64,000 nt of DNA from Paenibacillus sp. SYP-B4298 (GTDB lineage: Bacteria > Bacillota > Bacilli > Paenibacillales > Paenibacillaceae), in contig NZ_CP115484.1 of NCBI RefSeq assembly GCF_027627475.1, positions 1,115,501-1,179,500 of the forward strand. The letters are read 5' to 3'. Shown here in pieces: positions 1 to 64,000 of the stretch (positions are counted from its first letter, which is position 1; each line of letters opens with the position of its first letter). Both the position numbers and the translations under genes were made by a program. The notes beneath the pieces were generated by a model. The model worked only from the letters and a program-made list of their open reading frames with translations, was not told where the DNA came from and ran no database searches.

Positions 1-1
1 C

Positions 2-1423
2 ACGAAGAATAATTTTTTATATGTGGCTATCCCGATCCGCCCTGACCAAGCGAACTCGCCCATGGTGCGCCTTGCACTTAGCCTGAGCGAGGTGGAGGCG
101 AGCATCAGCAGGATGTGGATGGTGCTGCTGCTTGGCTTGCTGCTGCTCTTCGTCCTGGCGGCGCTGCTCTGTTACCGGATTGCGAAGGGACTGACTCAGC
201 CGCTGGAGCAAATATCCGGCGTGGCGAAGCGTATCAAGAATCAGGACTACGAGGCTCGTGTGAGCGGACCGCACAAAGGTGAAATCGGAGAGCTCGGTCA
301 ATCGATTAACGCGATGGCCGACAGCCTGCAGGAGCAGATGCGGCAGATTCGGCAAAATGAGACCCAACTGGAGAGCGTCCTTGAAAATATGATTAATGGC
401 ATCGTCATGATTGACCGCAGCGGCAAGGTGGTGCTGATGAATCAGCGAGCCGAAGAGGTGCTGGGCATCTCGGCCAAGGATTTTGTCGGCAGTCACTATA
501 ACGAGGCCAAGCAGCAATATGAACTCGCGCGCATGATTCAGGAGGGGCTGGAGCTGCGCCAGCATCTGAAGGAGGAGCTGACCTTCTACTTCCCGATTGA
601 GCGGCTACTGGAGCTGCATCTCGTCCCGGTGTTTCATGCAGGAGGAGAGTTCGGCGGCGCGCTGCTCGTCGTGCAGGACGTATCAGCGATCCGACGGCTG
701 GAGCGGATGCGCAGTGAATTTGTCGCGAATGTCTCCCATGAGCTGAAGACGCCGATTGCGGCTGTCAAGGGGTTTGCCGAGACGCTGCTCGGCGGGGCGG
801 TCGACGACCCGGAGATTTCCCGTTCCTTCTTGCAGATTATATTTGACGAGAGCGAGCGCCTGAATCGGCTGATCGGTGACATTCTGGAGCTATCGAAGGT
901 GGAGTCGCGGCGTATTCCGCTGCAATTCTCGCCGATCGAGATGTCCAGCTTCGTTGCCAAAGCGGTCGAGGTCATCTCGGCTGAGGCGGCCAAGAAGCGG
1001 ATTGTGCTGGAGATGAAGGTGGAGGAAGGCATCTATGTCGAGGCGGACGAGGATCGGCTGCTGCAAATTTTGATGAATCTGCTGTCCAACGGCATTAATT
1101 ATACGCCAGAGGGCGGGAAGGTGTCTGTAGCGGTCGAGCCGATGTACAAAAAGCAGGCGGGGCGCAAGACCGGGGAGCAGGATTATGACCATATTCGGAT
1201 TCGTATTACCGATACAGGCATCGGCATTCCGAAGAAGGATCTGCCGCGCATCTTCGAGCGGTTCTACCGGGTGGACAAGGCGCGATCGCGCAGCTCGGGC
1301 GGAACAGGACTTGGCCTCTCGATCGTCAAGCATCTGGTGGAGCTGCATAAGGGAAGCATAACCGTTGACAGTGTGGTAGGAGTCGGCTCGACATTCTCGA
1401 TCGAGCTTCCGGTACTGCATTAA
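2..1423 (+). CDS. phoR: PhoR/PnpS-type sensor histidine kinase, 5' end outside window
   Basis: Membrane histidine kinase of the phosphate-sensing PhoR type. The frame is open to the left edge, so the first seen codon is not the start and most of the extracellular sensor is missing. Window residues ~38-60 form one transmembrane helix. A HAMP linker follows (about 61-115), then a PAS domain (about 118-230) and a HisKA domain with the phospho-acceptor in SHELKTP (His ~246). The HATPase domain shows an N box (NLLSNGINYTP), DTGIGIP and GGTGLGLSIVKHL. All catalytic motifs are intact. The gene precedes a PhoP-type regulator, the reverse of the usual phoP-phoR order, and PHO-box-like repeats lie between them. 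It could instead pair with a regulator just upstream of the window. Class is certain; PhoR identity rests on HAMP-PAS architecture and the nearby pst operon. Confidence 0.85.
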   Translation, partial: TKNNFLYVAIPIRPDQANSPMVRLALSLSEVEASISRMWMVLLLGLLLLFVLAALLCYRIAKGLTQPLEQISGVAKRIKNQDYEARVSGPHKGEIGELGQSINAMADSLQEQMRQIRQNETQLESVLENMINGIVMIDRSGKVVLMNQRAEEVLGISAKDFVGSHYNEAKQQYELARMIQEGLELRQHLKEELTFYFPIERLLELHLVPVFHAGGEFGGALLVVQDVSAIRRLERMRSEFVANVSHELKTPIAAVKGFAETLLGGAVDDPEISRSFLQIIFDESERLNRLIGDILELSKVESRRIPLQFSPIEMSSFVAKAVEVISAEAAKKRIVLEMKVEEGIYVEADEDRLLQILMNLLSNGINYTPEGGKVSVAVEPMYKKQAGRKTGEQDYDHIRIRITDTGIGIPKKDLPRIFERFYRVDKARSRSSGGTGLGLSIVKHLVELHKGSITVDSVVGVGSTFSIELPVLH

Positions 1424-1444
1424 CTGCATAAGTTCAAATGGCAC

Positions 1445-1507
1445 TTTACATTGTGTTTACATTGTTTTAATCTATTTTTTATAAAGACATTGTAAACTGA
1501 GTGTAAG
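1445..1507 (+). promoter_or_regulatory. PHO-box-like direct repeats upstream of phoP
   Basis: TTTACA occurs at 1445-1450 and 1456-1461, exactly 11 bp apart. TGTAAA (1491-1496) and TGTAAG (1502-1507) form the same 11-bp repeat on the other strand. The PhoP box of Bacillus is a direct repeat of TT(A/T/C)ACA with 5-nt spacing, so both pairs fit. This suggests autoregulation of the downstream response regulator by phosphate starvation. No experimental support is available from sequence alone. Confidence 0.6.
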
Positions 1508-1523
1508 ACGGATGTTCTCACAA

Positions 1524-1555
1524 GGCGGCGCATGCTTCATCGAAGGAGCGCCGCC
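1524..1555 (+). repeat. GC-rich hairpin in the phoP leader
   Basis: GGCGGCGC (1524-1531) pairs perfectly with GCGCCGCC (1548-1555) around a 16-nt loop. No T-tract follows, so it is a poor intrinsic terminator. Its arms are nearly the same as those of the hairpin at 4207-4247, which suggests a small dispersed intergenic element rather than a phoP-specific structure. Confidence 0.5.
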
Positions 1556-1639
1556 TCACTGCTTGCCTCCCGCCGTACAAGCCTGCGGCTGGATGTGCAA
1601 GCCGTGCGAATCTGTGAAGTCGCAAACTGGAGGTAGAGC

Positions 1640-2359
1640 ATGTCGCAAAAGGTGCTAGTCATAGAAGATGAGCCGACACTGGCTCGGTTGCTATCGTATA
1701 ATCTGATGCAGGAGGGCTATGAGACGACGGTGGTCGATCATGGCGCAGAGGGCTTGCAGGTTGCGCTGCAAGGCAGCTTCGAATTGATTATCCTGGATAT
1801 CATGCTGCCCGGCATGAATGGGTTCGAGGTGCTGACGAAGCTGCGTCAGAACCGGATTGCGACACCTGTCATTATATTGACGGCACGCAATGCGGAGGAG
1901 GAAGTTGTGCAAGGGCTCAAGCATGGTGCGGATGATTACATTACGAAGCCGTTCGGCGTAGCCGAGCTGTTGGCGCGTGTATCCGCGGTGCTGCGCCGTT
2001 CGCAGAACGAGGAAGTGCGAAGCAAGGAGCAGACCGAGAAGGTCATTACGGCCGGTGTGCTCTCCATCTACCCCGAAAAGTATGAGGTCGTGCTTGACGG
2101 CGAGGTCGTGCCGCTGCGTCCGAAGGAATTCGAGGTGCTGCTGTATCTTGTACAGCGTCCAGGCATGGTCATCACTCGCGATGATCTGATGAATGTGGTC
2201 TGGGGCTTCGATTATATCGGCGGCCAGCGCACGGTGGATGTGCATGTCAGCTCACTGCGCAAGAAGCTGGAGTTAGGCCAGCAGTCGGTACAGATCGAGT
2301 CGATTCGTGGTGTAGGCTACAAGCTCGTGATGCCCAAAAAGCTCGTCACCCCCATGTAA
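1640..2359 (+). CDS. phoP: PhoP/PhoB-type response regulator
   Basis: OmpR/PhoB-family transcription factor of 239 residues, the normal length. The receiver domain (1-120) has the acidic pair E9/D10, phospho-acceptor D53 in LDIMLPG and K103 in TKPFG. The C-terminal winged helix (about 135-232) contains the RPKEFEVLLYL start and the VDVHVSSLRKKLE and RGVGYKL signature blocks. A ribosome binding site, TGGAGG, lies just upstream of the ATG. The gene has its own 216-bp upstream region with PHO-box-like repeats and a hairpin. Together with the kinase to its left and pst genes 7.7 kb to the right, the best call is PhoP, which controls phosphate-starvation genes. A second PhoP-like paralogue upstream of the window cannot be excluded. 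Confidence 0.8.
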   Translation: MSQKVLVIEDEPTLARLLSYNLMQEGYETTVVDHGAEGLQVALQGSFELIILDIMLPGMNGFEVLTKLRQNRIATPVIILTARNAEEEVVQGLKHGADDYITKPFGVAELLARVSAVLRRSQNEEVRSKEQTEKVITAGVLSIYPEKYEVVLDGEVVPLRPKEFEVLLYLVQRPGMVITRDDLMNVVWGFDYIGGQRTVDVHVSSLRKKLELGQQSVQIESIRGVGYKLVMPKKLVTPM

Positions 2360-2509
2360 AGGGAGAGGCGAGCTCTATGTGTTTGTTCCGTCATCGCAAG
2401 CGATCACCTGCGCAGGTAACGCATACATCGCAAGCTTCACACGAAAGGCCAATGTGCAGTCCCCAAGCCATGTGGGTCTTTCGGGTTGCTGCAGTGAGGC
2501 GGCCGCGCG

Positions 2510-3385
2510 CTAGGCTTGTCCCTGATTCCATGCGAACATCCGCTTCTGGTACTCCTTCGGAGAGCAAGCGTGGTATTTTCTAAACATTTTGTAGAAATGC
2601 GCCATATTGGGCATGCCGATCAGCTCGCCGACCTCGGCGATGCTCACATCGCGGGTGAGCAGCAGCCGTTCCGCCCATTTGATTTTGCGGTAATTCACAT
2701 ATTCGGTGAAGGACATGCCGAATGTCTTCTTGAAGAATTTGACGAAGTAATAATAGCTCATATTAGCCAATTGGCACACCTCATTGATGGAGATGCGGTC
2801 GCCGAGCCGATCCTCGACATAACTAAGCACCGGCTTCATTCGCTGTCTATCGAAGCTCTCCCGCTCGGTCAGCACCTTGCGCTGGTCATTGCGGAGCAGC
2901 AGCAGAATGATCTTCTTCACAAGCAGATCGACAGCCAGTTCATAGCCCGTCTGCTTCTCCGAGGTTTCCACCTGAATCTCCCGCATAATCGCAGCGATCT
3001 GCTGCTTCACCTGCGGCTTCTCATTAAAAATATAATTAATGCGGCTAAGCGGCTGCTCCGCTTCAAAGAAATACCGAATATAAGGCATCGTGCTATGGTC
3101 AAAAAATTGCTCCAGGTCAAATTGCACGACCACATAGCGTAGCGGACAGCCGATGCTGCGGTCGCGGTGCAGTTGGGAATTGCCGATGATCGCAATATCT
3201 CCTGCATGAAGCTGGTAATACTCGTCATCGACATATACATCCAATACACCCGATTCAATCAGAAGCAGCTCCACCTCACGATGATAATGCCAATCGATCA
3301 TCCGGTCGTCGGTTCTCTCCGTTACAATGACATGCAAAGACAAAAGAGGGTTTTCATACTGAACCTTCTCATTATAATACTCCAT
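2510..3385 (-). CDS. AraC-family regulator with cupin sensor domain
   Basis: Transcription factor of about 291 residues with an N-terminal cupin-like ligand-binding domain (His-rich DWHYHREVELLLI, then DIAIIGNSQLH) and a C-terminal double helix-turn-helix (SINEVCQLANMSYYYFVKFF and VSIAEVGELIGM, ending CSPKEYQKR). This is the layout of regulators of sugar or glycoside use in Paenibacillus. The frame extends 14 codons further up, but the ATG at 3385 is chosen because AAGGAGAGG sits 8 nt before it and no such signal precedes the outer ATG. The gene is convergent with phoP and divergent from the DUF420 gene. No sugar enzyme or transporter lies next to it, so the ligand is unknown. Confidence 0.8.
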   Translation of the reverse strand: MEYYNEKVQYENPLLSLHVIVTERTDDRMIDWHYHREVELLLIESGVLDVYVDDEYYQLHAGDIAIIGNSQLHRDRSIGCPLRYVVVQFDLEQFFDHSTMPYIRYFFEAEQPLSRINYIFNEKPQVKQQIAAIMREIQVETSEKQTGYELAVDLLVKKIILLLLRNDQRKVLTERESFDRQRMKPVLSYVEDRLGDRISINEVCQLANMSYYYFVKFFKKTFGMSFTEYVNYRKIKWAERLLLTRDVSIAEVGELIGMPNMAHFYKMFRKYHACSPKEYQKRMFAWNQGQA

Positions 3386-3635
3386 GGACAAGGCCTCTCC
3401 TTGGTAAAATGGCATCCTGTCAGCCATACTGTGTATTGTAGTGCCATCGCAGGGTCTTCACTATACTTTAGTCTATTCGGAGCGCGAATAGCAAGTCAGC
3501 AGGCCGCTTTTGGAGTATGGTCAAAAAACTGTTATAACTATCTGCAAAAAACGGTTGTGTCGGCGGCACAGATTGTCTATTCTAAAGCTATGTGCTTTAA
3601 AGCTCAGGATTCATATTGATTTGAGGGGTGTCAGG

Positions 3636-4160
3636 ATGAAACAAAAACGTAGCTTTACGCTGCCGATCGTCATTTTCTCTATTGTGCTGGTCGGTACGAT
3701 CGGCCTGCTGTTTTTTTTGCCGGCGTATGAGGGCGAGGTTGGCTTTGATGTCACCATTTTACCGTTATTGAATGCCATCTATAATTTGTTCACCTTCAGC
3801 TTTCTGGTCATCTCGCTAATTGCGGTCAAGAAGGGGAACATCAATAGGCACCGCAATTTTATTATGTGTGCCTTCGTGTCCACTGCCTTATTTCTGGTCA
3901 CGTATGTGGTCTACCATTTCCTGACGGAGCCGACTCCGTTCGGCGGCGGGCCCATCATGAAGATGATCTATTTCTTCGTGCTGTTTAGTCATATTCTGCT
4001 CGCGATCGTCAATGTGCCGCTCGCGCTGATTGCTGTCGTTCGCGGCTTCAATATGCAGATTGAGAAGCACCGCAGGATCGCCCGCTGGACGATGCCGGTG
4101 TGGCTGTACGTCAGTGCAACAGGCGTGCTCGTCTATATACTGATCTCCCCATATTATTAA
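3636..4160 (+). CDS. DUF420 (YozB/CtaM-like) membrane protein
   Basis: Small integral membrane protein of 174 residues with about five transmembrane segments and a DUF420 pattern: conserved histidines in NRHRNFIM, VVYHFLT, FSHILLAIVNVPLALI and EKHRRIARWTMPVWLYVS. Family members such as staphylococcal CtaM are needed for maturation of aa3-type cytochrome oxidase, so a role in haem-copper oxidase assembly is the best guess. The ATG at 3636 is chosen because it follows TCAGG and begins the hydrophobic family N-terminus; the upstream open frame does not look coding. The gene stands alone, with no oxidase gene nearby. Confidence 0.7.
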   Translation: MKQKRSFTLPIVIFSIVLVGTIGLLFFLPAYEGEVGFDVTILPLLNAIYNLFTFSFLVISLIAVKKGNINRHRNFIMCAFVSTALFLVTYVVYHFLTEPTPFGGGPIMKMIYFFVLFSHILLAIVNVPLALIAVVRGFNMQIEKHRRIARWTMPVWLYVSATGVLVYILISPYY

Positions 4161-4206
4161 GGCTTGCATTGCGGCGCCCATCAGGCGCCATGAGGATCGC
4201 TTGCAC

Positions 4207-4247
4207 AGCGAGGCGGCGCTGGACTTCAGGTCTGGCGCCGCCTCGCT
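4207..4247 (+). terminator. 13-bp GC-rich stem-loop between convergent genes
   Basis: AGCGAGGCGGCGC (4207-4219) pairs perfectly with GCGCCGCCTCGCT (4235-4247) around a 15-nt loop. It sits between the convergent DUF420 and manC-like genes and may end transcription from one or both sides, but no U-tract follows on either strand. The inner arm repeats that of the 1524-1555 hairpin. Confidence 0.4.
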
Positions 4248-4356
4248 GCATGTGGGCTGTAATTTGGCTAACAGGGCGCCGCGTGCGTATCGCTTCACCC
4301 CTAGCAGCATAAGTCTGCCAATTTCCGCTGATTTCTGCGTAGCAGTGCCATAACTT

Positions 4357-5712
4357 CTAGGTCTGCTCAAGGCACTCACGCGCAAGCTCATGCTTATCGT
4401 CCTCCAGCAGCCGTTCTCCAAGCTGCACTTCAATCCATTCGAGAGCTCTAGTCCCAGAACATATGCCGTGCGGCATCCCCGGCGGAATGTCCAGTACTGT
4501 GCCAGGTTCGACATTGCGCTGCTGCCCCTGACAGAAGAAGCGCCCTCTCCCGCTCACCACTGTCCAGACTGTATGCCTGCGGCGATGGAGGTGATAGCTG
4601 GTGCTTGCGCAAGGCGTCATCGACACCTTGCGTGTCCAGCATTCTGATCCGGATGCGGAGCGGCTGTAATCCAGCGTCCGCATATGCCCCCAGCGCTTTT
4701 CCTCCATCCAGGTGACCGCATCGGCGACAGGGTGCAGTTGCTTGATCCGGTCGGCGTTCTCCCGGCTGGCGACAAGCACTCCGGCGGCACTCGCGGCTAC
4801 GATGATCTCCGGCACATCGATGACATGGACGGGGCAAGCCAGCTCGTTGACCAGCCAGGTGCCAGGCGAGCCGGCTGATATGCTGCCCGCTCCAATCTGC
4901 CGCTGGCCGATCTCTGAGGTTAAGGCAGACCAGCTACCCAGGTCTTTCCATGCTCTCGTATAGCGAAGCACAATGGCGTGGGAGCAATGCTCTGCGACTT
5001 CCTCGTCGAAGCTAAGGGTCGCCAGCTTCGCATAGCGCTGCAAGAGCTGCTCCGGGTTCAGCGGCAGCCCTCGCTCCTTCATCAGTTGCAGCATATAGCC
5101 AAGCCGAAAGGCGAAGACGCCGCAATTCCATAGTGCGCCTTCTGCAATCAGCGCTGCCGCGCTTGTCTTGTCCGGCTTCTCTGTGAAGCGGCTAACCCGT
5201 GAATAGGCTGGGCACGTCTTGGTCTGCTGCGGCACAATGTACCCGTATTGCGTAGAAGGATGGTCAGGGCTGCAGCCAATAAGCGCGAGCTCTGCACCGG
5301 ACTGCGCCAGCGCGTCCGGCAGTTGCCTTAGCAGGCTGAGGAAGGGCTGCTCTGCATACATATCGGCTGGCAGCACGCACACCGTCTCCTCGTCCCCGGC
5401 TGCGCCCGCAGTGTAGAGGGAGGCAGCGGCGAGCGCGATGGCGTGGAAGGTGCCTCGCTTATGCGGCTCGCTCCAGATCGCGAGCTTCTCGCCACAATGC
5501 TGGCGGGTCAATTCGACCTGGCTCGCATGAGTGACGATGGCTGCTGTCTGCAGCAGACCTGCCTGCTCCAACTGATTGCATATCCGCTCAAGCATGGACT
5601 GGGGAGCGCCGCTGTCATCATTCAGCAGCCTTAGAAATACCTTTGTACGTGCGCCGCTTGACCAGGGCCAGAGCCTCTGCCCGGAGCCGCCCGACAGCAA
5701 AACAATTCGCAC
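4357..5712 (-). CDS. Mannose-1-phosphate guanylyltransferase-like (ManC-type) protein
   Basis: 451-residue sugar nucleotidyltransferase with C-terminal cupin, the type II ManC/AlgA layout that makes GDP-mannose for surface polysaccharides. The nucleotidyltransferase signature is GGSGQRLWPWSS with K24 in the position of the family PKQFL lysine, then PAD at 115-117 and FTEKP at 176-180. The cupin (about 340-450) begins at RWG but departs from the isomerase metal motif: the family pattern HHHRAEHW reads HRRRHTVW (376-383), so the usual Glu and last His are replaced. Isomerase activity is therefore doubtful. Translation starts at GTG 5712 after GGAGGG. It lies 51 bp downstream of the DUF6492 gene, probably in one operon. 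Another nucleotide-sugar product is possible. Confidence 0.75.
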   Translation of the reverse strand: MRIVLLSGGSGQRLWPWSSGARTKVFLRLLNDDSGAPQSMLERICNQLEQAGLLQTAAIVTHASQVELTRQHCGEKLAIWSEPHKRGTFHAIALAAASLYTAGAAGDEETVCVLPADMYAEQPFLSLLRQLPDALAQSGAELALIGCSPDHPSTQYGYIVPQQTKTCPAYSRVSRFTEKPDKTSAAALIAEGALWNCGVFAFRLGYMLQLMKERGLPLNPEQLLQRYAKLATLSFDEEVAEHCSHAIVLRYTRAWKDLGSWSALTSEIGQRQIGAGSISAGSPGTWLVNELACPVHVIDVPEIIVAASAAGVLVASRENADRIKQLHPVADAVTWMEEKRWGHMRTLDYSRSASGSECWTRKVSMTPCASTSYHLHRRRHTVWTVVSGRGRFFCQGQQRNVEPGTVLDIPPGMPHGICSGTRALEWIEVQLGERLLEDDKHELARECLEQT

Positions 5713-5763
5713 GGCTAACCCTCCTCTCGTCCGGCGCAGAGATGATGCGCCAATTTCCCAAGA

Positions 5764-6675
5764 TCACGCCTTGCTCCGCTGCGATCCAGGACGGCGGACA
5801 TAGGCCCTGCGCTTATGGAAGGAGAGCGAGCGGTATCGCAGCGCCAGGGAGGCAAGCTTGCCCGGAGTCAGCAACGACGCCTCTGTCGACAAGCTTTTAT
5901 TCTGCGCAGGCTTAAAGCGGATTCTATCGGGCTGCTGGGCATACAGATAGTTGCCATACGTTTCGAATTCGGAGAATCCGAACTGCTTATGCTTACGGAT
6001 GCTGTTCATAATGGCAGTATGCCATTTAACGCCATGCCGCTGCTCAATGACCTTCTTCAACTCACGCACCTTGCGTTTGTCCATGAGCATGTAATGGGCG
6101 ACAAAGGAGCGGGGGGATGAAGCTTTTCTGCCAAGCAGCCGGGCATAGGTTACGAAATATTCATCCTGGCTCCAGCGGCGGGTATAGAAGACATGTTTGG
6201 CGCCAGACTTGAAGCGATGCGGTCGAAGTAGCACGGTATCGGCATCGATAACGAGATAATGGCTCTGCCGGCCCAGCTTCTCTCCTGCCAGCTTGAGCAA
6301 CTGCTGATAGAGCCAGCCGGAGCGTTCCCAGCGCTTGGAGCGGTATTGAATCTGCTTCTTGGTAAAAGGCAGCAGTGTCCGCTCATCAACGAAGGTGCAG
6401 CCCTTCTTGCGGCAGAGCTCGCGGATGCGGGGCAGATCGGGCGAGACAATCATCAGCTTGTCGATCGGATGGCGAACCTGCTTGCGCACGCTATCGATGA
6501 CATACGGAAGCGTGCCGATGTCCTTCTCAATGGCCGGGATGAATACATCAATCGTTAGCTTGCTGTGAGTTCCGCTGGTTTTGCTGCTGTCAGGGAGGTT
6601 AGTATGGTCGGACGGGCTTGAAGAATGAGCGGCACTACGTACCGACTGGATGAAGAGGGTGCCTGGTTTTGACAT
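5764..6675 (-). CDS. DUF6492 glycosyltransferase-like protein
   Basis: 303-residue soluble protein. After a Ser-rich N-terminal 40 residues it shows TIDVFIPAIEKD, a GT-A-like nucleotide-binding start, SGWLYQQLLKL (about 119-129) and a metal-binding DAD motif in YLVIDADTVLLRP (144-146). These features are typical of DUF6492, a family placed near exopolysaccharide genes and thought to act as glycosyltransferases. GGTGGAG precedes the ATG by 8 nt. The stop is 51 bp from the ManC-like start on the same strand, so the pair probably makes and uses an activated sugar for a surface glycan. The acceptor and donor are unknown. Confidence 0.7.
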   Translation of the reverse strand: MSKPGTLFIQSVRSAAHSSSPSDHTNLPDSSKTSGTHSKLTIDVFIPAIEKDIGTLPYVIDSVRKQVRHPIDKLMIVSPDLPRIRELCRKKGCTFVDERTLLPFTKKQIQYRSKRWERSGWLYQQLLKLAGEKLGRQSHYLVIDADTVLLRPHRFKSGAKHVFYTRRWSQDEYFVTYARLLGRKASSPRSFVAHYMLMDKRKVRELKKVIEQRHGVKWHTAIMNSIRKHKQFGFSEFETYGNYLYAQQPDRIRFKPAQNKSLSTEASLLTPGKLASLALRYRSLSFHKRRAYVRRPGSQRSKA

Positions 6676-6844
6676 TGTATATCTCCACCTACCTTTCCAT
6701 TGGGGCGTTCCACATGGGGAAGCACGGTGTAACCGATAGTGCTATGATATGAGCTTTGCTCCGATTTGAACTGGGCTGATAGCTATGGATGGAGTTTGTT
6801 ATAATAGCTGTAGCATTCTTAGTTCAAGAGAGGGGGGCTCTGCA

Positions 6845-7714
6845 ATGGCAGTCTTCGAGACGATGCTTCGTCATGAGAGGATCGATTTTGGCTATCGGCA
6901 CGATCAGCCTATCCAGGCCGTCTTCCATTCGCATATGGAATATGAAATTTTCTATTTTCACGAGGGTAGCTGCCGGTACTTGATCGGTGACAAAATCTAT
7001 GAGCTGGAGCCAGGCGATCTTATATTAATGCATGGCATGACGCTGCACTGCCCGAATATGAGCAAGCATCAGCCGTATGTCCGGACGATCTGTCACTTTG
7101 ATCCCGTCTATGTGGAGAGATTGATGCCGATACCGGGAGCACCCGAGCTGATGGAACCATTCAGACGGCTACAAAATATTCGTCTCCCGCTCAGCCCGGA
7201 CGAGCGCCAACTGGTGGAACGTCTGCTGGCAGATATGCACCACGCTTGGGACGACGGCGCACCGTCCGCATTATTCCGTTTTCACCTTCGGTTCTATGAG
7301 CTGCTGCTGTTTATCTTCGATAAGTGCAGTACGCATGCGTTGCCAGGTCTGCCGCCCCCATCGGAGAAGTTAGAGCATGTACAGCGTATGATCTCATTTA
7401 TGGAGGAGCATTACATGGAGGATATTCATCTGACAGACCTGGAGGAAGCGCTGCATCTGAATAAGCAGTATATGTCAAAGCTATTCAAGGAGGTTACCGG
7501 CGCGACAGTCTTCACGTATCTGTTTGAACGGCGAATCAATCAATCGCGCATCCTGATGACGATGCACCCGGAGATGAAGCTCACAGATATTTCCTATCAA
7601 GTAGGCTTCAAGCACCCGGCTCACTATAGCCGTGTTTTCAAGCGGCATATGGGAATGACACCGGAGCAATATCGCAGAAGTCTTGACTTTAACATTCCGT
7701 TAACCTCTACCTGA
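6845..7714 (+). CDS. AraC-family regulator with cupin domain
   Basis: 289-residue regulator. The N-terminal cupin-type arm (FHSHMEYEIFYFHEGSCRYLIG, EPGDLILMHGMTLHCP) binds a small ligand, and the C-terminal ~100 residues form the AraC double helix-turn-helix (DIHLTDLEEALHLNKQYMSK; LTDISYQVGFKHPAHYSRVFK; MTPEQYRR). The ATG at 6845 is used because a run of G (GAGGGGGG) lies just upstream; a 20-codon extension to 6785 has no ribosome binding site. The gene is divergent from the DUF6492/manC-like pair, so it may control that pair, but this is only positional inference. Confidence 0.8.
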   Translation: MAVFETMLRHERIDFGYRHDQPIQAVFHSHMEYEIFYFHEGSCRYLIGDKIYELEPGDLILMHGMTLHCPNMSKHQPYVRTICHFDPVYVERLMPIPGAPELMEPFRRLQNIRLPLSPDERQLVERLLADMHHAWDDGAPSALFRFHLRFYELLLFIFDKCSTHALPGLPPPSEKLEHVQRMISFMEEHYMEDIHLTDLEEALHLNKQYMSKLFKEVTGATVFTYLFERRINQSRILMTMHPEMKLTDISYQVGFKHPAHYSRVFKRHMGMTPEQYRRSLDFNIPLTST

Positions 7715-7827
7715 TGTTCGGATAACATTGTTTCGCTATCTTTGCCTTATAGATTGGTTAATTCAGGCAGACGCCATTCCGTGATGCCAGAACTGCCACT
7801 GCAAGCAAAAGCCGAGGGGGAATAGAC

Positions 7828-9054
7828 ATGAAGACGGCAATAAGGCAAGACGATGAAGTGAAAGTCATCAAGGAGGGAGCCCGGCAGCAAGAGGGCACAA
7901 AGCCTCAGGAAGCGGTAAACCCGCAGGGGGAGGGTGCGCTGCTGGTGCGCTATATCCGGCCATGTCAGGGCATACTACCAGATGAGCCGTGCCACGTGGT
8001 TGGCAAGCTATTCATGGCGCATGAGGGCGAGGAATGCGTGGTCGTTCATGATGGGCAGCAGCAGCCGATCGGGCTGGTGATGCGGGATCGTTTCTTCCGC
8101 AAATTGAGTATGCGTTACGGCACCGACCTGTATGGCGAGCGTCCGATTCGGGTGCTCATGCATGAGTCCCCATTCATAGCCGAGCTTGATCTGCCGCCGG
8201 AGGAGCTGATACACCGGGCTCTTAGCCGCCCTCATGGACAAGTCTATGACTGTGTCATCATCACGAGAGAGGGGAAATGGATCGGTATCGTGACGATGGC
8301 AGACCTGCTGGCGCTCTCCAGCGAGCTGCAGCGCCGAACTGTGCAAGCGCAGATCGATGTCATCCATAGCGTTCATGACAAGCTGAAGGGGATTCGGCGA
8401 GCCTCCGGCCAAGTTCATCATACGGCAAGAGAGGGGATCGAGCTGTCGGGGGAAATGGTCGACATGACGCTGCGTGGCAAGCTGGAGCTGGACCGTGTAC
8501 TGACGTCCAGCCGTCGCCTCTCCGAGCTGACCGCCGAGCAGCAGAAGGGAATGGCTGAGCTCAAGGAGCGAGGCAATGCCATCACTGAGGTCTCGAAGCT
8601 GATCCGCGAGCTGGCCGATCAGTGTGGTCTGCTGGCCATTAATGCAGCGATCGAGGCCGCTCGCGCCGGCGAGCACGGAGCCGGCTTCTCTGTGGTTGCC
8701 GATGAGATTCGCAAGCTCGCGCAACGGACGAAGCAGTCTGTCGATGAGATTCATCTGTTGACGAGCAGTATTCGAAGCGGAGTCGATACCGCTGCAGAAT
8801 GGATGGAGAGCGGACGCAAGGAGACACAGGATAGCGAGCGAGTGGCTCGTCATGCCGTGGAGCTATTCCATCAATTATTTGTTGCTGCTGGCAACAATAA
8901 GAACGGCTCGGAGATGATGGAGACTGTCTCGGCAGGCAGCCATCAGCATGCCAATCAGGTACTGGAGGAGATGGAGAGACTGCTTCGGGAGATGAAGCAT
9001 CAAGTCCAGACAAGCATGTCAAGCGCCCTGCGCACGAGCGGCGGATTCCAGTGA
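7828..9054 (+). CDS. Soluble CBS-domain/methyl-accepting chemotaxis signalling protein
   Basis: 408-residue protein without signal peptide or transmembrane helix. Residues ~25-175 look like a CBS pair ([42 protein letters not shown]). Residues ~195-370 form the MCP signalling coiled coil with the highly conserved hairpin tip around 268-300 ([31 protein letters not shown]). The protein should act in the cytoplasm, feeding a nucleotide or energy-state signal sensed by the CBS pair to CheA/CheW. GAGGGGG precedes the ATG. The last 55 bp overlap the 3' end of the convergent LysR gene. No che genes are in the window. Confidence 0.8.
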
Positions 9055-9902
9055 GAGACGGCACGAGCTGTGTGCAGACTCCATAGCGGAGTTGCTCCGG
9101 GCAAGGGGAGTCGGACAAGCCCTGGGTGCTGTCTTGCCACCAGCTCAGGCACGATGGCCACGCCTGATCCATCAGCTACTGCCTGCAGTGCCAGGCTGGG
9201 CTGATCCAATCTCAATACGGGCCGCAGCTCCAGTTGCTGTGCGGCTTCCCATTCCATACAGGCTGCCTCCACCGAAGGATCGGTTATGGAAATAAAAGGA
9301 TAATGCAGTACATCTGCTGCGCTTAGCGGTTCTACACCCAGCAGCGGATGAGTCGCCGACAGCGCCAGCACGAGCGGCGAATGGAGCAGCTCCTCGCTTC
9401 TGATAAGCGGGTTATTGCTTACTTTGGCCTCCCCTTTCCCTGCTGCACCGGACACGATCAGGTCCACCTCCCCTGACACGAGCTTCTCTATTAGGTTCTC
9501 CGTTTCCCCTGTTTGAACCGTTATAGCCAATTCCTCACAAATTCCCTGTCCTGTCCTGTAGCCATCAAGTAGCTGCCTCGTTAGCAGTGTGCTTGCCACT
9601 GACCCAGAGCAGCCAATGACCAACCGATGGCGGTCGTGCTGCGTCAGCTCCCTCATGCGTCTGCTGGCTTCATCTGAGCTGGCTACGATCTGCCGTGCAT
9701 AATAGAGCAGTAGCCTGCCGGCCTCCGTCAGCACGACCTTTCCTGTCTTCCACTCGAACAGCTTGGTTTCCCATTCCTCCTCCAGCTTCTTCATATGAAA
9801 GCTGACACTCGGCTGCCTCATGTTCAAAGCTTCAGCTACGGCGGTTACTTTTTTTAATTGGTCGATCAGCACAATGATCCTCATTTTTAATATACTCATC
9901 AC
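9000..9902 (-). CDS. LysR-family transcriptional regulator
   Basis: 300-residue LysR regulator. The winged helix-turn-helix is at about residues 15-65 ([39 protein letters not shown]) and the periplasmic-binding-like effector domain follows ([36 protein letters not shown]). GTG 9902 is the likely start, 8 nt after GGGAG; an ATG directly follows it. The gene is divergent from pstS and shares a 183-bp intergenic region with it, but no known LysR protein is tied to phosphate uptake, so the link is unproven. Its 3' end overlaps the MCP gene by 55 bp on the opposite strand. Confidence 0.8.
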
Positions 9903-10085
9903 ATTCCAGGCTCCCTATTTCACAATTATAGAATTATTCTATGATACATCTGATAATTATTCAATTTACTTTTAATCATTTGTTATTCGCTTTACAAATT
10001 GAAAATATTGAATTAATTCAACTGCTCTACAATAACAACTGTAAACAAAATAAAAGCAAGGATAACGGAAGGGGAAACGTTAGAA

Positions 10086-11048
10086 ATGAGAAAGAGCTTG
10101 TTATTGATTATGTCCATTGTACTGACCTTCACGCTGGCTGCGTGCGGTGGAGGCAATGCCACCACGAATACATCCAGCGGGAATGCAGGAACCAGCTCCG
10201 CAGCAGGAGGAGAAAAGACACAACCAGCCGAAACGAAGAGCCTTGAGGGATCGATACTGGCTGTTGGCTCGTCTGCACTGCAGCCGCTGGTAGAACAAGC
10301 TTCCAAGAAATTCATGGACCTTCCCGAATACAATAAGATTACAGTGCTTGTCCAAGGCGGAGGCAGCGGAACCGGTCTGACTCAAGTTGCAGAAGGACAA
10401 TCTGATATTGGCAACTCCGATATTTTTGCAGAGGAGAAATTCTCTGGAGACGAAGCGTCCAAGGCCGAAGGGCTTGTCGATCATCAAGTTGCAGTTGTCG
10501 CTATGGCCGCCGTCGTTAACCCTGCAGTAGGCATCGACAATCTGACCAAGGCACAACTGGTCGACATCTTCACAGGCAAGACAACCAACTGGAAAGAGGT
10601 TGGCGGAGCGGATCAGGAGATCGTACTGATTAATCGTCCTGCAAGCTCGGGTACACGCAAAACCTTCGAAAAGTATGCGCTCGGTACGAAGACAGAAGAT
10701 CTGCCAAAAGCTGTTCAAGAGGAGTCCTCTGGTAACGTAAGAAAGCTCGTAGCAGAGACGCCTGGCGCAATCGGTTATCTGGCTCTGTCTTACCTGGACA
10801 CAAGCGTTACCGCGCTCAAGTATGAGGGTGTAGACGCAACAGTAGATAACGTAGTGACAGGTAAATATCCGGTATGGGCATACCAGCACATGTATACAAA
10901 AGGCGAGCCGACTGCTGTAGTCAAAGCTTTCCTTGACTACATGCTGTCGTCTGAGGTTCAAGGCAAGGACGTTGTAGAGCTGGGATACATCCCTGCTGCC
11001 GACATGAAAGTATCCCGCGATCTGAATGGTAATGTGACACAGAAGTAA
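10086..11048 (+). CDS. pstS: Phosphate-binding lipoprotein PstS
   Basis: 320-residue extracytoplasmic phosphate-binding protein. The lipoprotein signal ends in LAAC with Cys20, followed by a Gly/Ser/Thr linker and the PstS fold: GSSALQPL, QGGGSGTGLTQVAEGQSDIGNSD, NRPASSGTRKTF and GAIGYLALSYL, which carry the phosphate-binding Ser/Thr/Arg/Asp residues. AGGGG precedes the ATG. The upstream region has scattered TTTACA-like hexamers (9965, 9991, 10040 reversed) but not a regular 11-bp PHO-box ladder. A strong terminator separates it from pstC, which would give more PstS than membrane components. Confidence 0.93.
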   Translation: MRKSLLLIMSIVLTFTLAACGGGNATTNTSSGNAGTSSAAGGEKTQPAETKSLEGSILAVGSSALQPLVEQASKKFMDLPEYNKITVLVQGGGSGTGLTQVAEGQSDIGNSDIFAEEKFSGDEASKAEGLVDHQVAVVAMAAVVNPAVGIDNLTKAQLVDIFTGKTTNWKEVGGADQEIVLINRPASSGTRKTFEKYALGTKTEDLPKAVQEESSGNVRKLVAETPGAIGYLALSYLDTSVTALKYEGVDATVDNVVTGKYPVWAYQHMYTKGEPTAVVKAFLDYMLSSEVQGKDVVELGYIPAADMKVSRDLNGNVTQK

Positions 11049-11086
11049 ACAACATTACGTCTGTCCTGACGGACAGCAGCAATCGG

Positions 11087-11116
11087 AAAAGAGGCGGAAT
11101 TGCTCCGCCTCTTTTT
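11087..11116 (+). terminator. Intrinsic terminator between pstS and pstC
   Basis: GAGGCGGA (11091-11098) pairs with TCCGCCTC (11104-11111) around a 5-nt loop, followed by TTTTT and preceded by AAAA. It is a good rho-independent terminator. Partial read-through here would explain higher pstS than pstCAB expression, a pattern known in other bacteria. Confidence 0.85.
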
Positions 11117-11175
11117 ACAGGATATATGAATGCGAAGATAGGGTTACGATAACTGGATGAAAGGGTCTGCTGCCT

Positions 11176-12072
11176 ATGCAGGACAAACAACGCCTCGCCA
11201 AGCCTCATATTACGGAGGAATGGGTTGGGAAGATCTACACACTGCTCTGTATCTTGTTTCTGATCATTACGATTTTTTCCATGGTATACTTCGTCGCCTC
11301 CAAAGGGGTCGGGACGTTCCTTAATCATGATGTAAACTTCTTCAAGTTTTTGACCGGATTGAAATGGGCGCCGGAAGGCAGTCCGCCATTCTTCGGAGCG
11401 CTGCCCTTCATATTCGGTTCCTTCTCTACATCGATTCTTGCCGCACTGATCGCAGCTCCGCTCGGTTTCTGTGCAGCAGTGTTCATGACAGAGATTATGC
11501 CTGGCGCCGGGAGGCGTTATCTGCAGCCAGTTATTGAGCTGCTGGCAGGCATCCCGTCCGTTGTATATGGCTTTGTCGGACTGAGTGTGCTGGTTCCTCT
11601 GCTGCGTGATGTATTCCCTGGTCAGGGGCTTGGCATCGCAGCAGGTGCGATGGTGCTGTCCATTATGATCCTGCCGACGATCACGACGATTGCTGCAGAC
11701 GCACTGGCTGCCTTGCCCCGCAGCTTGAAGGAGGGCTCCTATGCGCTTGGTGCGACGCGGTGGCAGACGATCTATCGCATTATTCTGCCAACCACGATGC
11801 CCGCGTTGTTGACGGGTGTGGTGCTGGGCATCTCGCGGGCATTCGGCGAGGCGCTGGCGGTACAGATGGTTATTGGCAATGCGCCGCATATTCCCAAGTC
11901 CCTGTTCGAGTCGACATCGACGCTAACTAGCGTCATTACACTCAGCATGGGCAACACCGTGACAAACTCACCGCATAACAGCGCACTCTGGTCGCTGGCG
12001 CTTATTCTGATGTCCATGACGTTTGTCTTCGTCTTTGTCGTCAGATGGCTGGAGAGGAGGTCCAAGGTATGA
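11176..12072 (+). CDS. pstC: Phosphate ABC transporter permease PstC
   Basis: 298-residue inner-membrane permease with six predicted helices. The cytoplasmic loop that contacts PstB carries the EAA-type sequence AALPRSLKEGSYALGATRWQ (near residues 178-197). Family blocks FGALPFIFGSF, IELLAGIPSVVYGFVGL and SRAFGEALAVQMVIGN identify PstC. Its stop overlaps the pstA start by 4 nt (ATGA), which implies translational coupling. It forms the phosphate channel together with PstA. Confidence 0.93.
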   Translation: MQDKQRLAKPHITEEWVGKIYTLLCILFLIITIFSMVYFVASKGVGTFLNHDVNFFKFLTGLKWAPEGSPPFFGALPFIFGSFSTSILAALIAAPLGFCAAVFMTEIMPGAGRRYLQPVIELLAGIPSVVYGFVGLSVLVPLLRDVFPGQGLGIAAGAMVLSIMILPTITTIAADALAALPRSLKEGSYALGATRWQTIYRIILPTTMPALLTGVVLGISRAFGEALAVQMVIGNAPHIPKSLFESTSTLTSVITLSMGNTVTNSPHNSALWSLALILMSMTFVFVFVVRWLERRSKV

Positions 12073-12956
12073 ACGCCAAAACGGCTAATCGCATCGCTAA
12101 CATTGTCATTATATCGGTTGCAGTCTTCATCGTCGCCTTGCTGGCCTGCCTGTTGGGCTTCATCCTGATCCGGGGACTTGGACATGTAAGCTTTCATTTC
12201 CTAACCTCTGCCCCGCAGACGATCAAAGCGGGAGGCGGGATCGGTCCGCAGTTGTTCAACTCCATCTTTTTGCTCGTGCTGACCCTTATTATTACAGTGC
12301 CGATTGGCATCGGGGCAGGCATCTATATGAGTGAATACGCCAAGCCGGGAAGGTTCACCGATTTTGTGCGGCTCGTTGTGGAGGTGCTATCTTCCTTCCC
12401 GTCAATCGTAGTTGGCTTGTTCGGCTTGCTGGTCATTGTTAATCTGTTCGGCTTCGGCTTCTCGCTGTTCTCTGGCGCGCTGGCCTTGACTGTATTTAAT
12501 CTGCCGCTAATGGTGCGCATCACCGAGCAAGCGCTTCGCGGTGTGCCGCGCGAGCAAAAGGAGGCCAGCCTGGCGCTGGGCCTCTCCCGCTGGAAGACGA
12601 TTACGAGCGTGATGATGCCGATTGCGCTGCCGACGATTGTGACAGGGACGATCCTCGCTTCAGGGCGTGTGTTTGGCGAAGCAGCAGCTCTGTTATTCAC
12701 CGCAGGGATGAGCTCGCCGCGGCTGGACTTCACGAACTGGAATCCGTTCAGTCCTACATCGCCGCTTAACCCGTTCCGTCCGGCGGAGACGCTGGCGGTT
12801 CATATCTGGAAGATTAATAGCGAGGGGCTTGCTCCTGATGCGGCCGAGATTGCGGCAGGCGCATCCGCTGTGCTCGTCATTGTTGTCCTGTTGTTTAACT
12901 TTACCGCCAGGTGGTTCGGACGCTACATGTACCGCAAACTGACCGCCAGCAAATAG
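12069..12956 (+). CDS. pstA: Phosphate ABC transporter permease PstA
   Basis: 295-residue permease, the PstC partner. It has six helices and the family blocks [53 protein letters not shown] (the ATPase-contact loop) and [15 protein letters not shown]. The ATG at 12069 is chosen because AGGAGGT precedes it and it overlaps the pstC stop as ATGA. An upstream in-frame GTG/ATG-type extension is not needed. Confidence 0.93.
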
Positions 12957-12994
12957 CCTATGGATTACGACAAGAGCTACGAGGAGGGTCTAGC

Positions 12995-13927
12995 ATGCAG
13001 ATGCAGATAGAAGCAGAGAAGAAGCAGGCAGGCGGCAAGCCGGGAGGGCATGACAAGCCGCATACGGGCACGGGGCTGAACATGCAAGGCGAAGGGAGTG
13101 CCGAACAGGAGAGCAGCTTCACTCTGCTCCCGAACCATGACATACGCAAGGAACAGGGCGGACAGAGCAAGGGTGTGCCGGGTCTGTCCACACGCGACTT
13201 GTCGGTCTACTATGGCAGCAAGCAGGCGGTGCGCAGCATCTCGCTTGATTTTGCCAAGCAGCAGGTGACCGCATTGATCGGGCCATCCGGCTGCGGCAAG
13301 TCAACCTTTTTGCGTAGCCTGAACCGGATGAATGATCTGATTGGCGGCGCTCGCGTCACCGGGGAAGTCTGGATCGGCGAACAAAATATTTTAGATCCGC
13401 ATGTGGATGTCGTCCTGCTGCGTCAGCAGATCGGCATGGTGTGGCAGAAGCCGAATCCGTTCCACAAATCAATCTATGAAAATATTGCGTTTGGACCGCG
13501 CTATCATGGGATCAGGAACAAGAAGCAACTGGATGAGATTGTGGAGAGCTCGTTGCGGAAGGCTGCGCTCTGGGAGGAGACGAAGGATCGTCTGCATCAG
13601 TCAGCGCTTGCACTCTCGGGAGGCCAGCAGCAGCGGCTGTGCATCGCACGTTCGATTGCCGTCAAGCCTCAGATTATTCTGATGGATGAGCCAGCTTCAG
13701 CACTTGATCCCGTATCCACTGCGAAGATTGAAGAGCTGATTACGGAGCTGAAGCAGGAATACTGCATTATTATCGTGACCCATAACATGCACCAGGCGGC
13801 GCGTGTGTCGGACAAGACAGCATTTTTCTATATGGGTGATCTGATCGAATACGATGACACGCAGAAGCTGTTCACGAACCCATCGAAGCAGCAGACGGAT
13901 GACTATATATCAGGAAGATTCGGGTAA
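12995..13927 (+). CDS. pstB1: Phosphate ABC transporter ATPase PstB (copy 1, N-terminally extended)
   Basis: 310-residue ATPase, about 60 longer than usual PstB. The extra N-terminal ~65 residues are Gly/Gln/Lys-rich and look disordered; the ATPase begins at TRDLSVYYG. Walker A is GPSGCGKS, the Q-loop region reads [18 protein letters not shown], the signature is LSGGQQQR, Walker B is IILMDEP and the switch is [10 protein letters not shown]. The D-loop region reads DEPASALDP where DEPTSALDP is usual. The ATG at 12995 follows GAGGAGGG by 6-7 nt, so the extension is supported by the ribosome binding site; an internal start cannot be excluded. Confidence 0.9.
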
Positions 13928-13940
13928 GAAAGGGGGCGGC

Positions 13941-14699
13941 ATGATGACGACCAAGTTCGAGGTCAAGGAGCTGCAGCTCTACTATGGGCAATTTCATGCT
14001 CTGAAGCAAGTCAATATTTCCATTCCTGAGCGCTCGGTTACGGCGCTGATCGGCCCGTCCGGCTGTGGCAAGTCGACCTTCCTGCGGACGCTGAACCGAA
14101 TGAATGATATGATCAGCTCTGTCCGTGTCGAGGGCTCCATCACACTGTCCGGCACAGATATTTATCAGTCCAGCATGGATATTGAGGTGCTGCGCAAGCG
14201 GGTGGGCATGGTGTTCCAGCAGCCCAATCCATTCCCTAAGTCCATTTATGAAAATGTAGCCTATGGGCCAAGGCTGCACTTGAAGCCAAATAAGAAGCAG
14301 TTGGATGAGATTGTGGAGAAAAGTTTGCGAGGCGCATCGCTATGGGATGAGGTGAAGGACGATCTTCACAAATCCGCGACAGGACTCTCCGGAGGACAGC
14401 AGCAGCGTCTGTGCATCGCACGGGCATTAGCGATCAACCCGGAGGTACTGCTGATGGATGAATCGACTTCAGCGCTTGATCCGATCTCGACCTTGAAGAT
14501 TGAAGAACTGGTGCAGGAATTGAAAAGGGATTACACCATTGTTATGGTGACGCACAACATGCATCAGGCGGCGCGTGTGTCGGATTATACGACCTTCTTT
14601 CTCAATGGGGAAGTCATTGAGTCTGCGCCAACGGAGAATCTGTTCTCCACGCCGACTGACCATCGTACAGAGCAGTACATTACGGGAAGATTCGGATAA
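13941..14699 (+). CDS. pstB2: Phosphate ABC transporter ATPase PstB (copy 2)
   Basis: 252-residue PstB of normal length, starting 13 bp after pstB1 behind AGGGGGCGG. Walker [35 protein letters not shown], Walker B VLLMDES and [10 protein letters not shown] are present. The residue after the catalytic Glu is Ser rather than the common Pro. Two tandem pstB genes are also known in Bacillus subtilis (pstBA, pstBB). Either copy, or a mix, could power PstCA. Confidence 0.92.
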
Positions 14700-14714
14700 G
14701 GGAGAGTGTCAGAC

Positions 14715-15374
14715 ATGATTGTGCGCAAAGATCTGGATGAAGGATTGGAGCAGTTGAAATCCATGCTGCTTGAGATGGGCAGCCGAGTAGAGACAGTGCT
14801 GCACGAGGCGATGAGAGCACTGGAGCAGGTCGACCAAGAGAGCGCCCGAGCGATCATTAAGCGAGATATGGAGCTGAACAGGCTGGAGGAGCAAATATCC
14901 GAGGCGGGGGCGCGCTTGATTGCGACACAGCAGCCTGTTGCCAAGGATTTGCGCCGCGTGCTGGTGGCGTTCCGCATGGCGAGCGATCTGGAGAGGATGG
15001 GAGACCTGTCCGTCGATATTGCCAAGGTTGTGCTGCGGCTGGAGGGTCAAGGGCTGATTAAGCCGCTGATCGATCTGCCTAAGATGGCAAGCATCTCACA
15101 GACGATGATCTATGAATCGATACAGGCTTATATTCGTGAGGATATTGATCTGGCCTACAAGATGGCCAACGATGACGATACCGTAGATGCGCTGTACAGT
15201 CAAATATTGCGCGAGCTGTTCACGTTAATGACGCAGGACCCAACACTGGTGTCGCAGGCTATGCTGTTCAGCTTCGTTGGTCGTTATGTGGAACGAATCG
15301 CTGATCATGCGACCAATATCGGAGAGAGCGTCGTGTACCTTGTAACAGGTCAGCGTCCTGACTTGAATGCTTGA
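14715..15374 (+). CDS. phoU: Phosphate signalling/transport regulator PhoU
   Basis: 219-residue all-helical protein with two PhoU three-helix bundles. The metal-binding motif (E/D)xxxD appears in DLERMGDLSVDIA and VERIADHATNIGE. PhoU links the Pst transporter to the PhoR kinase and represses the Pho response when phosphate is high. The ATG at 14715 is preferred over GTG 14706 because AGGGAGAG lies 8 nt before the ATG. It is the last gene of the pst operon, 15 bp after pstB2. Confidence 0.92.
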   Translation: MIVRKDLDEGLEQLKSMLLEMGSRVETVLHEAMRALEQVDQESARAIIKRDMELNRLEEQISEAGARLIATQQPVAKDLRRVLVAFRMASDLERMGDLSVDIAKVVLRLEGQGLIKPLIDLPKMASISQTMIYESIQAYIREDIDLAYKMANDDDTVDALYSQILRELFTLMTQDPTLVSQAMLFSFVGRYVERIADHATNIGESVVYLVTGQRPDLNA

Positions 15375-15407
15375 TACTTCCCATCTGGTCTTATCGGGCC
15401 GAAGCTA

Positions 15408-15446
15408 AGCCGAAATTATGGAGCATGGTGTTCCATGGTTTCGGCT
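15408..15446 (+). terminator. Possible terminator hairpin after phoU
   Basis: AGCCGAAA (15408-15415) pairs with TTTCGGCT (15439-15446), with an inner partial stem around ATGGA/TCCAT. Only a weak T-rich tail follows (TTGGTGTTTATG). Its position 33 bp after the phoU stop makes it the likely end of the pst operon. Confidence 0.5.
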
Positions 15447-15530
15447 GCTTGGTGTTTATGGTGGTGTTTAAATGCGGTCTGGTCGTATGGTAGTCCGGTT
15501 GCTTGGTGGGTGGGTTGGTGATCGTGAGGC

Positions 15531-15561
15531 GGGAGGAGAGAGGAGAGAGGAGAGAGGAAGG
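15531..15561 (+). repeat. 31-nt all-purine tract
   Basis: A run of only G and A with a GAGAGAGG-type repeat. It can form triplex or slipped structures and contains several ribosome-binding-like AGGAG motifs. It lies just upstream of the ~36-bp tandem array. No function is evident. Confidence 0.6.
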
Positions 15562-15641
15562 TATGGTGTTTTGGAGAGCTTGAAAAGTGGAGGCACTATG
15601 TACTTAAATCAGCTTGTAATCAAAGGAGCAGCTTCAGGCCT

Positions 15642-16240
15642 CCCATTAAGAGTCGAACCAAGCGTGATCCCAATCGTCCATCAAGAGTCGCAACCAAGTG
15701 TGATTTCAAGTGTCCCATCAAGAGTCGCAACCAAGTGTGATTTCAAGTGTCCCATCAAGAGCCTTACCATGCGTGATTCCAAGCGTCCATCAAGAGTGGC
15801 ACCAAGTGTGATACCAAGCGTCCCATCAAGAGCCGTACCATGCGTAATTCCAAGTGTCTCATCAAGAGTCGAGCCAAGCATGATCCCAAGTGTCCATCCA
15901 GAGTCGCACCAAGTGTGATTTCACGCGCCCCATCCAGAGTCGCACCAAGTGTGATACCAAGCGTCCCATCAAGAGCCGTACCATGCGTAATTCCAAGTGT
16001 CCATCAAGAGTCGCAACCAAGTGTGATACCAAGCGCCCCATCAAGAGCCGTACCATGCGTAATTTCAAGCGCCCCATCCAGAGTCGCACCAAGTGTGATA
16101 CCAAGCGCCCCATCCAGAGTCGAGCCAAGCGTGATCCCAATCGTCCATCAAGAGTCGGAACCAAGTGTGATTTCAAGCGTCCATCAAGAGTCGCACAAAG
16201 CGTAATTCCAAGTGTCTCATCAAGAATCGAGTCAAGCGTC
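15642..16240 (+). repeat. ~36-bp degenerate tandem array, about 17 units
   Basis: Units of 35, 36 or 37 bp begin CCCATCAAGAG and end CAAGTGT or CAAGCGT. At least three sub-types alternate: one with GTCGCACCAAGTGTGAT, one with CCGTACCATGCGTAAT and one with GTCGAGCCAAGCGTGAT. Because unit lengths change the reading frame, open frames exist in all three phases. The longest runs read as PSVIPSVPSR-like or TKCDTKRPIKSR-like repeats. An ATG at 15598 behind GTGGAGG could start a 106-codon frame into the array (stop at 15918), but nothing supports it being a protein gene. There is no spacer diversity as in CRISPR. Confidence 0.85.
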
Positions 16241-16382
16241 ACTCGAGCCCTCGCTCTAAGCACCCTTTATAGTGTAACCTCAACCAATCCATCAAGTTTC
16301 ACTTCTAGCCACACATCAAACTTCAGACGTTAAGTCTATACAGAAGGCGCACGCTTAAGAGCTAGATGATCCCAGGCGTCAG

Positions 16383-17258
16383 CTACAAACAACGCTGTGA
16401 GCAGGCTGAAGCTAACGCTCGCAATGGGGAACGCCCCTGGCGCTGGCAGTTTTCCCGAAAGCAATATTCATCCCAATACAACTGCAAATATTTCGCCCCG
16501 ATTCCGTGGAATGTCACGTCGATCCACTGCTTGGCATAATAAATAAACCGCTGCATACTCTGGCAGGCCGTGGTATCCGAGGCCATTCCTACTGCGAGTG
16601 GAGCGGGATGGAGTACAAGGTCGTGCGGCTCAAGATGCTGTCTGAAAAAGAAGGGCTGCAGCACAGCAGGCATCCTCCGATTCACCATCAGCGCAGGATT
16701 GACTATCTTGAGCTTGACGATGTCGGTCTCAGAAGCTGGGGAAGAACTGCTGTCTTGCGAAGCTACGACTCCCTGTAGAGCTACGATCGAATGCTCTCTT
16801 GGCTTTCGATAATAGGATCGGCCGCCACCCCCGCCATAGAAGTCAAGCCCTGCGGTGATGAATCCGCATAATCTCTGCTCCATGTCCACCATGCTGATTG
16901 CTAAGCGGGCGCGCTTGAGCATGTACCACGCAGATTTGTAAGAAATGCCGAGCGATCGCTGGAGCTGAACGGCTGTTACGCCTCCCGGCTGTGTCATGAA
17001 TTGGAGAGCGCTGCGCCATTGCTCTAGCGATAGGCGAGAGTGCTCCATAATTGTCCCCGATGTGAGAGAGGTCTGATGCCGACAGTGTGCGCATTGGTAG
17101 AGGGGAATGGAGCGTGAACGAAGCCGATAGCCATGCCTGTGGCTGCATCTGGGGCAGCAGTAGCCCTGGGGCCATTTTGCTTGAAAGAAGAAGGATTCAG
17201 CATCCGTTGCAGAGCCGGATCTGCAACCGCGGGTTCTATTCATAGCTGTTATGCTCAT
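16383..17258 (-). CDS. IS1595-like transposase, degenerate catalytic domain
   Basis: 291-residue protein with an N-terminal transposase zinc ribbon: CPRC and CAHC ligand pairs about 20 residues apart, then HQTSLTSGTIMEHSRLSLEQW, as in the IS1595/ISXO2 group. A helix-turn-helix-like block follows (AVQLQRSLGISYKSAWYMLKRAR). The catalytic half is weak: the family VDE(T/A)YxGG block reads GLDFYGGGG, the HTN-type block is absent, and only the terminal YLQLYWDEYCFREN block is well kept. It is probably inactive or domesticated. The ATG at 17258 follows AAGGTGGGA by 7 nt. I found no terminal inverted repeats or target duplication. Two different tandem arrays flank it. Confidence 0.6.
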   Translation of the reverse strand: MSITAMNRTRGCRSGSATDAESFFFQAKWPQGYCCPRCSHRHGYRLRSRSIPLYQCAHCRHQTSLTSGTIMEHSRLSLEQWRSALQFMTQPGGVTAVQLQRSLGISYKSAWYMLKRARLAISMVDMEQRLCGFITAGLDFYGGGGGRSYYRKPREHSIVALQGVVASQDSSSSPASETDIVKLKIVNPALMVNRRMPAVLQPFFFRQHLEPHDLVLHPAPLAVGMASDTTACQSMQRFIYYAKQWIDVTFHGIGAKYLQLYWDEYCFRENCQRQGRSPLRALASACSQRCL

Positions 17259-17516
17259 CGTTCCATCCCACCTTGAGTAAAAATGGTATAGCTTAGGCTT
17301 AGGGTTAGACATCTGCAACCATCTCAACGATTTTATTATACCGAACAAACGTTCCGTTGTAAACATATACAGGGAAAACTTTTGCTCAAATTTTTCATTA
17401 ACAGTGGCGCTCAAACAGGGTCGACGGAAACCATTTCGCTCCATTTACAGTGGCTAAGGGCTGCAGGCTGAAGCAGGGTTATAGTGGCACCCGTAACCAC
17501 CCCCAAAAAATTGAAC

Positions 17517-17670
17517 ACCCATCGCACACCCATCGCGCACCCATCGCGCACCCATCGCGCACCCTCCGCGCACCCTCCGCGCACCCTCCGTACACCCTTC
17601 GCACACTCTCTGTACAACCTCTGTACAACCTCTGTACAACCTCTGTACAACCTCTGTACAACCATCGCCT
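17517..17670 (+). repeat. Perfect-register 11-bp tandem array, 14 units
   Basis: Fourteen contiguous 11-bp units with no indel. The sequence changes in steps along the array: ACCCATCGCAC/ACCCATCGCGC (units 1-4), ACCCTCCGCGC and variants (5-8), ACTCTCTGTAC (9), AACCTCTGTAC (10-13) and AACCATCGCCT (14). It ends 92 bp before polA. The 11-bp period is close to one DNA helical turn. Frames through it on both strands are artefacts. Confidence 0.9.
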
Positions 17671-17762
17671 TGCCCGCCTCCGATCCTTCATGCGAATTAT
17701 TGTTCCGGTCTTGTTTATGTTAAACTATAGGAAGACAAGCACACAGAAGAGGTGTCTCTTAT

Positions 17763-20423
17763 ATGGATAAATGGATTTTAATTGATGGGAACAGCATTGT
17801 ATATCGAGCTTTCTTTGCTATGCCGGCGCTATCGAATTCGGCGGGTCTTCATACCAATGCGGTGTACGGCTTCACGACGATGCTGCTGCGCCTGCTGGAG
17901 GAGGAGAAGCCGACCCATATGCTAGTTGCGTTCGATGCAGGGAAGGCTACTTTCCGTCATGAAGGCTATGAGGACTACAAGGGCGGTCGCGAAAAGACGC
18001 CGCCAGAGCTTTCCGAACAATTTCCGCTCATTAAGGAGCTGCTGGAGGCGTTCGGCATCGCCCAATTCGAGCTGGATGGCTATGAGGCCGACGATATCAT
18101 CGGTACGCTGACGAGGCTGGCGGATGAGTCAGGAACGAAGGCGCTGGTCGTGAGCGGTGACAAGGATATGCTGCAGCTCGTGTCGGATCATGTCACGGTG
18201 GCGTTAACCCGCAAGGGGGTTAGCGAGGTTGAGCATTATACGCCGCAGACGGTAGAGGAGAAATACAATCTGACGCCTGCGCAGATCATTGATCTGAAGG
18301 GACTGATGGGCGATGCCTCAGACAATATCCCGGGTATCCCTGGCGTGGGCGAGAAGACGGCACTCAAGCTGCTGCATGAGTTCGGCAGTGTGGAGAAGGT
18401 GCTGGAGAGCACAGACAGCCTGAAGGGCAAGATGAAGGAGCGGGTGGAGCAAAATAAGGAGTCGGCGCTGATGAGCAAGCAACTGGCGACGATCTTCCGC
18501 GAGGTGCCGCTCGAGCAGGAGCCGCATGAGATCGCTTATACGGGCTATGAACCGGCGAAGCTGGCGGAGGCGTTCCGCAAGCTGGAATTCAAGTCGCTGC
18601 TAGAGCGGCTCGACTTGCCTGCTGGCGTCAGTGCGTCGGCGGAGGAAGAAGAGGGGAGCCATCCTCCGATTGAGATCGTCATCGTAGATGAGGATGGACT
18701 GGAGGAGCTATGGGCGATGCTTCCAGAGGTGAAGGCGGTTCATGTCGAAGCTGCCGGCGAGAACCCTCACCATGCGGAGCTGCTGGGCATCGCACTGGCA
18801 ACGGAGGACAAGACTTACGCCTTGACCTCAGAGCTGCTTCTCTCTGACAAGGCGCAGCCATTGCGCGACTGGCTGGGGGACGAGGAGGCGCCAAAGCAAG
18901 GCTTCGACATGCATAAGGCAGAGCTGGCGCTAGCCTGGAGCGGTATTGTACTGAGAGGAACAGCGTTCGATGTGCAACTCGCTGCTTATCTGCTGGATCC
19001 GTCCGACTCGGGAATTTCGCTGAATCGGCTAAGCAGCCGCTATAAGCTGCCGCATGTTGCGGCAGACGAGGATGTCTTCGGCAAGGGAGCGAAGTTCAAG
19101 GTGCCGCAGCCTGCTGAGCTGTTGACCCATCTGGCGCGCAAGGCGGATGCGGTGCGTCGACTGGCTCCGCTTCAGGCCAGAGAGCTGGAGGAGAGCGAGA
19201 TGACCAAGCTCTATTATGAGATGGAGCTGCCGCTCTCTCGCATTCTGGCCGGGATGGAGAAGCAGGGCATTGCCGTGCAGAGCGAGACGATCGTCCATCT
19301 AGGCCAGGAGATTGAAGGCAAGATTACCGCAGCGATGCATGAGGTGTATCGTCACGCGGGTATGGAGTTCAATATTGGCTCCACTCGCCAGCTCGGTGAG
19401 GTGCTGTTCGAGAAGCTGGCTCTGCCTGTTGTGAAGAAGACCAAGACAGGCTACTCCACCGATGCGGATGTGCTGGAGCGGCTGGAGCCGTACCATGGCA
19501 TTATCCCTTCCATCCTGCACTACCGGCAGTTGACCAAGCTGCAATCCACGTATGTGGAGGGTCTCCTCAAGGAGGTCCGCAAGGACACCGGCAAGGTGCA
19601 CACGTATTTCCGCCAGACGATTGCAGCTACTGGCCGTCTGAGCAGCCAATTCCCCAATCTGCAGAACATCCCGATCCGGCTGGAGGAAGGTCGCAAAATT
19701 CGTAAAGCCTTCGTGCCCTCCGAGCAGGGCTGGTCGATTCTGGCTGCGGACTACTCGCAGATTGAGCTGCGAGTGCTGGCTCATATCTCGGGAGATGCGG
19801 GGCTCAAGGAAGCCTTCATCCATGATATGGATATTCACACGAAGACGGCGATGGATGTCTTTGGCGTCTCGGCTGATGAGGTGGATGGCAATATGCGCCG
19901 TCAGGCCAAGGCGGTAAACTTCGGCATCGTGTATGGCATCAGTGATTTCGGATTGTCGCAGAACTTGAATATTACCCGGGCGGAAGCAGCTCGCTTCATT
20001 GAGCAATACTTTGCGGCCTTTACCGGCGTTCGCCAATATATGGACGATATTGTGAAGGAAGCAAGGGAGCATGGTTATGTGACGACACTGCTGGAGCGGC
20101 GTCGCTATCTGCCTGAGATCAAGGCATCGAACTTCAATCTGCGCTCCTTCGCCGAGCGGACGGCGATGAATACGCCGATTCAGGGCACAGCGGCGGATAT
20201 TATCAAGCTGGCGATGGTAAGGATGGATGAGCAGCTCAGAGAGCGCAAGCTGCGCAGTCGGATGCTGCTCCAGGTGCATGATGAATTGGTCTTCGAGGTT
20301 CCCCCGGAGGAGCTGGAGCTGATGATAACGCTCGTACCAGAGGTGATGGCAAGAGCCATCTCTTTGGATGTGCCATTGAAGGCGGATGTCAGTTACGGAG
20401 CCAATTGGTATGAGACGAAATAA
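17763..20423 (+). CDS. polA: DNA polymerase I
   Basis: 886-residue family A polymerase for Okazaki fragment processing and repair synthesis. The N-terminal 5'-3' exonuclease (1-290) has the metal-binding blocks DGNSIVYRAF, DAGKATFRHEGYEDYKGGR, EADDIIGT, SGDKDMLQLV and GDASDNIPG. The middle 3'-5' exonuclease-like domain (about 300-470) lacks the catalytic acidic residues, as in other Firmicutes PolA, so proofreading is not expected. Polymerase motifs are A, DYSQIELRVLAH (~663); B, RRQAKAVNFGIVYG (~711); and C, VHDELVFEV (~838). GAGGTG precedes the ATG. mutM follows 36 bp downstream, forming a repair operon with mutM and perhaps coaE. Confidence 0.96.
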   Translation: MDKWILIDGNSIVYRAFFAMPALSNSAGLHTNAVYGFTTMLLRLLEEEKPTHMLVAFDAGKATFRHEGYEDYKGGREKTPPELSEQFPLIKELLEAFGIAQFELDGYEADDIIGTLTRLADESGTKALVVSGDKDMLQLVSDHVTVALTRKGVSEVEHYTPQTVEEKYNLTPAQIIDLKGLMGDASDNIPGIPGVGEKTALKLLHEFGSVEKVLESTDSLKGKMKERVEQNKESALMSKQLATIFREVPLEQEPHEIAYTGYEPAKLAEAFRKLEFKSLLERLDLPAGVSASAEEEEGSHPPIEIVIVDEDGLEELWAMLPEVKAVHVEAAGENPHHAELLGIALATEDKTYALTSELLLSDKAQPLRDWLGDEEAPKQGFDMHKAELALAWSGIVLRGTAFDVQLAAYLLDPSDSGISLNRLSSRYKLPHVAADEDVFGKGAKFKVPQPAELLTHLARKADAVRRLAPLQARELEESEMTKLYYEMELPLSRILAGMEKQGIAVQSETIVHLGQEIEGKITAAMHEVYRHAGMEFNIGSTRQLGEVLFEKLALPVVKKTKTGYSTDADVLERLEPYHGIIPSILHYRQLTKLQSTYVEGLLKEVRKDTGKVHTYFRQTIAATGRLSSQFPNLQNIPIRLEEGRKIRKAFVPSEQGWSILAADYSQIELRVLAHISGDAGLKEAFIHDMDIHTKTAMDVFGVSADEVDGNMRRQAKAVNFGIVYGISDFGLSQNLNITRAEAARFIEQYFAAFTGVRQYMDDIVKEAREHGYVTTLLERRRYLPEIKASNFNLRSFAERTAMNTPIQGTAADIIKLAMVRMDEQLRERKLRSRMLLQVHDELVFEVPPEELELMITLVPEVMARAISLDVPLKADVSYGANWYETK

Positions 20424-20459
20424 CGCGAATCAGGTATAATGGACGAGAGGTGAATAAGC

Positions 20460-21341
20460 ATGCCGGAATTGCCGGAGGTAGAAACCGTCCGACGCACGCT
20501 GATCGAGCTTGTAGCGGGAAAACGGATTGAGCGGGTGACGGTTCATCTGCCCCGTATTATACAGCGTCCGTCTGACTGTGCCGCTTTTGAGCTTATGCTG
20601 GCGGGGCGCACGATTAAGAGTGTTGAGCGGCGAGGGAAGTTTCTGAAGATTATGCTGGATGGGCTGGTGCTCGTCTCGCATCTGCGCATGGAAGGGCGCT
20701 ATGGCGTCTACTCGCAGACGGAGCCGCTGGAGAAGCATACGCATGTGGTGTTTCATTTTGATGATGGAACCGAGCTGCGCTACAAGGATGTACGGCAGTT
20801 TGGCACGATGCATCTGTTCGATCCTGGAGAGGAGCAGGCGCTTCCTCCACTGAGCAAGCTGGGAATTGAGCCGTTGTCGAAGGAGTTCACGCTGCAAGAG
20901 CTCAAGGGGCGGCTGGCCAGACGCTCCACCGCCATCAAGCCGCTGCTGCTTAATCAGGCCTATGTCGTAGGTCTTGGCAATATTTATGTTGATGAGGCGC
21001 TGTTTCTGGCGGGCATCCATCCATTGCGCTCGGCCGAATCGCTGCAGGAGAGCGAATGGGAACGGCTGCATAAGGCCATCGTCGATACACTGGAGAGCGC
21101 AGTGCAGGCTGGCGGTTCTTCGATCAAGTCCTATGTGAATGGACAAGGAGAGATGGGGATGTTCCAGCATGCGCTGGCCGTCTATGGACGACAAGGCGAG
21201 GGCTGCAAGCATTGTGGCCATTCGATCGAAAAATCAGTCGTTGGGGGCAGAGGGACGCATACCTGCTCCCGCTGCCAGCCGCTGAATGACGCGCTTCAGG
21301 CGCGCTCGGGGCGCAAGCTCAAGGATGTCGCGGCAACGTAA
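20460..21341 (+). CDS. mutM: Formamidopyrimidine-DNA glycosylase
   Basis: 293-residue Fpg/MutM that removes oxidised purines such as 8-oxoguanine and cuts the abasic site. The mature N-terminal Pro2 nucleophile and Glu3 are present (MPELPEVETVRR), followed by the lysine block RRGKFLKI. The helix-two-turn-helix motif appears around NQAYVVGLGNIYVDEALF and GGSSIKSYVNG. A C-terminal zinc finger (CKHCGHSIEK...CSRCQ) is intact. GAGAGGTG lies 7 nt before the ATG. The polA-mutM order is common in Bacillales. Confidence 0.95.
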   Translation: MPELPEVETVRRTLIELVAGKRIERVTVHLPRIIQRPSDCAAFELMLAGRTIKSVERRGKFLKIMLDGLVLVSHLRMEGRYGVYSQTEPLEKHTHVVFHFDDGTELRYKDVRQFGTMHLFDPGEEQALPPLSKLGIEPLSKEFTLQELKGRLARRSTAIKPLLLNQAYVVGLGNIYVDEALFLAGIHPLRSAESLQESEWERLHKAIVDTLESAVQAGGSSIKSYVNGQGEMGMFQHALAVYGRQGEGCKHCGHSIEKSVVGGRGTHTCSRCQPLNDALQARSGRKLKDVAAT

Positions 21342-21571
21342 TAACAGCCTGTTCGCTCCATGCAGCGTTGCCCTGCCTTGACGTACCCCCGGTACGCCTG
21401 CGAAAAAGCGCCTTGCCTGGAACGAACATTCGGCCAGATCTGATCCGTTCAGAGTGTTCAGACACGCTCTAATCATCTAGAAACGGAATACCATGCACGG
21501 CGTTATCCTCCTCGCATATGATGTTACAGATATGGGCGCTTCGCTCTTGGGCGCCGGGAGGAGGGAATTCG

Positions 21572-22291
21572 ATGCTGTTGCATGTAGCGGCGCTGGTGCT
21601 GCTGGCGTTTGCAGTCAGTCTGGATGGCTTTGGCGTCGGGGTAACCTATGGGTTAAGGCAGATTCGCATACCATTGCTGTCCATTCTTATTATTGCGTGT
21701 TGCTCGGGAATTATTATTTTGTTATCGATGCTCTTCGGACAATGGATGGGGGAATATATATCGCCTCATCTGGCTGAGGTGGTGGGAGCGCTGATCTTGA
21801 TCGGCATTGGCGTGTTCTCGCTCTTGAACTTCATGCGGAGAAGAAGGCAGGAGCAGGCAGAGGTAGGTCTGCACTCGTTACCAGATCGTCAGGCGCAGCC
21901 AGGCTCGCAGCGTAAGCCAACGCCAGATCAGGGGGCGCTGGCTGCTGGCGCAACCGTGCTGCGGCTGGAGCTTCGCAAGCTTGGGCTGGTGATCGAGATT
22001 TTGCGCTCGCCGCATGCAGCAGACGTAGACCGTTCGGGAATTATCTCGCCCTCAGAGGCGGTGCTGCTGGGCTGTGCCTTATCCTTGGACGCCTTCGGGG
22101 CAGGTCTGGGCGCTGCGCTGCTAGGCTATCCTCCGCTGGCTACGGCATTGCTGATCGCGATTGCGAGCGGGCTGTTTCTGTATTGCGGCATCCGTATCGG
22201 GTTCAGATTCTCATACTCGGATCGGATGAAGGCACTTTCCTTTTTGCCAGGAGTTGTATTAATCATCATGGGATGTTTCAAGCTGTTATAG
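21572..22291 (+). CDS. ytaF: YtaF-type sporulation membrane protein
   Basis: 239-residue membrane protein of the YtaF/MntP superfamily with two repeats of three helices. Each repeat opens with the LDGFGVG / LDAFGAG signature (AVSLDGFGVGVTYG and ALSLDAFGAGLGAALLG). A hydrophilic loop of about 60 residues joins the halves. B. subtilis YtaF is a sporulation-linked membrane protein of unclear transport role. The ATG at 21572 is chosen for GGAGGAGGG upstream. The gene lies between mutM and coaE, as in Bacillus. A 230-bp gap separates it from mutM. Confidence 0.85.
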   Translation: MLLHVAALVLLAFAVSLDGFGVGVTYGLRQIRIPLLSILIIACCSGIIILLSMLFGQWMGEYISPHLAEVVGALILIGIGVFSLLNFMRRRRQEQAEVGLHSLPDRQAQPGSQRKPTPDQGALAAGATVLRLELRKLGLVIEILRSPHAADVDRSGIISPSEAVLLGCALSLDAFGAGLGAALLGYPPLATALLIAIASGLFLYCGIRIGFRFSYSDRMKALSFLPGVVLIIMGCFKLL

Positions 22292-22338
22292 ATGGAAATG
22301 AAGCGATTCGCACTTGTAAAGCAGGATTGAGGTGAAGC

Positions 22339-22938
22339 ATGAAGATCGGATTAACTGGCGGAATCGCCTGTGGCAAAAGCACCGTAGGTGCAATGCTTGT
22401 CCAGCTCGGGGCAGCGCTTGTTGATGCCGACCAGGTCGCCAGGGAAGTGGTTCTCCCTGGCGAGCCTGCGCTGGGCAAGATTGTGGCTGCGTTCGGCAGC
22501 GAGGTGCTGCATGCGGACGGATCGCTGAATCGCGGCGCACTGGGGAATATTGTATTCCAGAATCCGGGCAAGAGGCGCGAGCTGGAGAGTATCGTGCATC
22601 CGGCGATTCGAGAGCGGATGAAGGAGCAGATACAGCAGCATGAGGAGCAATCCCCGGGTATTCCGGTGATTGCTGATGTGCCGTTGCTGTATGAGACCGG
22701 GCAGGACAAGCAGTACGAGCAGGTTATCGTAGTCTATATCCCTAGAGAGCTTCAACTGAAGCGGCTGATGGAGCGCAATCCTGATCTGACGAAGGACCAA
22801 GCGCTAGGGCGAATCGAAGCACAACTGGATATTGAGGAGAAGCGGCGGCGGGCTAGTTGGGTGATCGACAACAGCGGCGACATAGAGGCGACACGGCTCC
22901 AAGTCGAAGCGCTGTGGGGGCGAATCGTTCCATGTTGA
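22339..22938 (+). CDS. coaE: Dephospho-CoA kinase
   Basis: 199-residue kinase for the last step of coenzyme A synthesis, phosphorylating the 3'-OH of dephospho-CoA. The P-loop is GLTGGIACGKST (4-15). The CoA-domain lid region and VIADVPLLYETG, QLKRLMERN and RIEAQLDIEEKRRRASWVIDNSG are all family blocks. GAGGTG precedes the ATG. The stop overlaps the lytic transglycosylase start by 7 nt, so the two are translated together. Confidence 0.95.
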   Translation: MKIGLTGGIACGKSTVGAMLVQLGAALVDADQVAREVVLPGEPALGKIVAAFGSEVLHADGSLNRGALGNIVFQNPGKRRELESIVHPAIRERMKEQIQQHEEQSPGIPVIADVPLLYETGQDKQYEQVIVVYIPRELQLKRLMERNPDLTKDQALGRIEAQLDIEEKRRRASWVIDNSGDIEATRLQVEALWGRIVPC

Positions 22939-23501
22939 GGACGCTGCGCAAGAAGCGCGTGCTGCTGCTGTTATTCATTGGGCTGCTGCTGCTGCTCTTC
23001 CTGAAGTCGGAGTGGCTGGGGCGCTGGATTTATCCGATTGAGTACATAGAAGATATACGAGCCAGTGCAGCCAATTATGATGTTGATCCGTACTTGGTGG
23101 CGGCCATTATTCGTGTGGAGAGCAACTTCCAGACGGGGCGCGAGTCGCATAAGGGAGCGCTCGGCATCATGCAGATTATGCCGGATACGGCGGGCTGGAT
23201 CGCAGACAAGGCCAAGTTCAAACATGTGACCCTGGATGATGTCCGAAATCGGGCAGATGTGAGCATTCAGATGGGAACATGGTATATCCAGTCATTGGAG
23301 AAGCAATTCAATCACCGCAGGCCGCTGGTCATCGCGGCTTACAACGCTGGTCCGGGCAATGTCAGCCGCTGGTTGAATGAGCAGATATGGGACGGAGAGT
23401 TGGATAGCCTTCAAGATATACCGTTTGGCGAGACACGGCGTTATGTTCAGAAGGTGATGTACTATTATGATAAATACAAGGATTTATATTCTAATTTCTA
23501 G
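22932..23501 (+). CDS. Membrane-anchored lytic transglycosylase (SLT domain)
   Basis: 189-residue protein with an N-terminal membrane anchor (about 8-25) and a Slt-type lytic transglycosylase domain. The catalytic Glu is in IIRVESNF, and the family blocks GALGIMQIMPDTA, ADVSIQMGTWYI and AAYNAGPGNVSRWL follow. It cuts peptidoglycan glycan strands outside the membrane. Its start lies inside coaE (overlap 7 nt) behind GGGGGCG. Orthologues follow coaE in other Bacillales, so it is a cell-wall housekeeping gene and not part of the phage cluster. Confidence 0.9.
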   Translation: MLRTLRKKRVLLLLFIGLLLLLFLKSEWLGRWIYPIEYIEDIRASAANYDVDPYLVAAIIRVESNFQTGRESHKGALGIMQIMPDTAGWIADKAKFKHVTLDDVRNRADVSIQMGTWYIQSLEKQFNHRRPLVIAAYNAGPGNVSRWLNEQIWDGELDSLQDIPFGETRRYVQKVMYYYDKYKDLYSNF

Positions 23502-23527
23502 CGTCAGCCTTCGGGCTGGCGTTTTTT
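23502..23527 (+). terminator. Intrinsic terminator after the coaE/transglycosylase operon
   Basis: CGTCAGCC (23502-23509) and GGCTGGCG (23514-23521) form an 8-bp stem with one T-G pair and a TTCG tetraloop, followed by TTTTTT. It begins directly at the stop codon. Confidence 0.92.
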
Positions 23528-23807
23528 GGAATCGGGTAGCTTGTCCAGTCCGGCATCTATCTCTTGTCTGTTGAAAGTTCGATTGAGGAGAACGAAATCA
23601 ACGAAATCTCGCATAACTTGTGCATGGCGAAATGGCGATGAGGCTCAGCGTCAGCTTGGTGAAGTCCACTACACGGTTGGGCGGATTGTCAATGTCGCTA
23701 TCGCATGAATTTGGAGAGTGAGGGGGATATTATCGCGGGATTGGTTAATATTGCTTTGATATGCTCAGGTTGTTGATTTATAATAAATATATACTCAGGC
23801 TAATATG
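23528..23807. other. Gene-free stretch between convergent units
   Basis: No credible gene is seen here. Short open frames lack ribosome binding sites. The right half is AT-rich and holds two copies of a CTCAGG-containing sequence around a TTTATAATAAATATATA run. Confidence 0.5.
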
Positions 23808-23857
23808 GAAAGCCCCCGACCGCCGCATGCTTCAGATGCGAACGGCCAGGAGCCTTC
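23808..23857 (-). terminator. Hairpin after the SASP gene
   Basis: On the minus strand the sequence just past the SASP stop folds into a 15-bp stem with several G-U pairs (arms 23843-23857 and 23808-23822) and an inner CGCAT/ATGCG stem. Only a short T-run follows. It probably ends the SASP transcript. Confidence 0.6.
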
Positions 23858-23871
23858 AGGATAGGATCGTA

Positions 23872-24087
23872 TTATTTGTACTGACCGGCAAGAGATTGCT
23901 CGGCGATTTGTACAAGCTTACGAGTGATGTAGCCTCCCAGAGAACCGGCATCACGGGTAGCCATGTTGCCGTAGTAACCGTCTTGTGGGATAGCGATACC
24001 CAGTTCTTGTGCAACCTCGTATTTCATTTGGTCGAGGGCTGCAGTCGCTTGTGGTACAACCAGTTGGTTGCTGCTGCGTTGGCTCAT
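23872..24087 (-). CDS. Alpha/beta-type small acid-soluble spore protein
   Basis: 71-residue SASP that coats spore DNA and protects it from UV and heat. The family pattern is complete: ALDQMKYEVAQELGI with the germination protease site, then GGYITRKLVQIAEQSL. Gln-rich N-terminus and small size are typical. AAGGAGGTG lies 7 nt before the ATG and a consensus sigma-G promoter lies 31 bp upstream. It is strong evidence that the host forms endospores. Confidence 0.96.
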   Translation of the reverse strand: MSQRSSNQLVVPQATAALDQMKYEVAQELGIAIPQDGYYGNMATRDAGSLGGYITRKLVQIAEQSLAGQYK

Positions 24088-24117
24088 TGTTGTTCACCTC
24101 CTTGCGGTTGGTAACAG

Positions 24118-24147
24118 TATTATGTGTCGCAAATTCAGACTTCATAC
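24118..24147 (-). promoter_or_regulatory. Sigma-G promoter of the SASP gene
   Basis: On the minus strand, GTATG (24143-24147) and CATAATA (24118-24124) are 18 bp apart. Both match the sigma-G consensus gHATR-N18-CATWHTA fully. This predicts forespore expression. Confidence 0.85.
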
Positions 24148-24222
24148 AACAATATGTCCATTATTGGCTTGGTAAAAGATAACAGGCTTCCAGCCATCAA
24201 TAAGTGAAAGGAGGGGACCGTT

Positions 24223-24696
24223 ATGAAATGTCCCTACTGTGATTACAGCGGCACGAAGGTGCTGGACTCCCGGCCTGCCAATGAAAACAAGTCGATCCGC
24301 CGTCGTCGTGAATGCGAGCGGTGCAATCGGCGTTTTACAACGTTCGAGATGATTGAGGAGACGCCGCTCATCGTGATTAAGAAGGATGGCAGCCGTGAGG
24401 AGTTTAGTCGGGATAAAATTTTGCGCGGGTTGATTCGGGCCTGTGAGAAGCGTCCGGTATCCGTCGAGAAGCTGGAGGTCATCGTCTCCGAGGTGGAGAA
24501 GGAGCTGCGCACCACTGCGCAGGCGGAGGTCGAGAGCTTCGCGATCGGCGAGCTGGTCATGGAGCAGTTGTATCCGATTGATGAGGTGGCGTATGTGCGC
24601 TTCGCTTCTGTCTACAGGCAGTTCAAGGATATTAACATGTTCATGAAGGAACTGAATAATCTGTTGTCCAAGCATCCGCTCTCAGGCAGTGAATAG
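24223..24696 (+). CDS. nrdR: Transcriptional repressor NrdR
   Basis: 157-residue regulator of ribonucleotide reductase genes. A zinc ribbon at the N-terminus (CPYC at 3-6 and CERC at 31-34) binds DNA and an ATP-cone domain (about 49-139) senses dATP/ATP. The blocks [17 protein letters not shown] and [15 protein letters not shown] are diagnostic. AAAGGAGGGG precedes the ATG. A terminator follows 37 bp after the stop, so it is transcriptionally separate from the tail cluster. Confidence 0.96.
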
Positions 24697-24732
24697 CAAG
24701 AGAGAGTAGAGGTTGGAGAGCATGGACGAAGG

Positions 24733-24772
24733 GTCCCTGGTTTGCCGTATTGGCAGGCTGGGGATTTTTTTT
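24733..24772 (+). terminator. Intrinsic terminator after nrdR
   Basis: A stem built from TCCC...TTTGCC and GGCA...GGGGA around GTATT is followed by eight T. It separates nrdR from the SOS-type promoter that starts 12 bp later. Confidence 0.8.
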
Positions 24773-24783
24773 GTAGAAAATGC

Positions 24784-24812
24784 TGGACAATACGAACGAT
24801 TGTTCTTATAAT
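24784..24812 (+). promoter_or_regulatory. Sigma-A promoter with LexA box in its spacer
   Basis: TGGACA (24784-24789) and TATAAT (24807-24812) are exactly 17 bp apart. The spacer contains CGAACGATTGTTCT (24793-24806), which has the CGAAC-N4-GTTC core of the Gram-positive LexA (DinR) box. A repressor bound here would block RNA polymerase. The promoter faces the tail-protein cluster, so it predicts induction by DNA damage. The last box base differs from consensus. Confidence 0.75.
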
Positions 24813-24820
24813 GAGTGTAT

Positions 24821-24864
24821 GTTCCTTTTTGGAACTATAAATATAATCGTTCTATAACGGAACG
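24821..24864 (+). repeat. Two inverted repeats in the tail-cluster leader
   Basis: GTTCCTTTTTGGAAC (24821-24835) is a perfect inverted repeat, and CGTTC/GAACG arms lie at 24848-24852 and 24860-24864. Both fall in the predicted untranslated leader. They may be operators for another repressor or RNA hairpins; the polarity (GTTC...GAAC) is opposite to a LexA box. Confidence 0.45.
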
Positions 24865-24906
24865 GAGGCGCTGAACAGCAGTGCCTGGAAGGGAAGGGGA
24901 AAAACA

Positions 24907-26745
24907 ATGAAACAAGAGAACACAGACATGCAACTGGATAGCAGGTATACGAACCGCTTCGTTATCCGGCCTGAGGAATGGGGGATTCATACGGATGGAA
25001 CGCATGCCGAGGAAACAACCGCTGGCTTGAATACAGCGATCCTCAGTGCCAAGGCGCAAGGGTATACCGAGATCGTCATCCCGGCTGGGGACTATCTGAT
25101 CGACGGGGTGTCGAAGACGCACCGGGAACCGCAAAAGGAGGCAGGCGTGCAACTGCCGTCAGACATTCGACTCATTATGGACCCAAACGCGCGATTGAAG
25201 GTAGAGGCTAACGGTTTCCTCGGCTACTCCTGTCTGTATCTCAAAAGTGCGCAAAACGTCACGATTGAGGGCGGACAGTTGATCGGGGAACGATATGAAC
25301 ATAATTACGACGGGGATGATCGGAAGACAACACATGAATATGGCTTTGGCATCTACAGCCACGGAAGCCACAACATCGTCATCGACAATGTTCGCATCAA
25401 GGACTTCACAGGCGACGGCATCTTCGTTGCTTCGACGGGGCTTCTGAACACGAGCGATCCGTATACGCCATCCTCGAAGGTGACGATTCGCAATTGCACA
25501 CTGGATGGCAATGGTCGCAACAATATTTCGATTACTGCTTGCGATGGGGCATTGGTGGAGAATAATCTCATTATCAACGCGGGCATTAACGGCGGCTATG
25601 AGCCCAAGTATGGACTGGACATTGAAAACTATGGCGAGGGCGAGGTTGATTTTGAGGAAGCGTGCACAGTCATCGTCCGCAACAACGTGTTCCGTGACAA
25701 TGTACAGGGCGCTATCAATAACTACAACGGGTATCAGGTCATTATCGAGGGCAATCATTGCGATCATACGATCAGTACAGGCTATTGCGCTAATGCTGTT
25801 ATTGCGAACAACGTGTTCTACAGAGAGGACAATGAGAAGGTAGCGATCATGGGCATCGGCGTCTCCAGCGGCTACATGGGCAATTCCGTTACGATAACCG
25901 GCAATGTAATCGAGGGCTTCAGGAGCGGTATTCAGGTACAAGGCAAGGATATGACTGTCTCTGCCAATACGGTGACGAATACGACGGAGGCGGCGATTCA
26001 TGCGCTGCATTCGGACAATGTATTGATTAGCGGTAATAGTGTGCAGCGCTGCAGCGGTGTACCCTACCGGGTGACGGAATCGTCAAAAGTGACCTTATCC
26101 GGTAACAAGGCAAGCGAAAGCACCGGTTTCGGAGTCGAGCTGTTGAATGCTCCGTCAAGAGGCGAAGTGGAGAGCGGGCAACAACGCTTCAATACGACCC
26201 CCTGCATCATCTCCGGGAACCATCTCGAACGGTGCAACGGTGGCGTGAGGCTGAATGAATCCCATGCGGTCATTCGGGACAATGTGATTGATCTGCGCGG
26301 TAATGAAGCCATTGCTGCCAATTACGGCATCTCGTTTGGGCCCAAGGATCATGCCGTGATCTCCGGCAATCACATCATCGGCTCGCGCAATCTGGCGATC
26401 TATGGTCAGAAGGGAGTCGGCAAGAAGGTCGCCGTGCTGAACAACCACATTGATGATTGTCTATCACTGACGGCCATCAGTCTTCACCAGGGAGTACGAC
26501 CGGAGATTGCGGGCAACCACATCACATTTGCGGAGGGCAAAAAGGGTTTCTACGGCATTTATGTGAAGGGTGCGGAGCAGGCGCTGGTTGCGCATAACCG
26601 TGTGTTCAATGGCTCCGGCGAGCCGGTTGCGCATGCCATTCATACCGCCGAATCAACAGCCTCGAGGGTGCTGGGCAATGCTGTAGGGGGACAATTGAAC
26701 TTGAATACGAACACGGATACTGTGGAGGGCAATGTGACGGTATAG
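24907..26745 (+). CDS. Right-handed beta-helix (pectate-lyase-fold) protein, tailspike candidate
   Basis: 612-residue protein with no signal peptide or membrane segment. The start (RPEEWGIHTDGTHAEETTAGLNTAI, then IVIPAGDYLIDG) is the pectate-lyase-3 opening seen in many phage tailspikes. The rest is a long series of ~22-residue helix turns with NNxI and GNxI ladders (for example VEGNVTV, ISGNHIIGS). It could bind or cut a cell-surface glycan. It is the first gene after the LexA-type promoter, with no terminator before the next tail gene 131 bp on, so a tail appendage role is inferred. A free-standing cytoplasmic or non-classically exported carbohydrate epimerase/lyase is the alternative. Confidence 0.7.
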   Translation: MKQENTDMQLDSRYTNRFVIRPEEWGIHTDGTHAEETTAGLNTAILSAKAQGYTEIVIPAGDYLIDGVSKTHREPQKEAGVQLPSDIRLIMDPNARLKVEANGFLGYSCLYLKSAQNVTIEGGQLIGERYEHNYDGDDRKTTHEYGFGIYSHGSHNIVIDNVRIKDFTGDGIFVASTGLLNTSDPYTPSSKVTIRNCTLDGNGRNNISITACDGALVENNLIINAGINGGYEPKYGLDIENYGEGEVDFEEACTVIVRNNVFRDNVQGAINNYNGYQVIIEGNHCDHTISTGYCANAVIANNVFYREDNEKVAIMGIGVSSGYMGNSVTITGNVIEGFRSGIQVQGKDMTVSANTVTNTTEAAIHALHSDNVLISGNSVQRCSGVPYRVTESSKVTLSGNKASESTGFGVELLNAPSRGEVESGQQRFNTTPCIISGNHLERCNGGVRLNESHAVIRDNVIDLRGNEAIAANYGISFGPKDHAVISGNHIIGSRNLAIYGQKGVGKKVAVLNNHIDDCLSLTAISLHQGVRPEIAGNHITFAEGKKGFYGIYVKGAEQALVAHNRVFNGSGEPVAHAIHTAESTASRVLGNAVGGQLNLNTNTDTVEGNVTV

Positions 26746-26876
26746 GACGCAGGGGATGAGGTCAGCAGTGCAGGCGGCAGCCTTGGCGTGCGGCATCTGG
26801 CGAGGTGTACGCGCGAAGTGGAGGCAAGAGCTGTCGGGAGCAGCTACAGCAGTAACGAACGGCGGGTGAACAACCA

Positions 26877-27599
26877 TTGGAACGAGACCACATACTATTC
26901 AAGCTCACATTAAATCTTCCCATTGATATTGACGGAGCGGGTTGCTTGACGCTGCCAACTCTTAGGCTGCTTGCGGCCTGGGGCGAGAAGCGGTATAACG
27001 AGGCGCTGTCGGCACTGCTGTTCGACAAGGAGCAGTACGAGTCCTTCCGCACGTTTACGGAGGACAATTATGGCATGATGTGCCTGTTGTATGCCCAGGA
27101 TGAGCGGTACCGCAGCGCATTGGAAGATGCCATGCAGATGCTGCTCGGGAGCCGGCTGCAGCTTCAGCGAAGGGGAGCTGTACCGTGCTTTGCGCTCGTA
27201 GCGGGGGAGGAGGAGCGCACCTTGTCTGCGGAGAAGCTGGAGCTGATCCGCTATATTGTGCGGATTGCCCACCAACTGGAGGAGCGACCATCCGACTATA
27301 ATCCGGCTAATGCTGCGGCTCGCAGCATGATCGAGCTGCTCAGCCGCAACAAGCGAAGCCGACCGGCTCGCAAGCCGACCACCGATCTGCAGAGTATGAT
27401 CTCCGGGGTAGCCTGGAAGTCGGGCAGCATGAATCTGCTCCATATCGGGGAACTGACGCTGTATCAGCTCTATGACGGCTATCGTCGCCTGCACTGCATC
27501 GACAGCAGTCATCACACCTATACCGGCATCTACGCAGGAACCATTGACAGCAAGGCCATCAAGCTGTCCGAGCTGAACTGGGCAGCGATTATAGACTAA
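26877..27599 (+). CDS. Uncharacterised phage-type protein ahead of the tail tube gene
   Basis: 240-residue soluble protein I do not recognise. It probably starts at TTG 26877, with GCGGGTG 8 nt upstream. It is rich in charged helices (LLAAWGEKRYNEALSALLFDKEQYESF) and ends with a tryptophan-containing segment (LSELNWAAIID). Its place directly before the probable tube gene suggests a tail completion, terminator or assembly factor. No motif proves this. Confidence 0.5.
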   Translation: MERDHILFKLTLNLPIDIDGAGCLTLPTLRLLAAWGEKRYNEALSALLFDKEQYESFRTFTEDNYGMMCLLYAQDERYRSALEDAMQMLLGSRLQLQRRGAVPCFALVAGEEERTLSAEKLELIRYIVRIAHQLEERPSDYNPANAAARSMIELLSRNKRSRPARKPTTDLQSMISGVAWKSGSMNLLHIGELTLYQLYDGYRRLHCIDSSHHTYTGIYAGTIDSKAIKLSELNWAAIID

Positions 27600-27628
27600 T
27601 ACACAATCATAACAGGGGGAAATTGATA

Positions 27629-28420
27629 ATGACAACGAACAAATGGGCGATTCGCGAGGTAGCAATTGCACACTTTTTTGATCGAGTGACTGGCGAGCTG
27701 AAGGTCAAGCTGGACAGCCTCAAGCAGAACGGCTTGGAGAATACATCGGAGACGGTCTACACTCAGGGCGGACGCGGCAATACGAAAATCGTCGGCTTCT
27801 CCAGCAACAAGGCAGCGCGCTTCACGCTGCAGGATGCCGTGTTCACCAGTGAGATGCTGGCCATGCTGACTGGTCAGGAGCTGGTCAAGGGAGCAGCTCC
27901 GATCATCAAGGAGGAGGTGCTGACGGTATCTGGCAATGCTGCCTTGCTGTCCTGCACACCACGTACAGCAGGCAAGCTCCAGAGCGTTCAGGTGCTGGGC
28001 GCTGACGGCAGCAAGGGCAGAACGCTAAGCTATGCGGCCTCGGCGCCGGGTGCGGGTCAATACAGCGTGTCCGGCAAGACCGTCACCTTCGGCAGTGATA
28101 CCGTGGCAGATGGCGAGCGTGTCCAGATCTATGTGGAGACGATGACGGGCGCGGATGCGAGCAAGTTCGCATCGTCGGCGGACAAGTTCGCTGGCACGTA
28201 CAAGCTGGTGCTGGATTGCCTCGTGCGCGATGTGGCGACTGAACGGGATTATGCAGCGCAGATCGTCGTGCATAAAGCCAAGCTGGAGAGCAATTGGAAT
28301 CTGACCATGTCCCCGACTGGCGATCCATCGGTGCTGGATATTCCAATGGAGGCGCTGCGCTCCGGTGACTCGAACGAGCTGTACACGATGACGATCTTTG
28401 ACGACAGCGCGGTTGTGTAG
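27629..28420 (+). CDS. Probable major tail tube protein
   Basis: 263-residue protein, mostly predicted beta strands, starting at ATG 27629 behind AGGGGGA. Phrases such as TVYTQGGRGNTKIVGFSSNKAARFTLQDAVFT resemble tube-type structural proteins of Gram-positive phages. Position before chaperone-like genes and the tape measure is the standard siphophage order for the tail tube. No contractile sheath gene lies next to it. Function is inferred mainly from order and composition. Confidence 0.55.
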   Translation: MTTNKWAIREVAIAHFFDRVTGELKVKLDSLKQNGLENTSETVYTQGGRGNTKIVGFSSNKAARFTLQDAVFTSEMLAMLTGQELVKGAAPIIKEEVLTVSGNAALLSCTPRTAGKLQSVQVLGADGSKGRTLSYAASAPGAGQYSVSGKTVTFGSDTVADGERVQIYVETMTGADASKFASSADKFAGTYKLVLDCLVRDVATERDYAAQIVVHKAKLESNWNLTMSPTGDPSVLDIPMEALRSGDSNELYTMTIFDDSAVV

Positions 28421-28639
28421 AATCCGAATATCGGAGTGAACAAGCTGGCAGCAGGCGTCTAAACCGGGGGATTGGCGCTAGGCAGTGAAGAACCGTGTGC
28501 GGAGCATAGCGCATGTTGCGAACAGGATGACGTATTGGTCAGCGGGTAGGGAGTCGGGCGCAGAAGTTACCTTTAGTTAATGGGGCTCGGCTGCTGCCCG
28601 CTATCCCGCTGTGAATAGGGACAGGAGGAGAGGCAGCAT

Positions 28640-29101
28640 ATGAGACTATATCAATATGAGCTGGCGGAGTGGATTGAATTCTTGTACCGCCTGCGGCTGG
28701 TAGACAAGGCAAGTCGGATGCGCTCGCGAATGATTCGCTTGTTAAGCGGCTATATGGAGCGGCTTCAGGGCGAATATGATGAGCTGGTGCAAGAGCATGC
28801 CCGCAAGGATGAGCAGGGCAGGCCGATCACGGAGGAGACAGAGGGTCAGAGCAAGCTGGTGCTCGCGAACCCGGAGGCTTTCCAGCAGGCCTATCGTCGA
28901 TTGCTGGAGGAGGAGATTGTACTGGATCAGACTGCGGAACGCAAGGAGATGCTGCTGGCTGTACGGGAGGCGGTATTGAACTGCGGCTTGTCCTTCGAGG
29001 GAGACGAGGCGGTTCGATATGATCGCTGGTGCGAGATTGTGGAGGGAATCGACATAGGCCAGGGCGAGGAAGCTGGGGGAGGAGGAGCAGAGCATGGCTG
29101 A
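28640..29101 (+). CDS. DUF1617-like phage protein
   Basis: 153-residue protein opening with RLYQYELAEWIEFLYRLRLVDKASRMRSRMIRLLSGYMERL and a following HARKDEQGRPI block, which is the DUF1617 pattern of phages of Gram-positive hosts. The C-terminus is a Gly/Glu-rich tail. GGAGGAG precedes the ATG. It sits where the first tail assembly chaperone is expected and overlaps the next gene by 8 nt. Its function is not known. Confidence 0.6.
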   Translation: MRLYQYELAEWIEFLYRLRLVDKASRMRSRMIRLLSGYMERLQGEYDELVQEHARKDEQGRPITEETEGQSKLVLANPEAFQQAYRRLLEEEIVLDQTAERKEMLLAVREAVLNCGLSFEGDEAVRYDRWCEIVEGIDIGQGEEAGGGGAEHG

Positions 29102-29519
29102 GAAACGCTTGACGTTGACCCAGTTACATAAGGAGCATCAAGCCAGGTTCAACGAGCAGACAAAGGTACGGCTGAGCAACGGCAGCTATATCGTCATTCA
29201 ACGCCGGTTCGAGCGGACGAGGATCGCTGACCTGCTCGTTCGTTATATGGAGCTGATGGAGCAGGCCAGGCAGCAGGAGATGGACCCAAGCCATCTGCAG
29301 ACGCTGGGCGATGTTGTGTTCCATATGCTGGTGCTCAAGCAGTTCACTAATCTGGCATCGATACCCGATGACCCGGAGAAGATGACGGTCATCTTCAAGC
29401 AGCTCGTCAATCTGGAGCTGCTGGGCGAGATCTTCAATCACTTCGACAAGGAGGAGCTGGACAAGATGGAGGCTCAGCTACGGCAGGCTGTAGCGCTTGC
29501 GGGGCAGCAAGGCAACTAA
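29094..29519 (+). CDS. Probable tail assembly chaperone
   Basis: 141-residue, mostly helical, charged protein directly upstream of the tape measure gene, the usual chaperone position. It has its own ribosome binding site (GGAGGAGGAGCAG) and ATG inside the end of the preceding gene. I saw no slippery sequence that would fuse the two frames as in lambda gpG/gpGT, so they appear to be made separately. Assignment is by gene order. Confidence 0.5.
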   Translation: MAEKRLTLTQLHKEHQARFNEQTKVRLSNGSYIVIQRRFERTRIADLLVRYMELMEQARQQEMDPSHLQTLGDVVFHMLVLKQFTNLASIPDDPEKMTVIFKQLVNLELLGEIFNHFDKEELDKMEAQLRQAVALAGQQGN

Positions 29520-29551
29520 AGGCGTGCCGTAGCAGGAAGGGGGGATAATGG

Positions 29552-32500
29552 ATGGCACAGGATCTGAATCTGCTCGTGCGGGCCGAGCTGGACAAGCGTC
29601 AATCGATCCAGAGCATCAACCGTATGCTGCAGGAGCTGACGGAGAGCCGTTCGCTCAAGAAGCTGCAGGTAAGGCTGGAGCTGGGGCAGACGCAGCTGCT
29701 CGCGCTGGTGACTGACCAGACGCGTGTGCTGTACAGTGCGCTCGCCGGAATATCGGGGCAGCTCGGCGGCACGCTGGCTTCGATGGGGGAGATCGGGGTG
29801 GCGATGTCTGCCGCCAATTACCGGATCAGCGAGGTTGCCCAGTCCATCGAGGCGTTGGCTGGCCAGTGGCGGGCGCTGGCGGTTGCTATATCGGAGGCTT
29901 CGACCGCCTCAGCCGGGGCCGGGAAGGCCGCTGAGCAGGCAGCGCCGGATACGAAGCCATTGCTGGAGTGGCGGGAGGTGGTTAATCAGGTCTTTAATGA
30001 TGTCGGGGCGCACCGGATGGTAGCAGATGTCATGATCGACAAGATTAAAACGATGGCCGCAGGCATTTCCGCTTTGTCTTGGATTACCAGTATTGCATCT
30101 GCATCAACCACGGGGCTCAAGCTTGCGATGATTGCGCTGCAGAGCGTTCTTTCATTCGGCATCGCGGCTGCGGTCACAGCAGTCATCTCCGGGCTGTATC
30201 AGCTCGTTGGCATGATTGGGGCGGCTAAGGAAAAGCAACAGGAATATCTCAAGAGCTTGTCTGAACAGACGATAGCAGAACAGAAACGTATCGATCAGCT
30301 CACAGAGCTGAAGAGCAAGTATGATGACCTGAACCTGTCACAGGAGGAGCTGCGAGCTACTCAAGAGAAGATGGCCAAGCTGATGCCGGAGGCAATCAGT
30401 CACTACGATGAGCAGGGCAACGCCATCTACAAATCGAAGCAAGAGATCGATAAGCTGATTGAGAGCGAACAGAAGCTGCTGGCGCTCAAGAAGCAAGCCT
30501 TGAGCAATAGCGTGTCGTTATCCATGGAGGACTCAGCCAAGCAGATCGATCAGGCCCGGAGGAATCTGGCTGCTAGAGGGGAGAAGGAAAAGCAGGCGGA
30601 GACTGATCTCAAGGCGGTCGAGTTCGCAAGACAATACAATAAAGAGACTGGATATAACTCGCTGAGTCGTGTCTCGGATGAATTTCAGAGTCATCATAAG
30701 GTGTTGACCGATAAGATAAGGGACATCTATGAAGCGTCTGGGCTGAAGCGCAACAAGCGTCTGACGGACAACTTGTATTTGCCCGATCTGGACGCCTACG
30801 CGGAGCAACTGACGAAGAAGCTCGGGGCGATTCAAGCGGAGGTCGCAATAGAGCAGGATAAGCTGGATCAAGGGATTCAAGCGTTCATGAGCAGCTTCCA
30901 GCTTATTAATGAGGACGTGCTGCGCTCTGCTGATGTGAAGGACGCGAACGTATCGCTCTTTCTGGAGAGGTTCGCCGCATCATTTCTGGATACGAAAGAG
31001 CTGACGAAGAGTAATTTTCAAGAGATGATTGGCCTGTTCCGTTCCTATTCCAAGGAGCTTGTCGATGTCCTGCAAGAGAATAAGGTGGATCTGGGCGAGC
31101 TTGTGGAAACAGGGCGACTCAAGGAGCTGGAGAAGCTTCTTAAGGAGAGCGGTATTCCTGCCGAAGCGGCTGCCCTCTCGTATCAGGCCTTTGCGGGGAG
31201 TCTGGCCGGGGCCAGCAAGGAAAGCGAGCGCATGGCGGATGCCAAGAAGATGCTGGAAGGCAATCTGAATCAGTTGGTACAACAAGCGGTCAGTGATGTG
31301 CAGCTACTAGATCAGGCGATGGCGCAGTTGAGTCGGGGGCAAGGGCTGAGCACAGACACGATCATGAAGCTGACCGAGCAATATCCTCAGCTCCAGCTTC
31401 AAGTGGGCGCGACGACAGATATTCTGAAATTACAGCAAAATGAGCTGAAGAATGTCCGTCAGAAGGTCATTGAGAAGGCGCAGAATGATCTGATTCAAGA
31501 GGGGAAGAGCACTGCGGCTACCTATCAAAATATATTCTCGCGACTCCAAATGTATGGCATCGAAGTGGAAGCCCTGGATAAGCTGCAAAGCCGGAAAGCT
31601 GTGATTGCGGAGTTGGAGGGCAAGAAGCTCCCGACCTTCAATATTAATGAAGGAACAGATGGATGGGGGGACTCCAAAGGACTGTTCGCGAGTGTAGTGA
31701 ATAGCGGCAAAAAACGATACAATCAGTTCGCCGAACAATACAACAGCAAAATCAGCCAGTTGCAAACGGGTGTCGAGGAAGTCGGAGCTGTATTCGACAA
31801 CTATCAGAAACGATTGAATGCTGCCTTGAATCAGTCGGGGTCAGGCGGCGGCTCCCCGACCTCCAGACTCTCTGCCGGGTATACTCCGCCTAAGATGAAG
31901 GAGCCGCCCTACGAGCCCGGCATTCGCTTCTCGCGGCTGGAGGAGGAGATCAAGCAATATAATCGGCTGCTGGAGGACAATCGCAGCCGGATAGAGGATG
32001 CCATCGCCAGAGGCAAGCCGTACAGCGGTCTGCTGGAGAACCGCATCAAGCTGTATCGGGAGCTGACTGTCTCGATGAAGGAGCTGGAGCAGGTGCAGCT
32101 CAAGGAGCAGCAGGAGCTGGCAGGCAAGCTGACCAAGCTGGGGCTGATCGACGGCTCGGGACAGGTGATCGACAGTTTGTCCGAGCGTCTGATGGAGCTG
32201 AGCAAGGGCACGCCGAAGAACCGGATGAATCTGTCCATGGATGCGATCGAGCAGATGGTGACCGACTTTACATCGCTCAAGGATAAGGTCGCGCAGACGA
32301 AGCAGGAGCTGAACGGGCTCGTCACGGAGCTGGCCCAGGCGCTGGAGGGCTCTCTGGAGCGGATTCGGGATGCGGGCACAGGCAAGCGCGATGCGATCCG
32401 GCGCAAAATCTCGCTCATGGGCGAGGTGAATACCGAGGAGGAGCTGACGGCGCTCGCTGGCTATACGGAGCGGATCGTGGCTTCGCTGAAGTCGGACAGC

Positions 32501-34294
32501 GCTCGAATCTGGAGCGAGATCAGCAGGCTCCGGGGGATCGTGAACGATGCTTCAGCTACGCCAGAGATGAGGAAGGCTGCGGAGCTGGCGCTGACCGCTT
32601 ACAGCGAGGAAGCGAACCAGTTGCAGGCCGAGCTGGTCGAGACCAGCGAGGAGCTTGGCAAGCAGCAGGCCGAGAGCATCGTCAAGGGCTTCGACAAGCA
32701 GTTGGAGGCTGCGGAGTTCGAGCTGTCGCTGCTTGGAGACTCGGAGGAAGACCTGCGCAAGGCGGAGCTGATGCAGGAGCAGCTTCGGCGCCAGACGGTG
32801 GCGGCGCGAGAGGAATTGAATGCCCAGCTCGTGGAGCTGGAGCGCAAGCTGGGCAGCGAGCTTGACCAGGCCGAGCGCATGCGGGCCCAGACCAAGCTGG
32901 AGGAGCTGCAGCGGTACGATCAACAGCTTGCGAAAAGTCTGGCAGATATGGCAAGGCGCGAGCAGAGCCGCCAGCAGGAGGCGCTCAAGGCGCGCGAAGC
33001 TGCTGCCGAGGAGATCATCGTCAGCTACAAGAAGATGCTGGAGAAGCAGCGTCAATTGCAGCTTGATGCGATCAAGGCCGAGCGGGACAGCGAGAATAAG
33101 CGCTACACGGAGCGGATGCAGCATCTCGATGAGGAGATGGGCAAGTTCGAGGAATCGATCCAGATGCAGCTACGGTCACTCGATCGATTGAGCGAGGCGG
33201 AGGACAGCGAGGAGGCGCTGGCGAAGCTGCTCAAGGAGCGCGGAGAGATCGAATCCAGGCTCAATGTGCTGGCACTGGATGACTCGTGGGAGAGCAAGGC
33301 GAAGCAGAAGGAGCTGCGAGAGCAGCTCGAGCACAAGCAAGAGGAGATCAGTAAGTTCCAGCGTGACCGCGAACGAGCAGAGCAGAAGCAGGCGTTGCAG
33401 GATCAACTGGATGACCGCAAGAAGACGATCGATGAGGCCAAACGACTGGAGGGTAAATTCCATGATGCGCAATTGACGGCGCTGGATCAACGCCAGCAGG
33501 CCATCGAGCGTGCATTCGAGGCGCAGTTGGGCGATGAGCGGCATTTCTATGAGATGAAGCAGCAGCTTATGAGCGATGATGCCTCCAAGGTACAGACGCA
33601 ATTGGCAACCATTCGCGCGTCGTATGAGACCTTCTTCCAGCAGGTGCTGGACAGCTCGAAGCTGTACGGCAGTCAGATTGCTGACAACATCCTCTACGCC
33701 TTCCAGCAGGATCTCAAGCCGGTGGAGTCGTACCAGACCAACCACGGAACCGAGGTGGGCGCGGGTAGTGCGAAGACGGCAGAGGCTTGGAAGCAGTATC
33801 TGGCGAACAAGCAGGAGGCGGAGACGAAGGGGACGACCGCCCAGCGGCTGAAGGAGTTGAAGGGGGAGAATGACAGGCTCCGTGCGGAATTCAAGTTCCG
33901 CGACGGCAGCTTCACCGACCTGAGCAAGCTTCCGGGGCCGGTATTTACGGCACAGACGGGAGGAGTAACGCCAAGCTTTGCAGGCGGCAAGTTCCTGCTG
34001 GCGCATGAGAAGGAGATGGTACTGAACAAGCAGGATACGCAGCATGTGCTGGAGGCGATCGAGATCAGCAGGCAGTTGACGGCTCCGCTTAGGCAGAGCA
34101 TTGCTGGTATGCTGCCCGCAGCGACGGGAGCAGCGACAGTAGCTGCAGCGGCTGCTTCGGCCAAGTCGGCGCTCGGGACGGTCATAGAGCGGCTATATAT
34201 CGATGTCTCGGGCAAGTTCGCCCAGCCGACAGGAGAGGATGTTGGCGCAAGCATCATTCAATCGCTGCGTCGCAAGGGCATTACATTTGCTTAG
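29552..34294 (+). CDS. Tail tape measure protein
   Basis: 1580-residue protein that sets tail length and guides tube assembly. Residues ~165-225 form hydrophobic helices (ISALSWITSIASASTTG, then LQSVLSFGIAAAVTAVISG), as in other tape measures. Most of the rest is heptad-rich coiled coil with long Glu/Gln/Lys/Arg runs, especially residues ~920-1350. At roughly 0.15 nm per residue, it would specify a tail near 235 nm (family rule of thumb, inference). I saw no peptidase or lysozyme motif. AAGGGGG lies upstream of the ATG. Confidence 0.88.
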   Translation: MAQDLNLLVRAELDKRQSIQSINRMLQELTESRSLKKLQVRLELGQTQLLALVTDQTRVLYSALAGISGQLGGTLASMGEIGVAMSAANYRISEVAQSIEALAGQWRALAVAISEASTASAGAGKAAEQAAPDTKPLLEWREVVNQVFNDVGAHRMVADVMIDKIKTMAAGISALSWITSIASASTTGLKLAMIALQSVLSFGIAAAVTAVISGLYQLVGMIGAAKEKQQEYLKSLSEQTIAEQKRIDQLTELKSKYDDLNLSQEELRATQEKMAKLMPEAISHYDEQGNAIYKSKQEIDKLIESEQKLLALKKQALSNSVSLSMEDSAKQIDQARRNLAARGEKEKQAETDLKAVEFARQYNKETGYNSLSRVSDEFQSHHKVLTDKIRDIYEASGLKRNKRLTDNLYLPDLDAYAEQLTKKLGAIQAEVAIEQDKLDQGIQAFMSSFQLINEDVLRSADVKDANVSLFLERFAASFLDTKELTKSNFQEMIGLFRSYSKELVDVLQENKVDLGELVETGRLKELEKLLKESGIPAEAAALSYQAFAGSLAGASKESERMADAKKMLEGNLNQLVQQAVSDVQLLDQAMAQLSRGQGLSTDTIMKLTEQYPQLQLQVGATTDILKLQQNELKNVRQKVIEKAQNDLIQEGKSTAATYQNIFSRLQMYGIEVEALDKLQSRKAVIAELEGKKLPTFNINEGTDGWGDSKGLFASVVNSGKKRYNQFAEQYNSKISQLQTGVEEVGAVFDNYQKRLNAALNQSGSGGGSPTSRLSAGYTPPKMKEPPYEPGIRFSRLEEEIKQYNRLLEDNRSRIEDAIARGKPYSGLLENRIKLYRELTVSMKELEQVQLKEQQELAGKLTKLGLIDGSGQVIDSLSERLMELSKGTPKNRMNLSMDAIEQMVTDFTSLKDKVAQTKQELNGLVTELAQALEGSLERIRDAGTGKRDAIRRKISLMGEVNTEEELTALAGYTERIVASLKSDSARIWSEISRLRGIVNDASATPEMRKAAELALTAYSEEANQLQAELVETSEELGKQQAESIVKGFDKQLEAAEFELSLLGDSEEDLRKAELMQEQLRRQTVAAREELNAQLVELERKLGSELDQAERMRAQTKLEELQRYDQQLAKSLADMARREQSRQQEALKAREAAAEEIIVSYKKMLEKQRQLQLDAIKAERDSENKRYTERMQHLDEEMGKFEESIQMQLRSLDRLSEAEDSEEALAKLLKERGEIESRLNVLALDDSWESKAKQKELREQLEHKQEEISKFQRDRERAEQKQALQDQLDDRKKTIDEAKRLEGKFHDAQLTALDQRQQAIERAFEAQLGDERHFYEMKQQLMSDDASKVQTQLATIRASYETFFQQVLDSSKLYGSQIADNILYAFQQDLKPVESYQTNHGTEVGAGSAKTAEAWKQYLANKQEAETKGTTAQRLKELKGENDRLRAEFKFRDGSFTDLSKLPGPVFTAQTGGVTPSFAGGKFLLAHEKEMVLNKQDTQHVLEAIEISRQLTAPLRQSIAGMLPAATGAATVAAAAASAKSALGTVIERLYIDVSGKFAQPTGEDVGASIIQSLRRKGITFA

Positions 34295-34312
34295 AAGTCA
34301 GGGGGTGCAGAG

Positions 34313-34906
34313 ATGACGATTCGCGATGCAGATTATTTCAAATATGCTGGCGTAGCAAGCAGCGATTATGGCATCCGCAATGTGAATGTGACAAGCGGGC
34401 TGCAGGAGGAGCCATTCGGCTCTGGCCGCAGCATCACGGAGATTGCGGTTCGCGGCAGGAGCCGTCCTTACTTTCAATCGATCCGGCGCGAGCCGCTGAC
34501 GCTGCGCGTGTCCTTCGCCTTCGAGCAGGCGTGGGACAAGGAGCGGCTGCGCGAGGTATGCCGCTGGCTGACGGAGCAGCCGTATTACCAGCCGCTCAGC
34601 TTCACGAGCGATAATGACCGCATCTTCTATGCGCTGGTCGTGGAGGACCCGCAGCTTGTGCATAACTGTCTCAGCCAGGGCTATGTGCAGTTGACCTTTC
34701 GCTGCAATGACGCTTATGCGTACTCGCCTGCTGTGGTTCGCACGCTGAAGGCGCGAGATGCGGCAAGGCGCTTCGAGCGCAGCGCCTTCCATGAGGGCGA
34801 GCGGCAGCAGACCGTGCTGAATGCGCAGCAGCAGTTGGAGCTGCCGTCACAGGCGGCGAGCTGGCTGGATTATGCGGCGGATGAGAGCTGGGACAGCCTG
34901 CTATAG
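34313..34906 (+). CDS. Distal tail protein (Dit, siphophage tail family)
   Basis: 197-residue protein with the Dit N-terminal signature: YFKYAGVASSDYGIRNVNVTSG, then RGRSRPYFQSIRREPLTLRVSFAF and a C-terminal beta core (GYVQLTFRCNDAYAYSP). Dit forms the hub that joins tail tube and tip. The protein is short and lacks the carbohydrate-binding galectin-like extension of longer Dits. It follows the tape measure by 18 bp, the expected order. Confidence 0.85.
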   Translation: MTIRDADYFKYAGVASSDYGIRNVNVTSGLQEEPFGSGRSITEIAVRGRSRPYFQSIRREPLTLRVSFAFEQAWDKERLREVCRWLTEQPYYQPLSFTSDNDRIFYALVVEDPQLVHNCLSQGYVQLTFRCNDAYAYSPAVVRTLKARDAARRFERSAFHEGERQQTVLNAQQQLELPSQAASWLDYAADESWDSLL

Positions 34907-35037
34907 GAAGCGTTGGTACGCCAAGAGCAAGCAATGCAGCACGAGGCGAAAGGGCGGTGAAGGATGCCCTTGAGCGGGCTTGAAGACAGGCCGTGGTCAA
35001 GTAAAATAGCAAGTCTAACAGGGAAGGAGTCATACAA

Positions 35038-35673
35038 TTGGCAAAGATAACAGACAAGCTAAAGCTGGTGCAGCCGGAGCTGAGCGATAGTATCCATAGC
35101 ACCATCCAGTCGCTCGCTCACAATATGCAGCGGCTGGACGAGCATGCGGACGAAGCGATGCCGGCGATTCCGACATACGGAGCGTGGAAGCAGGGCGTCC
35201 GCATCTGGAATAGCGCGCCGGCAGCAGGTGTCCCGGTCGGATGGGTCAACGTGCAGGAGGGCGAGCAAGCCCCGGCATGGGCGCGGCTCACCTATTATCA
35301 GGCGGGGGAGAAGGTGCTGTCCGCTGACAATAACGGTCATATCTACACCTGCTCGCAGGCAGGCTACAGTGGCATCGTGGAGCCGATCTTCCCGCTGACG
35401 GCAGGCGCACAGGTGGAGGATACACGGGGGCGGACAGCCTGGTCGCCACTGGCGGTGCGGAGTCTCGGCGAGCTGGTGATGCCCAGCGCGCCCAATGGAT
35501 TCTTCTACGTCTCCGTGGTAGCCGGGAGAACGGGAACCGCCGAGCCGCCGTGGACGGTCGTGAACGGCAGCTCGGTCAATGATGGCGAGGTTGTATGGCA
35601 CGCCTACAAGATCGCCAAGTGGAAGGAAGCGGGCATATCCGCACATTTCCGGCCATTCGGGATGATCGGGTGA
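35038..35673 (+). CDS. Phage tail-associated protein with carbohydrate-binding-like repeats
   Basis: 211 residues, starting at TTG 35038 with AAGGAGT 7 nt upstream. A helical N-terminus (KLKLVQPELSDSIHSTIQSLAHN) is followed by two beta-rich repeats of the type seen in chitin-binding and tail-fibre modules (YYQAGEKVLSADNNGHIYTC...GYSGIVEPIFP and LVMPSAPNGFFYVSV...GTAEPPW). It may be a tip accessory that touches the cell surface. The next gene overlaps its stop. Confidence 0.55.
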   Translation: MAKITDKLKLVQPELSDSIHSTIQSLAHNMQRLDEHADEAMPAIPTYGAWKQGVRIWNSAPAAGVPVGWVNVQEGEQAPAWARLTYYQAGEKVLSADNNGHIYTCSQAGYSGIVEPIFPLTAGAQVEDTRGRTAWSPLAVRSLGELVMPSAPNGFFYVSVVAGRTGTAEPPWTVVNGSSVNDGEVVWHAYKIAKWKEAGISAHFRPFGMIG

Positions 35674-36320
35674 GCGCGATGATGACCTGGGCGGATATGG
35701 CGAGGATGCGGGGCTGGTATGTGTCGGATGCGCTCCCGATTATGCTGCAGAGTGATGGCGCGCTAAGCTCCATTCAGTGGGAGGCGCTGACGCCACAGGG
35801 AACATCGGTCGCTATCGAGACGACACTGTCGTTGGACGGGGGGCATGACTGGACGCCATGGTCGGCGTGCGTGAATGGGGGCGGCCTTCCGGGCCTAGCG
35901 CCCGAGACGTATTTGGGCAATGCTCATGTACGGTTCCGGGCGCTGCTGCAGAGCGGCGAGCCTGGGGTGACTCCGGTGCTGCAACGGGTGCGGCTTGAAT
36001 TTGCCCCGGTGTTTGTGCTCCGCAATGAAGGCGATGCGGCGTGTCGGCCGGAGCTGTGGATTACGAAGCAGGGAGAGGGGGATTTTGCAATACGGAATCT
36101 CTCGCAGGGGAATCAGCCCTTCCGGTTCACGGCTCTGGCAGATAGGGAGACCGTCTATGTGAATAATGAGCGGCAATATATCGAGACAGACCTGGCGGTC
36201 ACGGAGCGATACGGCAGCTTCAATGATGCGTATCTGGAGCTGCCAAGGGGGGTCAATCTGTTGCGGCTGGAGGGGGATGCGGATGTGCGCATTCGTTATG
36301 AATGGAAATGGCTGCAGTAA
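35670..36320 (+). CDS. Uncharacterised beta-rich tail protein
   Basis: About 216 residues from GTG 35670, which overlaps the previous stop as GTGA; ATG 35679 is an alternative. The sequence is mostly beta (SLDGGHDWTPWSACVNGG, HVRFRALLQSGEPGVTPVLQRVRLEF, ERYGSFNDAYLELPRGVNLLRLEG), like baseplate or tail-tip scaffolds of Gram-positive siphophages whose C-terminus ends with a short beta motif. No catalytic motif is visible. It is placed between Dit and the large tip protein. Confidence 0.5.
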   Translation: MSAMMTWADMARMRGWYVSDALPIMLQSDGALSSIQWEALTPQGTSVAIETTLSLDGGHDWTPWSACVNGGGLPGLAPETYLGNAHVRFRALLQSGEPGVTPVLQRVRLEFAPVFVLRNEGDAACRPELWITKQGEGDFAIRNLSQGNQPFRFTALADRETVYVNNERQYIETDLAVTERYGSFNDAYLELPRGVNLLRLEGDADVRIRYEWKWLQ

Positions 36321-36332
36321 GGAGAGATGGCG

Positions 36333-39300
36333 ATGCTAGGCGAGATTGATGCCGGGAGACGACCGGCTGTTCCACGACTGTTCCTGGCGCGCCCGGACAG
36401 GACGATCGTTAGCAAGCTGTCGGAGGCGTACAGTGTCCAGCTCTCCGTGAAGCTGCTGGCGGTCAACGAGCTCAGCTTCCGGGTGCCTTACGAGCTGGAG
36501 GTGAATCATCGGCTGGAGCGCAATCACAATGTGGCGCTGCTGCGCGAGCACTACTATGTGCAGGTTCGGCTCGGCTCCTCTGTGGAGTGGTACCGCATCC
36601 AGACGATCCAGGATGTGATGGAGGAGGAGGCCGCGTACAAGGAGGTCAGCGCGTATGCGCTCGAATATGAGCTGGCGGACAAGCTCATTCGGGGCTATGG
36701 GGTCGAGTCGGTGCACGCCCGCCAGGTGCTGCAGGATGTGCTGTCCGGTACACTATGGCAGCTCGGCTCGCTGGATGCGGACTTTGAGCTGACGTATCGG
36801 GCATTCGACTTCAGTCAGACGACGGTGCTGGATGCGGTCTATCAGGTGGCGGAGACGTATAACGCCATCGTGGAATTCAATACCGAGCAGCGCACTGTGA
36901 GCATGGTGAAGCCGGAGCTGCATGGAACGTACAGAGGGCTGAACTTCTGCTACGAGCAGTATCTGCAGACGATCAACCGTTCCTCCGATGCGGAGCAGCA
37001 GGTGACGAGGCTGGTCGTCGAAGGGCGGGACGGGCTGGGCATCCAGCGTGTACACCCGGCGGGGCAGCCCTATATTGAGAATTACAGCTACTTCATGTAT
37101 CCATTCGAGCGCAACGAGGCGCGCGAGGTGGTGCAGTCGAGCCACTATATGTCGGATAGCCTCTGCCATGCGATGCTGGATTACGAGGCCAAGCTGGAGG
37201 CGCATCGCGGCGAATTCGAGGCGCTGACTGCGGAGCGGGGGCGGATCGGCTCGAAGCTGGCTGCGCTGGAGGTAGAGCGGAGCCAGCTGCGCAAGCAGGA
37301 GAAGATCATTACCGATACGATGATTGCACAGCAGTTCAACGGGGAGATGTTCTTCGAGCGATATACGTATGCGGGGCTACAGGTTGCCAATGGGTTCCCG
37401 CTGAAGCCGGAGCTGCCCTATGCGATTCTGTTCCGAGCCAGCAGCACGGCCGGGCTGAGCGTGGCGATCAATGGCGCACCCAAGGCGGTGGCTGCGGGGC
37501 AGTGGATACTGCTCGGCAAGACGGCAGGCGCCTCCTCGGCAGAGGTGCAGGTGAGCGGCTCCGCGGTCGGTGTGGACATTTACCTGCAGGTGGCTGCGCT
37601 GTCACAGGAGGAGTATCGCACGATCAGCAATGAGGGGGCGATCATCGAGCGCTATAGTCTTGACCACAAGCAGCGGCAGCTCGCTGCCAAGCAGGCGGAG
37701 ATCGATGAGGTGCAGGAGCAGCAGACTGCTGTGGCGGCAAGGATCAGTGCGCTCCAGACGCAGCTCGGAGCGCAGGCGCATTATACGACAGAGCAGCTTC
37801 AGGAGCTGAATCTGTATGTGAAGACGAAGGAGTTTAAGGATGAACGATATGTGGATGACCATGATTTGCTGCAGGCCGCACAGGAGAAGCTCGCAGAGCT
37901 GCAGAAGCCGCAGACTGCAATACGAATGGATGTGGTGGATTTTCTCGACCTCGTAGAGGAGCAGGGCAACTGGGACAAGCTGCGGCTTGGCGACCAGGTG
38001 AAGGTGAGCTATGACTGGCTGGGCGTGCAGGTAATGGCGAAGCTGATCGAATTCGACTATGACTATGAGGCGGCGTCCATCCGTGTCGTCATTGCCCATC
38101 TACGCGAGTTGAACGATGATGCGCGCAAGCTGGAGAGCTATATCGCCAGCAGCCGCAGCACCTCGGTGACGGTCGATCTGAACAAGCATCGCTGGGGACA
38201 GGCGGTCTACGATGCGAGCGAGATGAGCCGACTGTTCGATGCATTCTGGGACAAGGTGACGAGTCAGATCAATATGGCAATCAATGAGACGGTGACGCTC
38301 GATCAGAAGGGGATTACGATTACGGATGATCAGGACCCGGCACGCTTCCTGCGACTGACACATGGGGCGATCGGCCTCACACGATCAGGCGGCCTGCGCT
38401 ACGAGACCGCGCTGACCGCAGATGGTCTGATCGCAGAGACGGTGCTCGGCAAGCTGATCCTCGGCTCGCGGGTGACGATCGGCGATGACGACGGCATCTG
38501 GATGACGGAGGGGCCACGCACGACGATTACCGACCGGTGCGGGCGCGAGGCGATGCGGCTGGGCCTATACGAGACGGAGCCTGACCGCTATGGGCTGGTG
38601 GTGAACCGCTATGACCCGGAGGAGCCATGCAGCACCAGGCTGGTCAATACGGTGCGGGTGGACTCGGAAGCTGGGTTCGCGATCCGTCAACGCAGCGGAC
38701 AGAGCTTCGAGGATGTCGCCTGGCTGGGACTGGACGGGCTGCTGCATGTGCGCAAGCTGCAGATTGCTGCGATGGACGGCATGCTCTCAAGCGGCATCGA
38801 GATCGACAGTGTGAGCGGGATCGTCGTTACACGCTCTGACCAACGGGTACGCGGGCGATTCAACGCGCAGGATGGCCTGGTGTTTGAGCGGTATGAGGAC
38901 GGGCGGTGGGCGAAAAAGTTTTATTTTGAGCCGGGTGGGCGCTTCTATGCAGAGGATCTGCATGCGAAGCGACTTACGATCGTCAACGCGGATGACGAGG
39001 TGCTGATGGATGCGCGGGACGATTATCTGAATATCGGCCGCTTCGAGCACATCGTGACGGACGGCAAGCTGACGGCACTCGAGAAGCTGGTACTGCTCCA
39101 GGAATGGGAGACGATCCAGACCGAGTATTTGAAGCTGCTGCCGCAGGCGGAGCGATACCGCACGGTGCAGCGGGATGGCTTCAACCGGGTACTGGTGAAC
39201 ATTCCGCCCTTCACGGCGGCCTATCATCGGCTGGATGCTTATGTGCGTCCGCTGTTGGCGCAGATGGACGAGACGACGGCGGTTGACCGGGAGACGTTCC

Positions 39301-40400
39301 GCGAGCATTTTCAAGGCTACTACGATCAGGCACGCCGCATCATGAATGAGATTGCCGATGCGCTTAAGTGGGGCAGTGTGCAGCTCGGGCACAATTACAA
39401 CAAGGTCGTAATCGACGCTGAGCATGGCATTACGGTGACGCGCACCGACCAGCTCGTCAAGCTGACGATGAATGCTTCATCGGGCATCAAGCTGGAGCGC
39501 AGCGGGCAGCCGGTGCTATTTGCAGATGAGAAGGGGACGCTGCATGCGGTGGATCTGGTAGCAAAGCGGCTGAAAATTACCGCCGATCCGTTCGGCGGGG
39601 GCACAGAGGATGACCTGCTGATCGATGCGGAGAATCGGATGATTGACCTGTCCAAGTTCCATCTGATCGTAGGCAAGCTGGGGGCGGACAATATCGCTTC
39701 GACGATCGTCACCGCAGAGGACGGCTTCATCAGCAATCTGGTCAGCAATAAGGTGAAGACGATCGGACGGCAGGCGGAGCAGAGCTGGGCCAACTACATT
39801 CACATTCAGGACAACAAGGCGATGTGGATTACCGGGCAAGCGCGGGCAGGCAGCGGCACTCAGCGCACGAATGCGCTGGATGAGCCGTATTACTGGCGCG
39901 ACGAGCAGCGCAGCGGCTTGACGACAGAGGTGACGCCCTATCCGGTGATGCAATATGAGATGGACGAACGGGTGAAAATGCTGCTGCAGTTCGTCGGCGA
40001 GGGCGCTGCCGCCTACCCGCAGATGGTGCTGGGCGAGGGAGACGGCGTGGCGGATGCGGACGGTGTGTACCGCAAGGGGCGCGGCTTCGTGGAGAAGCCG
40101 CAGGGCAGCCTCGACATCCTCTACTACAACCAGGGCTATGGGCGGGAGCGCAGTCTGCGGATGGAGGATGAGGGAATCAAGCTGCTGGCCGACAATGGCA
40201 AGCTGCTGCTGGATGCCAAGGAGTATGCCTGCACCGTGAGCGAGAATGGCAGTCTGGTGATCCGGCACAGCAAGGGCTCGTCGATTACGATGACGCCAGA
40301 GGGCGATATTGAGCTTGTGGCCGCACGCGATGTCGTGATGCGCGCCGGGCGCAATATGAAGCTGAACGGTACAAGGCTGGATCTGAATACGCCGGGCTAG
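36333..40400 (+). CDS. Large tail-tip protein (Tal/phage minor structural type) with spike-like C-terminus
   Basis: 1355 residues. The first ~300 match the phage minor structural protein/Tal N-terminal hub (RLFLARPDRTIVSKLSEAYSVQLSVK, ELSFRVPY, VEWYRIQTIQD). A coiled-coil section (about 290-520) and a segment ending LRLGDQVKVSYDWLGVQVMAKL follow. Then come three related modules that each contain GIxxT-x-DQ/D, NAxxG(I/L)xxER-like text and DLxAKRLxI. The last ~40 residues (SSITMTPEGDIELVAA, VVMRAGRNMKLNG) are short alternating strands like the gp5/VgrG spike helix. ATG 36333 has GGAGAG 6 nt upstream. No endopeptidase motif is evident. Confidence 0.75.
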   Translation: MLGEIDAGRRPAVPRLFLARPDRTIVSKLSEAYSVQLSVKLLAVNELSFRVPYELEVNHRLERNHNVALLREHYYVQVRLGSSVEWYRIQTIQDVMEEEAAYKEVSAYALEYELADKLIRGYGVESVHARQVLQDVLSGTLWQLGSLDADFELTYRAFDFSQTTVLDAVYQVAETYNAIVEFNTEQRTVSMVKPELHGTYRGLNFCYEQYLQTINRSSDAEQQVTRLVVEGRDGLGIQRVHPAGQPYIENYSYFMYPFERNEAREVVQSSHYMSDSLCHAMLDYEAKLEAHRGEFEALTAERGRIGSKLAALEVERSQLRKQEKIITDTMIAQQFNGEMFFERYTYAGLQVANGFPLKPELPYAILFRASSTAGLSVAINGAPKAVAAGQWILLGKTAGASSAEVQVSGSAVGVDIYLQVAALSQEEYRTISNEGAIIERYSLDHKQRQLAAKQAEIDEVQEQQTAVAARISALQTQLGAQAHYTTEQLQELNLYVKTKEFKDERYVDDHDLLQAAQEKLAELQKPQTAIRMDVVDFLDLVEEQGNWDKLRLGDQVKVSYDWLGVQVMAKLIEFDYDYEAASIRVVIAHLRELNDDARKLESYIASSRSTSVTVDLNKHRWGQAVYDASEMSRLFDAFWDKVTSQINMAINETVTLDQKGITITDDQDPARFLRLTHGAIGLTRSGGLRYETALTADGLIAETVLGKLILGSRVTIGDDDGIWMTEGPRTTITDRCGREAMRLGLYETEPDRYGLVVNRYDPEEPCSTRLVNTVRVDSEAGFAIRQRSGQSFEDVAWLGLDGLLHVRKLQIAAMDGMLSSGIEIDSVSGIVVTRSDQRVRGRFNAQDGLVFERYEDGRWAKKFYFEPGGRFYAEDLHAKRLTIVNADDEVLMDARDDYLNIGRFEHIVTDGKLTALEKLVLLQEWETIQTEYLKLLPQAERYRTVQRDGFNRVLVNIPPFTAAYHRLDAYVRPLLAQMDETTAVDRETFREHFQGYYDQARRIMNEIADALKWGSVQLGHNYNKVVIDAEHGITVTRTDQLVKLTMNASSGIKLERSGQPVLFADEKGTLHAVDLVAKRLKITADPFGGGTEDDLLIDAENRMIDLSKFHLIVGKLGADNIASTIVTAEDGFISNLVSNKVKTIGRQAEQSWANYIHIQDNKAMWITGQARAGSGTQRTNALDEPYYWRDEQRSGLTTEVTPYPVMQYEMDERVKMLLQFVGEGAAAYPQMVLGEGDGVADADGVYRKGRGFVEKPQGSLDILYYNQGYGRERSLRMEDEGIKLLADNGKLLLDAKEYACTVSENGSLVIRHSKGSSITMTPEGDIELVAARDVVMRAGRNMKLNGTRLDLNTPG

Positions 40401-40520
40401 GGAGTATTGACTGATCGCGCCACTCTAAGAGAAGGAGCGTACAGGACATTTGGCGTTAATCCGTTGTTGATCGTCCTGAGTTGGTAGGGAGAAGGCGCGC
40501 AGAAGAAAGGGGCAATGTGG

Positions 40521-40970
40521 ATGGCAGAGGCCGCATATGACGGTTGCCGCATTCAAGAGTGGACCGCCCGCGACATTCGGTATTCGCTGTGGAATCCGTA
40601 CTTGAATCCATATCCATGTGGAACAGCGGAATCTCCGGCTACCTGCTTCGCAGGAGGAGAAGAGCAGCATACTGGAGCGTCTACGGTTCGCGGTATGGTG
40701 AGAGCGTCCGCGACAAGCGTCATGATTAATGGAAAACCGGCAGCCTGCGCGGGCGACCCTGTGGAGGAGCAGGAGACGGTGACAGGTCTGCCTGGCGGTG
40801 CATATAACGTGCGCAACCATGAGGGCGGTCGCGGGGCGATCGATAGCGCTAATACAGCCGGGGTATATTGCGAGGGCAAGCTGCTGGCCGTCAACGGCAG
40901 TACAGTGAGCACACATAATGGACAGCGAACCGTGATCGCCGAGGGAAGCAGCAATGTGTTCGTCGGCTAG
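40521..40970 (+). CDS. PAAR-like spike-tip protein
   Basis: 149-residue protein with two PAAR-type half repeats: GMVRASATSVMINGKPAACAGD and GVYCEGKLLAVNGSTV...IAEGSSNVFVG, which correspond to the family pattern GxxxxGSxxVxINGKPAARxGD. PAAR proteins sharpen the tips of contractile phage and type VI spikes. An N-terminal Cys/Pro-rich part (about 1-45) differs from classical PAAR. It lies 120 bp after the tip protein whose C-terminus is spike-like, so the two may form one tip. ATG 40521 is 8 nt after AAAGGGG. Metal ligands are not clear. Confidence 0.6.
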   Translation: MAEAAYDGCRIQEWTARDIRYSLWNPYLNPYPCGTAESPATCFAGGEEQHTGASTVRGMVRASATSVMINGKPAACAGDPVEEQETVTGLPGGAYNVRNHEGGRGAIDSANTAGVYCEGKLLAVNGSTVSTHNGQRTVIAEGSSNVFVG

Positions 40971-41009
40971 CGGGATTGAGGCCAATCGATGAAGGGAGGT
41001 GAAGCAAGA

Positions 41010-42161
41010 ATGGCTGAGCTATTATCTTATCTGGAGTATAACGATCCGCTCATAATGCTGCACCGCACAGGGCAGCCGGGCGATGAGCTGAAGCCACGCA
41101 CCGATACGCTGCCGGTGATCAATCAACTGGTAACGCTGCTGGAGACGCCGTCCGAGTTCCATCGGGTGCAGATCGCCGGGATGACGGAACTGACGATGGA
41201 GCAGTTCCAGCGCCAGCGCGCGCTGGCGCCGCATGAATATATCGTGAACTATGCCAGCGGCATCATTAATTTTCATCCGTCGCAGGAGGGTCAGAGCAAG
41301 ATCTGCTCCTATATGGGACGCGGGCTGATCCTGTATCCCGCCAGCAAAATCTATGCCATGGCCAGCCGCAGCCCGGATGTCGTCGTCACGCTACAGGACT
41401 ACATCAACGATATTCAAGGGCGGTTGAACGACGCTCAGCTTGCGATGCAGCAGGTAAATGAGGTGATCGCCAGGGCGCAGATGGCGCTGGAGCGGTCGGA
41501 TACGGCGGCAGACAATGCGCAGCGCGCAGCACAGGCGGCGGATGAGGCGAGCGAGGCGGCATGGACGGCGCATCATACGACGAAGCTGGTATTTCGCCCT
41601 CCGGTGGCAAGTGAGGCACAGCTCAAGGAGACGTACCCGTTCCCGGAGATCGGCTGGACGGTGCAGACGTATACAGATGGCAAGCGTTATCGCTATGACG
41701 GACGCAAATGGGAGCTGATCGACATCTTCGGCTCCAATCTGCAGCCGGTCAACGAGTACAAGGACGGCTTGATGAGTGTGGCGGAGCATCTCAAGCTCCA
41801 GTCGATTCCGCTGGAGGTGAAGGAGCGTGTCGTGGTGTTCTGCCTGCCGTATGTTGTGCAGGGGCCGCAGGAGGCGATGGTGAGGTTTCCCTATGACGGG
41901 GAGCTGGTAGCCATCGAGGCGTTCTGCGGCATGGCGGGCGAGACGGAGACGGAGCTGTATGTGGAAAAATCGCGCAATGCGGCGACATGGCACAATGTGC
42001 TGGAGCAGCGCATGCGGATGGCTCCGTTCGCAAGATTTGACGACCAGAGCTATGTGCTGGCGGAGCGGACGGTGGAGAAGGGCGATCTCTTCCGCGTCCA
42101 TATCTACAAGCAGGGGCTTGGTCTGCAAAATGTAACGGTGCAGGTGACCATCCGCACGTGA
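41010..42161 (+). CDS. Tail fibre or upper baseplate (BppU-like) protein
   Basis: 383 residues behind GGGAGGTG. An N-terminal domain (about 1-125; SGIINFHPSQEGQ, YMGRGLILYPASKIY) resembles the attachment domain of phage fibre proteins. A heptad coiled coil of alanine-rich text (about 130-185) and a C-terminal beta domain follow (PFPEIGWTVQTYTDGKRYRYDG; RVVVFCLPYVVQGPQEAMVRFPYDGELVAI). This order fits a trimeric receptor-binding fibre fixed to the tip. The ligand is unknown. Confidence 0.6.
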   Translation: MAELLSYLEYNDPLIMLHRTGQPGDELKPRTDTLPVINQLVTLLETPSEFHRVQIAGMTELTMEQFQRQRALAPHEYIVNYASGIINFHPSQEGQSKICSYMGRGLILYPASKIYAMASRSPDVVVTLQDYINDIQGRLNDAQLAMQQVNEVIARAQMALERSDTAADNAQRAAQAADEASEAAWTAHHTTKLVFRPPVASEAQLKETYPFPEIGWTVQTYTDGKRYRYDGRKWELIDIFGSNLQPVNEYKDGLMSVAEHLKLQSIPLEVKERVVVFCLPYVVQGPQEAMVRFPYDGELVAIEAFCGMAGETETELYVEKSRNAATWHNVLEQRMRMAPFARFDDQSYVLAERTVEKGDLFRVHIYKQGLGLQNVTVQVTIRT

Positions 42162-42258
42162 TGGAGCATGCACGAGCAGGTGTAGGTTGAAGTGAAGTGT
42201 TACGGCAACAGGGCCTATTGCAAGGCCATACCATAATGAACATAAAGGGGAATGCATA

Positions 42259-42801
42259 ATGACGACGCCAATTATTTCATGGAGAAACAGCACACATGAG
42301 CAGGAGATTACCGAGCCCTTCAATTTCGGGGTCATCGACGCGGGCGATCCTAGCCCGGTGTATACGTTCAATATTTGGAATAACCGAGGCGGGACGGCAG
42401 ATGTGCCGAAAATGGAGGACTGCACCATCACCACCCGTGATATGAAGGGCGGCACGGGCGAGGAGGCTGGCAACGAGGTACAGGTGGTGAAGGATAACTG
42501 GTTCCACGCGCAGGTGGATTCGCTCGGGGAGACGGATCTGGACGAGGAGACGAGCCGCATCGGCAAGGATTTCCTCAAGGCGCTCGGCACGACCGGGACG
42601 ACGAAGAAGAACCATGCGGGTGCGAGCTACCCGGCGCCACTGGCTCCGGCGGCCAAGGAGATTCTGGGTGTGAGCAACAACGGCAACCCGACAGACGCTG
42701 CGGGCAACTATGTGACCGTCAGCCTGCGTGCCCAGGTTCCGCTCGATGCGCGCAGCGGACAGCAGGCGTTCAAGCTGCGGGTATCGTACCGATACGTGTA
42801 G
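42259..42801 (+). CDS. Uncharacterised phage structural protein
   Basis: 180-residue beta-rich soluble protein starting at ATG 42259 behind AAAGGGG. Features are ISWRNSTHEQEITEPFNFGVIDAGDPSP, a Gly/Thr-rich middle (KALGTTGTTKKNHAGASYP) and a terminal strand pair (YVTVSLRAQVPLDAR, FKLRVSYRYV). The text FNFGVIDAGDPSPVYTFNIWNNRGG looks like an immunoglobulin-like domain of tail or head decoration proteins. No function can be given. Confidence 0.5.
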   Translation: MTTPIISWRNSTHEQEITEPFNFGVIDAGDPSPVYTFNIWNNRGGTADVPKMEDCTITTRDMKGGTGEEAGNEVQVVKDNWFHAQVDSLGETDLDEETSRIGKDFLKALGTTGTTKKNHAGASYPAPLAPAAKEILGVSNNGNPTDAAGNYVTVSLRAQVPLDARSGQQAFKLRVSYRYV

Positions 42802-42835
42802 GGCTGCTGCAGGCTGTTGCCTACGTGCAACAGGG

Positions 42836-43080
42836 CGGCATAGCGATAGGGTGATAGAGCAATAGAACGACAGGTGACAGGGTCACATAGCAACATAGAG
42901 TAACGTAGCAGCAGGGTTACAGGGCAGTATAGCAACATGGAGTAACATAGCAGCAGGGTTACAGGGCGGCATAGCAACACAGCAACATAGTAACAGGGCG
43001 GCAGTGTGACAGGGCAGCATAGCAATAGGGTGATAGGGCCATAGAGCAACATAGCGACAGGGTGGCAGGACAGCAGGACA
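42836..43080 (+). repeat. Degenerate low-complexity repeats inside the tail cluster
   Basis: About 245 bp built from variants of CATAGCAACA and CAGGGTGACAGGG. A longer unit of about 42 bp (GTAACATAGCAGCAGGGTTACAGGG...) occurs twice in succession (from ~42900 and ~42942). The open frames across it on the minus strand are low-complexity artefacts. The whole gap 42802-43356 holds no credible gene. Confidence 0.75.
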
Positions 43081-43356
43081 ACTCGGGTATGGCGCAGCGG
43101 GAAGTGTGTTCGGTTCGTAGGGCATGAGTGAAATCGTGAGTGTGAATCTGGAGGAAATGAATGTGCGTGGTGTGAACAGCCTGGGCTTATGTCCGCTGTT
43201 CAGGCCATGTCATAGCCAGACTCGGCAGGGAGTGGCGGGACGGGGGCAAGGCCCGGAGGAGCAGGCAGGAGATGATGGAGTTGCTTTATGCTTCGATGCT
43301 TGATGCCTGCGGTTATCGGGATTGCCCTGACCAGCCAGGCAAGGGAGAGATGAACG

Positions 43357-43974
43357 ATGGTGTTGGGAAATAAGCAATACAGCCGCTCGCCGGTAGCACA
43401 GAGCTTCATCTGGGCGGCAGACTATTATGACGGTAGCTCTATGCTGGAGTTCGATCCGCGCACACACCAGCCGAATAGCTTTTATGCGATTGACCGCAGC
43501 CGTTTGGTACGGTTCGGGTTGATCGGGGGCGGGTCGCAGATTTTTTTTGACGTTGGCAATGGCGTGTTCGAGCTGAATGGTCATCGTATCATGGTCACCT
43601 ATGCCCCGCATGGGCGGGAGGAGCTGCCGTTGACCGGGAGGGCGTATGGCTACAGTGACATTATTACGTATAAGGATGCGGTGGCGGATGCCGACTTGCT
43701 GCGGCGTGGCCATCAGGGACGCTTCGCGCATGAGATTACGGCATTCAGTGTCGGGTATAAGAAGCTGCTGGAGCTGGAGGGGGTACGGCTGCATTATCAG
43801 GCGCTGGTCACGGTGCCAGAGCATGCGCCGGTGTATATGCAGCTCAAGCTGACAAGCGAGCAGGCGCTGGAGGGACGGCTGAATATTCGGGTGAACGGCA
43901 AGCTGGTGGACAGCATCGAGGCGCCGTTGCAGGCGAGGACAGCGGGAATGATCAACTGGCACATTAAAGGATGA
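43357..43974 (+). CDS. Uncharacterised tail-cluster protein
   Basis: 205 residues, ATG 43357 behind GGGAGAG. Mostly beta strands (QSFIWAADYYDGSSMLEFDPR, IDRSRLVRFGLIGGG, RLNIRVNGKLVDSIEAPLQ). It follows the low-complexity gap and begins the second group of tail-associated genes. The order suggests a fibre base or adaptor, but no family was recognised. Confidence 0.5.
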   Translation: MVLGNKQYSRSPVAQSFIWAADYYDGSSMLEFDPRTHQPNSFYAIDRSRLVRFGLIGGGSQIFFDVGNGVFELNGHRIMVTYAPHGREELPLTGRAYGYSDIITYKDAVADADLLRRGHQGRFAHEITAFSVGYKKLLELEGVRLHYQALVTVPEHAPVYMQLKLTSEQALEGRLNIRVNGKLVDSIEAPLQARTAGMINWHIKG

Positions 43975-43988
43975 GAGGGGAATGACGC

Positions 43989-44438
43989 ATGTCGGACATT
44001 TGGGAAACCGATCAGTACGGAAGACTCTGGGGCAAGCAGCCGATAAACGGTACGGTCGAGATTAGCGAGAGCAATAATAAGCTGGTGCTGGAGCTGGAGA
44101 CGGGTATGGGGGCAGGTACAGGCGAGGGGACGGGCACGGATTCGGGCGCGGGCATGGGTACAGGGACAGGGGCAGGTACGGATACAAGTACAGGGTCGAG
44201 CAAAAGGTCATACGAGCTGAGGGTACCGCCGGGGAGCTACTATACGGAATATGTGCAGAACCGTTCGGAGCTGGTGGAGAAGCTGCAGGAGCTGGCGCAG
44301 GGGGCGGCGCTTCCGGTGGATTTTCGTGTCGGGGGATACCACCAGGATGAGAAATACAATGTCATTGTGCTGCAAATGCAGGGCGGTGAGACATTGACAG
44401 GGTTGTCGGGCACATTTGCCGAGGCGTGGATAGTGTAG
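43989..44438 (+). CDS. Small tail-cluster protein with Gly-Thr linker
   Basis: 149 residues, ATG 43989 behind GAGAGGGG. The N-terminal 35 residues (WETDQYGRLWGKQPINGTVEI) lead into a Gly/Thr/Ala/Asp low-complexity stretch of about 36 residues and then a folded C-terminal part (SYELRVPPGSYYTEYVQNRSEL, DFRVGGYHQDEKYNVIVLQM). The linker arises from a repetitive GGGACAGGTAC-type DNA tract and could vary by slippage. Function unknown; probably structural. Confidence 0.5.
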   Translation: MSDIWETDQYGRLWGKQPINGTVEISESNNKLVLELETGMGAGTGEGTGTDSGAGMGTGTGAGTDTSTGSSKRSYELRVPPGSYYTEYVQNRSELVEKLQELAQGAALPVDFRVGGYHQDEKYNVIVLQMQGGETLTGLSGTFAEAWIV

Positions 44439-44454
44439 AGAGGAGGGAATGGCT

Positions 44455-45297
44455 ATGGCGGAAGTGCGGGAGCTCGGGCTGGAGCTGGATTTGAGCAGGG
44501 GGACGTTTTACAGGACGGAGTACCGGGCTGGAGCATTGCAACTGGCTCAGGTGGGCGTCAGCGATGCCGGGCATGAGATTTATTATGAATCTGGCTACTG
44601 GGAGTCGGAGGATTCGTTCTTGAAGGACCGGGTAGCGGCATTTAGCAAGGTAAGCAAGAGCAGTGTTGTAATCAAAAACGGAACGTTCAAGGTGATGACA
44701 GCCTCCTCCCCTGACCGGTTGACATGGACGCAATGGCAGGAGGTTGCTGCGGATACCGGAGAGATCCAGTCGCCTGTAAACACGTATGCCAAGGTGCGAA
44801 TCGAGCTGCGGTCTGCGAAGACGGTGGAGAGCTTTACGGTCGATGATTTCAAGGATGCGGCGAAGTATAGCAACCCCTATCTGGACTATTCCAATGGAAG
44901 CTTGAGCTCGAAAAGGGAATATCCATCCACCATGAACGTAGATTCAGGCTGGACAGGCAGTGGCAAGGTTTATCGCGGGAGTGTAGACAGAGTGAATCTG
45001 AGTAGAGTGGATCGATTAGCCGTGGATACGGATGGAATGCGTCACTTCATTAAGGTGGATGGGCAATACATCTCGTATAAGGATGGGGTCAAGCAAATGG
45101 TAGCAAGCCCGTCGCAGGCGGACTATGTGAATATAGGGATGGATGACTTGAGTGTGCTGGAACGGAAACGCACTGTGATGGAGTTTGCGATGAGCAGTGA
45201 CGGGAGCGTTGGAAATGGGAGGGTGTTTAGGAGGACGGTGGATTTGAATAGGCTGGTGCAGATTAAGGGGATGGAGATTTTAGGGGGAGGGGCGTGA
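44455..45297 (+). CDS. Tail-cluster protein with shared C-terminal fibre module
   Basis: 280 residues from ATG 44455, 7 nt after GAGGAGGG. The first 130 residues are beta-rich (FKVMTASSPDRLTWTQWQEVAA; YAKVRIELRSAKTVESFTVDDF). The last ~60 (ADYVNIGMDDLSVLERKR, then GNGRVFRRTVDLNRLVQIKGM) match the C-termini of the next two proteins in layout: a Y/G-M motif, then GxGKxFxxxID and a final beta strand. Codon and base use are GC-rich like the rest of the cluster, unlike its downstream neighbours. Confidence 0.55.
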   Translation: MAEVRELGLELDLSRGTFYRTEYRAGALQLAQVGVSDAGHEIYYESGYWESEDSFLKDRVAAFSKVSKSSVVIKNGTFKVMTASSPDRLTWTQWQEVAADTGEIQSPVNTYAKVRIELRSAKTVESFTVDDFKDAAKYSNPYLDYSNGSLSSKREYPSTMNVDSGWTGSGKVYRGSVDRVNLSRVDRLAVDTDGMRHFIKVDGQYISYKDGVKQMVASPSQADYVNIGMDDLSVLERKRTVMEFAMSSDGSVGNGRVFRRTVDLNRLVQIKGMEILGGGA

Positions 45298-45301
45298 TAT
45301 T

Positions 45302-47005
45302 GTGGCAGTGATAAAGATCAAGAAACTAAGTGATCCTAGCAGTTTGCCTATGTCTGCAAGTGGATGTTCCTTTTCATCGGATAGTGAATTTTTAGCGGTT
45401 ACCAGTTTTCATAGACCATATATAATTCTGTATAAAAGAGAAGGAGATATTTTCATAAAATTACCAAACCCAAGCAATCTACCATCTGGAGATGTGTATG
45501 GTTGCTCCTTTTCCCCAGATGGAGCATATTTGGCAGTGGCTCACAATTCATCTCCATATATAACCATTTATAAAATTAATGGAGATGATTTTGAAAAAGT
45601 GGATAATCCTAGTAGTTTACCAACTGGCATTGGTTACGGCTGTTCTTTTTCTCCAGATGGAAGCTATTTGGCTGTTGGTTCTTTTGGTCGCCCACCTCTC
45701 TTAATATACAAAAGACGTGGGGATACATTTATAAAGTTGAATGATCCAACTTATTTACCTTCAGGTGCAGTTTTATCCTGTTCCTTTGCGCCTGATGGGG
45801 GACATTTTGCTGTTGGTCATGTTGGTAGTCCTTATGTAAGTATTTACAAAAGAAATGGTGATACGTTCACTAAGTTGGCTAATCTTTCAAATCTCCCCAC
45901 CTCTCCTACCAATGGTTGCACGATTTCACCCGATGGAAATTGTATGGTCATTGTTTGTGATAGTCCACCATTTATAACCATTTATGAAAAAAATGGTGAT
46001 ACATTTTCTAAGTTAGCGAAGCCAATCGATTTACCCGAAGGGAGTGGTAAAAGTTGTTCTTTCTCTCCAGATGGGAGATATTTAGCTGTTGCTCATCAGG
46101 GTAGTCCATTTCTAACGATATATATGAGAGATGGGGATACATTCATGAAATTAAATTCTCTAAGTGATTTACCGACTGGAAATAGTAATGGCTGTTCCTT
46201 TTCACCTAATGGGAATTACTTGGCCGTTTCACATGATGCCGCTCCATTTATAACTATTTATAGACTTAAATATAGCCAAGATAAAGTCTTACTTACATCG
46301 TATAATGAATCAAATATTTACTCCTTGATACCTAGCAAAAATGGAGTTGGTACAGCCATTCCAAGAATGACTAGCAATCACTCTCCGTCAGGTAGAGCTT
46401 TTTCCAGTAGAATTTGGGGGAATGCATTTGATGCTTGGTATGCATTTAATCAGATGAATGACGGGCAGGGGAGTGTATCAGCAACTGATAATGGATATTT
46501 AGGTTACGAGTTTGAAGAGATAATAGCTATTGGTAAGTATTCGATCTCAAGTGGAACTTCAACTTCTTCGGATGCATTGAGTGCAATGCCAAAAGACTGG
46601 ACATTTGAGGGCTCAGAAGATGGAGAAAAATGGATGATTCTGGACTCTCAAAATAATCAGTCATGGACAACTGCGGTTACAGAAAAGGAATTTAATATTA
46701 TTAATCCTACACATTATAAATTTTATCGCTTAAATTGGCGCACGAACAATGGTAATTCGAATTATACAAATATAAATGAATTAAAGATGTTTGAACATTT
46801 TTTTAGTGAGTTGATTTCTTTAAACATGGTTTCGGAAGAGAATTTTTTGACCTATGGTATCGAGAACGAGGATGAAATTGATATAACCCAGCCTGTGCAA
46901 GAAGTTATATCTGTCATACAGAGCTCTACGATTCTGAACGCAGGCAAGGTATATGAGCATGAGCTCGGTTTATCGAAACGAAGAGTTGATCATATTATAG
47001 TGTAA
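45302..47005 (+). CDS. Beta-propeller repeat plus discoidin-domain tail protein
   Basis: 567 residues from GTG 45302. Residues ~5-330 hold seven ~47-residue repeats with GCSFSPDGxYLAVAHxSSP, then ITIYKxxGDxFxKL and LPTG, which should fold as a propeller. Residues ~350-500 look like an F5/8 type C (discoidin) domain (MPKDWTFEGSEDGEKWMILDS; FYRLNWRTNNG). The last ~60 residues carry the shared YGI...GKVYEHELG module. The gene is clearly AT-rich compared with its left neighbour. Both domains bind carbohydrate or protein ligands, so cell-surface recognition is inferred. Confidence 0.65.
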   Translation: MAVIKIKKLSDPSSLPMSASGCSFSSDSEFLAVTSFHRPYIILYKREGDIFIKLPNPSNLPSGDVYGCSFSPDGAYLAVAHNSSPYITIYKINGDDFEKVDNPSSLPTGIGYGCSFSPDGSYLAVGSFGRPPLLIYKRRGDTFIKLNDPTYLPSGAVLSCSFAPDGGHFAVGHVGSPYVSIYKRNGDTFTKLANLSNLPTSPTNGCTISPDGNCMVIVCDSPPFITIYEKNGDTFSKLAKPIDLPEGSGKSCSFSPDGRYLAVAHQGSPFLTIYMRDGDTFMKLNSLSDLPTGNSNGCSFSPNGNYLAVSHDAAPFITIYRLKYSQDKVLLTSYNESNIYSLIPSKNGVGTAIPRMTSNHSPSGRAFSSRIWGNAFDAWYAFNQMNDGQGSVSATDNGYLGYEFEEIIAIGKYSISSGTSTSSDALSAMPKDWTFEGSEDGEKWMILDSQNNQSWTTAVTEKEFNIINPTHYKFYRLNWRTNNGNSNYTNINELKMFEHFFSELISLNMVSEENFLTYGIENEDEIDITQPVQEVISVIQSSTILNAGKVYEHELGLSKRRVDHIIV

Positions 47006-47030
47006 TAACATTTCTTAGGATGTGAAAATA

Positions 47031-47780
47031 ATGGGCACAAACGGGGAGAATGAGAACTCTATAAGGAAGATTTTGATATTAATTAGGGATAAATGCTATA
47101 GCCTGAATAGTCTTGAACTTTCATCAGGAAATCTAATTCCTGTAATGAAGTCAGATAAAAATGAAAATGGTACTGCGAGTGCTAGTTCAGTCCAGACTTC
47201 CGAATATCCTGCATGGAAGGTTTTCGACGGATTAACAACGACCGATTGGCGTTCAGCAATAAGAGAAGTCTCTTATAGTTGGCTAAGATATGATTTTAAT
47301 GAACCAGTTAAGGTGAATAGATACGTCTTAAGAGGGTACAAACAAAATGAACAGTCACCAAGTGATTGGACTTTGCAAGGTTCAAATGATGGAGCAAATT
47401 GGACAATTCTTGATTCAAGAACTGATGTAAACGATTGGAGCGTTGAACCGAATAAGCAGTACGATATAACTTATACAACAGAATATCATATATATCGAAT
47501 TGTATTTACAAAAGTTAATAATAATACATTGTATTATATAATTAAAAATTTCGAACTGTATTGGTTCTCAAGAGTTAATTATATTGCGGAAATGGAATCA
47601 ATAACTGAACAAAATTTTATTAAGTATGGAATGAATAAGGGGAGTATATTAGACATGAAAGTATCAATGAATAACAAAATATTAATCAATACGTCCTCAT
47701 CGAGGCTTGGGAGTGGAAAACTATTTAAACAGGTAATTGATTCATCTAGGATGCCAATTAAAAAAATCACGATTCAATAG
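47031..47780 (+). CDS. Discoidin-domain tail protein
   Basis: 249 residues from ATG 47031 (GTG 47022 is an upstream alternative). Residues ~45-180 form an F5/8 type C domain: YPAWKVFDGLTTTDWRS, NRYVLRGYKQNEQSPSDWTLQGS, DGANWTILDSRTD. The C-terminus repeats the shared module (NFIKYGMNKGSILDMKV, LGSGKLFKQVIDSSRM). AT-rich like the preceding gene. Its stop codon lies inside the left target duplication of the MITE that follows. It is probably a fibre or adhesin subunit. Confidence 0.65.
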   Translation: MGTNGENENSIRKILILIRDKCYSLNSLELSSGNLIPVMKSDKNENGTASASSVQTSEYPAWKVFDGLTTTDWRSAIREVSYSWLRYDFNEPVKVNRYVLRGYKQNEQSPSDWTLQGSNDGANWTILDSRTDVNDWSVEPNKQYDITYTTEYHIYRIVFTKVNNNTLYYIIKNFELYWFSRVNYIAEMESITEQNFIKYGMNKGSILDMKVSMNNKILINTSSSRLGSGKLFKQVIDSSRMPIKKITIQ

Positions 47781-47781
47781 G

Positions 47782-47995
47782 GGCTCAAACCAGAAATCAG
47801 TGCTTGACTTGGGCCGAGATGAGACGCTACGGGACAGAGGGTTATTCCGATCGCTGTTAAAGCCCAATTCCGTTTATTTAAATGAGGACTATGGTGGGAA
47901 TCCGTCTTTAAAGGCGAACACTGACGTTTCTCCAGAATCCCTCCGCCAATCGCTAAGCTCTGTTTTCTGTCAAGCACTGATTATTAGGTTGAGCC
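47782..47995. mobile_element. 214-bp MITE with 27-bp inverted repeats and 8-bp target duplication
   Basis: The left end (47782-47808) and right end (47969-47995) are inverted repeats matching at 23 of 27 positions; both begin GGCTCAA and end TCAGTGCTTGAC when read inward. TCAATAGG occurs directly outside each end (47774-47781 and 47996-48003), a perfect 8-bp duplication. The interior has no gene. This is a non-autonomous element, probably a deletion derivative of an insertion sequence that makes 8-bp duplications; no matching transposase is in the window. The left duplication includes the stop codon of the discoidin gene. Confidence 0.88.
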
Positions 47996-48070
47996 TCAAT
48001 AGGATGTGAAAGTAATGTGAAAATTATAGTATATCAATATCATTTTGATGGATAGGAGGGGAATTGGAAA

Positions 48071-50464
48071 ATGGCCAATGGTAATTTCGCAGGAGGGAAA
48101 GGAACTTATGATAATCCTTATTTAATTGAAGATGCTCATGACTTAGACAAAATTAGAATAAATTATACTAACAAGAGTTTCAAACTCATATCTGATATTG
48201 ATATGAATATAGCCCCGTATAATAGTGGAGAAGGTTGGGCGCCACTCCCTGCGTTTAGAGGCACATCATTAGACGGAAATAACTTTATAATCAAGAATCT
48301 ATTTATCAATAAGCCCGATGTATCTTACGTAGGGCTGATTAGTTCAATTGGTAATAGTGGTCAAAGCGGGAGTGTAAAGAATCTAGGGCTAGAGAATGTA
48401 AGCATAATAGGCGGTTATTCTACCGGGAGTATAGCTGGTTTATGTTCAGTACCAACAAGCTTTATCGAAAATTGTTACACAACAGGTTCCATTAAAGCTA
48501 CTGGTATGGGAGTGGGGGGATTAGTAGGGGATTTTCAGAAAGGATTAATTAAGAATTGTTATTCGCTTTCTTCTATCTATGGAGCTGAGCGAACGGGGGG
48601 AATTATTGGGAGTATTCAAGGCGGAGATGTTATAAATTGCTTCTCCGCAGGACAAGTCAATTCAAGTACTACGACTGAAGTGGGTGGGTTCATAGGAAGT
48701 AAATATGGTGGGACAGTTACAGATTGTTTTTGGGATATTCAATCATCTGGCTATACAAATTCTGAAGGAGGGATTGGCAAAATTACTTCAGAGATGTACA
48801 CATTATCTACTTTTCAAAACTGGAATAATACTGTTTGGCTAATACAGGACGGCGTATATCCTCAGTTGCGTTCGTTTATACCGATTAATCGTAAGATTCT
48901 TATTAATGAAAATGGTCATTATCGGTACTACAATGAGTCTGTTTGGTATAGCTTGGGAAAGGTTATAGTTGAAAACGACTATATTAAATATGGAATGTCA
49001 CCTCAGAGTCTTAGTGTAATTCCAGAATCCGCCTGGTCACAACTTCAAGGAGAAGTTGAAATTTGTTATTTCACTGATGACTCTACCCAAACAGAGGTTT
49101 TATTTAATGTTGAAACAGAGCCATTTACCCTTGCTGAGGAATGGGGAGGGGGGAAATTAAAGATACTTGAGTACACTGACAATCCACTGCAGGCAGATTC
49201 ATCAGTTACTGTTCGCACCGAGCCCTTCGTCCTCTACGACGAACTGGGCGAGCAGATGAATGTTCTCTATTATACAGACGATGAGAATGTGACTAGCCCA
49301 AGTCTTGAGATCACCGCCAATTATTCGCCACTTGACGAATTATCTACGGGTTATGAGCTGCATAGCTGGGCAAGCGACGAGAATGCTGAATCGCCCTCGC
49401 TCATGATCCATGCAGTGCCTGTGCCTCAGGTTGTTGTGCAGCCAGAGGATGTTGAGCTTGTTGGCGATCTACAGACGATAGTCGTGCAAAAGTTGGGTCA
49501 TCTGGGGCGTATCCGACTGGCGGTTTCTTTTGACAGCGGGATGACCTGGGAGAGCTATAAATTCAAGCAGTGGGTTGACATTGACATTGGGCAGACCGAT
49601 CAGATTCGCAAGCAAGGCATGTCGGTGTATGACCTGTCCCAATTAACGGCGAATGTGCTAGCGCACAAAGGGGAGAAGTTAAGAATCGCCTACTATATCG
49701 AGGACAATATTCATGGGAATGAAGCGGTAAGCCTCGCCAAGACGGTGCTGCAGGTCGCATCGCCTACCGGTAATGTCAAGGTGGACGGCCTGAAGTTCCA
49801 CATTTTGAATACGGCGGCTGAACTGGAGCTGGTCTTCCAGGGCAATAAGCTATCTGGGATGCTCACAGATGCAGATCAGGGCAAGGTGCAGTATCGTGTG
49901 CTGCTCAACGAAGAGCCCTACTATCCATCGGATGGACAGTATACAAGGCTTGCGGCAGCCCCCTTAACTATTCGGCTGAACATTACGGAGGAGCGGTTGT
50001 TTTTTGACCGGGACAATAGGCTAAGGGTGGAATTTCGGGATGGCTGGGGGCAGGAGGATGTCTGGGAGACAATCTTCGCTGGCTCCTACTCGGGGCTCAT
50101 GTTCAAGGACGAATCGGGCCACTATCTAACCAACTCCCTAGGCGAGCTTCTCAAGCATCTGAATTTTGGCGTGGTGATCGCGGGTCAGACGACGCTGGAG
50201 CAGCAGGTAGTGGTAAGGAATCAGCTTGGTGAACGGGTGCAAAATCTCCAACTGGAGGTGGCGCAGGACAAGCTGCCTGAGGGGGTCGCCGTACAGCTCT
50301 CCCGCACAGCCTCGCCGTTCCGCGCAGAGGAGTCGCTGCTGTTCAATCAGATCGTGGAGCCGGAGGAGGAGTTGACCTTCTACGTCCGGCTGTCCACCCA
50401 AATACATGCGCCGGCGGCACCCGCCGGGCAGTTCGAGATTCGGGCCAATGCCGATGCGTTATAA
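48071..50464 (+). CDS. GLUG-repeat tail protein, mosaic base composition
   Basis: 797 residues behind AGGAGGGG. Residues ~15-260 carry GLUG-type repeats (GSIAGLC, VGGLVGDF, TGGIIGSI, VGGFIGS) typical of adhesins. Near residue 315 the shared KYGM module appears. Residues ~330-450 contain three to four ~42-residue repeats with (C/L)YYTDD and VxTEPFxLxDE text. The C-terminal 300 residues are beta-rich (NITEERLFFDRDNRLRVEF). DNA is AT-rich up to about 49,195 and then GC-rich to the end, so the gene is a recombinant of two sources. It is likely a receptor-binding protein. Confidence 0.65.
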   Translation: MANGNFAGGKGTYDNPYLIEDAHDLDKIRINYTNKSFKLISDIDMNIAPYNSGEGWAPLPAFRGTSLDGNNFIIKNLFINKPDVSYVGLISSIGNSGQSGSVKNLGLENVSIIGGYSTGSIAGLCSVPTSFIENCYTTGSIKATGMGVGGLVGDFQKGLIKNCYSLSSIYGAERTGGIIGSIQGGDVINCFSAGQVNSSTTTEVGGFIGSKYGGTVTDCFWDIQSSGYTNSEGGIGKITSEMYTLSTFQNWNNTVWLIQDGVYPQLRSFIPINRKILINENGHYRYYNESVWYSLGKVIVENDYIKYGMSPQSLSVIPESAWSQLQGEVEICYFTDDSTQTEVLFNVETEPFTLAEEWGGGKLKILEYTDNPLQADSSVTVRTEPFVLYDELGEQMNVLYYTDDENVTSPSLEITANYSPLDELSTGYELHSWASDENAESPSLMIHAVPVPQVVVQPEDVELVGDLQTIVVQKLGHLGRIRLAVSFDSGMTWESYKFKQWVDIDIGQTDQIRKQGMSVYDLSQLTANVLAHKGEKLRIAYYIEDNIHGNEAVSLAKTVLQVASPTGNVKVDGLKFHILNTAAELELVFQGNKLSGMLTDADQGKVQYRVLLNEEPYYPSDGQYTRLAAAPLTIRLNITEERLFFDRDNRLRVEFRDGWGQEDVWETIFAGSYSGLMFKDESGHYLTNSLGELLKHLNFGVVIAGQTTLEQQVVVRNQLGERVQNLQLEVAQDKLPEGVAVQLSRTASPFRAEESLLFNQIVEPEEELTFYVRLSTQIHAPAAPAGQFEIRANADAL

Positions 50465-50497
50465 CTCTCAATGCAATGAGACAGGATGTGAGGAAGG

Positions 50498-52540
50498 ATG
50501 GAGCAAACGGAGGAGCTTCAGAGTACATTAACGGTGAAGACCGTCAGAGCGAACCGGATGCAAGGAGCCTTTGTCCTGTACCGACCGGGGCAGGAGGAGA
50601 AGGAGGCGGAGGTCACTGTCCGTCAGCTTAACACAGGCAGCATGCATGCGCTGATCGCTGTCCGAACGTTCCGTTCGCAGGAATGGCAAGCGACACTAGG
50701 GGTCAAATACCGCGGGCAGAGCAGCCTGCAAGCGGGTATTACGGCGATGCCGCTGGCTCAACTGGATGCGAGTCTGGAGGTTCGGCCGCATAACCGGATG
50801 CTGGGCTCCTTCGAGCTGCTGGAGGCGCCACGCAAGGAAGCTGCTGTGACCGCGATTGCGGATGCCAGCACGCGAAGTCTGGAGCGGCTGCGGACCATCA
50901 ACTATGGCGACGCCCGCAGTATGCTGACAGGCCGCAATACGGATGAGGCGTTTGAGGCATTTGTACGATTTGCCGATCTGGATACGGTGATCCCGGATAT
51001 TCATGTGATCGAGCAAGCGGTGCTGCGCCTCTACTATGTGCAGTTCCCGGCAGGGAGTCGGCTGGAGCTGCATCAGCCAGATGCGTTATGGCGGGAGATG
51101 GGCATCACGGATGCCAATAAGCCGCTCTCCAGCGAGCTGCTGACGCATGAATACCATGTCCATCCCGCAGAGCGGTGCGTGGAAATAGATGTGCTGGCGC
51201 TCGTTCAGCGCTGGCGGTCTGGAGAGCTGCCGAACCTGGGTCTGATCATCCGAACACCGGATGACCGTACCCTTAGCTTCTATACGCGCGAGTCGGGTTA
51301 CCCGCCGCAGCTACGCATTTCCTATGTGACGTCTCAAGTATACAGCATCGGACGCGAGTGGCTAAGCGGAGGAATGTTCGTCTATGGGGGAGGTCGCAAG
51401 GATGTGTCAGCTCAACTGACTGTACACAGTGATGTCGGCTTCTCCTGGCGGTCTGCTGGCCTCTATGTGCATCGCGCGGAAGATCCGCTGCTTGTTGAGC
51501 GCACGGGCGAACTGACTGTATCTTGTCCGACACTTGATGGACAGATGGTGGTGTACCGGAGACAGGAGGAGGATAAGGGGGCTGTATTGACAGTACGGCA
51601 TGAGGATCACACCTCTCCTGCTGCCAGCCTTGGCGCCCAGCGTCCACAGCTTCATGCGCGCCTGACGGTTGATCCGCGAAGCTCTCTGCGCTCTGAATTG
51701 ACGGTCAGGGTAGAGGGGGGCGAGAGTACGGCGGGGCAGCTTCATGTATCCAGACCAGACGCAAGCGGTCAACTGGAGGTCTCCCCGTACACTCGGAGCC
51801 AGGGCGCGATAGAAGCGCTGCTTGAGGTGCGGACGCATCGGGAGCAGGTGTGGGAAGGGATCATTCACGCGAGCCGACCCGATCTGTCAGGCAGGCTGCA
51901 TGCGCGAATCCCAGATAGTGATGCGATTATGGCTTTCCTGCAAGTGCCCGGCTATAACGATACGTCAGCCAAGCTTGCTATCTCTCATCCCGACTTGGAG
52001 GGACGCGTGCAGGCGAGAGCGAATGGGCAGGATGAGCGGGCTTGTCTGCTGCAGGTCGTCGGGTACGACTATCGGATGGCGCAGATGAAGGTAAGCCGCC
52101 CCGATCTCCCGGCAGCGCTGCGCATCTACCGGATGTATGCAGAAGCGGGCAGAGACGGCTTGCTCACGGTTCCGCATTATGAGGAGCGAGCGGCAACGCT
52201 GACGAGCAGTCGCCCCGATCTCCCGGCGATCGTGAAGGTGAAATACACTTCAGAAGCGGCTGGCGAGCTAGGGGTGAAGGAGCGTGCATTCATCCAAGGC
52301 GAGCTGGATGTGCGCCAGATCGCGGAGGCGGCGGGCGAGCTGCTGGTGAAGCAGATCGAGGAGCAAGCCGCCTGGCTGGGCGTGCATCGTCCACAGCTTG
52401 CAGCAGTGCTTCATCCCCGGGTGCCCGGTATGGCAGAATGGGCAGCGAGGATGGAGATTCGCAAGCGCGATGCCGCCGACCTGAGCAGCCTGCTGTCTGT
52501 TAAGGGCACGGGCAATCGAGGGTATGCTTTTATATTGTGA
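50498..52540 (+). CDS. DNRLRE-domain repeat protein, end of tail cluster
   Basis: 680 residues. Residues ~125-280 fit a DNRLRE-type domain (TRSLERLRTINYGDARSML; EAFVRFADLD; CVEIDVLALVQRWRSGELPNLGLIIR). Before and after it are many ~35-residue beta repeats of the pattern ELxVxRPDLxAxLxV (SRPDLSGRL, SHPDLEGRV, SRPDLPAAL, SRPDLPAIV). The rows of repeats predict a long fibrous beta structure. No signal peptide is present, which fits a phage-type structural protein. GAGGAAGG lies close to the ATG. It is the last gene of the co-directional cluster. Confidence 0.6.
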   Translation: MEQTEELQSTLTVKTVRANRMQGAFVLYRPGQEEKEAEVTVRQLNTGSMHALIAVRTFRSQEWQATLGVKYRGQSSLQAGITAMPLAQLDASLEVRPHNRMLGSFELLEAPRKEAAVTAIADASTRSLERLRTINYGDARSMLTGRNTDEAFEAFVRFADLDTVIPDIHVIEQAVLRLYYVQFPAGSRLELHQPDALWREMGITDANKPLSSELLTHEYHVHPAERCVEIDVLALVQRWRSGELPNLGLIIRTPDDRTLSFYTRESGYPPQLRISYVTSQVYSIGREWLSGGMFVYGGGRKDVSAQLTVHSDVGFSWRSAGLYVHRAEDPLLVERTGELTVSCPTLDGQMVVYRRQEEDKGAVLTVRHEDHTSPAASLGAQRPQLHARLTVDPRSSLRSELTVRVEGGESTAGQLHVSRPDASGQLEVSPYTRSQGAIEALLEVRTHREQVWEGIIHASRPDLSGRLHARIPDSDAIMAFLQVPGYNDTSAKLAISHPDLEGRVQARANGQDERACLLQVVGYDYRMAQMKVSRPDLPAALRIYRMYAEAGRDGLLTVPHYEERAATLTSSRPDLPAIVKVKYTSEAAGELGVKERAFIQGELDVRQIAEAAGELLVKQIEEQAAWLGVHRPQLAAVLHPRVPGMAEWAARMEIRKRDAADLSSLLSVKGTGNRGYAFIL

Positions 52541-52587
52541 TGTAATGTAATGAAACGAGAGGCAACGTCTATAACAAAAAGTATCAT

Positions 52588-52683
52588 CTCCCCCTAGGCA
52601 ATCTGGCAGCGTGCAGGAGGCTTGATTAGACTGGCGGTTGCCATGGCTATATAGTTATTTGTCAAGCAGGTTGCCTGGGGGAG
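52588..52683 (+). repeat. Long-loop inverted repeat at the right edge of the tail cluster
   Basis: CTCCCCCTAGGCAA (52588-52601) and TTGCCTGGGGGAG (52671-52683) pair with one bulged T, enclosing about 69 nt. It lies 48 bp after the last tail gene. It could end the transcript or mark an insertion boundary; an A-run rather than a T-run follows. The rest of the gap 52541-52859 contains no gene. Confidence 0.5.
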
Positions 52684-52802
52684 AGTAAGAAAAAAAGCAG
52701 CGTCCTGTCCGTATGCGGGCAGGGCGTGTTATGATGACACCGACCACGAACGGAGCTCGTGTGGACACGGGGGATGTGCCTGGGAAGCATGCTTGTTTTT
52801 GG

Positions 52803-52832
52803 TTGACATTGAGAATAATTATCATTTATCAT
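52803..52832 (+). promoter_or_regulatory. Promoter with overlapping Fur box
   Basis: TTGACA (52803-52808) and TATCAT (52827-52832) are 18 bp apart. TGAGAATAATTATCA (52810-52824) matches the Fur 7-1-7 box TGATAATnATTATCA at all but one position and fills the spacer. Iron-loaded Fur would repress the downstream AraC regulator gene. Confidence 0.85.
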
Positions 52833-52859
52833 GAGGAGAGATCATCTATTTCAGGCTTC

Positions 52860-53873
52860 ATGCAAAGGGTTGTGATCGAAGTGAATGAACCTGTGCGCTG
52901 CGACAATGATATTTTCGAGCTGATGCGCAGCAAGCGGTATTTCTACAGGATGGAGAGCCTCACAGGGGGGCAACTCTATCGTCTGTCTGATCATTATGGG
53001 GAGGGCAGCATTCTGAGAAAACACGTTGGAGAGGGGATCGTATATTACGCGACGACTTACGAGCGGGCGAGCTACAAAATGTCTGATAAGCTGCTTCTCT
53101 CCAGGTCTACGTTCGAGCTGATCCTGGTTATGGAGGGCACGTGCCATATGCGGGTTTTACCCTCTGAGGAATGGCACGAGTTCGCCAGAGGCGATCTTAT
53201 CTTGTACCAGAGCACGCCGGAGATATCCATCATCGAAGCTCGCGCCACTCGTTTCTCCTCCATTAGTCTGGAGCTGGATCTCACGATTCCTGATCTGCAT
53301 GATGAATGGAAGGAGCCGCTCCAGCGTCATCTGTCTTCCTGCCTGAATGGCGGCTATATGACGGTGCTGAAAGCGCCCGAGCGGGTCATCTCTATGTTCC
53401 GTCAGATTGCGACGATGACGGGTCTGGAGAAGGCTGACCGTTATTTTCAGTGGAAGGGACTGTCTTATCTCATCTTCTCCGAATGTCTGGAATGGGCGGC
53501 GCGGTCAGGGGGGCAAGCCAAGTCGCGTATTGTGTTGACGGAGGCGGATCAGTTGGCGCTTCTGCATATTCGGGATCAGCTTGCGAGCGAGCCGGATCAG
53601 GTTCCTACGCTGGCTGAGCTGTCCAGGCAGTGCTGCATGAATACAACCAAGCTGAAGCAAGGATTCAAGCAGCTTTTCCAGACGAGCATCTCATCCTATA
53701 TGCTGGAGCTTAAAGTGGCCGAGGGCAAGCGGCAATTGCAGGAGACGAGCAAGAGCATCACCCATATCGCGCTTGAGCTGGGTTATAGCAATCCGAGCAA
53801 GTTCTCAGCGTTGTTCAAAAAAATGGAGGGGATGACTCCACGGGAGTGGAGGCGTCGTTATGATCGTAATTGA
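52860..53873 (+). CDS. PchR/YbtA-like AraC regulator of siderophore genes
   Basis: 337-residue regulator. The N-terminal ~200 residues resemble the ligand domain of PchR/YbtA-type proteins that sense a ferric siderophore. The C-terminal AraC domain has LAELSRQCCMNTTKLKQGFKQ and ITHIALELGYSNPSKFSALFK, ending MTPREWRRRY. The ATG at 52860 is used because the promoter and Fur box lie at 52803-52832, so the longer frame from 52713 would start upstream of transcription; the ribosome binding site is weak (AGG). The adjacent YbtP/YbtQ-like transporter genes support a siderophore role. Confidence 0.8.
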   Translation: MQRVVIEVNEPVRCDNDIFELMRSKRYFYRMESLTGGQLYRLSDHYGEGSILRKHVGEGIVYYATTYERASYKMSDKLLLSRSTFELILVMEGTCHMRVLPSEEWHEFARGDLILYQSTPEISIIEARATRFSSISLELDLTIPDLHDEWKEPLQRHLSSCLNGGYMTVLKAPERVISMFRQIATMTGLEKADRYFQWKGLSYLIFSECLEWAARSGGQAKSRIVLTEADQLALLHIRDQLASEPDQVPTLAELSRQCCMNTTKLKQGFKQLFQTSISSYMLELKVAEGKRQLQETSKSITHIALELGYSNPSKFSALFKKMEGMTPREWRRRYDRN

Positions 53874-53903
53874 GATGATGCCAGGCGAGGCCTATTCGTG
53901 AAC

Positions 53904-53926
53904 GGACCCATAGGGGTCCTTTTTTT
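53904..53926 (+). terminator. Intrinsic terminator after the AraC regulator
   Basis: GGACCC (53904-53909) pairs with GGGTCC (53914-53919) around a 4-nt loop, followed by seven T. It separates the regulator from the transporter operon. Confidence 0.9.
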
Positions 53927-53988
53927 GTTGTGTCGTCAGCGGAGAAGCGGTGGAACAATCAGGGGGGGAAATTACTTCCGGCAGGGGT

Positions 53989-54003
53989 TGAGAACCATTA
54001 TCA
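53989..54003 (+). promoter_or_regulatory. Fur box upstream of the siderophore ABC operon
   Basis: TGAGAACCATTATCA matches the Fur 7-1-7 pattern with two mismatches. It is 49 bp before the ATG at 54052, so the STAS-like/ABC operon is probably iron-repressed separately from the regulator. Promoter hexamers were not assigned. Confidence 0.65.
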
Positions 54004-54051
54004 AAAAAGGCTAGGATGGAGCTAATTACAACTGCATATGGAGGAATAGCA

Positions 54052-54468
54052 ATGAATGTTGATGAAGCGCAATGGCCGCTCGTGCGTATCGAGATGAATG
54101 AGGCATTTACTGCCGAGACGGTCGCAGCCTATATCCAGTTGTGGGAGCAATGTCTGCTGCGCAAGCAGCGGTTCGGTCTGCTGATGATACAGCCCGGAGA
54201 TAGTGCCAAGCGTCCGAATCGCGAGGTGACGGCGACATACGTGGATTGGTGCAAGGCGCATAAAGCACAGATTGCGCAGTATTGCGCCGGGATCGCGGTC
54301 GTACTTCCTTCGAGCAAGCTGCTGCTGCTCTACAAGCCCGTCACCGCTCTGTCCACCCGCAAGATGTATGGCTGCCCAGGTCAGGCCTTCCCTCATGAAG
54401 CTGAAGCTGCGGAGTGGCTGAAGGGCTTGCTGTCGGAAGCCGATGGTACAGCCGGGGCGGGGGGATGA
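54052..54468 (+). CDS. Small STAS-like protein of the siderophore ABC operon
   Basis: 138 residues from ATG 54052, 8 nt after GGAGG; a 12-codon extension to 54016 is unsupported. Features are PLVRIEMNEAFTAETVAAYIQLWEQC, an alternating alpha/beta pattern and FPHEAEAAEWLKGLL at the C-terminus, as in STAS-type regulatory domains. Its stop is 1 bp before the ABC start, so it is coupled to the transporter. It may regulate or partner the transporter; no enzyme motif is visible. Confidence 0.55.
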   Translation: MNVDEAQWPLVRIEMNEAFTAETVAAYIQLWEQCLLRKQRFGLLMIQPGDSAKRPNREVTATYVDWCKAHKAQIAQYCAGIAVVLPSSKLLLLYKPVTALSTRKMYGCPGQAFPHEAEAAEWLKGLLSEADGTAGAGG

Positions 54469-54469
54469 G

Positions 54470-56317
54470 ATGAACGGTCAATCAGATTTGTCCAAGCTAT
54501 TGCGTCTTGCCGGCGAGAAGAAGGCGTTGCTGGTGGCGGCTTCGATTCTCTCGGCGCTCTCCAGCCTGTTGCAGCTCGTGCCTTTCGTGTCCGTGTATCG
54601 AATTGTGGAGGAGCTGATGCTGCATGCGCGAACGCCAGCGGCAATCGACGGCGGTCTGATCGTGAGGTGGGGGTGGATCGCGCTGGGCGGACTGGGTGTC
54701 AGCCTGATCACCCTATATATCAGCGGTATGTGCTCACATATCGCTGCCTTCCATATTCTCTATCAGCTCAGAATACGGCTCGCCGATCATATCAGCAAGG
54801 TGCCGATGGGCTATCACACGAAGACGGCAACCGGCGAGCTCAAGAAGATCATCGAGATTAGTGTAGAAAAGATCGAGTCCTTCATTGCCCACCAACTGCC
54901 GGATATGGTTAGCGCGATCGTAATGCCGCTAGTGCTGCTTGGCTACTTGTTCTGGGTCGACTGGCCAATGTCGCTGATTTTGCTGCTGCCTATCGTCATC
55001 GGGCTGTGGCTGCAGGCGCGGGTGTTCTCAGGAGAACGCGGCAAGCAAGCCTATCGGGAGTATCAGTACGCGATGGAAGAGATGAATGCGACCGGCGTCG
55101 AGTATATCCGGGGGATACAGGCGGTGAAGCTGTTTGGCATCAAGGCGGACTCATTTCTGACCTTCAGGCAAGCGGTGACTCGATATAAGGATATTGCTCT
55201 GGGGATCACGATGATGTGCAAAACCCCCTACAGTTTGTTTTTTGTGCTGGTCTCTTCGCTCGTAACGTTCGTCGTGCCGGTAGGTCTGCTGCTCATGGGC
55301 GGCGATACGGGCAATCAGGCGTTTGCAATTACCTTTGCGATCTTCCTCATCATCGCCCCGAGTCTGTCCGCTCCGTTGATGAAGCTGATGTATCTGGGAG
55401 GAGGGCTGCGAGAGATTGTGGAGGGGAATCGTCGCATCGATGCCGTGCTCTCGGAGAAGGTGACGACTGAGCCGGATGCGCCGCAGATGCCCGCTAGCTT
55501 CGATATCGCCTTCGAGCGGGTATCATTTGCCTATGAACAGGACAGCAGCAAGGATTATAAGCCTGTGCTGACAGAGATTGATCTGGTGGCAAAGGCAGGC
55601 GAGATGACAGCACTGGTCGGCCCGTCAGGCGGCGGCAAATCAACGATAGCCAGTCTGCTGCTTCGCTTCTGGGATGTTCAGGAGGGACGGATTACAATCG
55701 GTGACGTGCCGATCCGTGAGATGGGCACCGAGAATCTGATGCGCGTCATTTCTTTTGTGTTCCAGGACGTCCATCTGTTCTATGATACAATCGAAGCCAA
55801 TATCCGTATGGGCAATACGACTGCTGCGAGGGAGGAGGTCATTGCGGCAGCGGAGGCAGCCTGCTGTCATGAGTTCATCGAGAAGCTGCCGCAGGGATAT
55901 AGTACGAAGATTGGCGAGGGCGGTACGAATCTGTCCGGCGGCGAAGCCCAGCGCATCGCGATCGCCCGGGCCTTGCTCAAGAATGCGCCGATCCTTGTGC
56001 TCGATGAAGCGACGGCCTATGCAGATGCAGCTAATGAGTACCAGATTCAGCAGGCGATCAGCAAGCTCGTCAAGGGCAAGACGGTGCTGATCATCGCGCA
56101 TCGCTTGTCAACGATCCAGGCGGCGAACCAGATTCTGGTTATCGAGCAGGGACGAATCGCAGAGCGCGGCACTCATGAGGAGCTGCGGGCAAGGGATGGG
56201 CTATATGAGCGCATGTGGCAAGCGCATAGCCGGGCACATGGGTGGAGACTCGGTCGCGTGCACAATAAGCGAGCTGAGGACGACTATGCAAGGAGGAAGG
56301 AGGGGTTCCATGCTTAA
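54470..56317 (+). CDS. ABC exporter-fold transporter, YbtP/IrtA-like (half 1)
   Basis: 615 residues: six-helix membrane domain (1-320) and ATPase domain with Walker A GPSGGGKS, signature LSGGEAQR, Walker B ILVLDEAT and IIAHRLST. YbtP/YbtQ and IrtA/IrtB have an exporter fold but import ferric siderophores. The overlapping second half, Fur box, PchR/YbtA-like regulator and STAS-like gene make this a siderophore uptake pair by context. The ATG at 54470 overlaps nothing upstream; the D-loop reads DEATAYADAAN where DEATSALD is usual, a sign of a degenerate site in one half of a heterodimer. About 30 basic residues follow the ATPase. Confidence 0.8.
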   Translation: MNGQSDLSKLLRLAGEKKALLVAASILSALSSLLQLVPFVSVYRIVEELMLHARTPAAIDGGLIVRWGWIALGGLGVSLITLYISGMCSHIAAFHILYQLRIRLADHISKVPMGYHTKTATGELKKIIEISVEKIESFIAHQLPDMVSAIVMPLVLLGYLFWVDWPMSLILLLPIVIGLWLQARVFSGERGKQAYREYQYAMEEMNATGVEYIRGIQAVKLFGIKADSFLTFRQAVTRYKDIALGITMMCKTPYSLFFVLVSSLVTFVVPVGLLLMGGDTGNQAFAITFAIFLIIAPSLSAPLMKLMYLGGGLREIVEGNRRIDAVLSEKVTTEPDAPQMPASFDIAFERVSFAYEQDSSKDYKPVLTEIDLVAKAGEMTALVGPSGGGKSTIASLLLRFWDVQEGRITIGDVPIREMGTENLMRVISFVFQDVHLFYDTIEANIRMGNTTAAREEVIAAAEAACCHEFIEKLPQGYSTKIGEGGTNLSGGEAQRIAIARALLKNAPILVLDEATAYADAANEYQIQQAISKLVKGKTVLIIAHRLSTIQAANQILVIEQGRIAERGTHEELRARDGLYERMWQAHSRAHGWRLGRVHNKRAEDDYARRKEGFHA

Positions 56318-58052
56318 TTTCATCTATAATATCACTGGAGGCAAGCCACGGAGCCTGCTGCCGGCAGCGTCAGCAGCATTGTTGGACGGGATCGCCAAGA
56401 TTCTCCCCGCAGCCCTGATGATCGAGCTGATTCATATCCTCTACCGTGCCTTTGCCGACCCGAGTATCGGCTTGAATACCGGACGGATGTGGCTGGTAGC
56501 CGGCTCGCTGTTTGTGTGCCTTGCTCTGCAGTATGTGACCTATTCGTTGCTATACGACAAAACGTACCGCGCAGCTTATGAGTTATCGGCAACGGGACGA
56601 CTGCGATTGGCGGATCATGTGAGACAGCTATCGCTCGGCGTGATCGGAGGTCGCGACCCTGGAGACTTGACCAATCTGCTGTTGTCTGACTATGGACGGG
56701 TAGAGAATACGATCTCCCACAGTGTGCCGCAGCTTATCAGTGCTATTCTGATGCCTGTGCTTGCCAGTATCGGTTTGTTCTGGCTCGACTGGCGGATGGC
56801 GCTTGCGATGCTCATCGCTGTTCCTGTGGGCGCGCTGTTGCTCCGGTTGACGGATAGCTTGCAGCAACGTCTGAGTGAGGAGCATATCAATGCCAAAAAC
56901 GATGCCGCAAGCCGCTTGCAGGAGTACTTGGCCGGCATGCGCGAAATCAAGGCGCATCATATGGGCGGTACCCGATTCGAGCGACTGCGACAGTCCTATG
57001 AGCAACTGAGGCGGGCCTCCATCCGACTGGAGGGAATTATCGGGCCGATCATCATGGGCGCGCTGCTGCTGACCCGCTCCGGGATGGCGCTGATGATCGG
57101 ACTAGGCAGCTATCTGCTTGTCGGCGGCTCGCTTTCCTTTTCTATCTTTCTGCTATTTCTTATGGTAGGCACCAAGCTGTACGAGCCGTTAACTGTCGTT
57201 ATGACTAACTATGGCGAGCTTCGCTACTCAGCCTACAGCGCGCAGCGCATCATGGATGTTGAGCGGGAGCTGCCACTGCCTGGGACGGAGGCGGTGCCCA
57301 TCGATAAGACGATCGAGTTCGACGGGGTGGGGTTCGGCTACGATCCGGCCAAGCCGGTGCTGCGCGAGCTGTCCTTCACGATTCGTCCCCGCACGATCAA
57401 TGCGCTGGTCGGTCCGTCGGGCAGCGGCAAGAGCACAGTGATGCAATTGATTGCACGCTTTCGGGAAATTCAGGAGGGCAGCATACGCATCGGCGGCCGA
57501 TCCATCAGACAACTCGATCCGGAACGGCTGCTTGAGGAGATATCGATGGTGTTTCAGGATGTGTATCTGTTCCAGGATACGATCGGCAACAACATCCGCA
57601 TTGGCAAGCTGGATGCGACACAGGAGGAGATCGAGCTGGCGGCGAAGCGGGCCTGCTGTCACGACTTCATCATGCGCCTCCCGCAAGGCTATGATACCTT
57701 GGTGGGAGAAGGGGGCTCTACCTTGTCCGGTGGGGAGAAGCAGCGCATCTCGATTGCCCGGGCTCTGCTCAAGGACGCTTCAATCGTATTGCTTGACGAA
57801 GCGACCGCAGCGCTCGATCCAGAGAATGAGGCCGCGGTGCAGCAGGCGATCAACGCGCTGGTTGCTGACAAGACGGTCATTCTCATCGCTCATCGTCTCA
57901 AGACGATCCAGGATGCCGATCAGATTCTGGTGTTCAACCAGGGCAGGCTGGTCGAGCAAGGAACGCATGAGCAGTTGCTGAAAGAGAATAAGCTATATGC
58001 GGAGCTGTGGAACATCCAGCAGCAGGTGCAGGGCTGGTCGCTTCAGATATAG
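56310..58052 (+). CDS. ABC exporter-fold transporter, YbtQ/IrtB-like (half 2)
   Basis: 580 residues: six-helix membrane domain and ATPase with Walker A GPSGSGKS, signature LSGGEKQR, Walker B IVLLDEATAALDPENE and LIAHRLKT, all canonical. It overlaps the first half by 8 nt behind AGGAGG, so the two form a heterodimer. The pair resembles YbtPQ/IrtAB siderophore transporters. Substrate direction (import versus export) cannot be told from sequence. Confidence 0.82.
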   Translation: MLNFIYNITGGKPRSLLPAASAALLDGIAKILPAALMIELIHILYRAFADPSIGLNTGRMWLVAGSLFVCLALQYVTYSLLYDKTYRAAYELSATGRLRLADHVRQLSLGVIGGRDPGDLTNLLLSDYGRVENTISHSVPQLISAILMPVLASIGLFWLDWRMALAMLIAVPVGALLLRLTDSLQQRLSEEHINAKNDAASRLQEYLAGMREIKAHHMGGTRFERLRQSYEQLRRASIRLEGIIGPIIMGALLLTRSGMALMIGLGSYLLVGGSLSFSIFLLFLMVGTKLYEPLTVVMTNYGELRYSAYSAQRIMDVERELPLPGTEAVPIDKTIEFDGVGFGYDPAKPVLRELSFTIRPRTINALVGPSGSGKSTVMQLIARFREIQEGSIRIGGRSIRQLDPERLLEEISMVFQDVYLFQDTIGNNIRIGKLDATQEEIELAAKRACCHDFIMRLPQGYDTLVGEGGSTLSGGEKQRISIARALLKDASIVLLDEATAALDPENEAAVQQAINALVADKTVILIAHRLKTIQDADQILVFNQGRLVEQGTHEQLLKENKLYAELWNIQQQVQGWSLQI

Positions 58053-58153
58053 GCGCTGGAGTTGAGAGAGCGGGTGAGAGCGGTGCCGGGCATGCGTTTA
58101 CCGATGCGCTGGCATCCGTTCTCAAAGTACTCGATCAGAATGGCATTCCACCG

Positions 58154-58918
58154 CTAATTGTGATAATAGGCAATGCCCAAATCATGCGTAACCGGATTGC
58201 GGTAAATTTCGCATTCCACCTCGAACACCTCGCGAATCAGCTCCTTGTTTAATACCTCTTCAGGCTTGCCGCTGGCGAATACCTGTCCCTTCTTCATCAC
58301 ATACAAATAATCGCAATATTTGGCCGCGAGCGTTAAATCGTGCAATGCCGACAATAACCCAATATTTAGCTGCTTCACAATCTGCAAAATTTGCAGTTGA
58401 TATTTGATGTCAAGGTGATTGGTGGGCTCGTCCAAGACCATAAATTGCGGCTGCTGCGCCAGGGCGCGCGCCAGGATCACGCGTTGCTTCTCGCCGCCGG
58501 ATAAGGAATTGTAGCTGCGCTCGGCGTAGCTCTCCAGATTAACCTTGCGCAGCGCCTCCCGCACAATTTCATGATCCCTGGAATGGTCGGCTTCAAGCAG
58601 GCCTTTATGCGGGGTTCTCCCCATCATGACCATCTCGGCAGCGGTGAAGTCAAAGCTCAGCTCATTGAATTGGCCAACAACGCCGAGCTGCTTCGAGACG
58701 ACCTTTGGAGGGGAGCGCAGTACGTCCAGCTCGGAGAGCAATACTTCTCCTTGTGTAGGTTTAATGATTTTGTAGATGCTCTTAAGCAATGTGGATTTGC
58801 CGCAGCCGTTCGGCCCGATCAAGCCGACAAATTGCTTGCTCGCGACCTTCAAAGCAACATCTTGCACGATAGCGTGATTGCCGATTGAGACGGATAAGTC
58901 GTTTACCGTAAGCTCCAT
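58154..58918 (-). CDS. Iron-siderophore ABC transporter ATPase (FecE-like)
   Basis: 254-residue ATPase of the FecE/FhuC/BtuD group. Walker A GPNGCGKST, the Q-loop region VGQFNELSFDFTAAEMVMMGRTPHK, signature LSGGEKQR, Walker B FMVLDEPTNHLDIK and H-loop ALHDLTLAA are complete. GGAGGT lies 8-9 nt before the ATG. It follows the permease by 2 bp on the same strand and faces away from the ABC pair. A Fur box upstream of the permease suggests iron control. Confidence 0.9.
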   Translation of the reverse strand: MELTVNDLSVSIGNHAIVQDVALKVASKQFVGLIGPNGCGKSTLLKSIYKIIKPTQGEVLLSELDVLRSPPKVVSKQLGVVGQFNELSFDFTAAEMVMMGRTPHKGLLEADHSRDHEIVREALRKVNLESYAERSYNSLSGGEKQRVILARALAQQPQFMVLDEPTNHLDIKYQLQILQIVKQLNIGLLSALHDLTLAAKYCDYLYVMKKGQVFASGKPEEVLNKELIREVFEVECEIYRNPVTHDLGIAYYHN

Positions 58919-58920
58919 GG

Positions 58921-60024
58921 CTATTTACCTCCGAATGAATACCCTTTTTTAATAAGCATGTACATAAACATCGGCGCGCCGATCATAGCTGTAATGATGC
59001 CAATAGGCAGTTCCACCGATGGAACGATTGTACGAGCCAGAACATCTGCCCATACAAGGAAAATAGCGCCGACCAATACCGTGATCGGCAATAACCTGCG
59101 GTGGTCGGAGCCGACCATGCCCCGCACGATATGTGGAATAATCAAGCCGACAAAGCCGATCATCCCGCAGCTTGCGACAATGACGCCCGTAATAAGCGCA
59201 GTGGCAAGCAAGTATAATTTTCGGAAGGAGCTTAAATTTATTCCCAGTGTTACAGCCGCCTCATCACCTACAAGCATCGTATTCAAGATACGGGTCTGGA
59301 TAAGGAAAAACAGGATAGCAAGCGCAACGACAATGGAAATGAGCGGCAGCTTGTTCCAGGTTGCGGTAGCCAGGCTGCCCATCGTCCAGAAGGTAACCGT
59401 TCGAATCCCCTCGGCATTATTGGCGAAATAGACGATAAAGTTGGAAAACGCCATGCATAACGCATTGATGACCATGCCTGACAATACAAGCTTGACGGAG
59501 GTCATTTTCCCCCCTAGTCCTGCCAATGTCAAGACGAGCAACGATGCTCCAAACGCGCCGACGAAGGCGCCAAATGCCAAGCTGTATTGCGCCAGCATGC
59601 CGACTGCGCCAAACCCGACTAAAATCGCGAAGGTTGCGCCGAGCGACGCGCCGGAGGAAATGCCCAGAATATAGGGGTCAGCCAATGGATTCTGAACCGT
59701 GGCCTGCATAACCATGCCGCATAGAGATAGTCCTGCTCCAACTAATAGTGCAAGCAGCACGCGCGGAAAGCGAATACTCCAAATAATATCCGTATAAGAG
59801 CCCGATACAACCCCGCTGGGATCACCGATCATGAACCCCGTTAATTTGTAGAGCAAAATACGATAGGTCTGCCCAAGCGGAATATCGACTTGCCCGAGAG
59901 AGACGGATACCCCTATAGAAAATAGAGCGAGAATCAACAAAAGGAAAACGAAGACGTAGAAGCCCGCTTTCGAGTAGATGAGCGCGGCAGGCCTGGAGCC
60001 TTGCGGCGAGGATGAAGCTTGCAT
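58921..60024 (-). CDS. FecCD-family iron-siderophore permease
   Basis: 367-residue permease with about ten helices. FecCD blocks are FPRVLLALLVGAGLSLCGMVMQ, NPLADPYILGISSGASLGA, GMVINALCMAFSNFIVY and CGMIGFVGLIIPHIVRG. GAGGGG precedes the ATG. Only one permease gene is present, so it probably acts as a homodimer, unlike FecC/FecD pairs. The N-terminal ~18 residues are a polar extension. Confidence 0.9.
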   Translation of the reverse strand: MQASSSPQGSRPAALIYSKAGFYVFVFLLLILALFSIGVSVSLGQVDIPLGQTYRILLYKLTGFMIGDPSGVVSGSYTDIIWSIRFPRVLLALLVGAGLSLCGMVMQATVQNPLADPYILGISSGASLGATFAILVGFGAVGMLAQYSLAFGAFVGAFGASLLVLTLAGLGGKMTSVKLVLSGMVINALCMAFSNFIVYFANNAEGIRTVTFWTMGSLATATWNKLPLISIVVALAILFFLIQTRILNTMLVGDEAAVTLGINLSSFRKLYLLATALITGVIVASCGMIGFVGLIIPHIVRGMVGSDHRRLLPITVLVGAIFLVWADVLARTIVPSVELPIGIITAMIGAPMFMYMLIKKGYSFGGK

Positions 60025-60079
60025 TGGAATTAACCCCTCTATGATTTGATTTTACAGACTATTAGTATTGTAAGATATT

Positions 60080-60115
60080 TGATAATGATTTTCAATACGA
60101 TGATAAATATTCTCA
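60080..60115. promoter_or_regulatory. Two Fur boxes in the divergent iron promoter region
   Basis: TGATAATGATTTTCA (60080-60094) has one mismatch to the Fur 7-1-7 box, and TGATAAATATTCTCA (60101-60115) has two. They are 21 bp apart in the AT-rich region between the divergent permease and binding-protein genes and could control both. Confidence 0.8.
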
Positions 60116-60207
60116 TTTACACTGATCTGCATTTCTTGTATACTGGTCAATGACGATTTGAGGCAATGGTAAACCAGACAATAATGAATCAAAGGGAGAT
60201 GTTATAC

Positions 60208-61287
60208 GTGTCACAATGGGGTAAAAAGGGAAGGTTTCTATGTGTAATCGCTGCGGTCGTGGTTATGCTCGCAGCCTGCTCCAGTACGAATGGCAGCGGG
60301 GCAACCAACAATAACGCTCAGCAGCCAGCGAAGAACAGCGCCGCGAATGCGACGGCGGATGAGAAAAATACGGATCGGGATGCTCAAGGCGCGACCCAAA
60401 CCACATACCCAGTGACCGTTACAAACTATACAATGGAGAACGGAGCCTGGACTGCCAAGGAGCAAACCTTCAGTCAGGCGCCTGACAGAGTGGTTGCGAA
60501 CACACAGGGCGCAGCCGAGCTATTAATCCGGCTTGGCCTGACTGACAAAATCGCTGGCGTTGCTGCGGTGTACGGACATGTGCCCGAAGATATTGCCGAC
60601 GAATTCAGCAAAATTCCCGTGCTGACCGAAGGCTATGTGGGCAAAGAATTAACGATAGGCGCTTCGCCAGAGCTTGTTGTGGGGCGCGGCGATCTGTTCC
60701 AGGATGCCGACTGGGGTGTGGGCACAGTAGACAGCTTGAATGAGCTGGGGGTTAAAACGTATGTTCAGGGGACGAGTGTGACAGGCGCTTCGTTGAACAA
60801 TCTATACCAGGATATTACGGAGCTTGGGAAAATCTTCAACGTGCAAGCCAATGCCGCAGCTTATATCGAGCGGCTCAAAACACGTGAAGCTGCGTTGGCG
60901 GCTCGGGCAAGCTCTGAAGCCATCAACTACGCTTCCATATTTGACAATGGCGACGGCACCGTCGGTATTTATAACGGGAATACAGATACTTTTATTGAAA
61001 GCGCCGTGTCATTGATCAATATGCACAATATGCTTATTCATGAAACAGGCACGATCAGTCTGGAGCAGCTAGTCGAGATGAATCCGGATGCGCTGGTCAT
61101 CTCCAAATATACCGGCGGCATCGATCCGGAGCAAACGATTGCCATGCTGCTGGCCAATGAGCAGGTGCAGAGCATGAACGCCATTAAAAACAAAAAAATC
61201 TTTGTCATCGACTTCAACAACTTCTGGGGCTACGGTGATTCCATCTTCACAGGCGTGGAGGCGCTGGCGGACGACTTAGGCTTGTAA
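60208..61287 (+). CDS. Siderophore-binding lipoprotein
   Basis: 359 residues from GTG 60208, 9 nt after AAGGGAG. The signal peptide ends LAAC with Cys24, then a Ser/Asn/Thr linker. The PBP (FepB-type) fold follows: RVVANTQGAAELLIRLGLTDKIAG, LTIGASPELVVGRG, ELGVKTYVQG, VEMNPDALVISKYTG. It delivers a ferric siderophore or haem to the divergent FecCD/ATPase transporter. Fur boxes lie upstream. The ligand cannot be deduced. Confidence 0.88.
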   Translation: MSQWGKKGRFLCVIAAVVVMLAACSSTNGSGATNNNAQQPAKNSAANATADEKNTDRDAQGATQTTYPVTVTNYTMENGAWTAKEQTFSQAPDRVVANTQGAAELLIRLGLTDKIAGVAAVYGHVPEDIADEFSKIPVLTEGYVGKELTIGASPELVVGRGDLFQDADWGVGTVDSLNELGVKTYVQGTSVTGASLNNLYQDITELGKIFNVQANAAAYIERLKTREAALAARASSEAINYASIFDNGDGTVGIYNGNTDTFIESAVSLINMHNMLIHETGTISLEQLVEMNPDALVISKYTGGIDPEQTIAMLLANEQVQSMNAIKNKKIFVIDFNNFWGYGDSIFTGVEALADDLGL

Positions 61288-61407
61288 GCGTCAGAAAAGC
61301 CTCAGAAGCTGTACCCATGGGTGGAGCGCATTTAATCGCGGCGCGAGGCGCTTGTGTCTCACGGCAGGGATGAGGTAGGGGTTGGAGCCCCTGGGATCGA
61401 TAACGAA

Positions 61408-61450
61408 AACAGCCTTTAAACACAAGGGTTCCGAGTGTTTGAAGGCTGTT
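61408..61450 (+). terminator. 16-bp stem-loop after the binding-protein gene
   Basis: AACAGCCTTTAAACAC (61408-61423) pairs with GTGTTTGAAGGCTGTT (61435-61450), with one T-G pair and an 11-nt loop. The T-run after it is short, but the stem is strong. The remaining gap to 61642 has no gene. Confidence 0.65.
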
Positions 61451-61642
61451 TCTATGTGTAATAGCTGATTTACATAGCGGGAATAGCGTCTTGAAGGATA
61501 ATCCCGTAATAATATCGTATCTGGTTAATACGGCGGTTTTCATTTCCTTGTTGGGCGTGTAGGGGGTATAATCAAGCAGGGATGGCTCAGGGCCATCGGC
61601 TCGATCAAAGCTATCATACGGTTAGGAGATGTCTGACGCACG

Positions 61643-62806
61643 ATGATCAAAAAAGAAGTCGCCCATATTCGCAAGCAATTCAAGCTTGACCATGAGATGC
61701 TCCATCTTCACGATATTCTAAATGTCTATATCATGAAAGGAAGCGAAGAAATCTATCATTACGAGTGCCAGCCGTTCGCACTGGTCGACCGGGAGAAGCA
61801 GGAGCTGTATATGCTCAATTTCAAAAAACTGCTGACAGGCGAGCTTGATCAGAAGCTGTTCGAGCTGAAGTTCCAGGAGGAGGCGGAGGATCCGACCCGC
61901 GTGCTGCTCCACCAGGGTATGGTGACCGGCGACCCGGAAGAATGGATGAACCTGATGCTGCACCTGGTAGAGAAGATGCTGACTGACTACACGTATGAGC
62001 GCGATACGGTGGTCACATTTGTCCGCGGCCATTATTACCGTCCGACCAAAAGCCGCAACGACGAAGCCGAAGCGAGCGAGAAGGACGAGATGTTCTCGCA
62101 TCCGTTCATCCTGTGCACTGTGAATTCGACAGAGCAGCAGCGCAAATCGCTCTTGTTTGATTATGTCGAGCGGGAGTTCAAATACAATGTGAACGTCGAT
62201 CCGATCATCAAGCTGAGCACGCCGGAGCAAGGGTTCCTCTATCCGAGTGTGACGGATAACGTATCGGATGTGAACCGCGTGCTGTATTGCGCCGGCAAGA
62301 TCAACGAACCGGACGCCCGATTTATCGCCCAGGTTCTGAATGCCGAGCGCACGGTGACGGCGCTGGAGGAGCGGGAAATTTTCGAGGAGATCGTAAGAGA
62401 GGTAGCGGGCGAGCAGCTCGATGCCGCCACGCTGGCTTGTGTCTATGAGGAAATCCACCAGGTCATCGAGAATCATGAGGAGGAGGAGCCGCCCAAGCTG
62501 GATTATCGGGATATGGAGCAGTTGTTGACCGCCAGCGGCGTGGAGAATGTGACGACAGAGAAAGTGGAGGAAGCGTTCCGCGCCGTCGCGGATGACAAAA
62601 ACTACGAGCTGAAAGCGAGCAGCGTCATCCCCAAGTTCAACTCGAAATCGATCAAAATCCAGACGAAGGTCGCCTCGATCGCTGTCAGCCCGCAGGATCT
62701 GAAGTATGTGAAGCAGGTCAACTATCGAGGCAAACGCTGCATCCTCATCGAGGTGGATGAGGATGTGATCATCGAAGGATTTACGTTGAATACCGAGACG
62801 CTGTAG
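61643..62806 (+). CDS. DUF4317-family protein
   Basis: 387-residue soluble protein. The opening (MIKKEVAHIRKQFKLDHEMLHLHDILNVYIMK, and YHYECQPFALVDREKQELYMLNFKKLL) and the C-terminal blocks (SKSIKIQTKVASIAVSP, GKRCILIEVDEDVIIEGF) are DUF4317. The family is found in Firmicutes and has no proven function. The ribosome binding site is weak; AGGAG lies 15 nt before the ATG. It is followed by a convergent glycosidase gene. Confidence 0.8.
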   Translation: MIKKEVAHIRKQFKLDHEMLHLHDILNVYIMKGSEEIYHYECQPFALVDREKQELYMLNFKKLLTGELDQKLFELKFQEEAEDPTRVLLHQGMVTGDPEEWMNLMLHLVEKMLTDYTYERDTVVTFVRGHYYRPTKSRNDEAEASEKDEMFSHPFILCTVNSTEQQRKSLLFDYVEREFKYNVNVDPIIKLSTPEQGFLYPSVTDNVSDVNRVLYCAGKINEPDARFIAQVLNAERTVTALEEREIFEEIVREVAGEQLDAATLACVYEEIHQVIENHEEEEPPKLDYRDMEQLLTASGVENVTTEKVEEAFRAVADDKNYELKASSVIPKFNSKSIKIQTKVASIAVSPQDLKYVKQVNYRGKRCILIEVDEDVIIEGFTLNTETL

Positions 62807-62875
62807 GACGAGACGCGGGCTTTAGACGTACTATACGTCACATGACCTACAATTCCCCCTCTACCACAAATGCCG

Positions 62876-62910
62876 CGTCCCGTCCTCTCCTCTTGCGAGA
62901 GGGCGGGACG
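62876..62910. terminator. Bidirectional-type hairpin between convergent genes
   Basis: CGTCCCGTCCTCTC (62876-62889) pairs with GAGAGGGCGGGACG (62897-62910), with one wobble and a 7-nt loop. A shorter palindrome, GACGTA-CTA-TACGTC, lies at about 62825-62839. No long T-run is present. Confidence 0.55.
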
Positions 62911-63024
62911 ACCTGCTTCCCGGAGACAAGCGCCTCGCATTGGGGGGGGAGACTGTGCCGCGAAGGCGAGCCTTCATCTGTTCGCCACGGCGCTTCGCTA
63001 CCAGTTGGAGGCGACGCATATGTA

Positions 63025-64000
63025 CTACGTCTCCAGTGTAAATGAAGCCAGGCTGGCGTTGCCAATCCCCTTATACTGGAAGTATAAGGAATGAACCCCG
63101 TCCGGGATGGCGATGTCGGCGGCGTAGGTCGTCCAGACGTTGGTGAACTCGACAGGGATCGAGCCGAGCGAAGGGCCGTCCCATGCAGTCTTCACCTCGA
63201 AGGCGCCGCGGGCGTAGCCTCTGGCCTTGATCTTGACACGCCGCACGCCGCTGCACTGAAAATATTTGAACCCGGCCTGAGCGTTATTCTGCAGGTTCGC
63301 GATGTAGCCCGGCTCCTCGTCGCCGTCCCGGCCATCCTGCGTAATCTTGGGGAAACGACCATCCATCCAGGCGCCGTGCGTGCCTGAATAGGGCTCATCG
63401 TGGTCGGTGAACAGGTGGCAGGCGAGATGTGCAGGGTACTCGCCTTCTCCGATGAGCGGCGCGCCGTTGGGGCCGCTGGTGGTAATCTCTACCTGAGGGA
63501 TGCGCCCATCCTCCAGGATGACGATCGGCTCGATGCAGCCCTGTCGGCAGAAGCTCGTACCGTTCGTATGACGATGATAGAAGATGTACCATTGGCCACG
63601 GAGCTCGACCATGCCGCCATGGTTGTTGCCGCCGTAGTAGGCAGGCTTGTCCGCTGGCTTGTAGGTGTCGATATGGGTATCGTTGTTGCTGACGATGACG
63701 CCCCGATAGGTGAAGCCCTTCGTCGGATGCTTGCTGGTCGCATAGCATAGCTCATGCATCGCTACCGAGGAGTAGACGAAATAGTACGTATCGCCAACCT
63801 TGCGGATCGAAGGCGCTTCAAAAAACTCGAAGCCCTCGTAGCCGCTCCCTGCGCTATAGGGCTGGCTCGGCATAATAAAGACCGGCTCTTCGACAATCGT
63901 CAGCATATCCGCCCCAAGCACCGTAGCCATAGCACCCTTGCGCGAGCGATCGCCGATGGCGCAGAAGCCGGTATACAGGTAGGTGCGGTCGCCCTCTGTC
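63025..64000 (-). CDS. GH43-type glycosidase with C-terminal carbohydrate-binding domain, 5' end outside window
   Basis: The frame is open to the right edge, so at least 325 residues are seen and the N-terminus with the first catalytic Asp is missing. Visible blocks fit GH43: FEAPSIRKVGDTYYFVYSS with the transition-state/pKa region, GNNHGGMVELRGQWYIFYHRH and EPIVILEDGRIPQVEIT. The last ~110 residues look like a CBM6-type module (VRRVKIKARGYARGAFEVK; VHSLYFQYKGIGNASLASF). GH43 enzymes cut arabinose or xylose side chains and chains of plant polysaccharides. No export signal can be judged. Convergent with the DUF4317 gene. Confidence 0.8.
   Translation of the reverse strand, partial: TEGDRTYLYTGFCAIGDRSRKGAMATVLGADMLTIVEEPVFIMPSQPYSAGSGYEGFEFFEAPSIRKVGDTYYFVYSSVAMHELCYATSKHPTKGFTYRGVIVSNNDTHIDTYKPADKPAYYGGNNHGGMVELRGQWYIFYHRHTNGTSFCRQGCIEPIVILEDGRIPQVEITTSGPNGAPLIGEGEYPAHLACHLFTDHDEPYSGTHGAWMDGRFPKITQDGRDGDEEPGYIANLQNNAQAGFKYFQCSGVRRVKIKARGYARGAFEVKTAWDGPSLGSIPVEFTNVWTTYAADIAIPDGVHSLYFQYKGIGNASLASFTLET

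Follow-up and report, generated by a model that had tools for sequence, protein, structure and literature searches.

A headless SPbeta/Sundance-type tail cluster in Paenibacillus: a probable SOS-controlled tailocin

Introduction

Why does a Paenibacillus chromosome carry a run of siphophage-like tail genes beside nrdR, and is this locus a weapon, the remnant of a prophage or a tail put to some other use? The cluster occupies positions 24,907-52,540 of the window, the 64,000-nucleotide stretch of the Paenibacillus sp. SYP-B4298 genome that was analyzed. A sequence-only reading had described it as a tail-only cluster running in one direction and as a non-contractile tailocin-like or domesticated tail; the first part is borne out by profile matches, and the second is the best reading of the data presented here. 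The cluster is probably a chromosomal, DNA-damage-inducible tailocin of the F (non-contractile) type, whose genes come from the tail half of a siphophage of the SPbeta/Sundance type, and most likely serves as a headless tail for attacking competing bacteria. Tailocins are specific antibacterials, and a class of SPbeta descent in Paenibacillaceae would offer a new source to be mined.

A tail half without a head

All genes of the cluster lie on the + strand, and PHROG and Pfam profiles match a tail-spike-like beta-helix, a tube relative, a tape measure, a split Dit, a tip, a PAAR protein and host-contact proteins (Table 1). The tail module is intact, and its gene order follows that of the tail half in siphophages of the SPbeta/Sundance type. 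In a PDB search by sequence, the tube profile matches chains solved as "tail tube protein" (8k98), and the tip protein has 0 matches. Dit, which the earlier reading had listed as present, is indeed there but is divided among three ORFs (starts at 34,313, 35,038 and 35,595). Directly 5′ of the tube gene is a 240-aa protein that, from its gene position, is the putative tail terminator; its family is found in 37/37 headless loci described below, and its predicted structure model has a mean pLDDT of 67. One flank is nrdR, as had been read, whereas the supposed iron locus on the other is more accurately an AraC regulator, two ABC exporters, a FecCD permease and a binding protein. An anti-phage defence role for the cluster was set aside after PADLOC matched none of the 9 cluster proteins submitted.

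Table 1. Predicted features of the tail cluster and its control region (window coordinates)
Feature	Coordinates	Strand	Evidence
Promoter, -35 TGGACA (24784-24789), 17-nt spacer, -10 TATAAT (24807-24812)	24784..24812	+	11/12 consensus matches
LexA/SOS box CGAACGATTGTTCT, fills promoter spacer	24793..24806	+	motif comparison
Inverted repeat GTTCCTTTTTGGAAC, just 3′ of -10	24821..24835	.	also kept in P. pinihumi
Right-handed beta-helix, tail-spike-like	24907..26745	+	PF13229 3.7e-36; phrog_2234 tail spike 1.4e-76
240-aa protein, Sundance gp029 homologue	26877..27599	+	phrog_4051
Major tail tube protein	27623..28420	+	phrog_2729 3.7e-55; solved "tail tube protein" 8k98, E 1.5e-12
Tail assembly chaperone candidate A, Sundance gp034 homologue	28640..29101	+	phrog_1401; role from position
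Tail assembly chaperone candidate B	29094..29519	+	phrog_7383; role from position
Tape measure protein, 1580 aa	29552..34294	+	phrog_4211 3.2e-128
Dit N-terminal part, YomH-like	34313..34906	+	PF20195 2.8e-9; phrog_33
Sundance gp037 homologue, between both Dit parts	35038..35673	+	phrog_20658 7.3e-76
Dit C-terminal part	35595..36320	+	PF20753 2.8e-7
Tail tip/minor tail protein, YomG + Prophage_tail domains	36327..40400	+	PF24049 3.8e-24; PF06605 6.3e-20; phrog_6211 1.3e-264
PAAR protein	40515..40970	+	PF05488 2.7e-8
Conserved tail-associated protein, 390 aa, Sundance gp041	40989..42161	+	phrog_11315 6e-125
Conserved protein, 180 aa, Sundance gp042, identity 69%	42259..42801	+	phrog_11814
Conserved protein, 205 aa, Sundance gp043	43357..43974	+	phrog_11178
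Small fibre-associated proteins, n=2 (149 + 282 aa)	43989..45297	+	
Host-contact protein, beta-propeller + discoidin-like, G+C 37%	45302..47005	+	
Host-contact protein, F5/8 type C (discoidin), G+C 33%	47022..47780	+	PF00754 6.7e-12
Host-contact protein, GLUG motif	48071..50464	+	PF07581 5.6e-5; phrog_10667 1.7e-129
CBM96-domain protein, last gene of cluster, Sundance gp053 homologue	50498..52540	+	PF24517 1.1e-11

The earlier claims that head, sheath, integration and lysis genes are missing also hold. None of eight Sundance-type head and packaging families is matched in the 43 kb inspected, in a search that recovers 8/8 families in 5/5 control phages. Across the whole 6.26-Mb genome there is no match to TerL of the SPbeta/Sundance-type lineage, nor to the YonO RNA polymerase or the YopR repressor. 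Among the 19 cluster proteins, PHROG and Pfam match no contractile sheath (including the XkdK type) and no integrase family, and within the window the Sundance integrase-like protein, three holin seeds and three lysin seeds are unmatched; a gp028-like gene is likewise absent from the window. Release, as had been remarked, is left unexplained, because neither the window nor its nearest relative contains a detectable lysis gene.

A LexA box within the promoter

Just 5′ of the tail genes as first delimited lies a regulatory region (24,784-24,835) in which a LexA box occupies the spacer of a sigma-A-type promoter, both recognized from motifs. The first gene 3′ of this putative SOS promoter encodes the beta-helix, which takes the position equivalent to that of the YonO polymerase gene in Paenibacillus pinihumi, where a homologous promoter stands before YonO. 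The promoter is kept between the two species despite a changed neighbourhood. A box of like type precedes lexA in both genomes; in the genome of the window it is CGAACTCCGGTTCT, directly upstream of the gene. Genome-wide, CGAACN4GTTC occurs 23 times, versus 211 for the reversed control, and 18 of the 23 boxes fall within mechanically called ORFs. Promoter-like sites are no more frequent in the control stretch than in shuffles, and a perfect-core box is present in only 5/37 headless loci, in a control region defined after the window's own site was known.

Relatives at the nrdR site and across the family

The nearest relative of the cluster, in P. pinihumi, has the same gene order at the same nrdR site and is also headless, with no lysis gene match. 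The possibility that the locus is fixed at this site does not survive comparison of seven Paenibacillus genomes: the cluster is present in 2/7 and absent from 4/7 (about 17 kb downstream of nrdR inspected), and one contig ends at nrdR. No excisable prophage is seen there, with one genome per species compared. The P. pinihumi YonO gene is split, the break adjoining the catalytic aspartate motif. Its halves match two separate PHROG families, which break there too, and the interval between the halves gives a weak match to a group I intron (18.7 bits versus a cut-off of 50, E 0.063). On these three observations a pseudogene was set aside, and an intron appears the more likely explanation.

Tube searches of 394 genomes of the family and one genome of another family gave 64 matches, of which 37 lie in headless loci of the SPbeta/Sundance lineage and 17 have TerL 7.6-9.7 kb upstream. 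Tube matches also turned up in 14 further genomes outside the family. Head or packaging genes beside related clusters had been named as evidence against a tail-only locus; there are none in P. pinihumi, whereas the distant relatives are mixed, comprising both complete prophages and headless loci. G382 and G385 were left out of the headless set for portal- and capsid-like proteins upstream, the first judged by eye and the second by shared neighbour families, neither of them tool-scored.

A single-chain RNA polymerase of the YonO type is encoded just upstream of the tail genes in 24/37 headless loci, an arrangement suggestive of control in two steps. YopQ and YopR of SPbeta have homologues among the control genes of the relatives, a YopR-like repressor being found in 9/37 loci. 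A holin-like gene is present in 19 of the 37 and a lysin-like gene in nine; 18 match neither, at least six of these being visible only in part. The genes c44, c66 and c76, which occupy the YonO position of other loci, have no Pfam match above the curated cut-off.

Killing, other uses and decay

The many domains that bind carbohydrates or surfaces (beta-propeller, discoidin, GLUG, CBM96), the PAAR protein and the lack of a lysis module in the window could indicate a domesticated tail with a non-killing use, such as adhesion or biofilm formation, delivery by the PAAR tip or decoy release. This is unlikely in view of the SOS promoter and of the holin and endolysin genes in relatives. Moreover, the PAAR protein is shared with Sundance, whose fibre proteins are also related, so these require no new use, although the PAAR and beta-helix proteins could still serve one. 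The fibres also vary in the manner of known tailocins. In 3/3 close pairs compared, conservation of the fibre genes is far below that of tube, Dit and tip, and host-contact and fibre genes vary between the window and P. pinihumi as well. Host-contact genes have 32-40% G+C regardless of a backbone that ranges from 41 to 60%; fibre G+C is below backbone G+C in 24/24 loci with labelled genes, and adhesins exceed the tube similarity of their loci by at least 15 points in 22/93 adhesin matches.

A decaying SPbeta-type prophage, its head half lost and its tail unused, would account for the absence of YonO, lysis and gp028-like genes, and complete prophages of the lineage do exist in the family, including one (G002:C22) in the same genus. 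Such a remnant is nevertheless quite unlikely. The 17 cluster genes compared with P. pinihumi contain no internal stop and retain 41-74% amino acid identity (tube 74%, tip 73%, tape measure 50%, a small fibre protein 41%; coaE/slt 70-75%). In the seven of the 17 with computable dS, dN/dS is 0.07-0.13, versus 0.02-0.20 for five housekeeping genes, with dS saturated in the other 10 and near saturation overall. The conserved promoter also speaks against decay, and all seven core tail families are retained in 36/37 headless loci, a pattern that random decay would not produce.

A tail that acts like a satellite, or is complemented in trans, by joining the heads of another prophage could draw on a Phage_Mu_F family head-type gene at 5.68 Mb of the same genome, but it is very improbable, as the genome lacks packaging genes of the cluster's lineage and headless loci recur in many genomes with no same-lineage TerL nearby.

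Proposed mechanism

In the tailocin reading, DNA damage would remove LexA, and host RNA polymerase would then transcribe the beta-helix spike and the tail operon without an intermediate. The product would be a flexible tail with interchangeable fibres, some 240 nm long (at about 0.15 nm of tail per tape-measure residue), and the freed tails would bind competitors and probably depolarise them. Release, the least certain step, might come through another SOS-induced prophage, death of the damaged cell or lysis at sporulation. In relatives with YonO, the control region would drive YonO, which would in turn transcribe the tail genes and, in many, holin and endolysin. The lineage of the window, with neither YonO nor a lysis gene, is best read as carrying a reduced tailocin: YonO would have been lost, conceivably recently, and the SOS promoter now appears to control the tail genes directly.

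More broadly, we lean towards a tailocin class that is widespread in Paenibacillaceae and present in one or more genomes of a neighbouring family, and whose transcription is switched by a dedicated single-chain polymerase of its own, of the YonO type, often accompanied by a YopR repressor or SOS boxes. The window would then represent a later step: after loss of the polymerase, the ancestral SOS promoter would directly precede the tail operon. Fibre genes with a G+C content of 32-40% would circulate among loci whose backbones have 41-60%. The window and P. pinihumi would form a natural before-and-after pair, in which a tail was rewired from phage polymerase to host SOS control. Forrest et al. 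reportedly left open the role of YonO-like polymerases of "main genomes"; a tailocin switch, if true, would be a function for them, and the headless loci make the role of such polymerases outside phages testable.

Comparison with known systems

With the SPbeta and Brevibacillus phage Sundance siphophages the cluster shares the gp029-gp053 gene order, the tube family and the Dit, tip, PAAR and fibre set, and its relatives share with SPbeta the YopQ and YopR homologues and the YonO-type polymerase. Unlike these phages, it has no detected terminase, portal, capsid or integrase, occupies one chromosomal site in two species and has a tape measure of 1580 aa versus 2528 aa. An SPbeta-type prophage is marked by a head and packaging module with TerL and by YonO with YopR, and the searches described above found neither pair here.

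F-type tailocins (F-pyocin, Listeria monocin, rhizoviticin) have a headless non-contractile tail, a variable receptor-binding part and damage-type control; a holin/endolysin cassette is usual among them, though not universal. PBSX-like phage-tail bacteriocins, inducible in the related spore-formers Brevibacillus laterosporus and Bacillus pumilus, differ in being contractile and of the PBSX lineage, with an XkdK sheath of the kind unmatched in the cluster, according to the parts of the two reports considered (PMC9406221, PMC8347963); the B. pumilus particle is described there as having a capsid and packaging host DNA, whereas the cluster is headless. No SPbeta-lineage tailocin and no link between YonO and tailocins was found in the literature searched, and the portions consulted of PMC9854653, PMC8347963 and PMC10931772 describe no such tailocin.

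The cluster resembles the F-type tailocins (see also PMC10811719). It is a headless non-contractile locus that unites tube, tape measure, Dit and tip genes, with no capsid, portal, terminase or contractile sheath detected and with receptor-binding genes that vary while the backbone is conserved. It differs in that the window has no detected lysis cassette and in its phage lineage, a distinction drawn without sequence comparison. Unlike the F-type tailocins, too, many relatives of the cluster carry a dedicated single-chain RNA polymerase.

Content of the tail cluster and absence of head genes

The window occupies C1:1,115,501-1,179,500 of a 6.26-Mb genome assembled as one contig, and the genes of the tail cluster are carried throughout on a single strand. 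Profile searches place at the start of the cluster a tail-spike-like beta-helix, a 240-aa protein homologous to gp029 of phage Sundance, the tube protein and two chaperone-like proteins, and identify within it a 1580-aa tape measure, a Dit spread over three ORFs, a tip protein with YomG and Prophage_tail domains, and PAAR plus several host-contact proteins. For the tube, the profile hits two solved structures of related tail tube proteins, 8k98 and 9jgh (E about 1.5e-12), entries for the tube of phage SPR in complex with DSR2, a defence NADase triggered by that tube. Producers with DSR2-type defence would be expected to face conflict with their own tailocin. Triggering of DSR2 by the SPR tail tube protein is reported in PMC11263360.

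The sequence-only reading had noted a tail without terminase, portal or capsid, and the homology searches agree. None of eight head families was detected in the window by HMM survey, versus all eight in each of five control phages; neither the window nor 60 kb of Paenibacillus pinihumi matches any of Sundance gp018-gp028 (terminase, portal, capsid, connectors), and a profile of the terminase TerL finds nothing in either genome. P. pinihumi, of the same genus group, carries a cluster of the same gene order, also downstream of nrdR. Among seven genus genomes, the nrdR site holds the cluster in two and lacks it in four (G002-G005, about 17 kb checked), the contig of the seventh (G006) stopping just past nrdR. 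Between the two species, 17 cluster genes were compared, a set to which the beta-helix and the two low-G+C adhesins do not belong. Seven of the 17 have a finite dS and give dN/dS of 0.07-0.13, the other ten being saturated; five housekeeping genes give 0.02-0.20.

Coordinates of features (window positions unless a genome or locus is named)
Feature	Position	Strand	Remark
LexA-type box, second perfect-core site	17342-17355		about 420 bp upstream of polA
Candidate SOS promoter	24784-24812	+	LexA box in spacer
Tail cluster	24,907-52,540	+	
Tube gene	27623-28420		
Tandem repeats	42873-43030		units of 16-48 nt, inside a 556-bp gap separating two conserved tail genes
Split YonO-like gene, P. pinihumi	L011:1887-5109		split beside catalytic aspartate motif
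124-125-aa protein near YopR	G265:168-542		joined-locus coordinates; LexA-type box on 5' side
124-125-aa protein near YopR	G153:1655-2032		joined-locus coordinates; LexA-type box on 5' side

Headless loci across the family

Of 394 family genomes, 52 contain matches to the tube profile, at 62 places; hits in G046 and G040 bring the total to 64. TerL lies 7.6-9.7 kb upstream of the tube in 17 of these; YonO, the SPbeta-type single-chain RNA polymerase, lies upstream without TerL in 25 (1.1-3.3 kb) and 2 (14-17 kb); and neither is present in 20. Excluded were the 17 with TerL; G331 and G174, which have head genes; G390, which lacks both tape measure and tip; G382 and G385, in which another head type was recognised by eye; G244, whose tube is 2.3 kb away from the end of its contig; G040; and three short fragments. 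This leaves 37 headless loci. All seven core tail families occur in 36 of them, G394 lacking the tip in its 20 kb, and no head family occurs in any, G305, G309, G082 and G394 being covered only in part. At the level of the order, 42 of 392 genomes were positive for the tube, 15 from other families, G046 being the one of these examined.

Seven headless clusters (G096, G100, G102, G128, G106, G126 and G312) adjoin the same housekeeping genes, identified by eye as a peptidyl-prolyl isomerase, lysA and a spoVAF-like gene, which suggests a second, long-occupied chromosomal site.

A tree built from the tube gene alone (58 rows) joins the window to P. pinihumi as its sister, with support of 100/99. 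The headless label (38 rows, broken G390 counted in) requires 11 changes, at least eight of them forced by well-supported branches, so headless clusters and complete phages have been interconverted or exchanged repeatedly, with the number of independent origins left unfixed by this tree.

Control and lysis genes

A YonO-like polymerase adjoins the cluster in 24 of the 37 headless loci; the thirteen without it include the window. Four aligned YonO-like proteins share D-x-D-G-D, two others (G160, G386) keep the three aspartates as D-x-D-S-D (by eye), and PF05183 is matched by the two YonO-like proteins tested against Pfam. Since P. pinihumi has YonO behind a homologous promoter and the window genome has no YonO match, the polymerase was probably lost in the window lineage. 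At the split in the P. pinihumi gene, two PHROG families break and the gap gives a weak group I intron match (18.7 bits, under the Rfam cut-off).

Two neighbour families, c44 and c66 (419-540 aa), occupy the YonO position upstream of the 240-aa gene in G305/G312/G314 and G316/G319 (loci L097-L100, L107-L110, L151). They show no similarity to YonO and no Pfam match above cut-off, and may be alternative late regulators. Homologues of YopR, also called MrpR and serving SPbeta as master repressor (PMC10516654), neighbour the cluster in 9/37 loci and YopQ homologues in 8/37; YonO and YopR occur together in six. The 124-125-aa proteins near YopR are possibly SOS-induced antirepressors.

Matches to seeds give a holin-like gene in 19 of the 37 loci and a lysin-like gene in 9, and an M23 peptidase was found in G312. 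Neither type was seen in 18, among which G305, G309, G082 and G394 were covered only in part and, for G317 and G179, the stretch covered stops less than 1 kb past the last cluster gene.

A candidate SOS promoter

Upstream of the beta-helix gene is TGGACA-17-TATAAT, with CGAACGATTGTTCT filling the spacer. Promoter-like sites in this stretch are at chance level (5 versus 4.5 in shuffles), so the case for a promoter depends on the LexA box and on conservation. The arrangement recurs in P. pinihumi, 137 bp ahead of YonO, and a second inverted repeat behind the -10 is shared as well; the genes around the conserved promoter there have changed, with an MFS transporter and a LysR-type gene lying between nrdR and the promoter (by eye). 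The source genome has 23 CGAACN4GTTC sites, versus 211 for the reversed control; 18 fall within mechanical ORFs and five are intergenic, one directly preceding lexA, as in P. pinihumi.

Across all 37 loci, the control regions total 17,766 bp and contain 6 perfect-core sites, versus 29 in the 1,402,917 bp outside them, a 16-fold ratio (binomial 4.5e-6; 1000 shuffles gave 0.23 on average and 4 at most). This test was set up after the window site was known, on related loci, only five of which contribute. In four more loci, of one genus, the box overlaps the end of the gene preceding the 240-aa protein, and in three it lies near YopR or its neighbour. Going beyond the gene content, conservation and promoter sequence documented here, we propose that the cluster is SOS-induced, that tails are assembled and that they would kill by binding.

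Host-contact genes

In each of three close pairs, conservation extends to the backbone but not to the fibres. G179 and G180 share 97-99% identity in tube, Dit and tip, versus 32-83% in five adhesins and 92-93% in the GLUG and last proteins; for G102 and G128 the values are 94-95% for tube and tip, 57% for GLUG and 69% for the last protein; and for G386 and G371, 95% for tube, 88% for tip, 77-82% for Dit parts and 28-39% or no match for fibres. Adhesin G+C (0.32-0.40) is under that of the backbone (0.41-0.60) in the 24 loci (of the 37) that have labelled adhesins, being 0.35 versus 0.60 in the window and 0.32 versus 0.48 in P. pinihumi. Of 93 adhesin matches with 60% identity or more over 120 residues, 22 come from loci whose tube identity is lower by 15 points or more, three of the 22 lacking any tube match. 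This fits movement of fibre cassettes between hosts.

Relation to known systems

When tip proteins are compared, the nearest phages are Perkons, Sundance, Alicyclobacillus KKP_3916 and relatives of SPbeta, with 24-33% identity among the 20 matches listed, and gp029-gp053 of Brevibacillus phage Sundance follow the same gene order as the window cluster. Titles and abstract openings of the top results in the open-access PMC literature describe no SPbeta-lineage tailocin and no YonO beside a tailocin. The class is predicted from sequence to belong to the tailocins, a kind already known.
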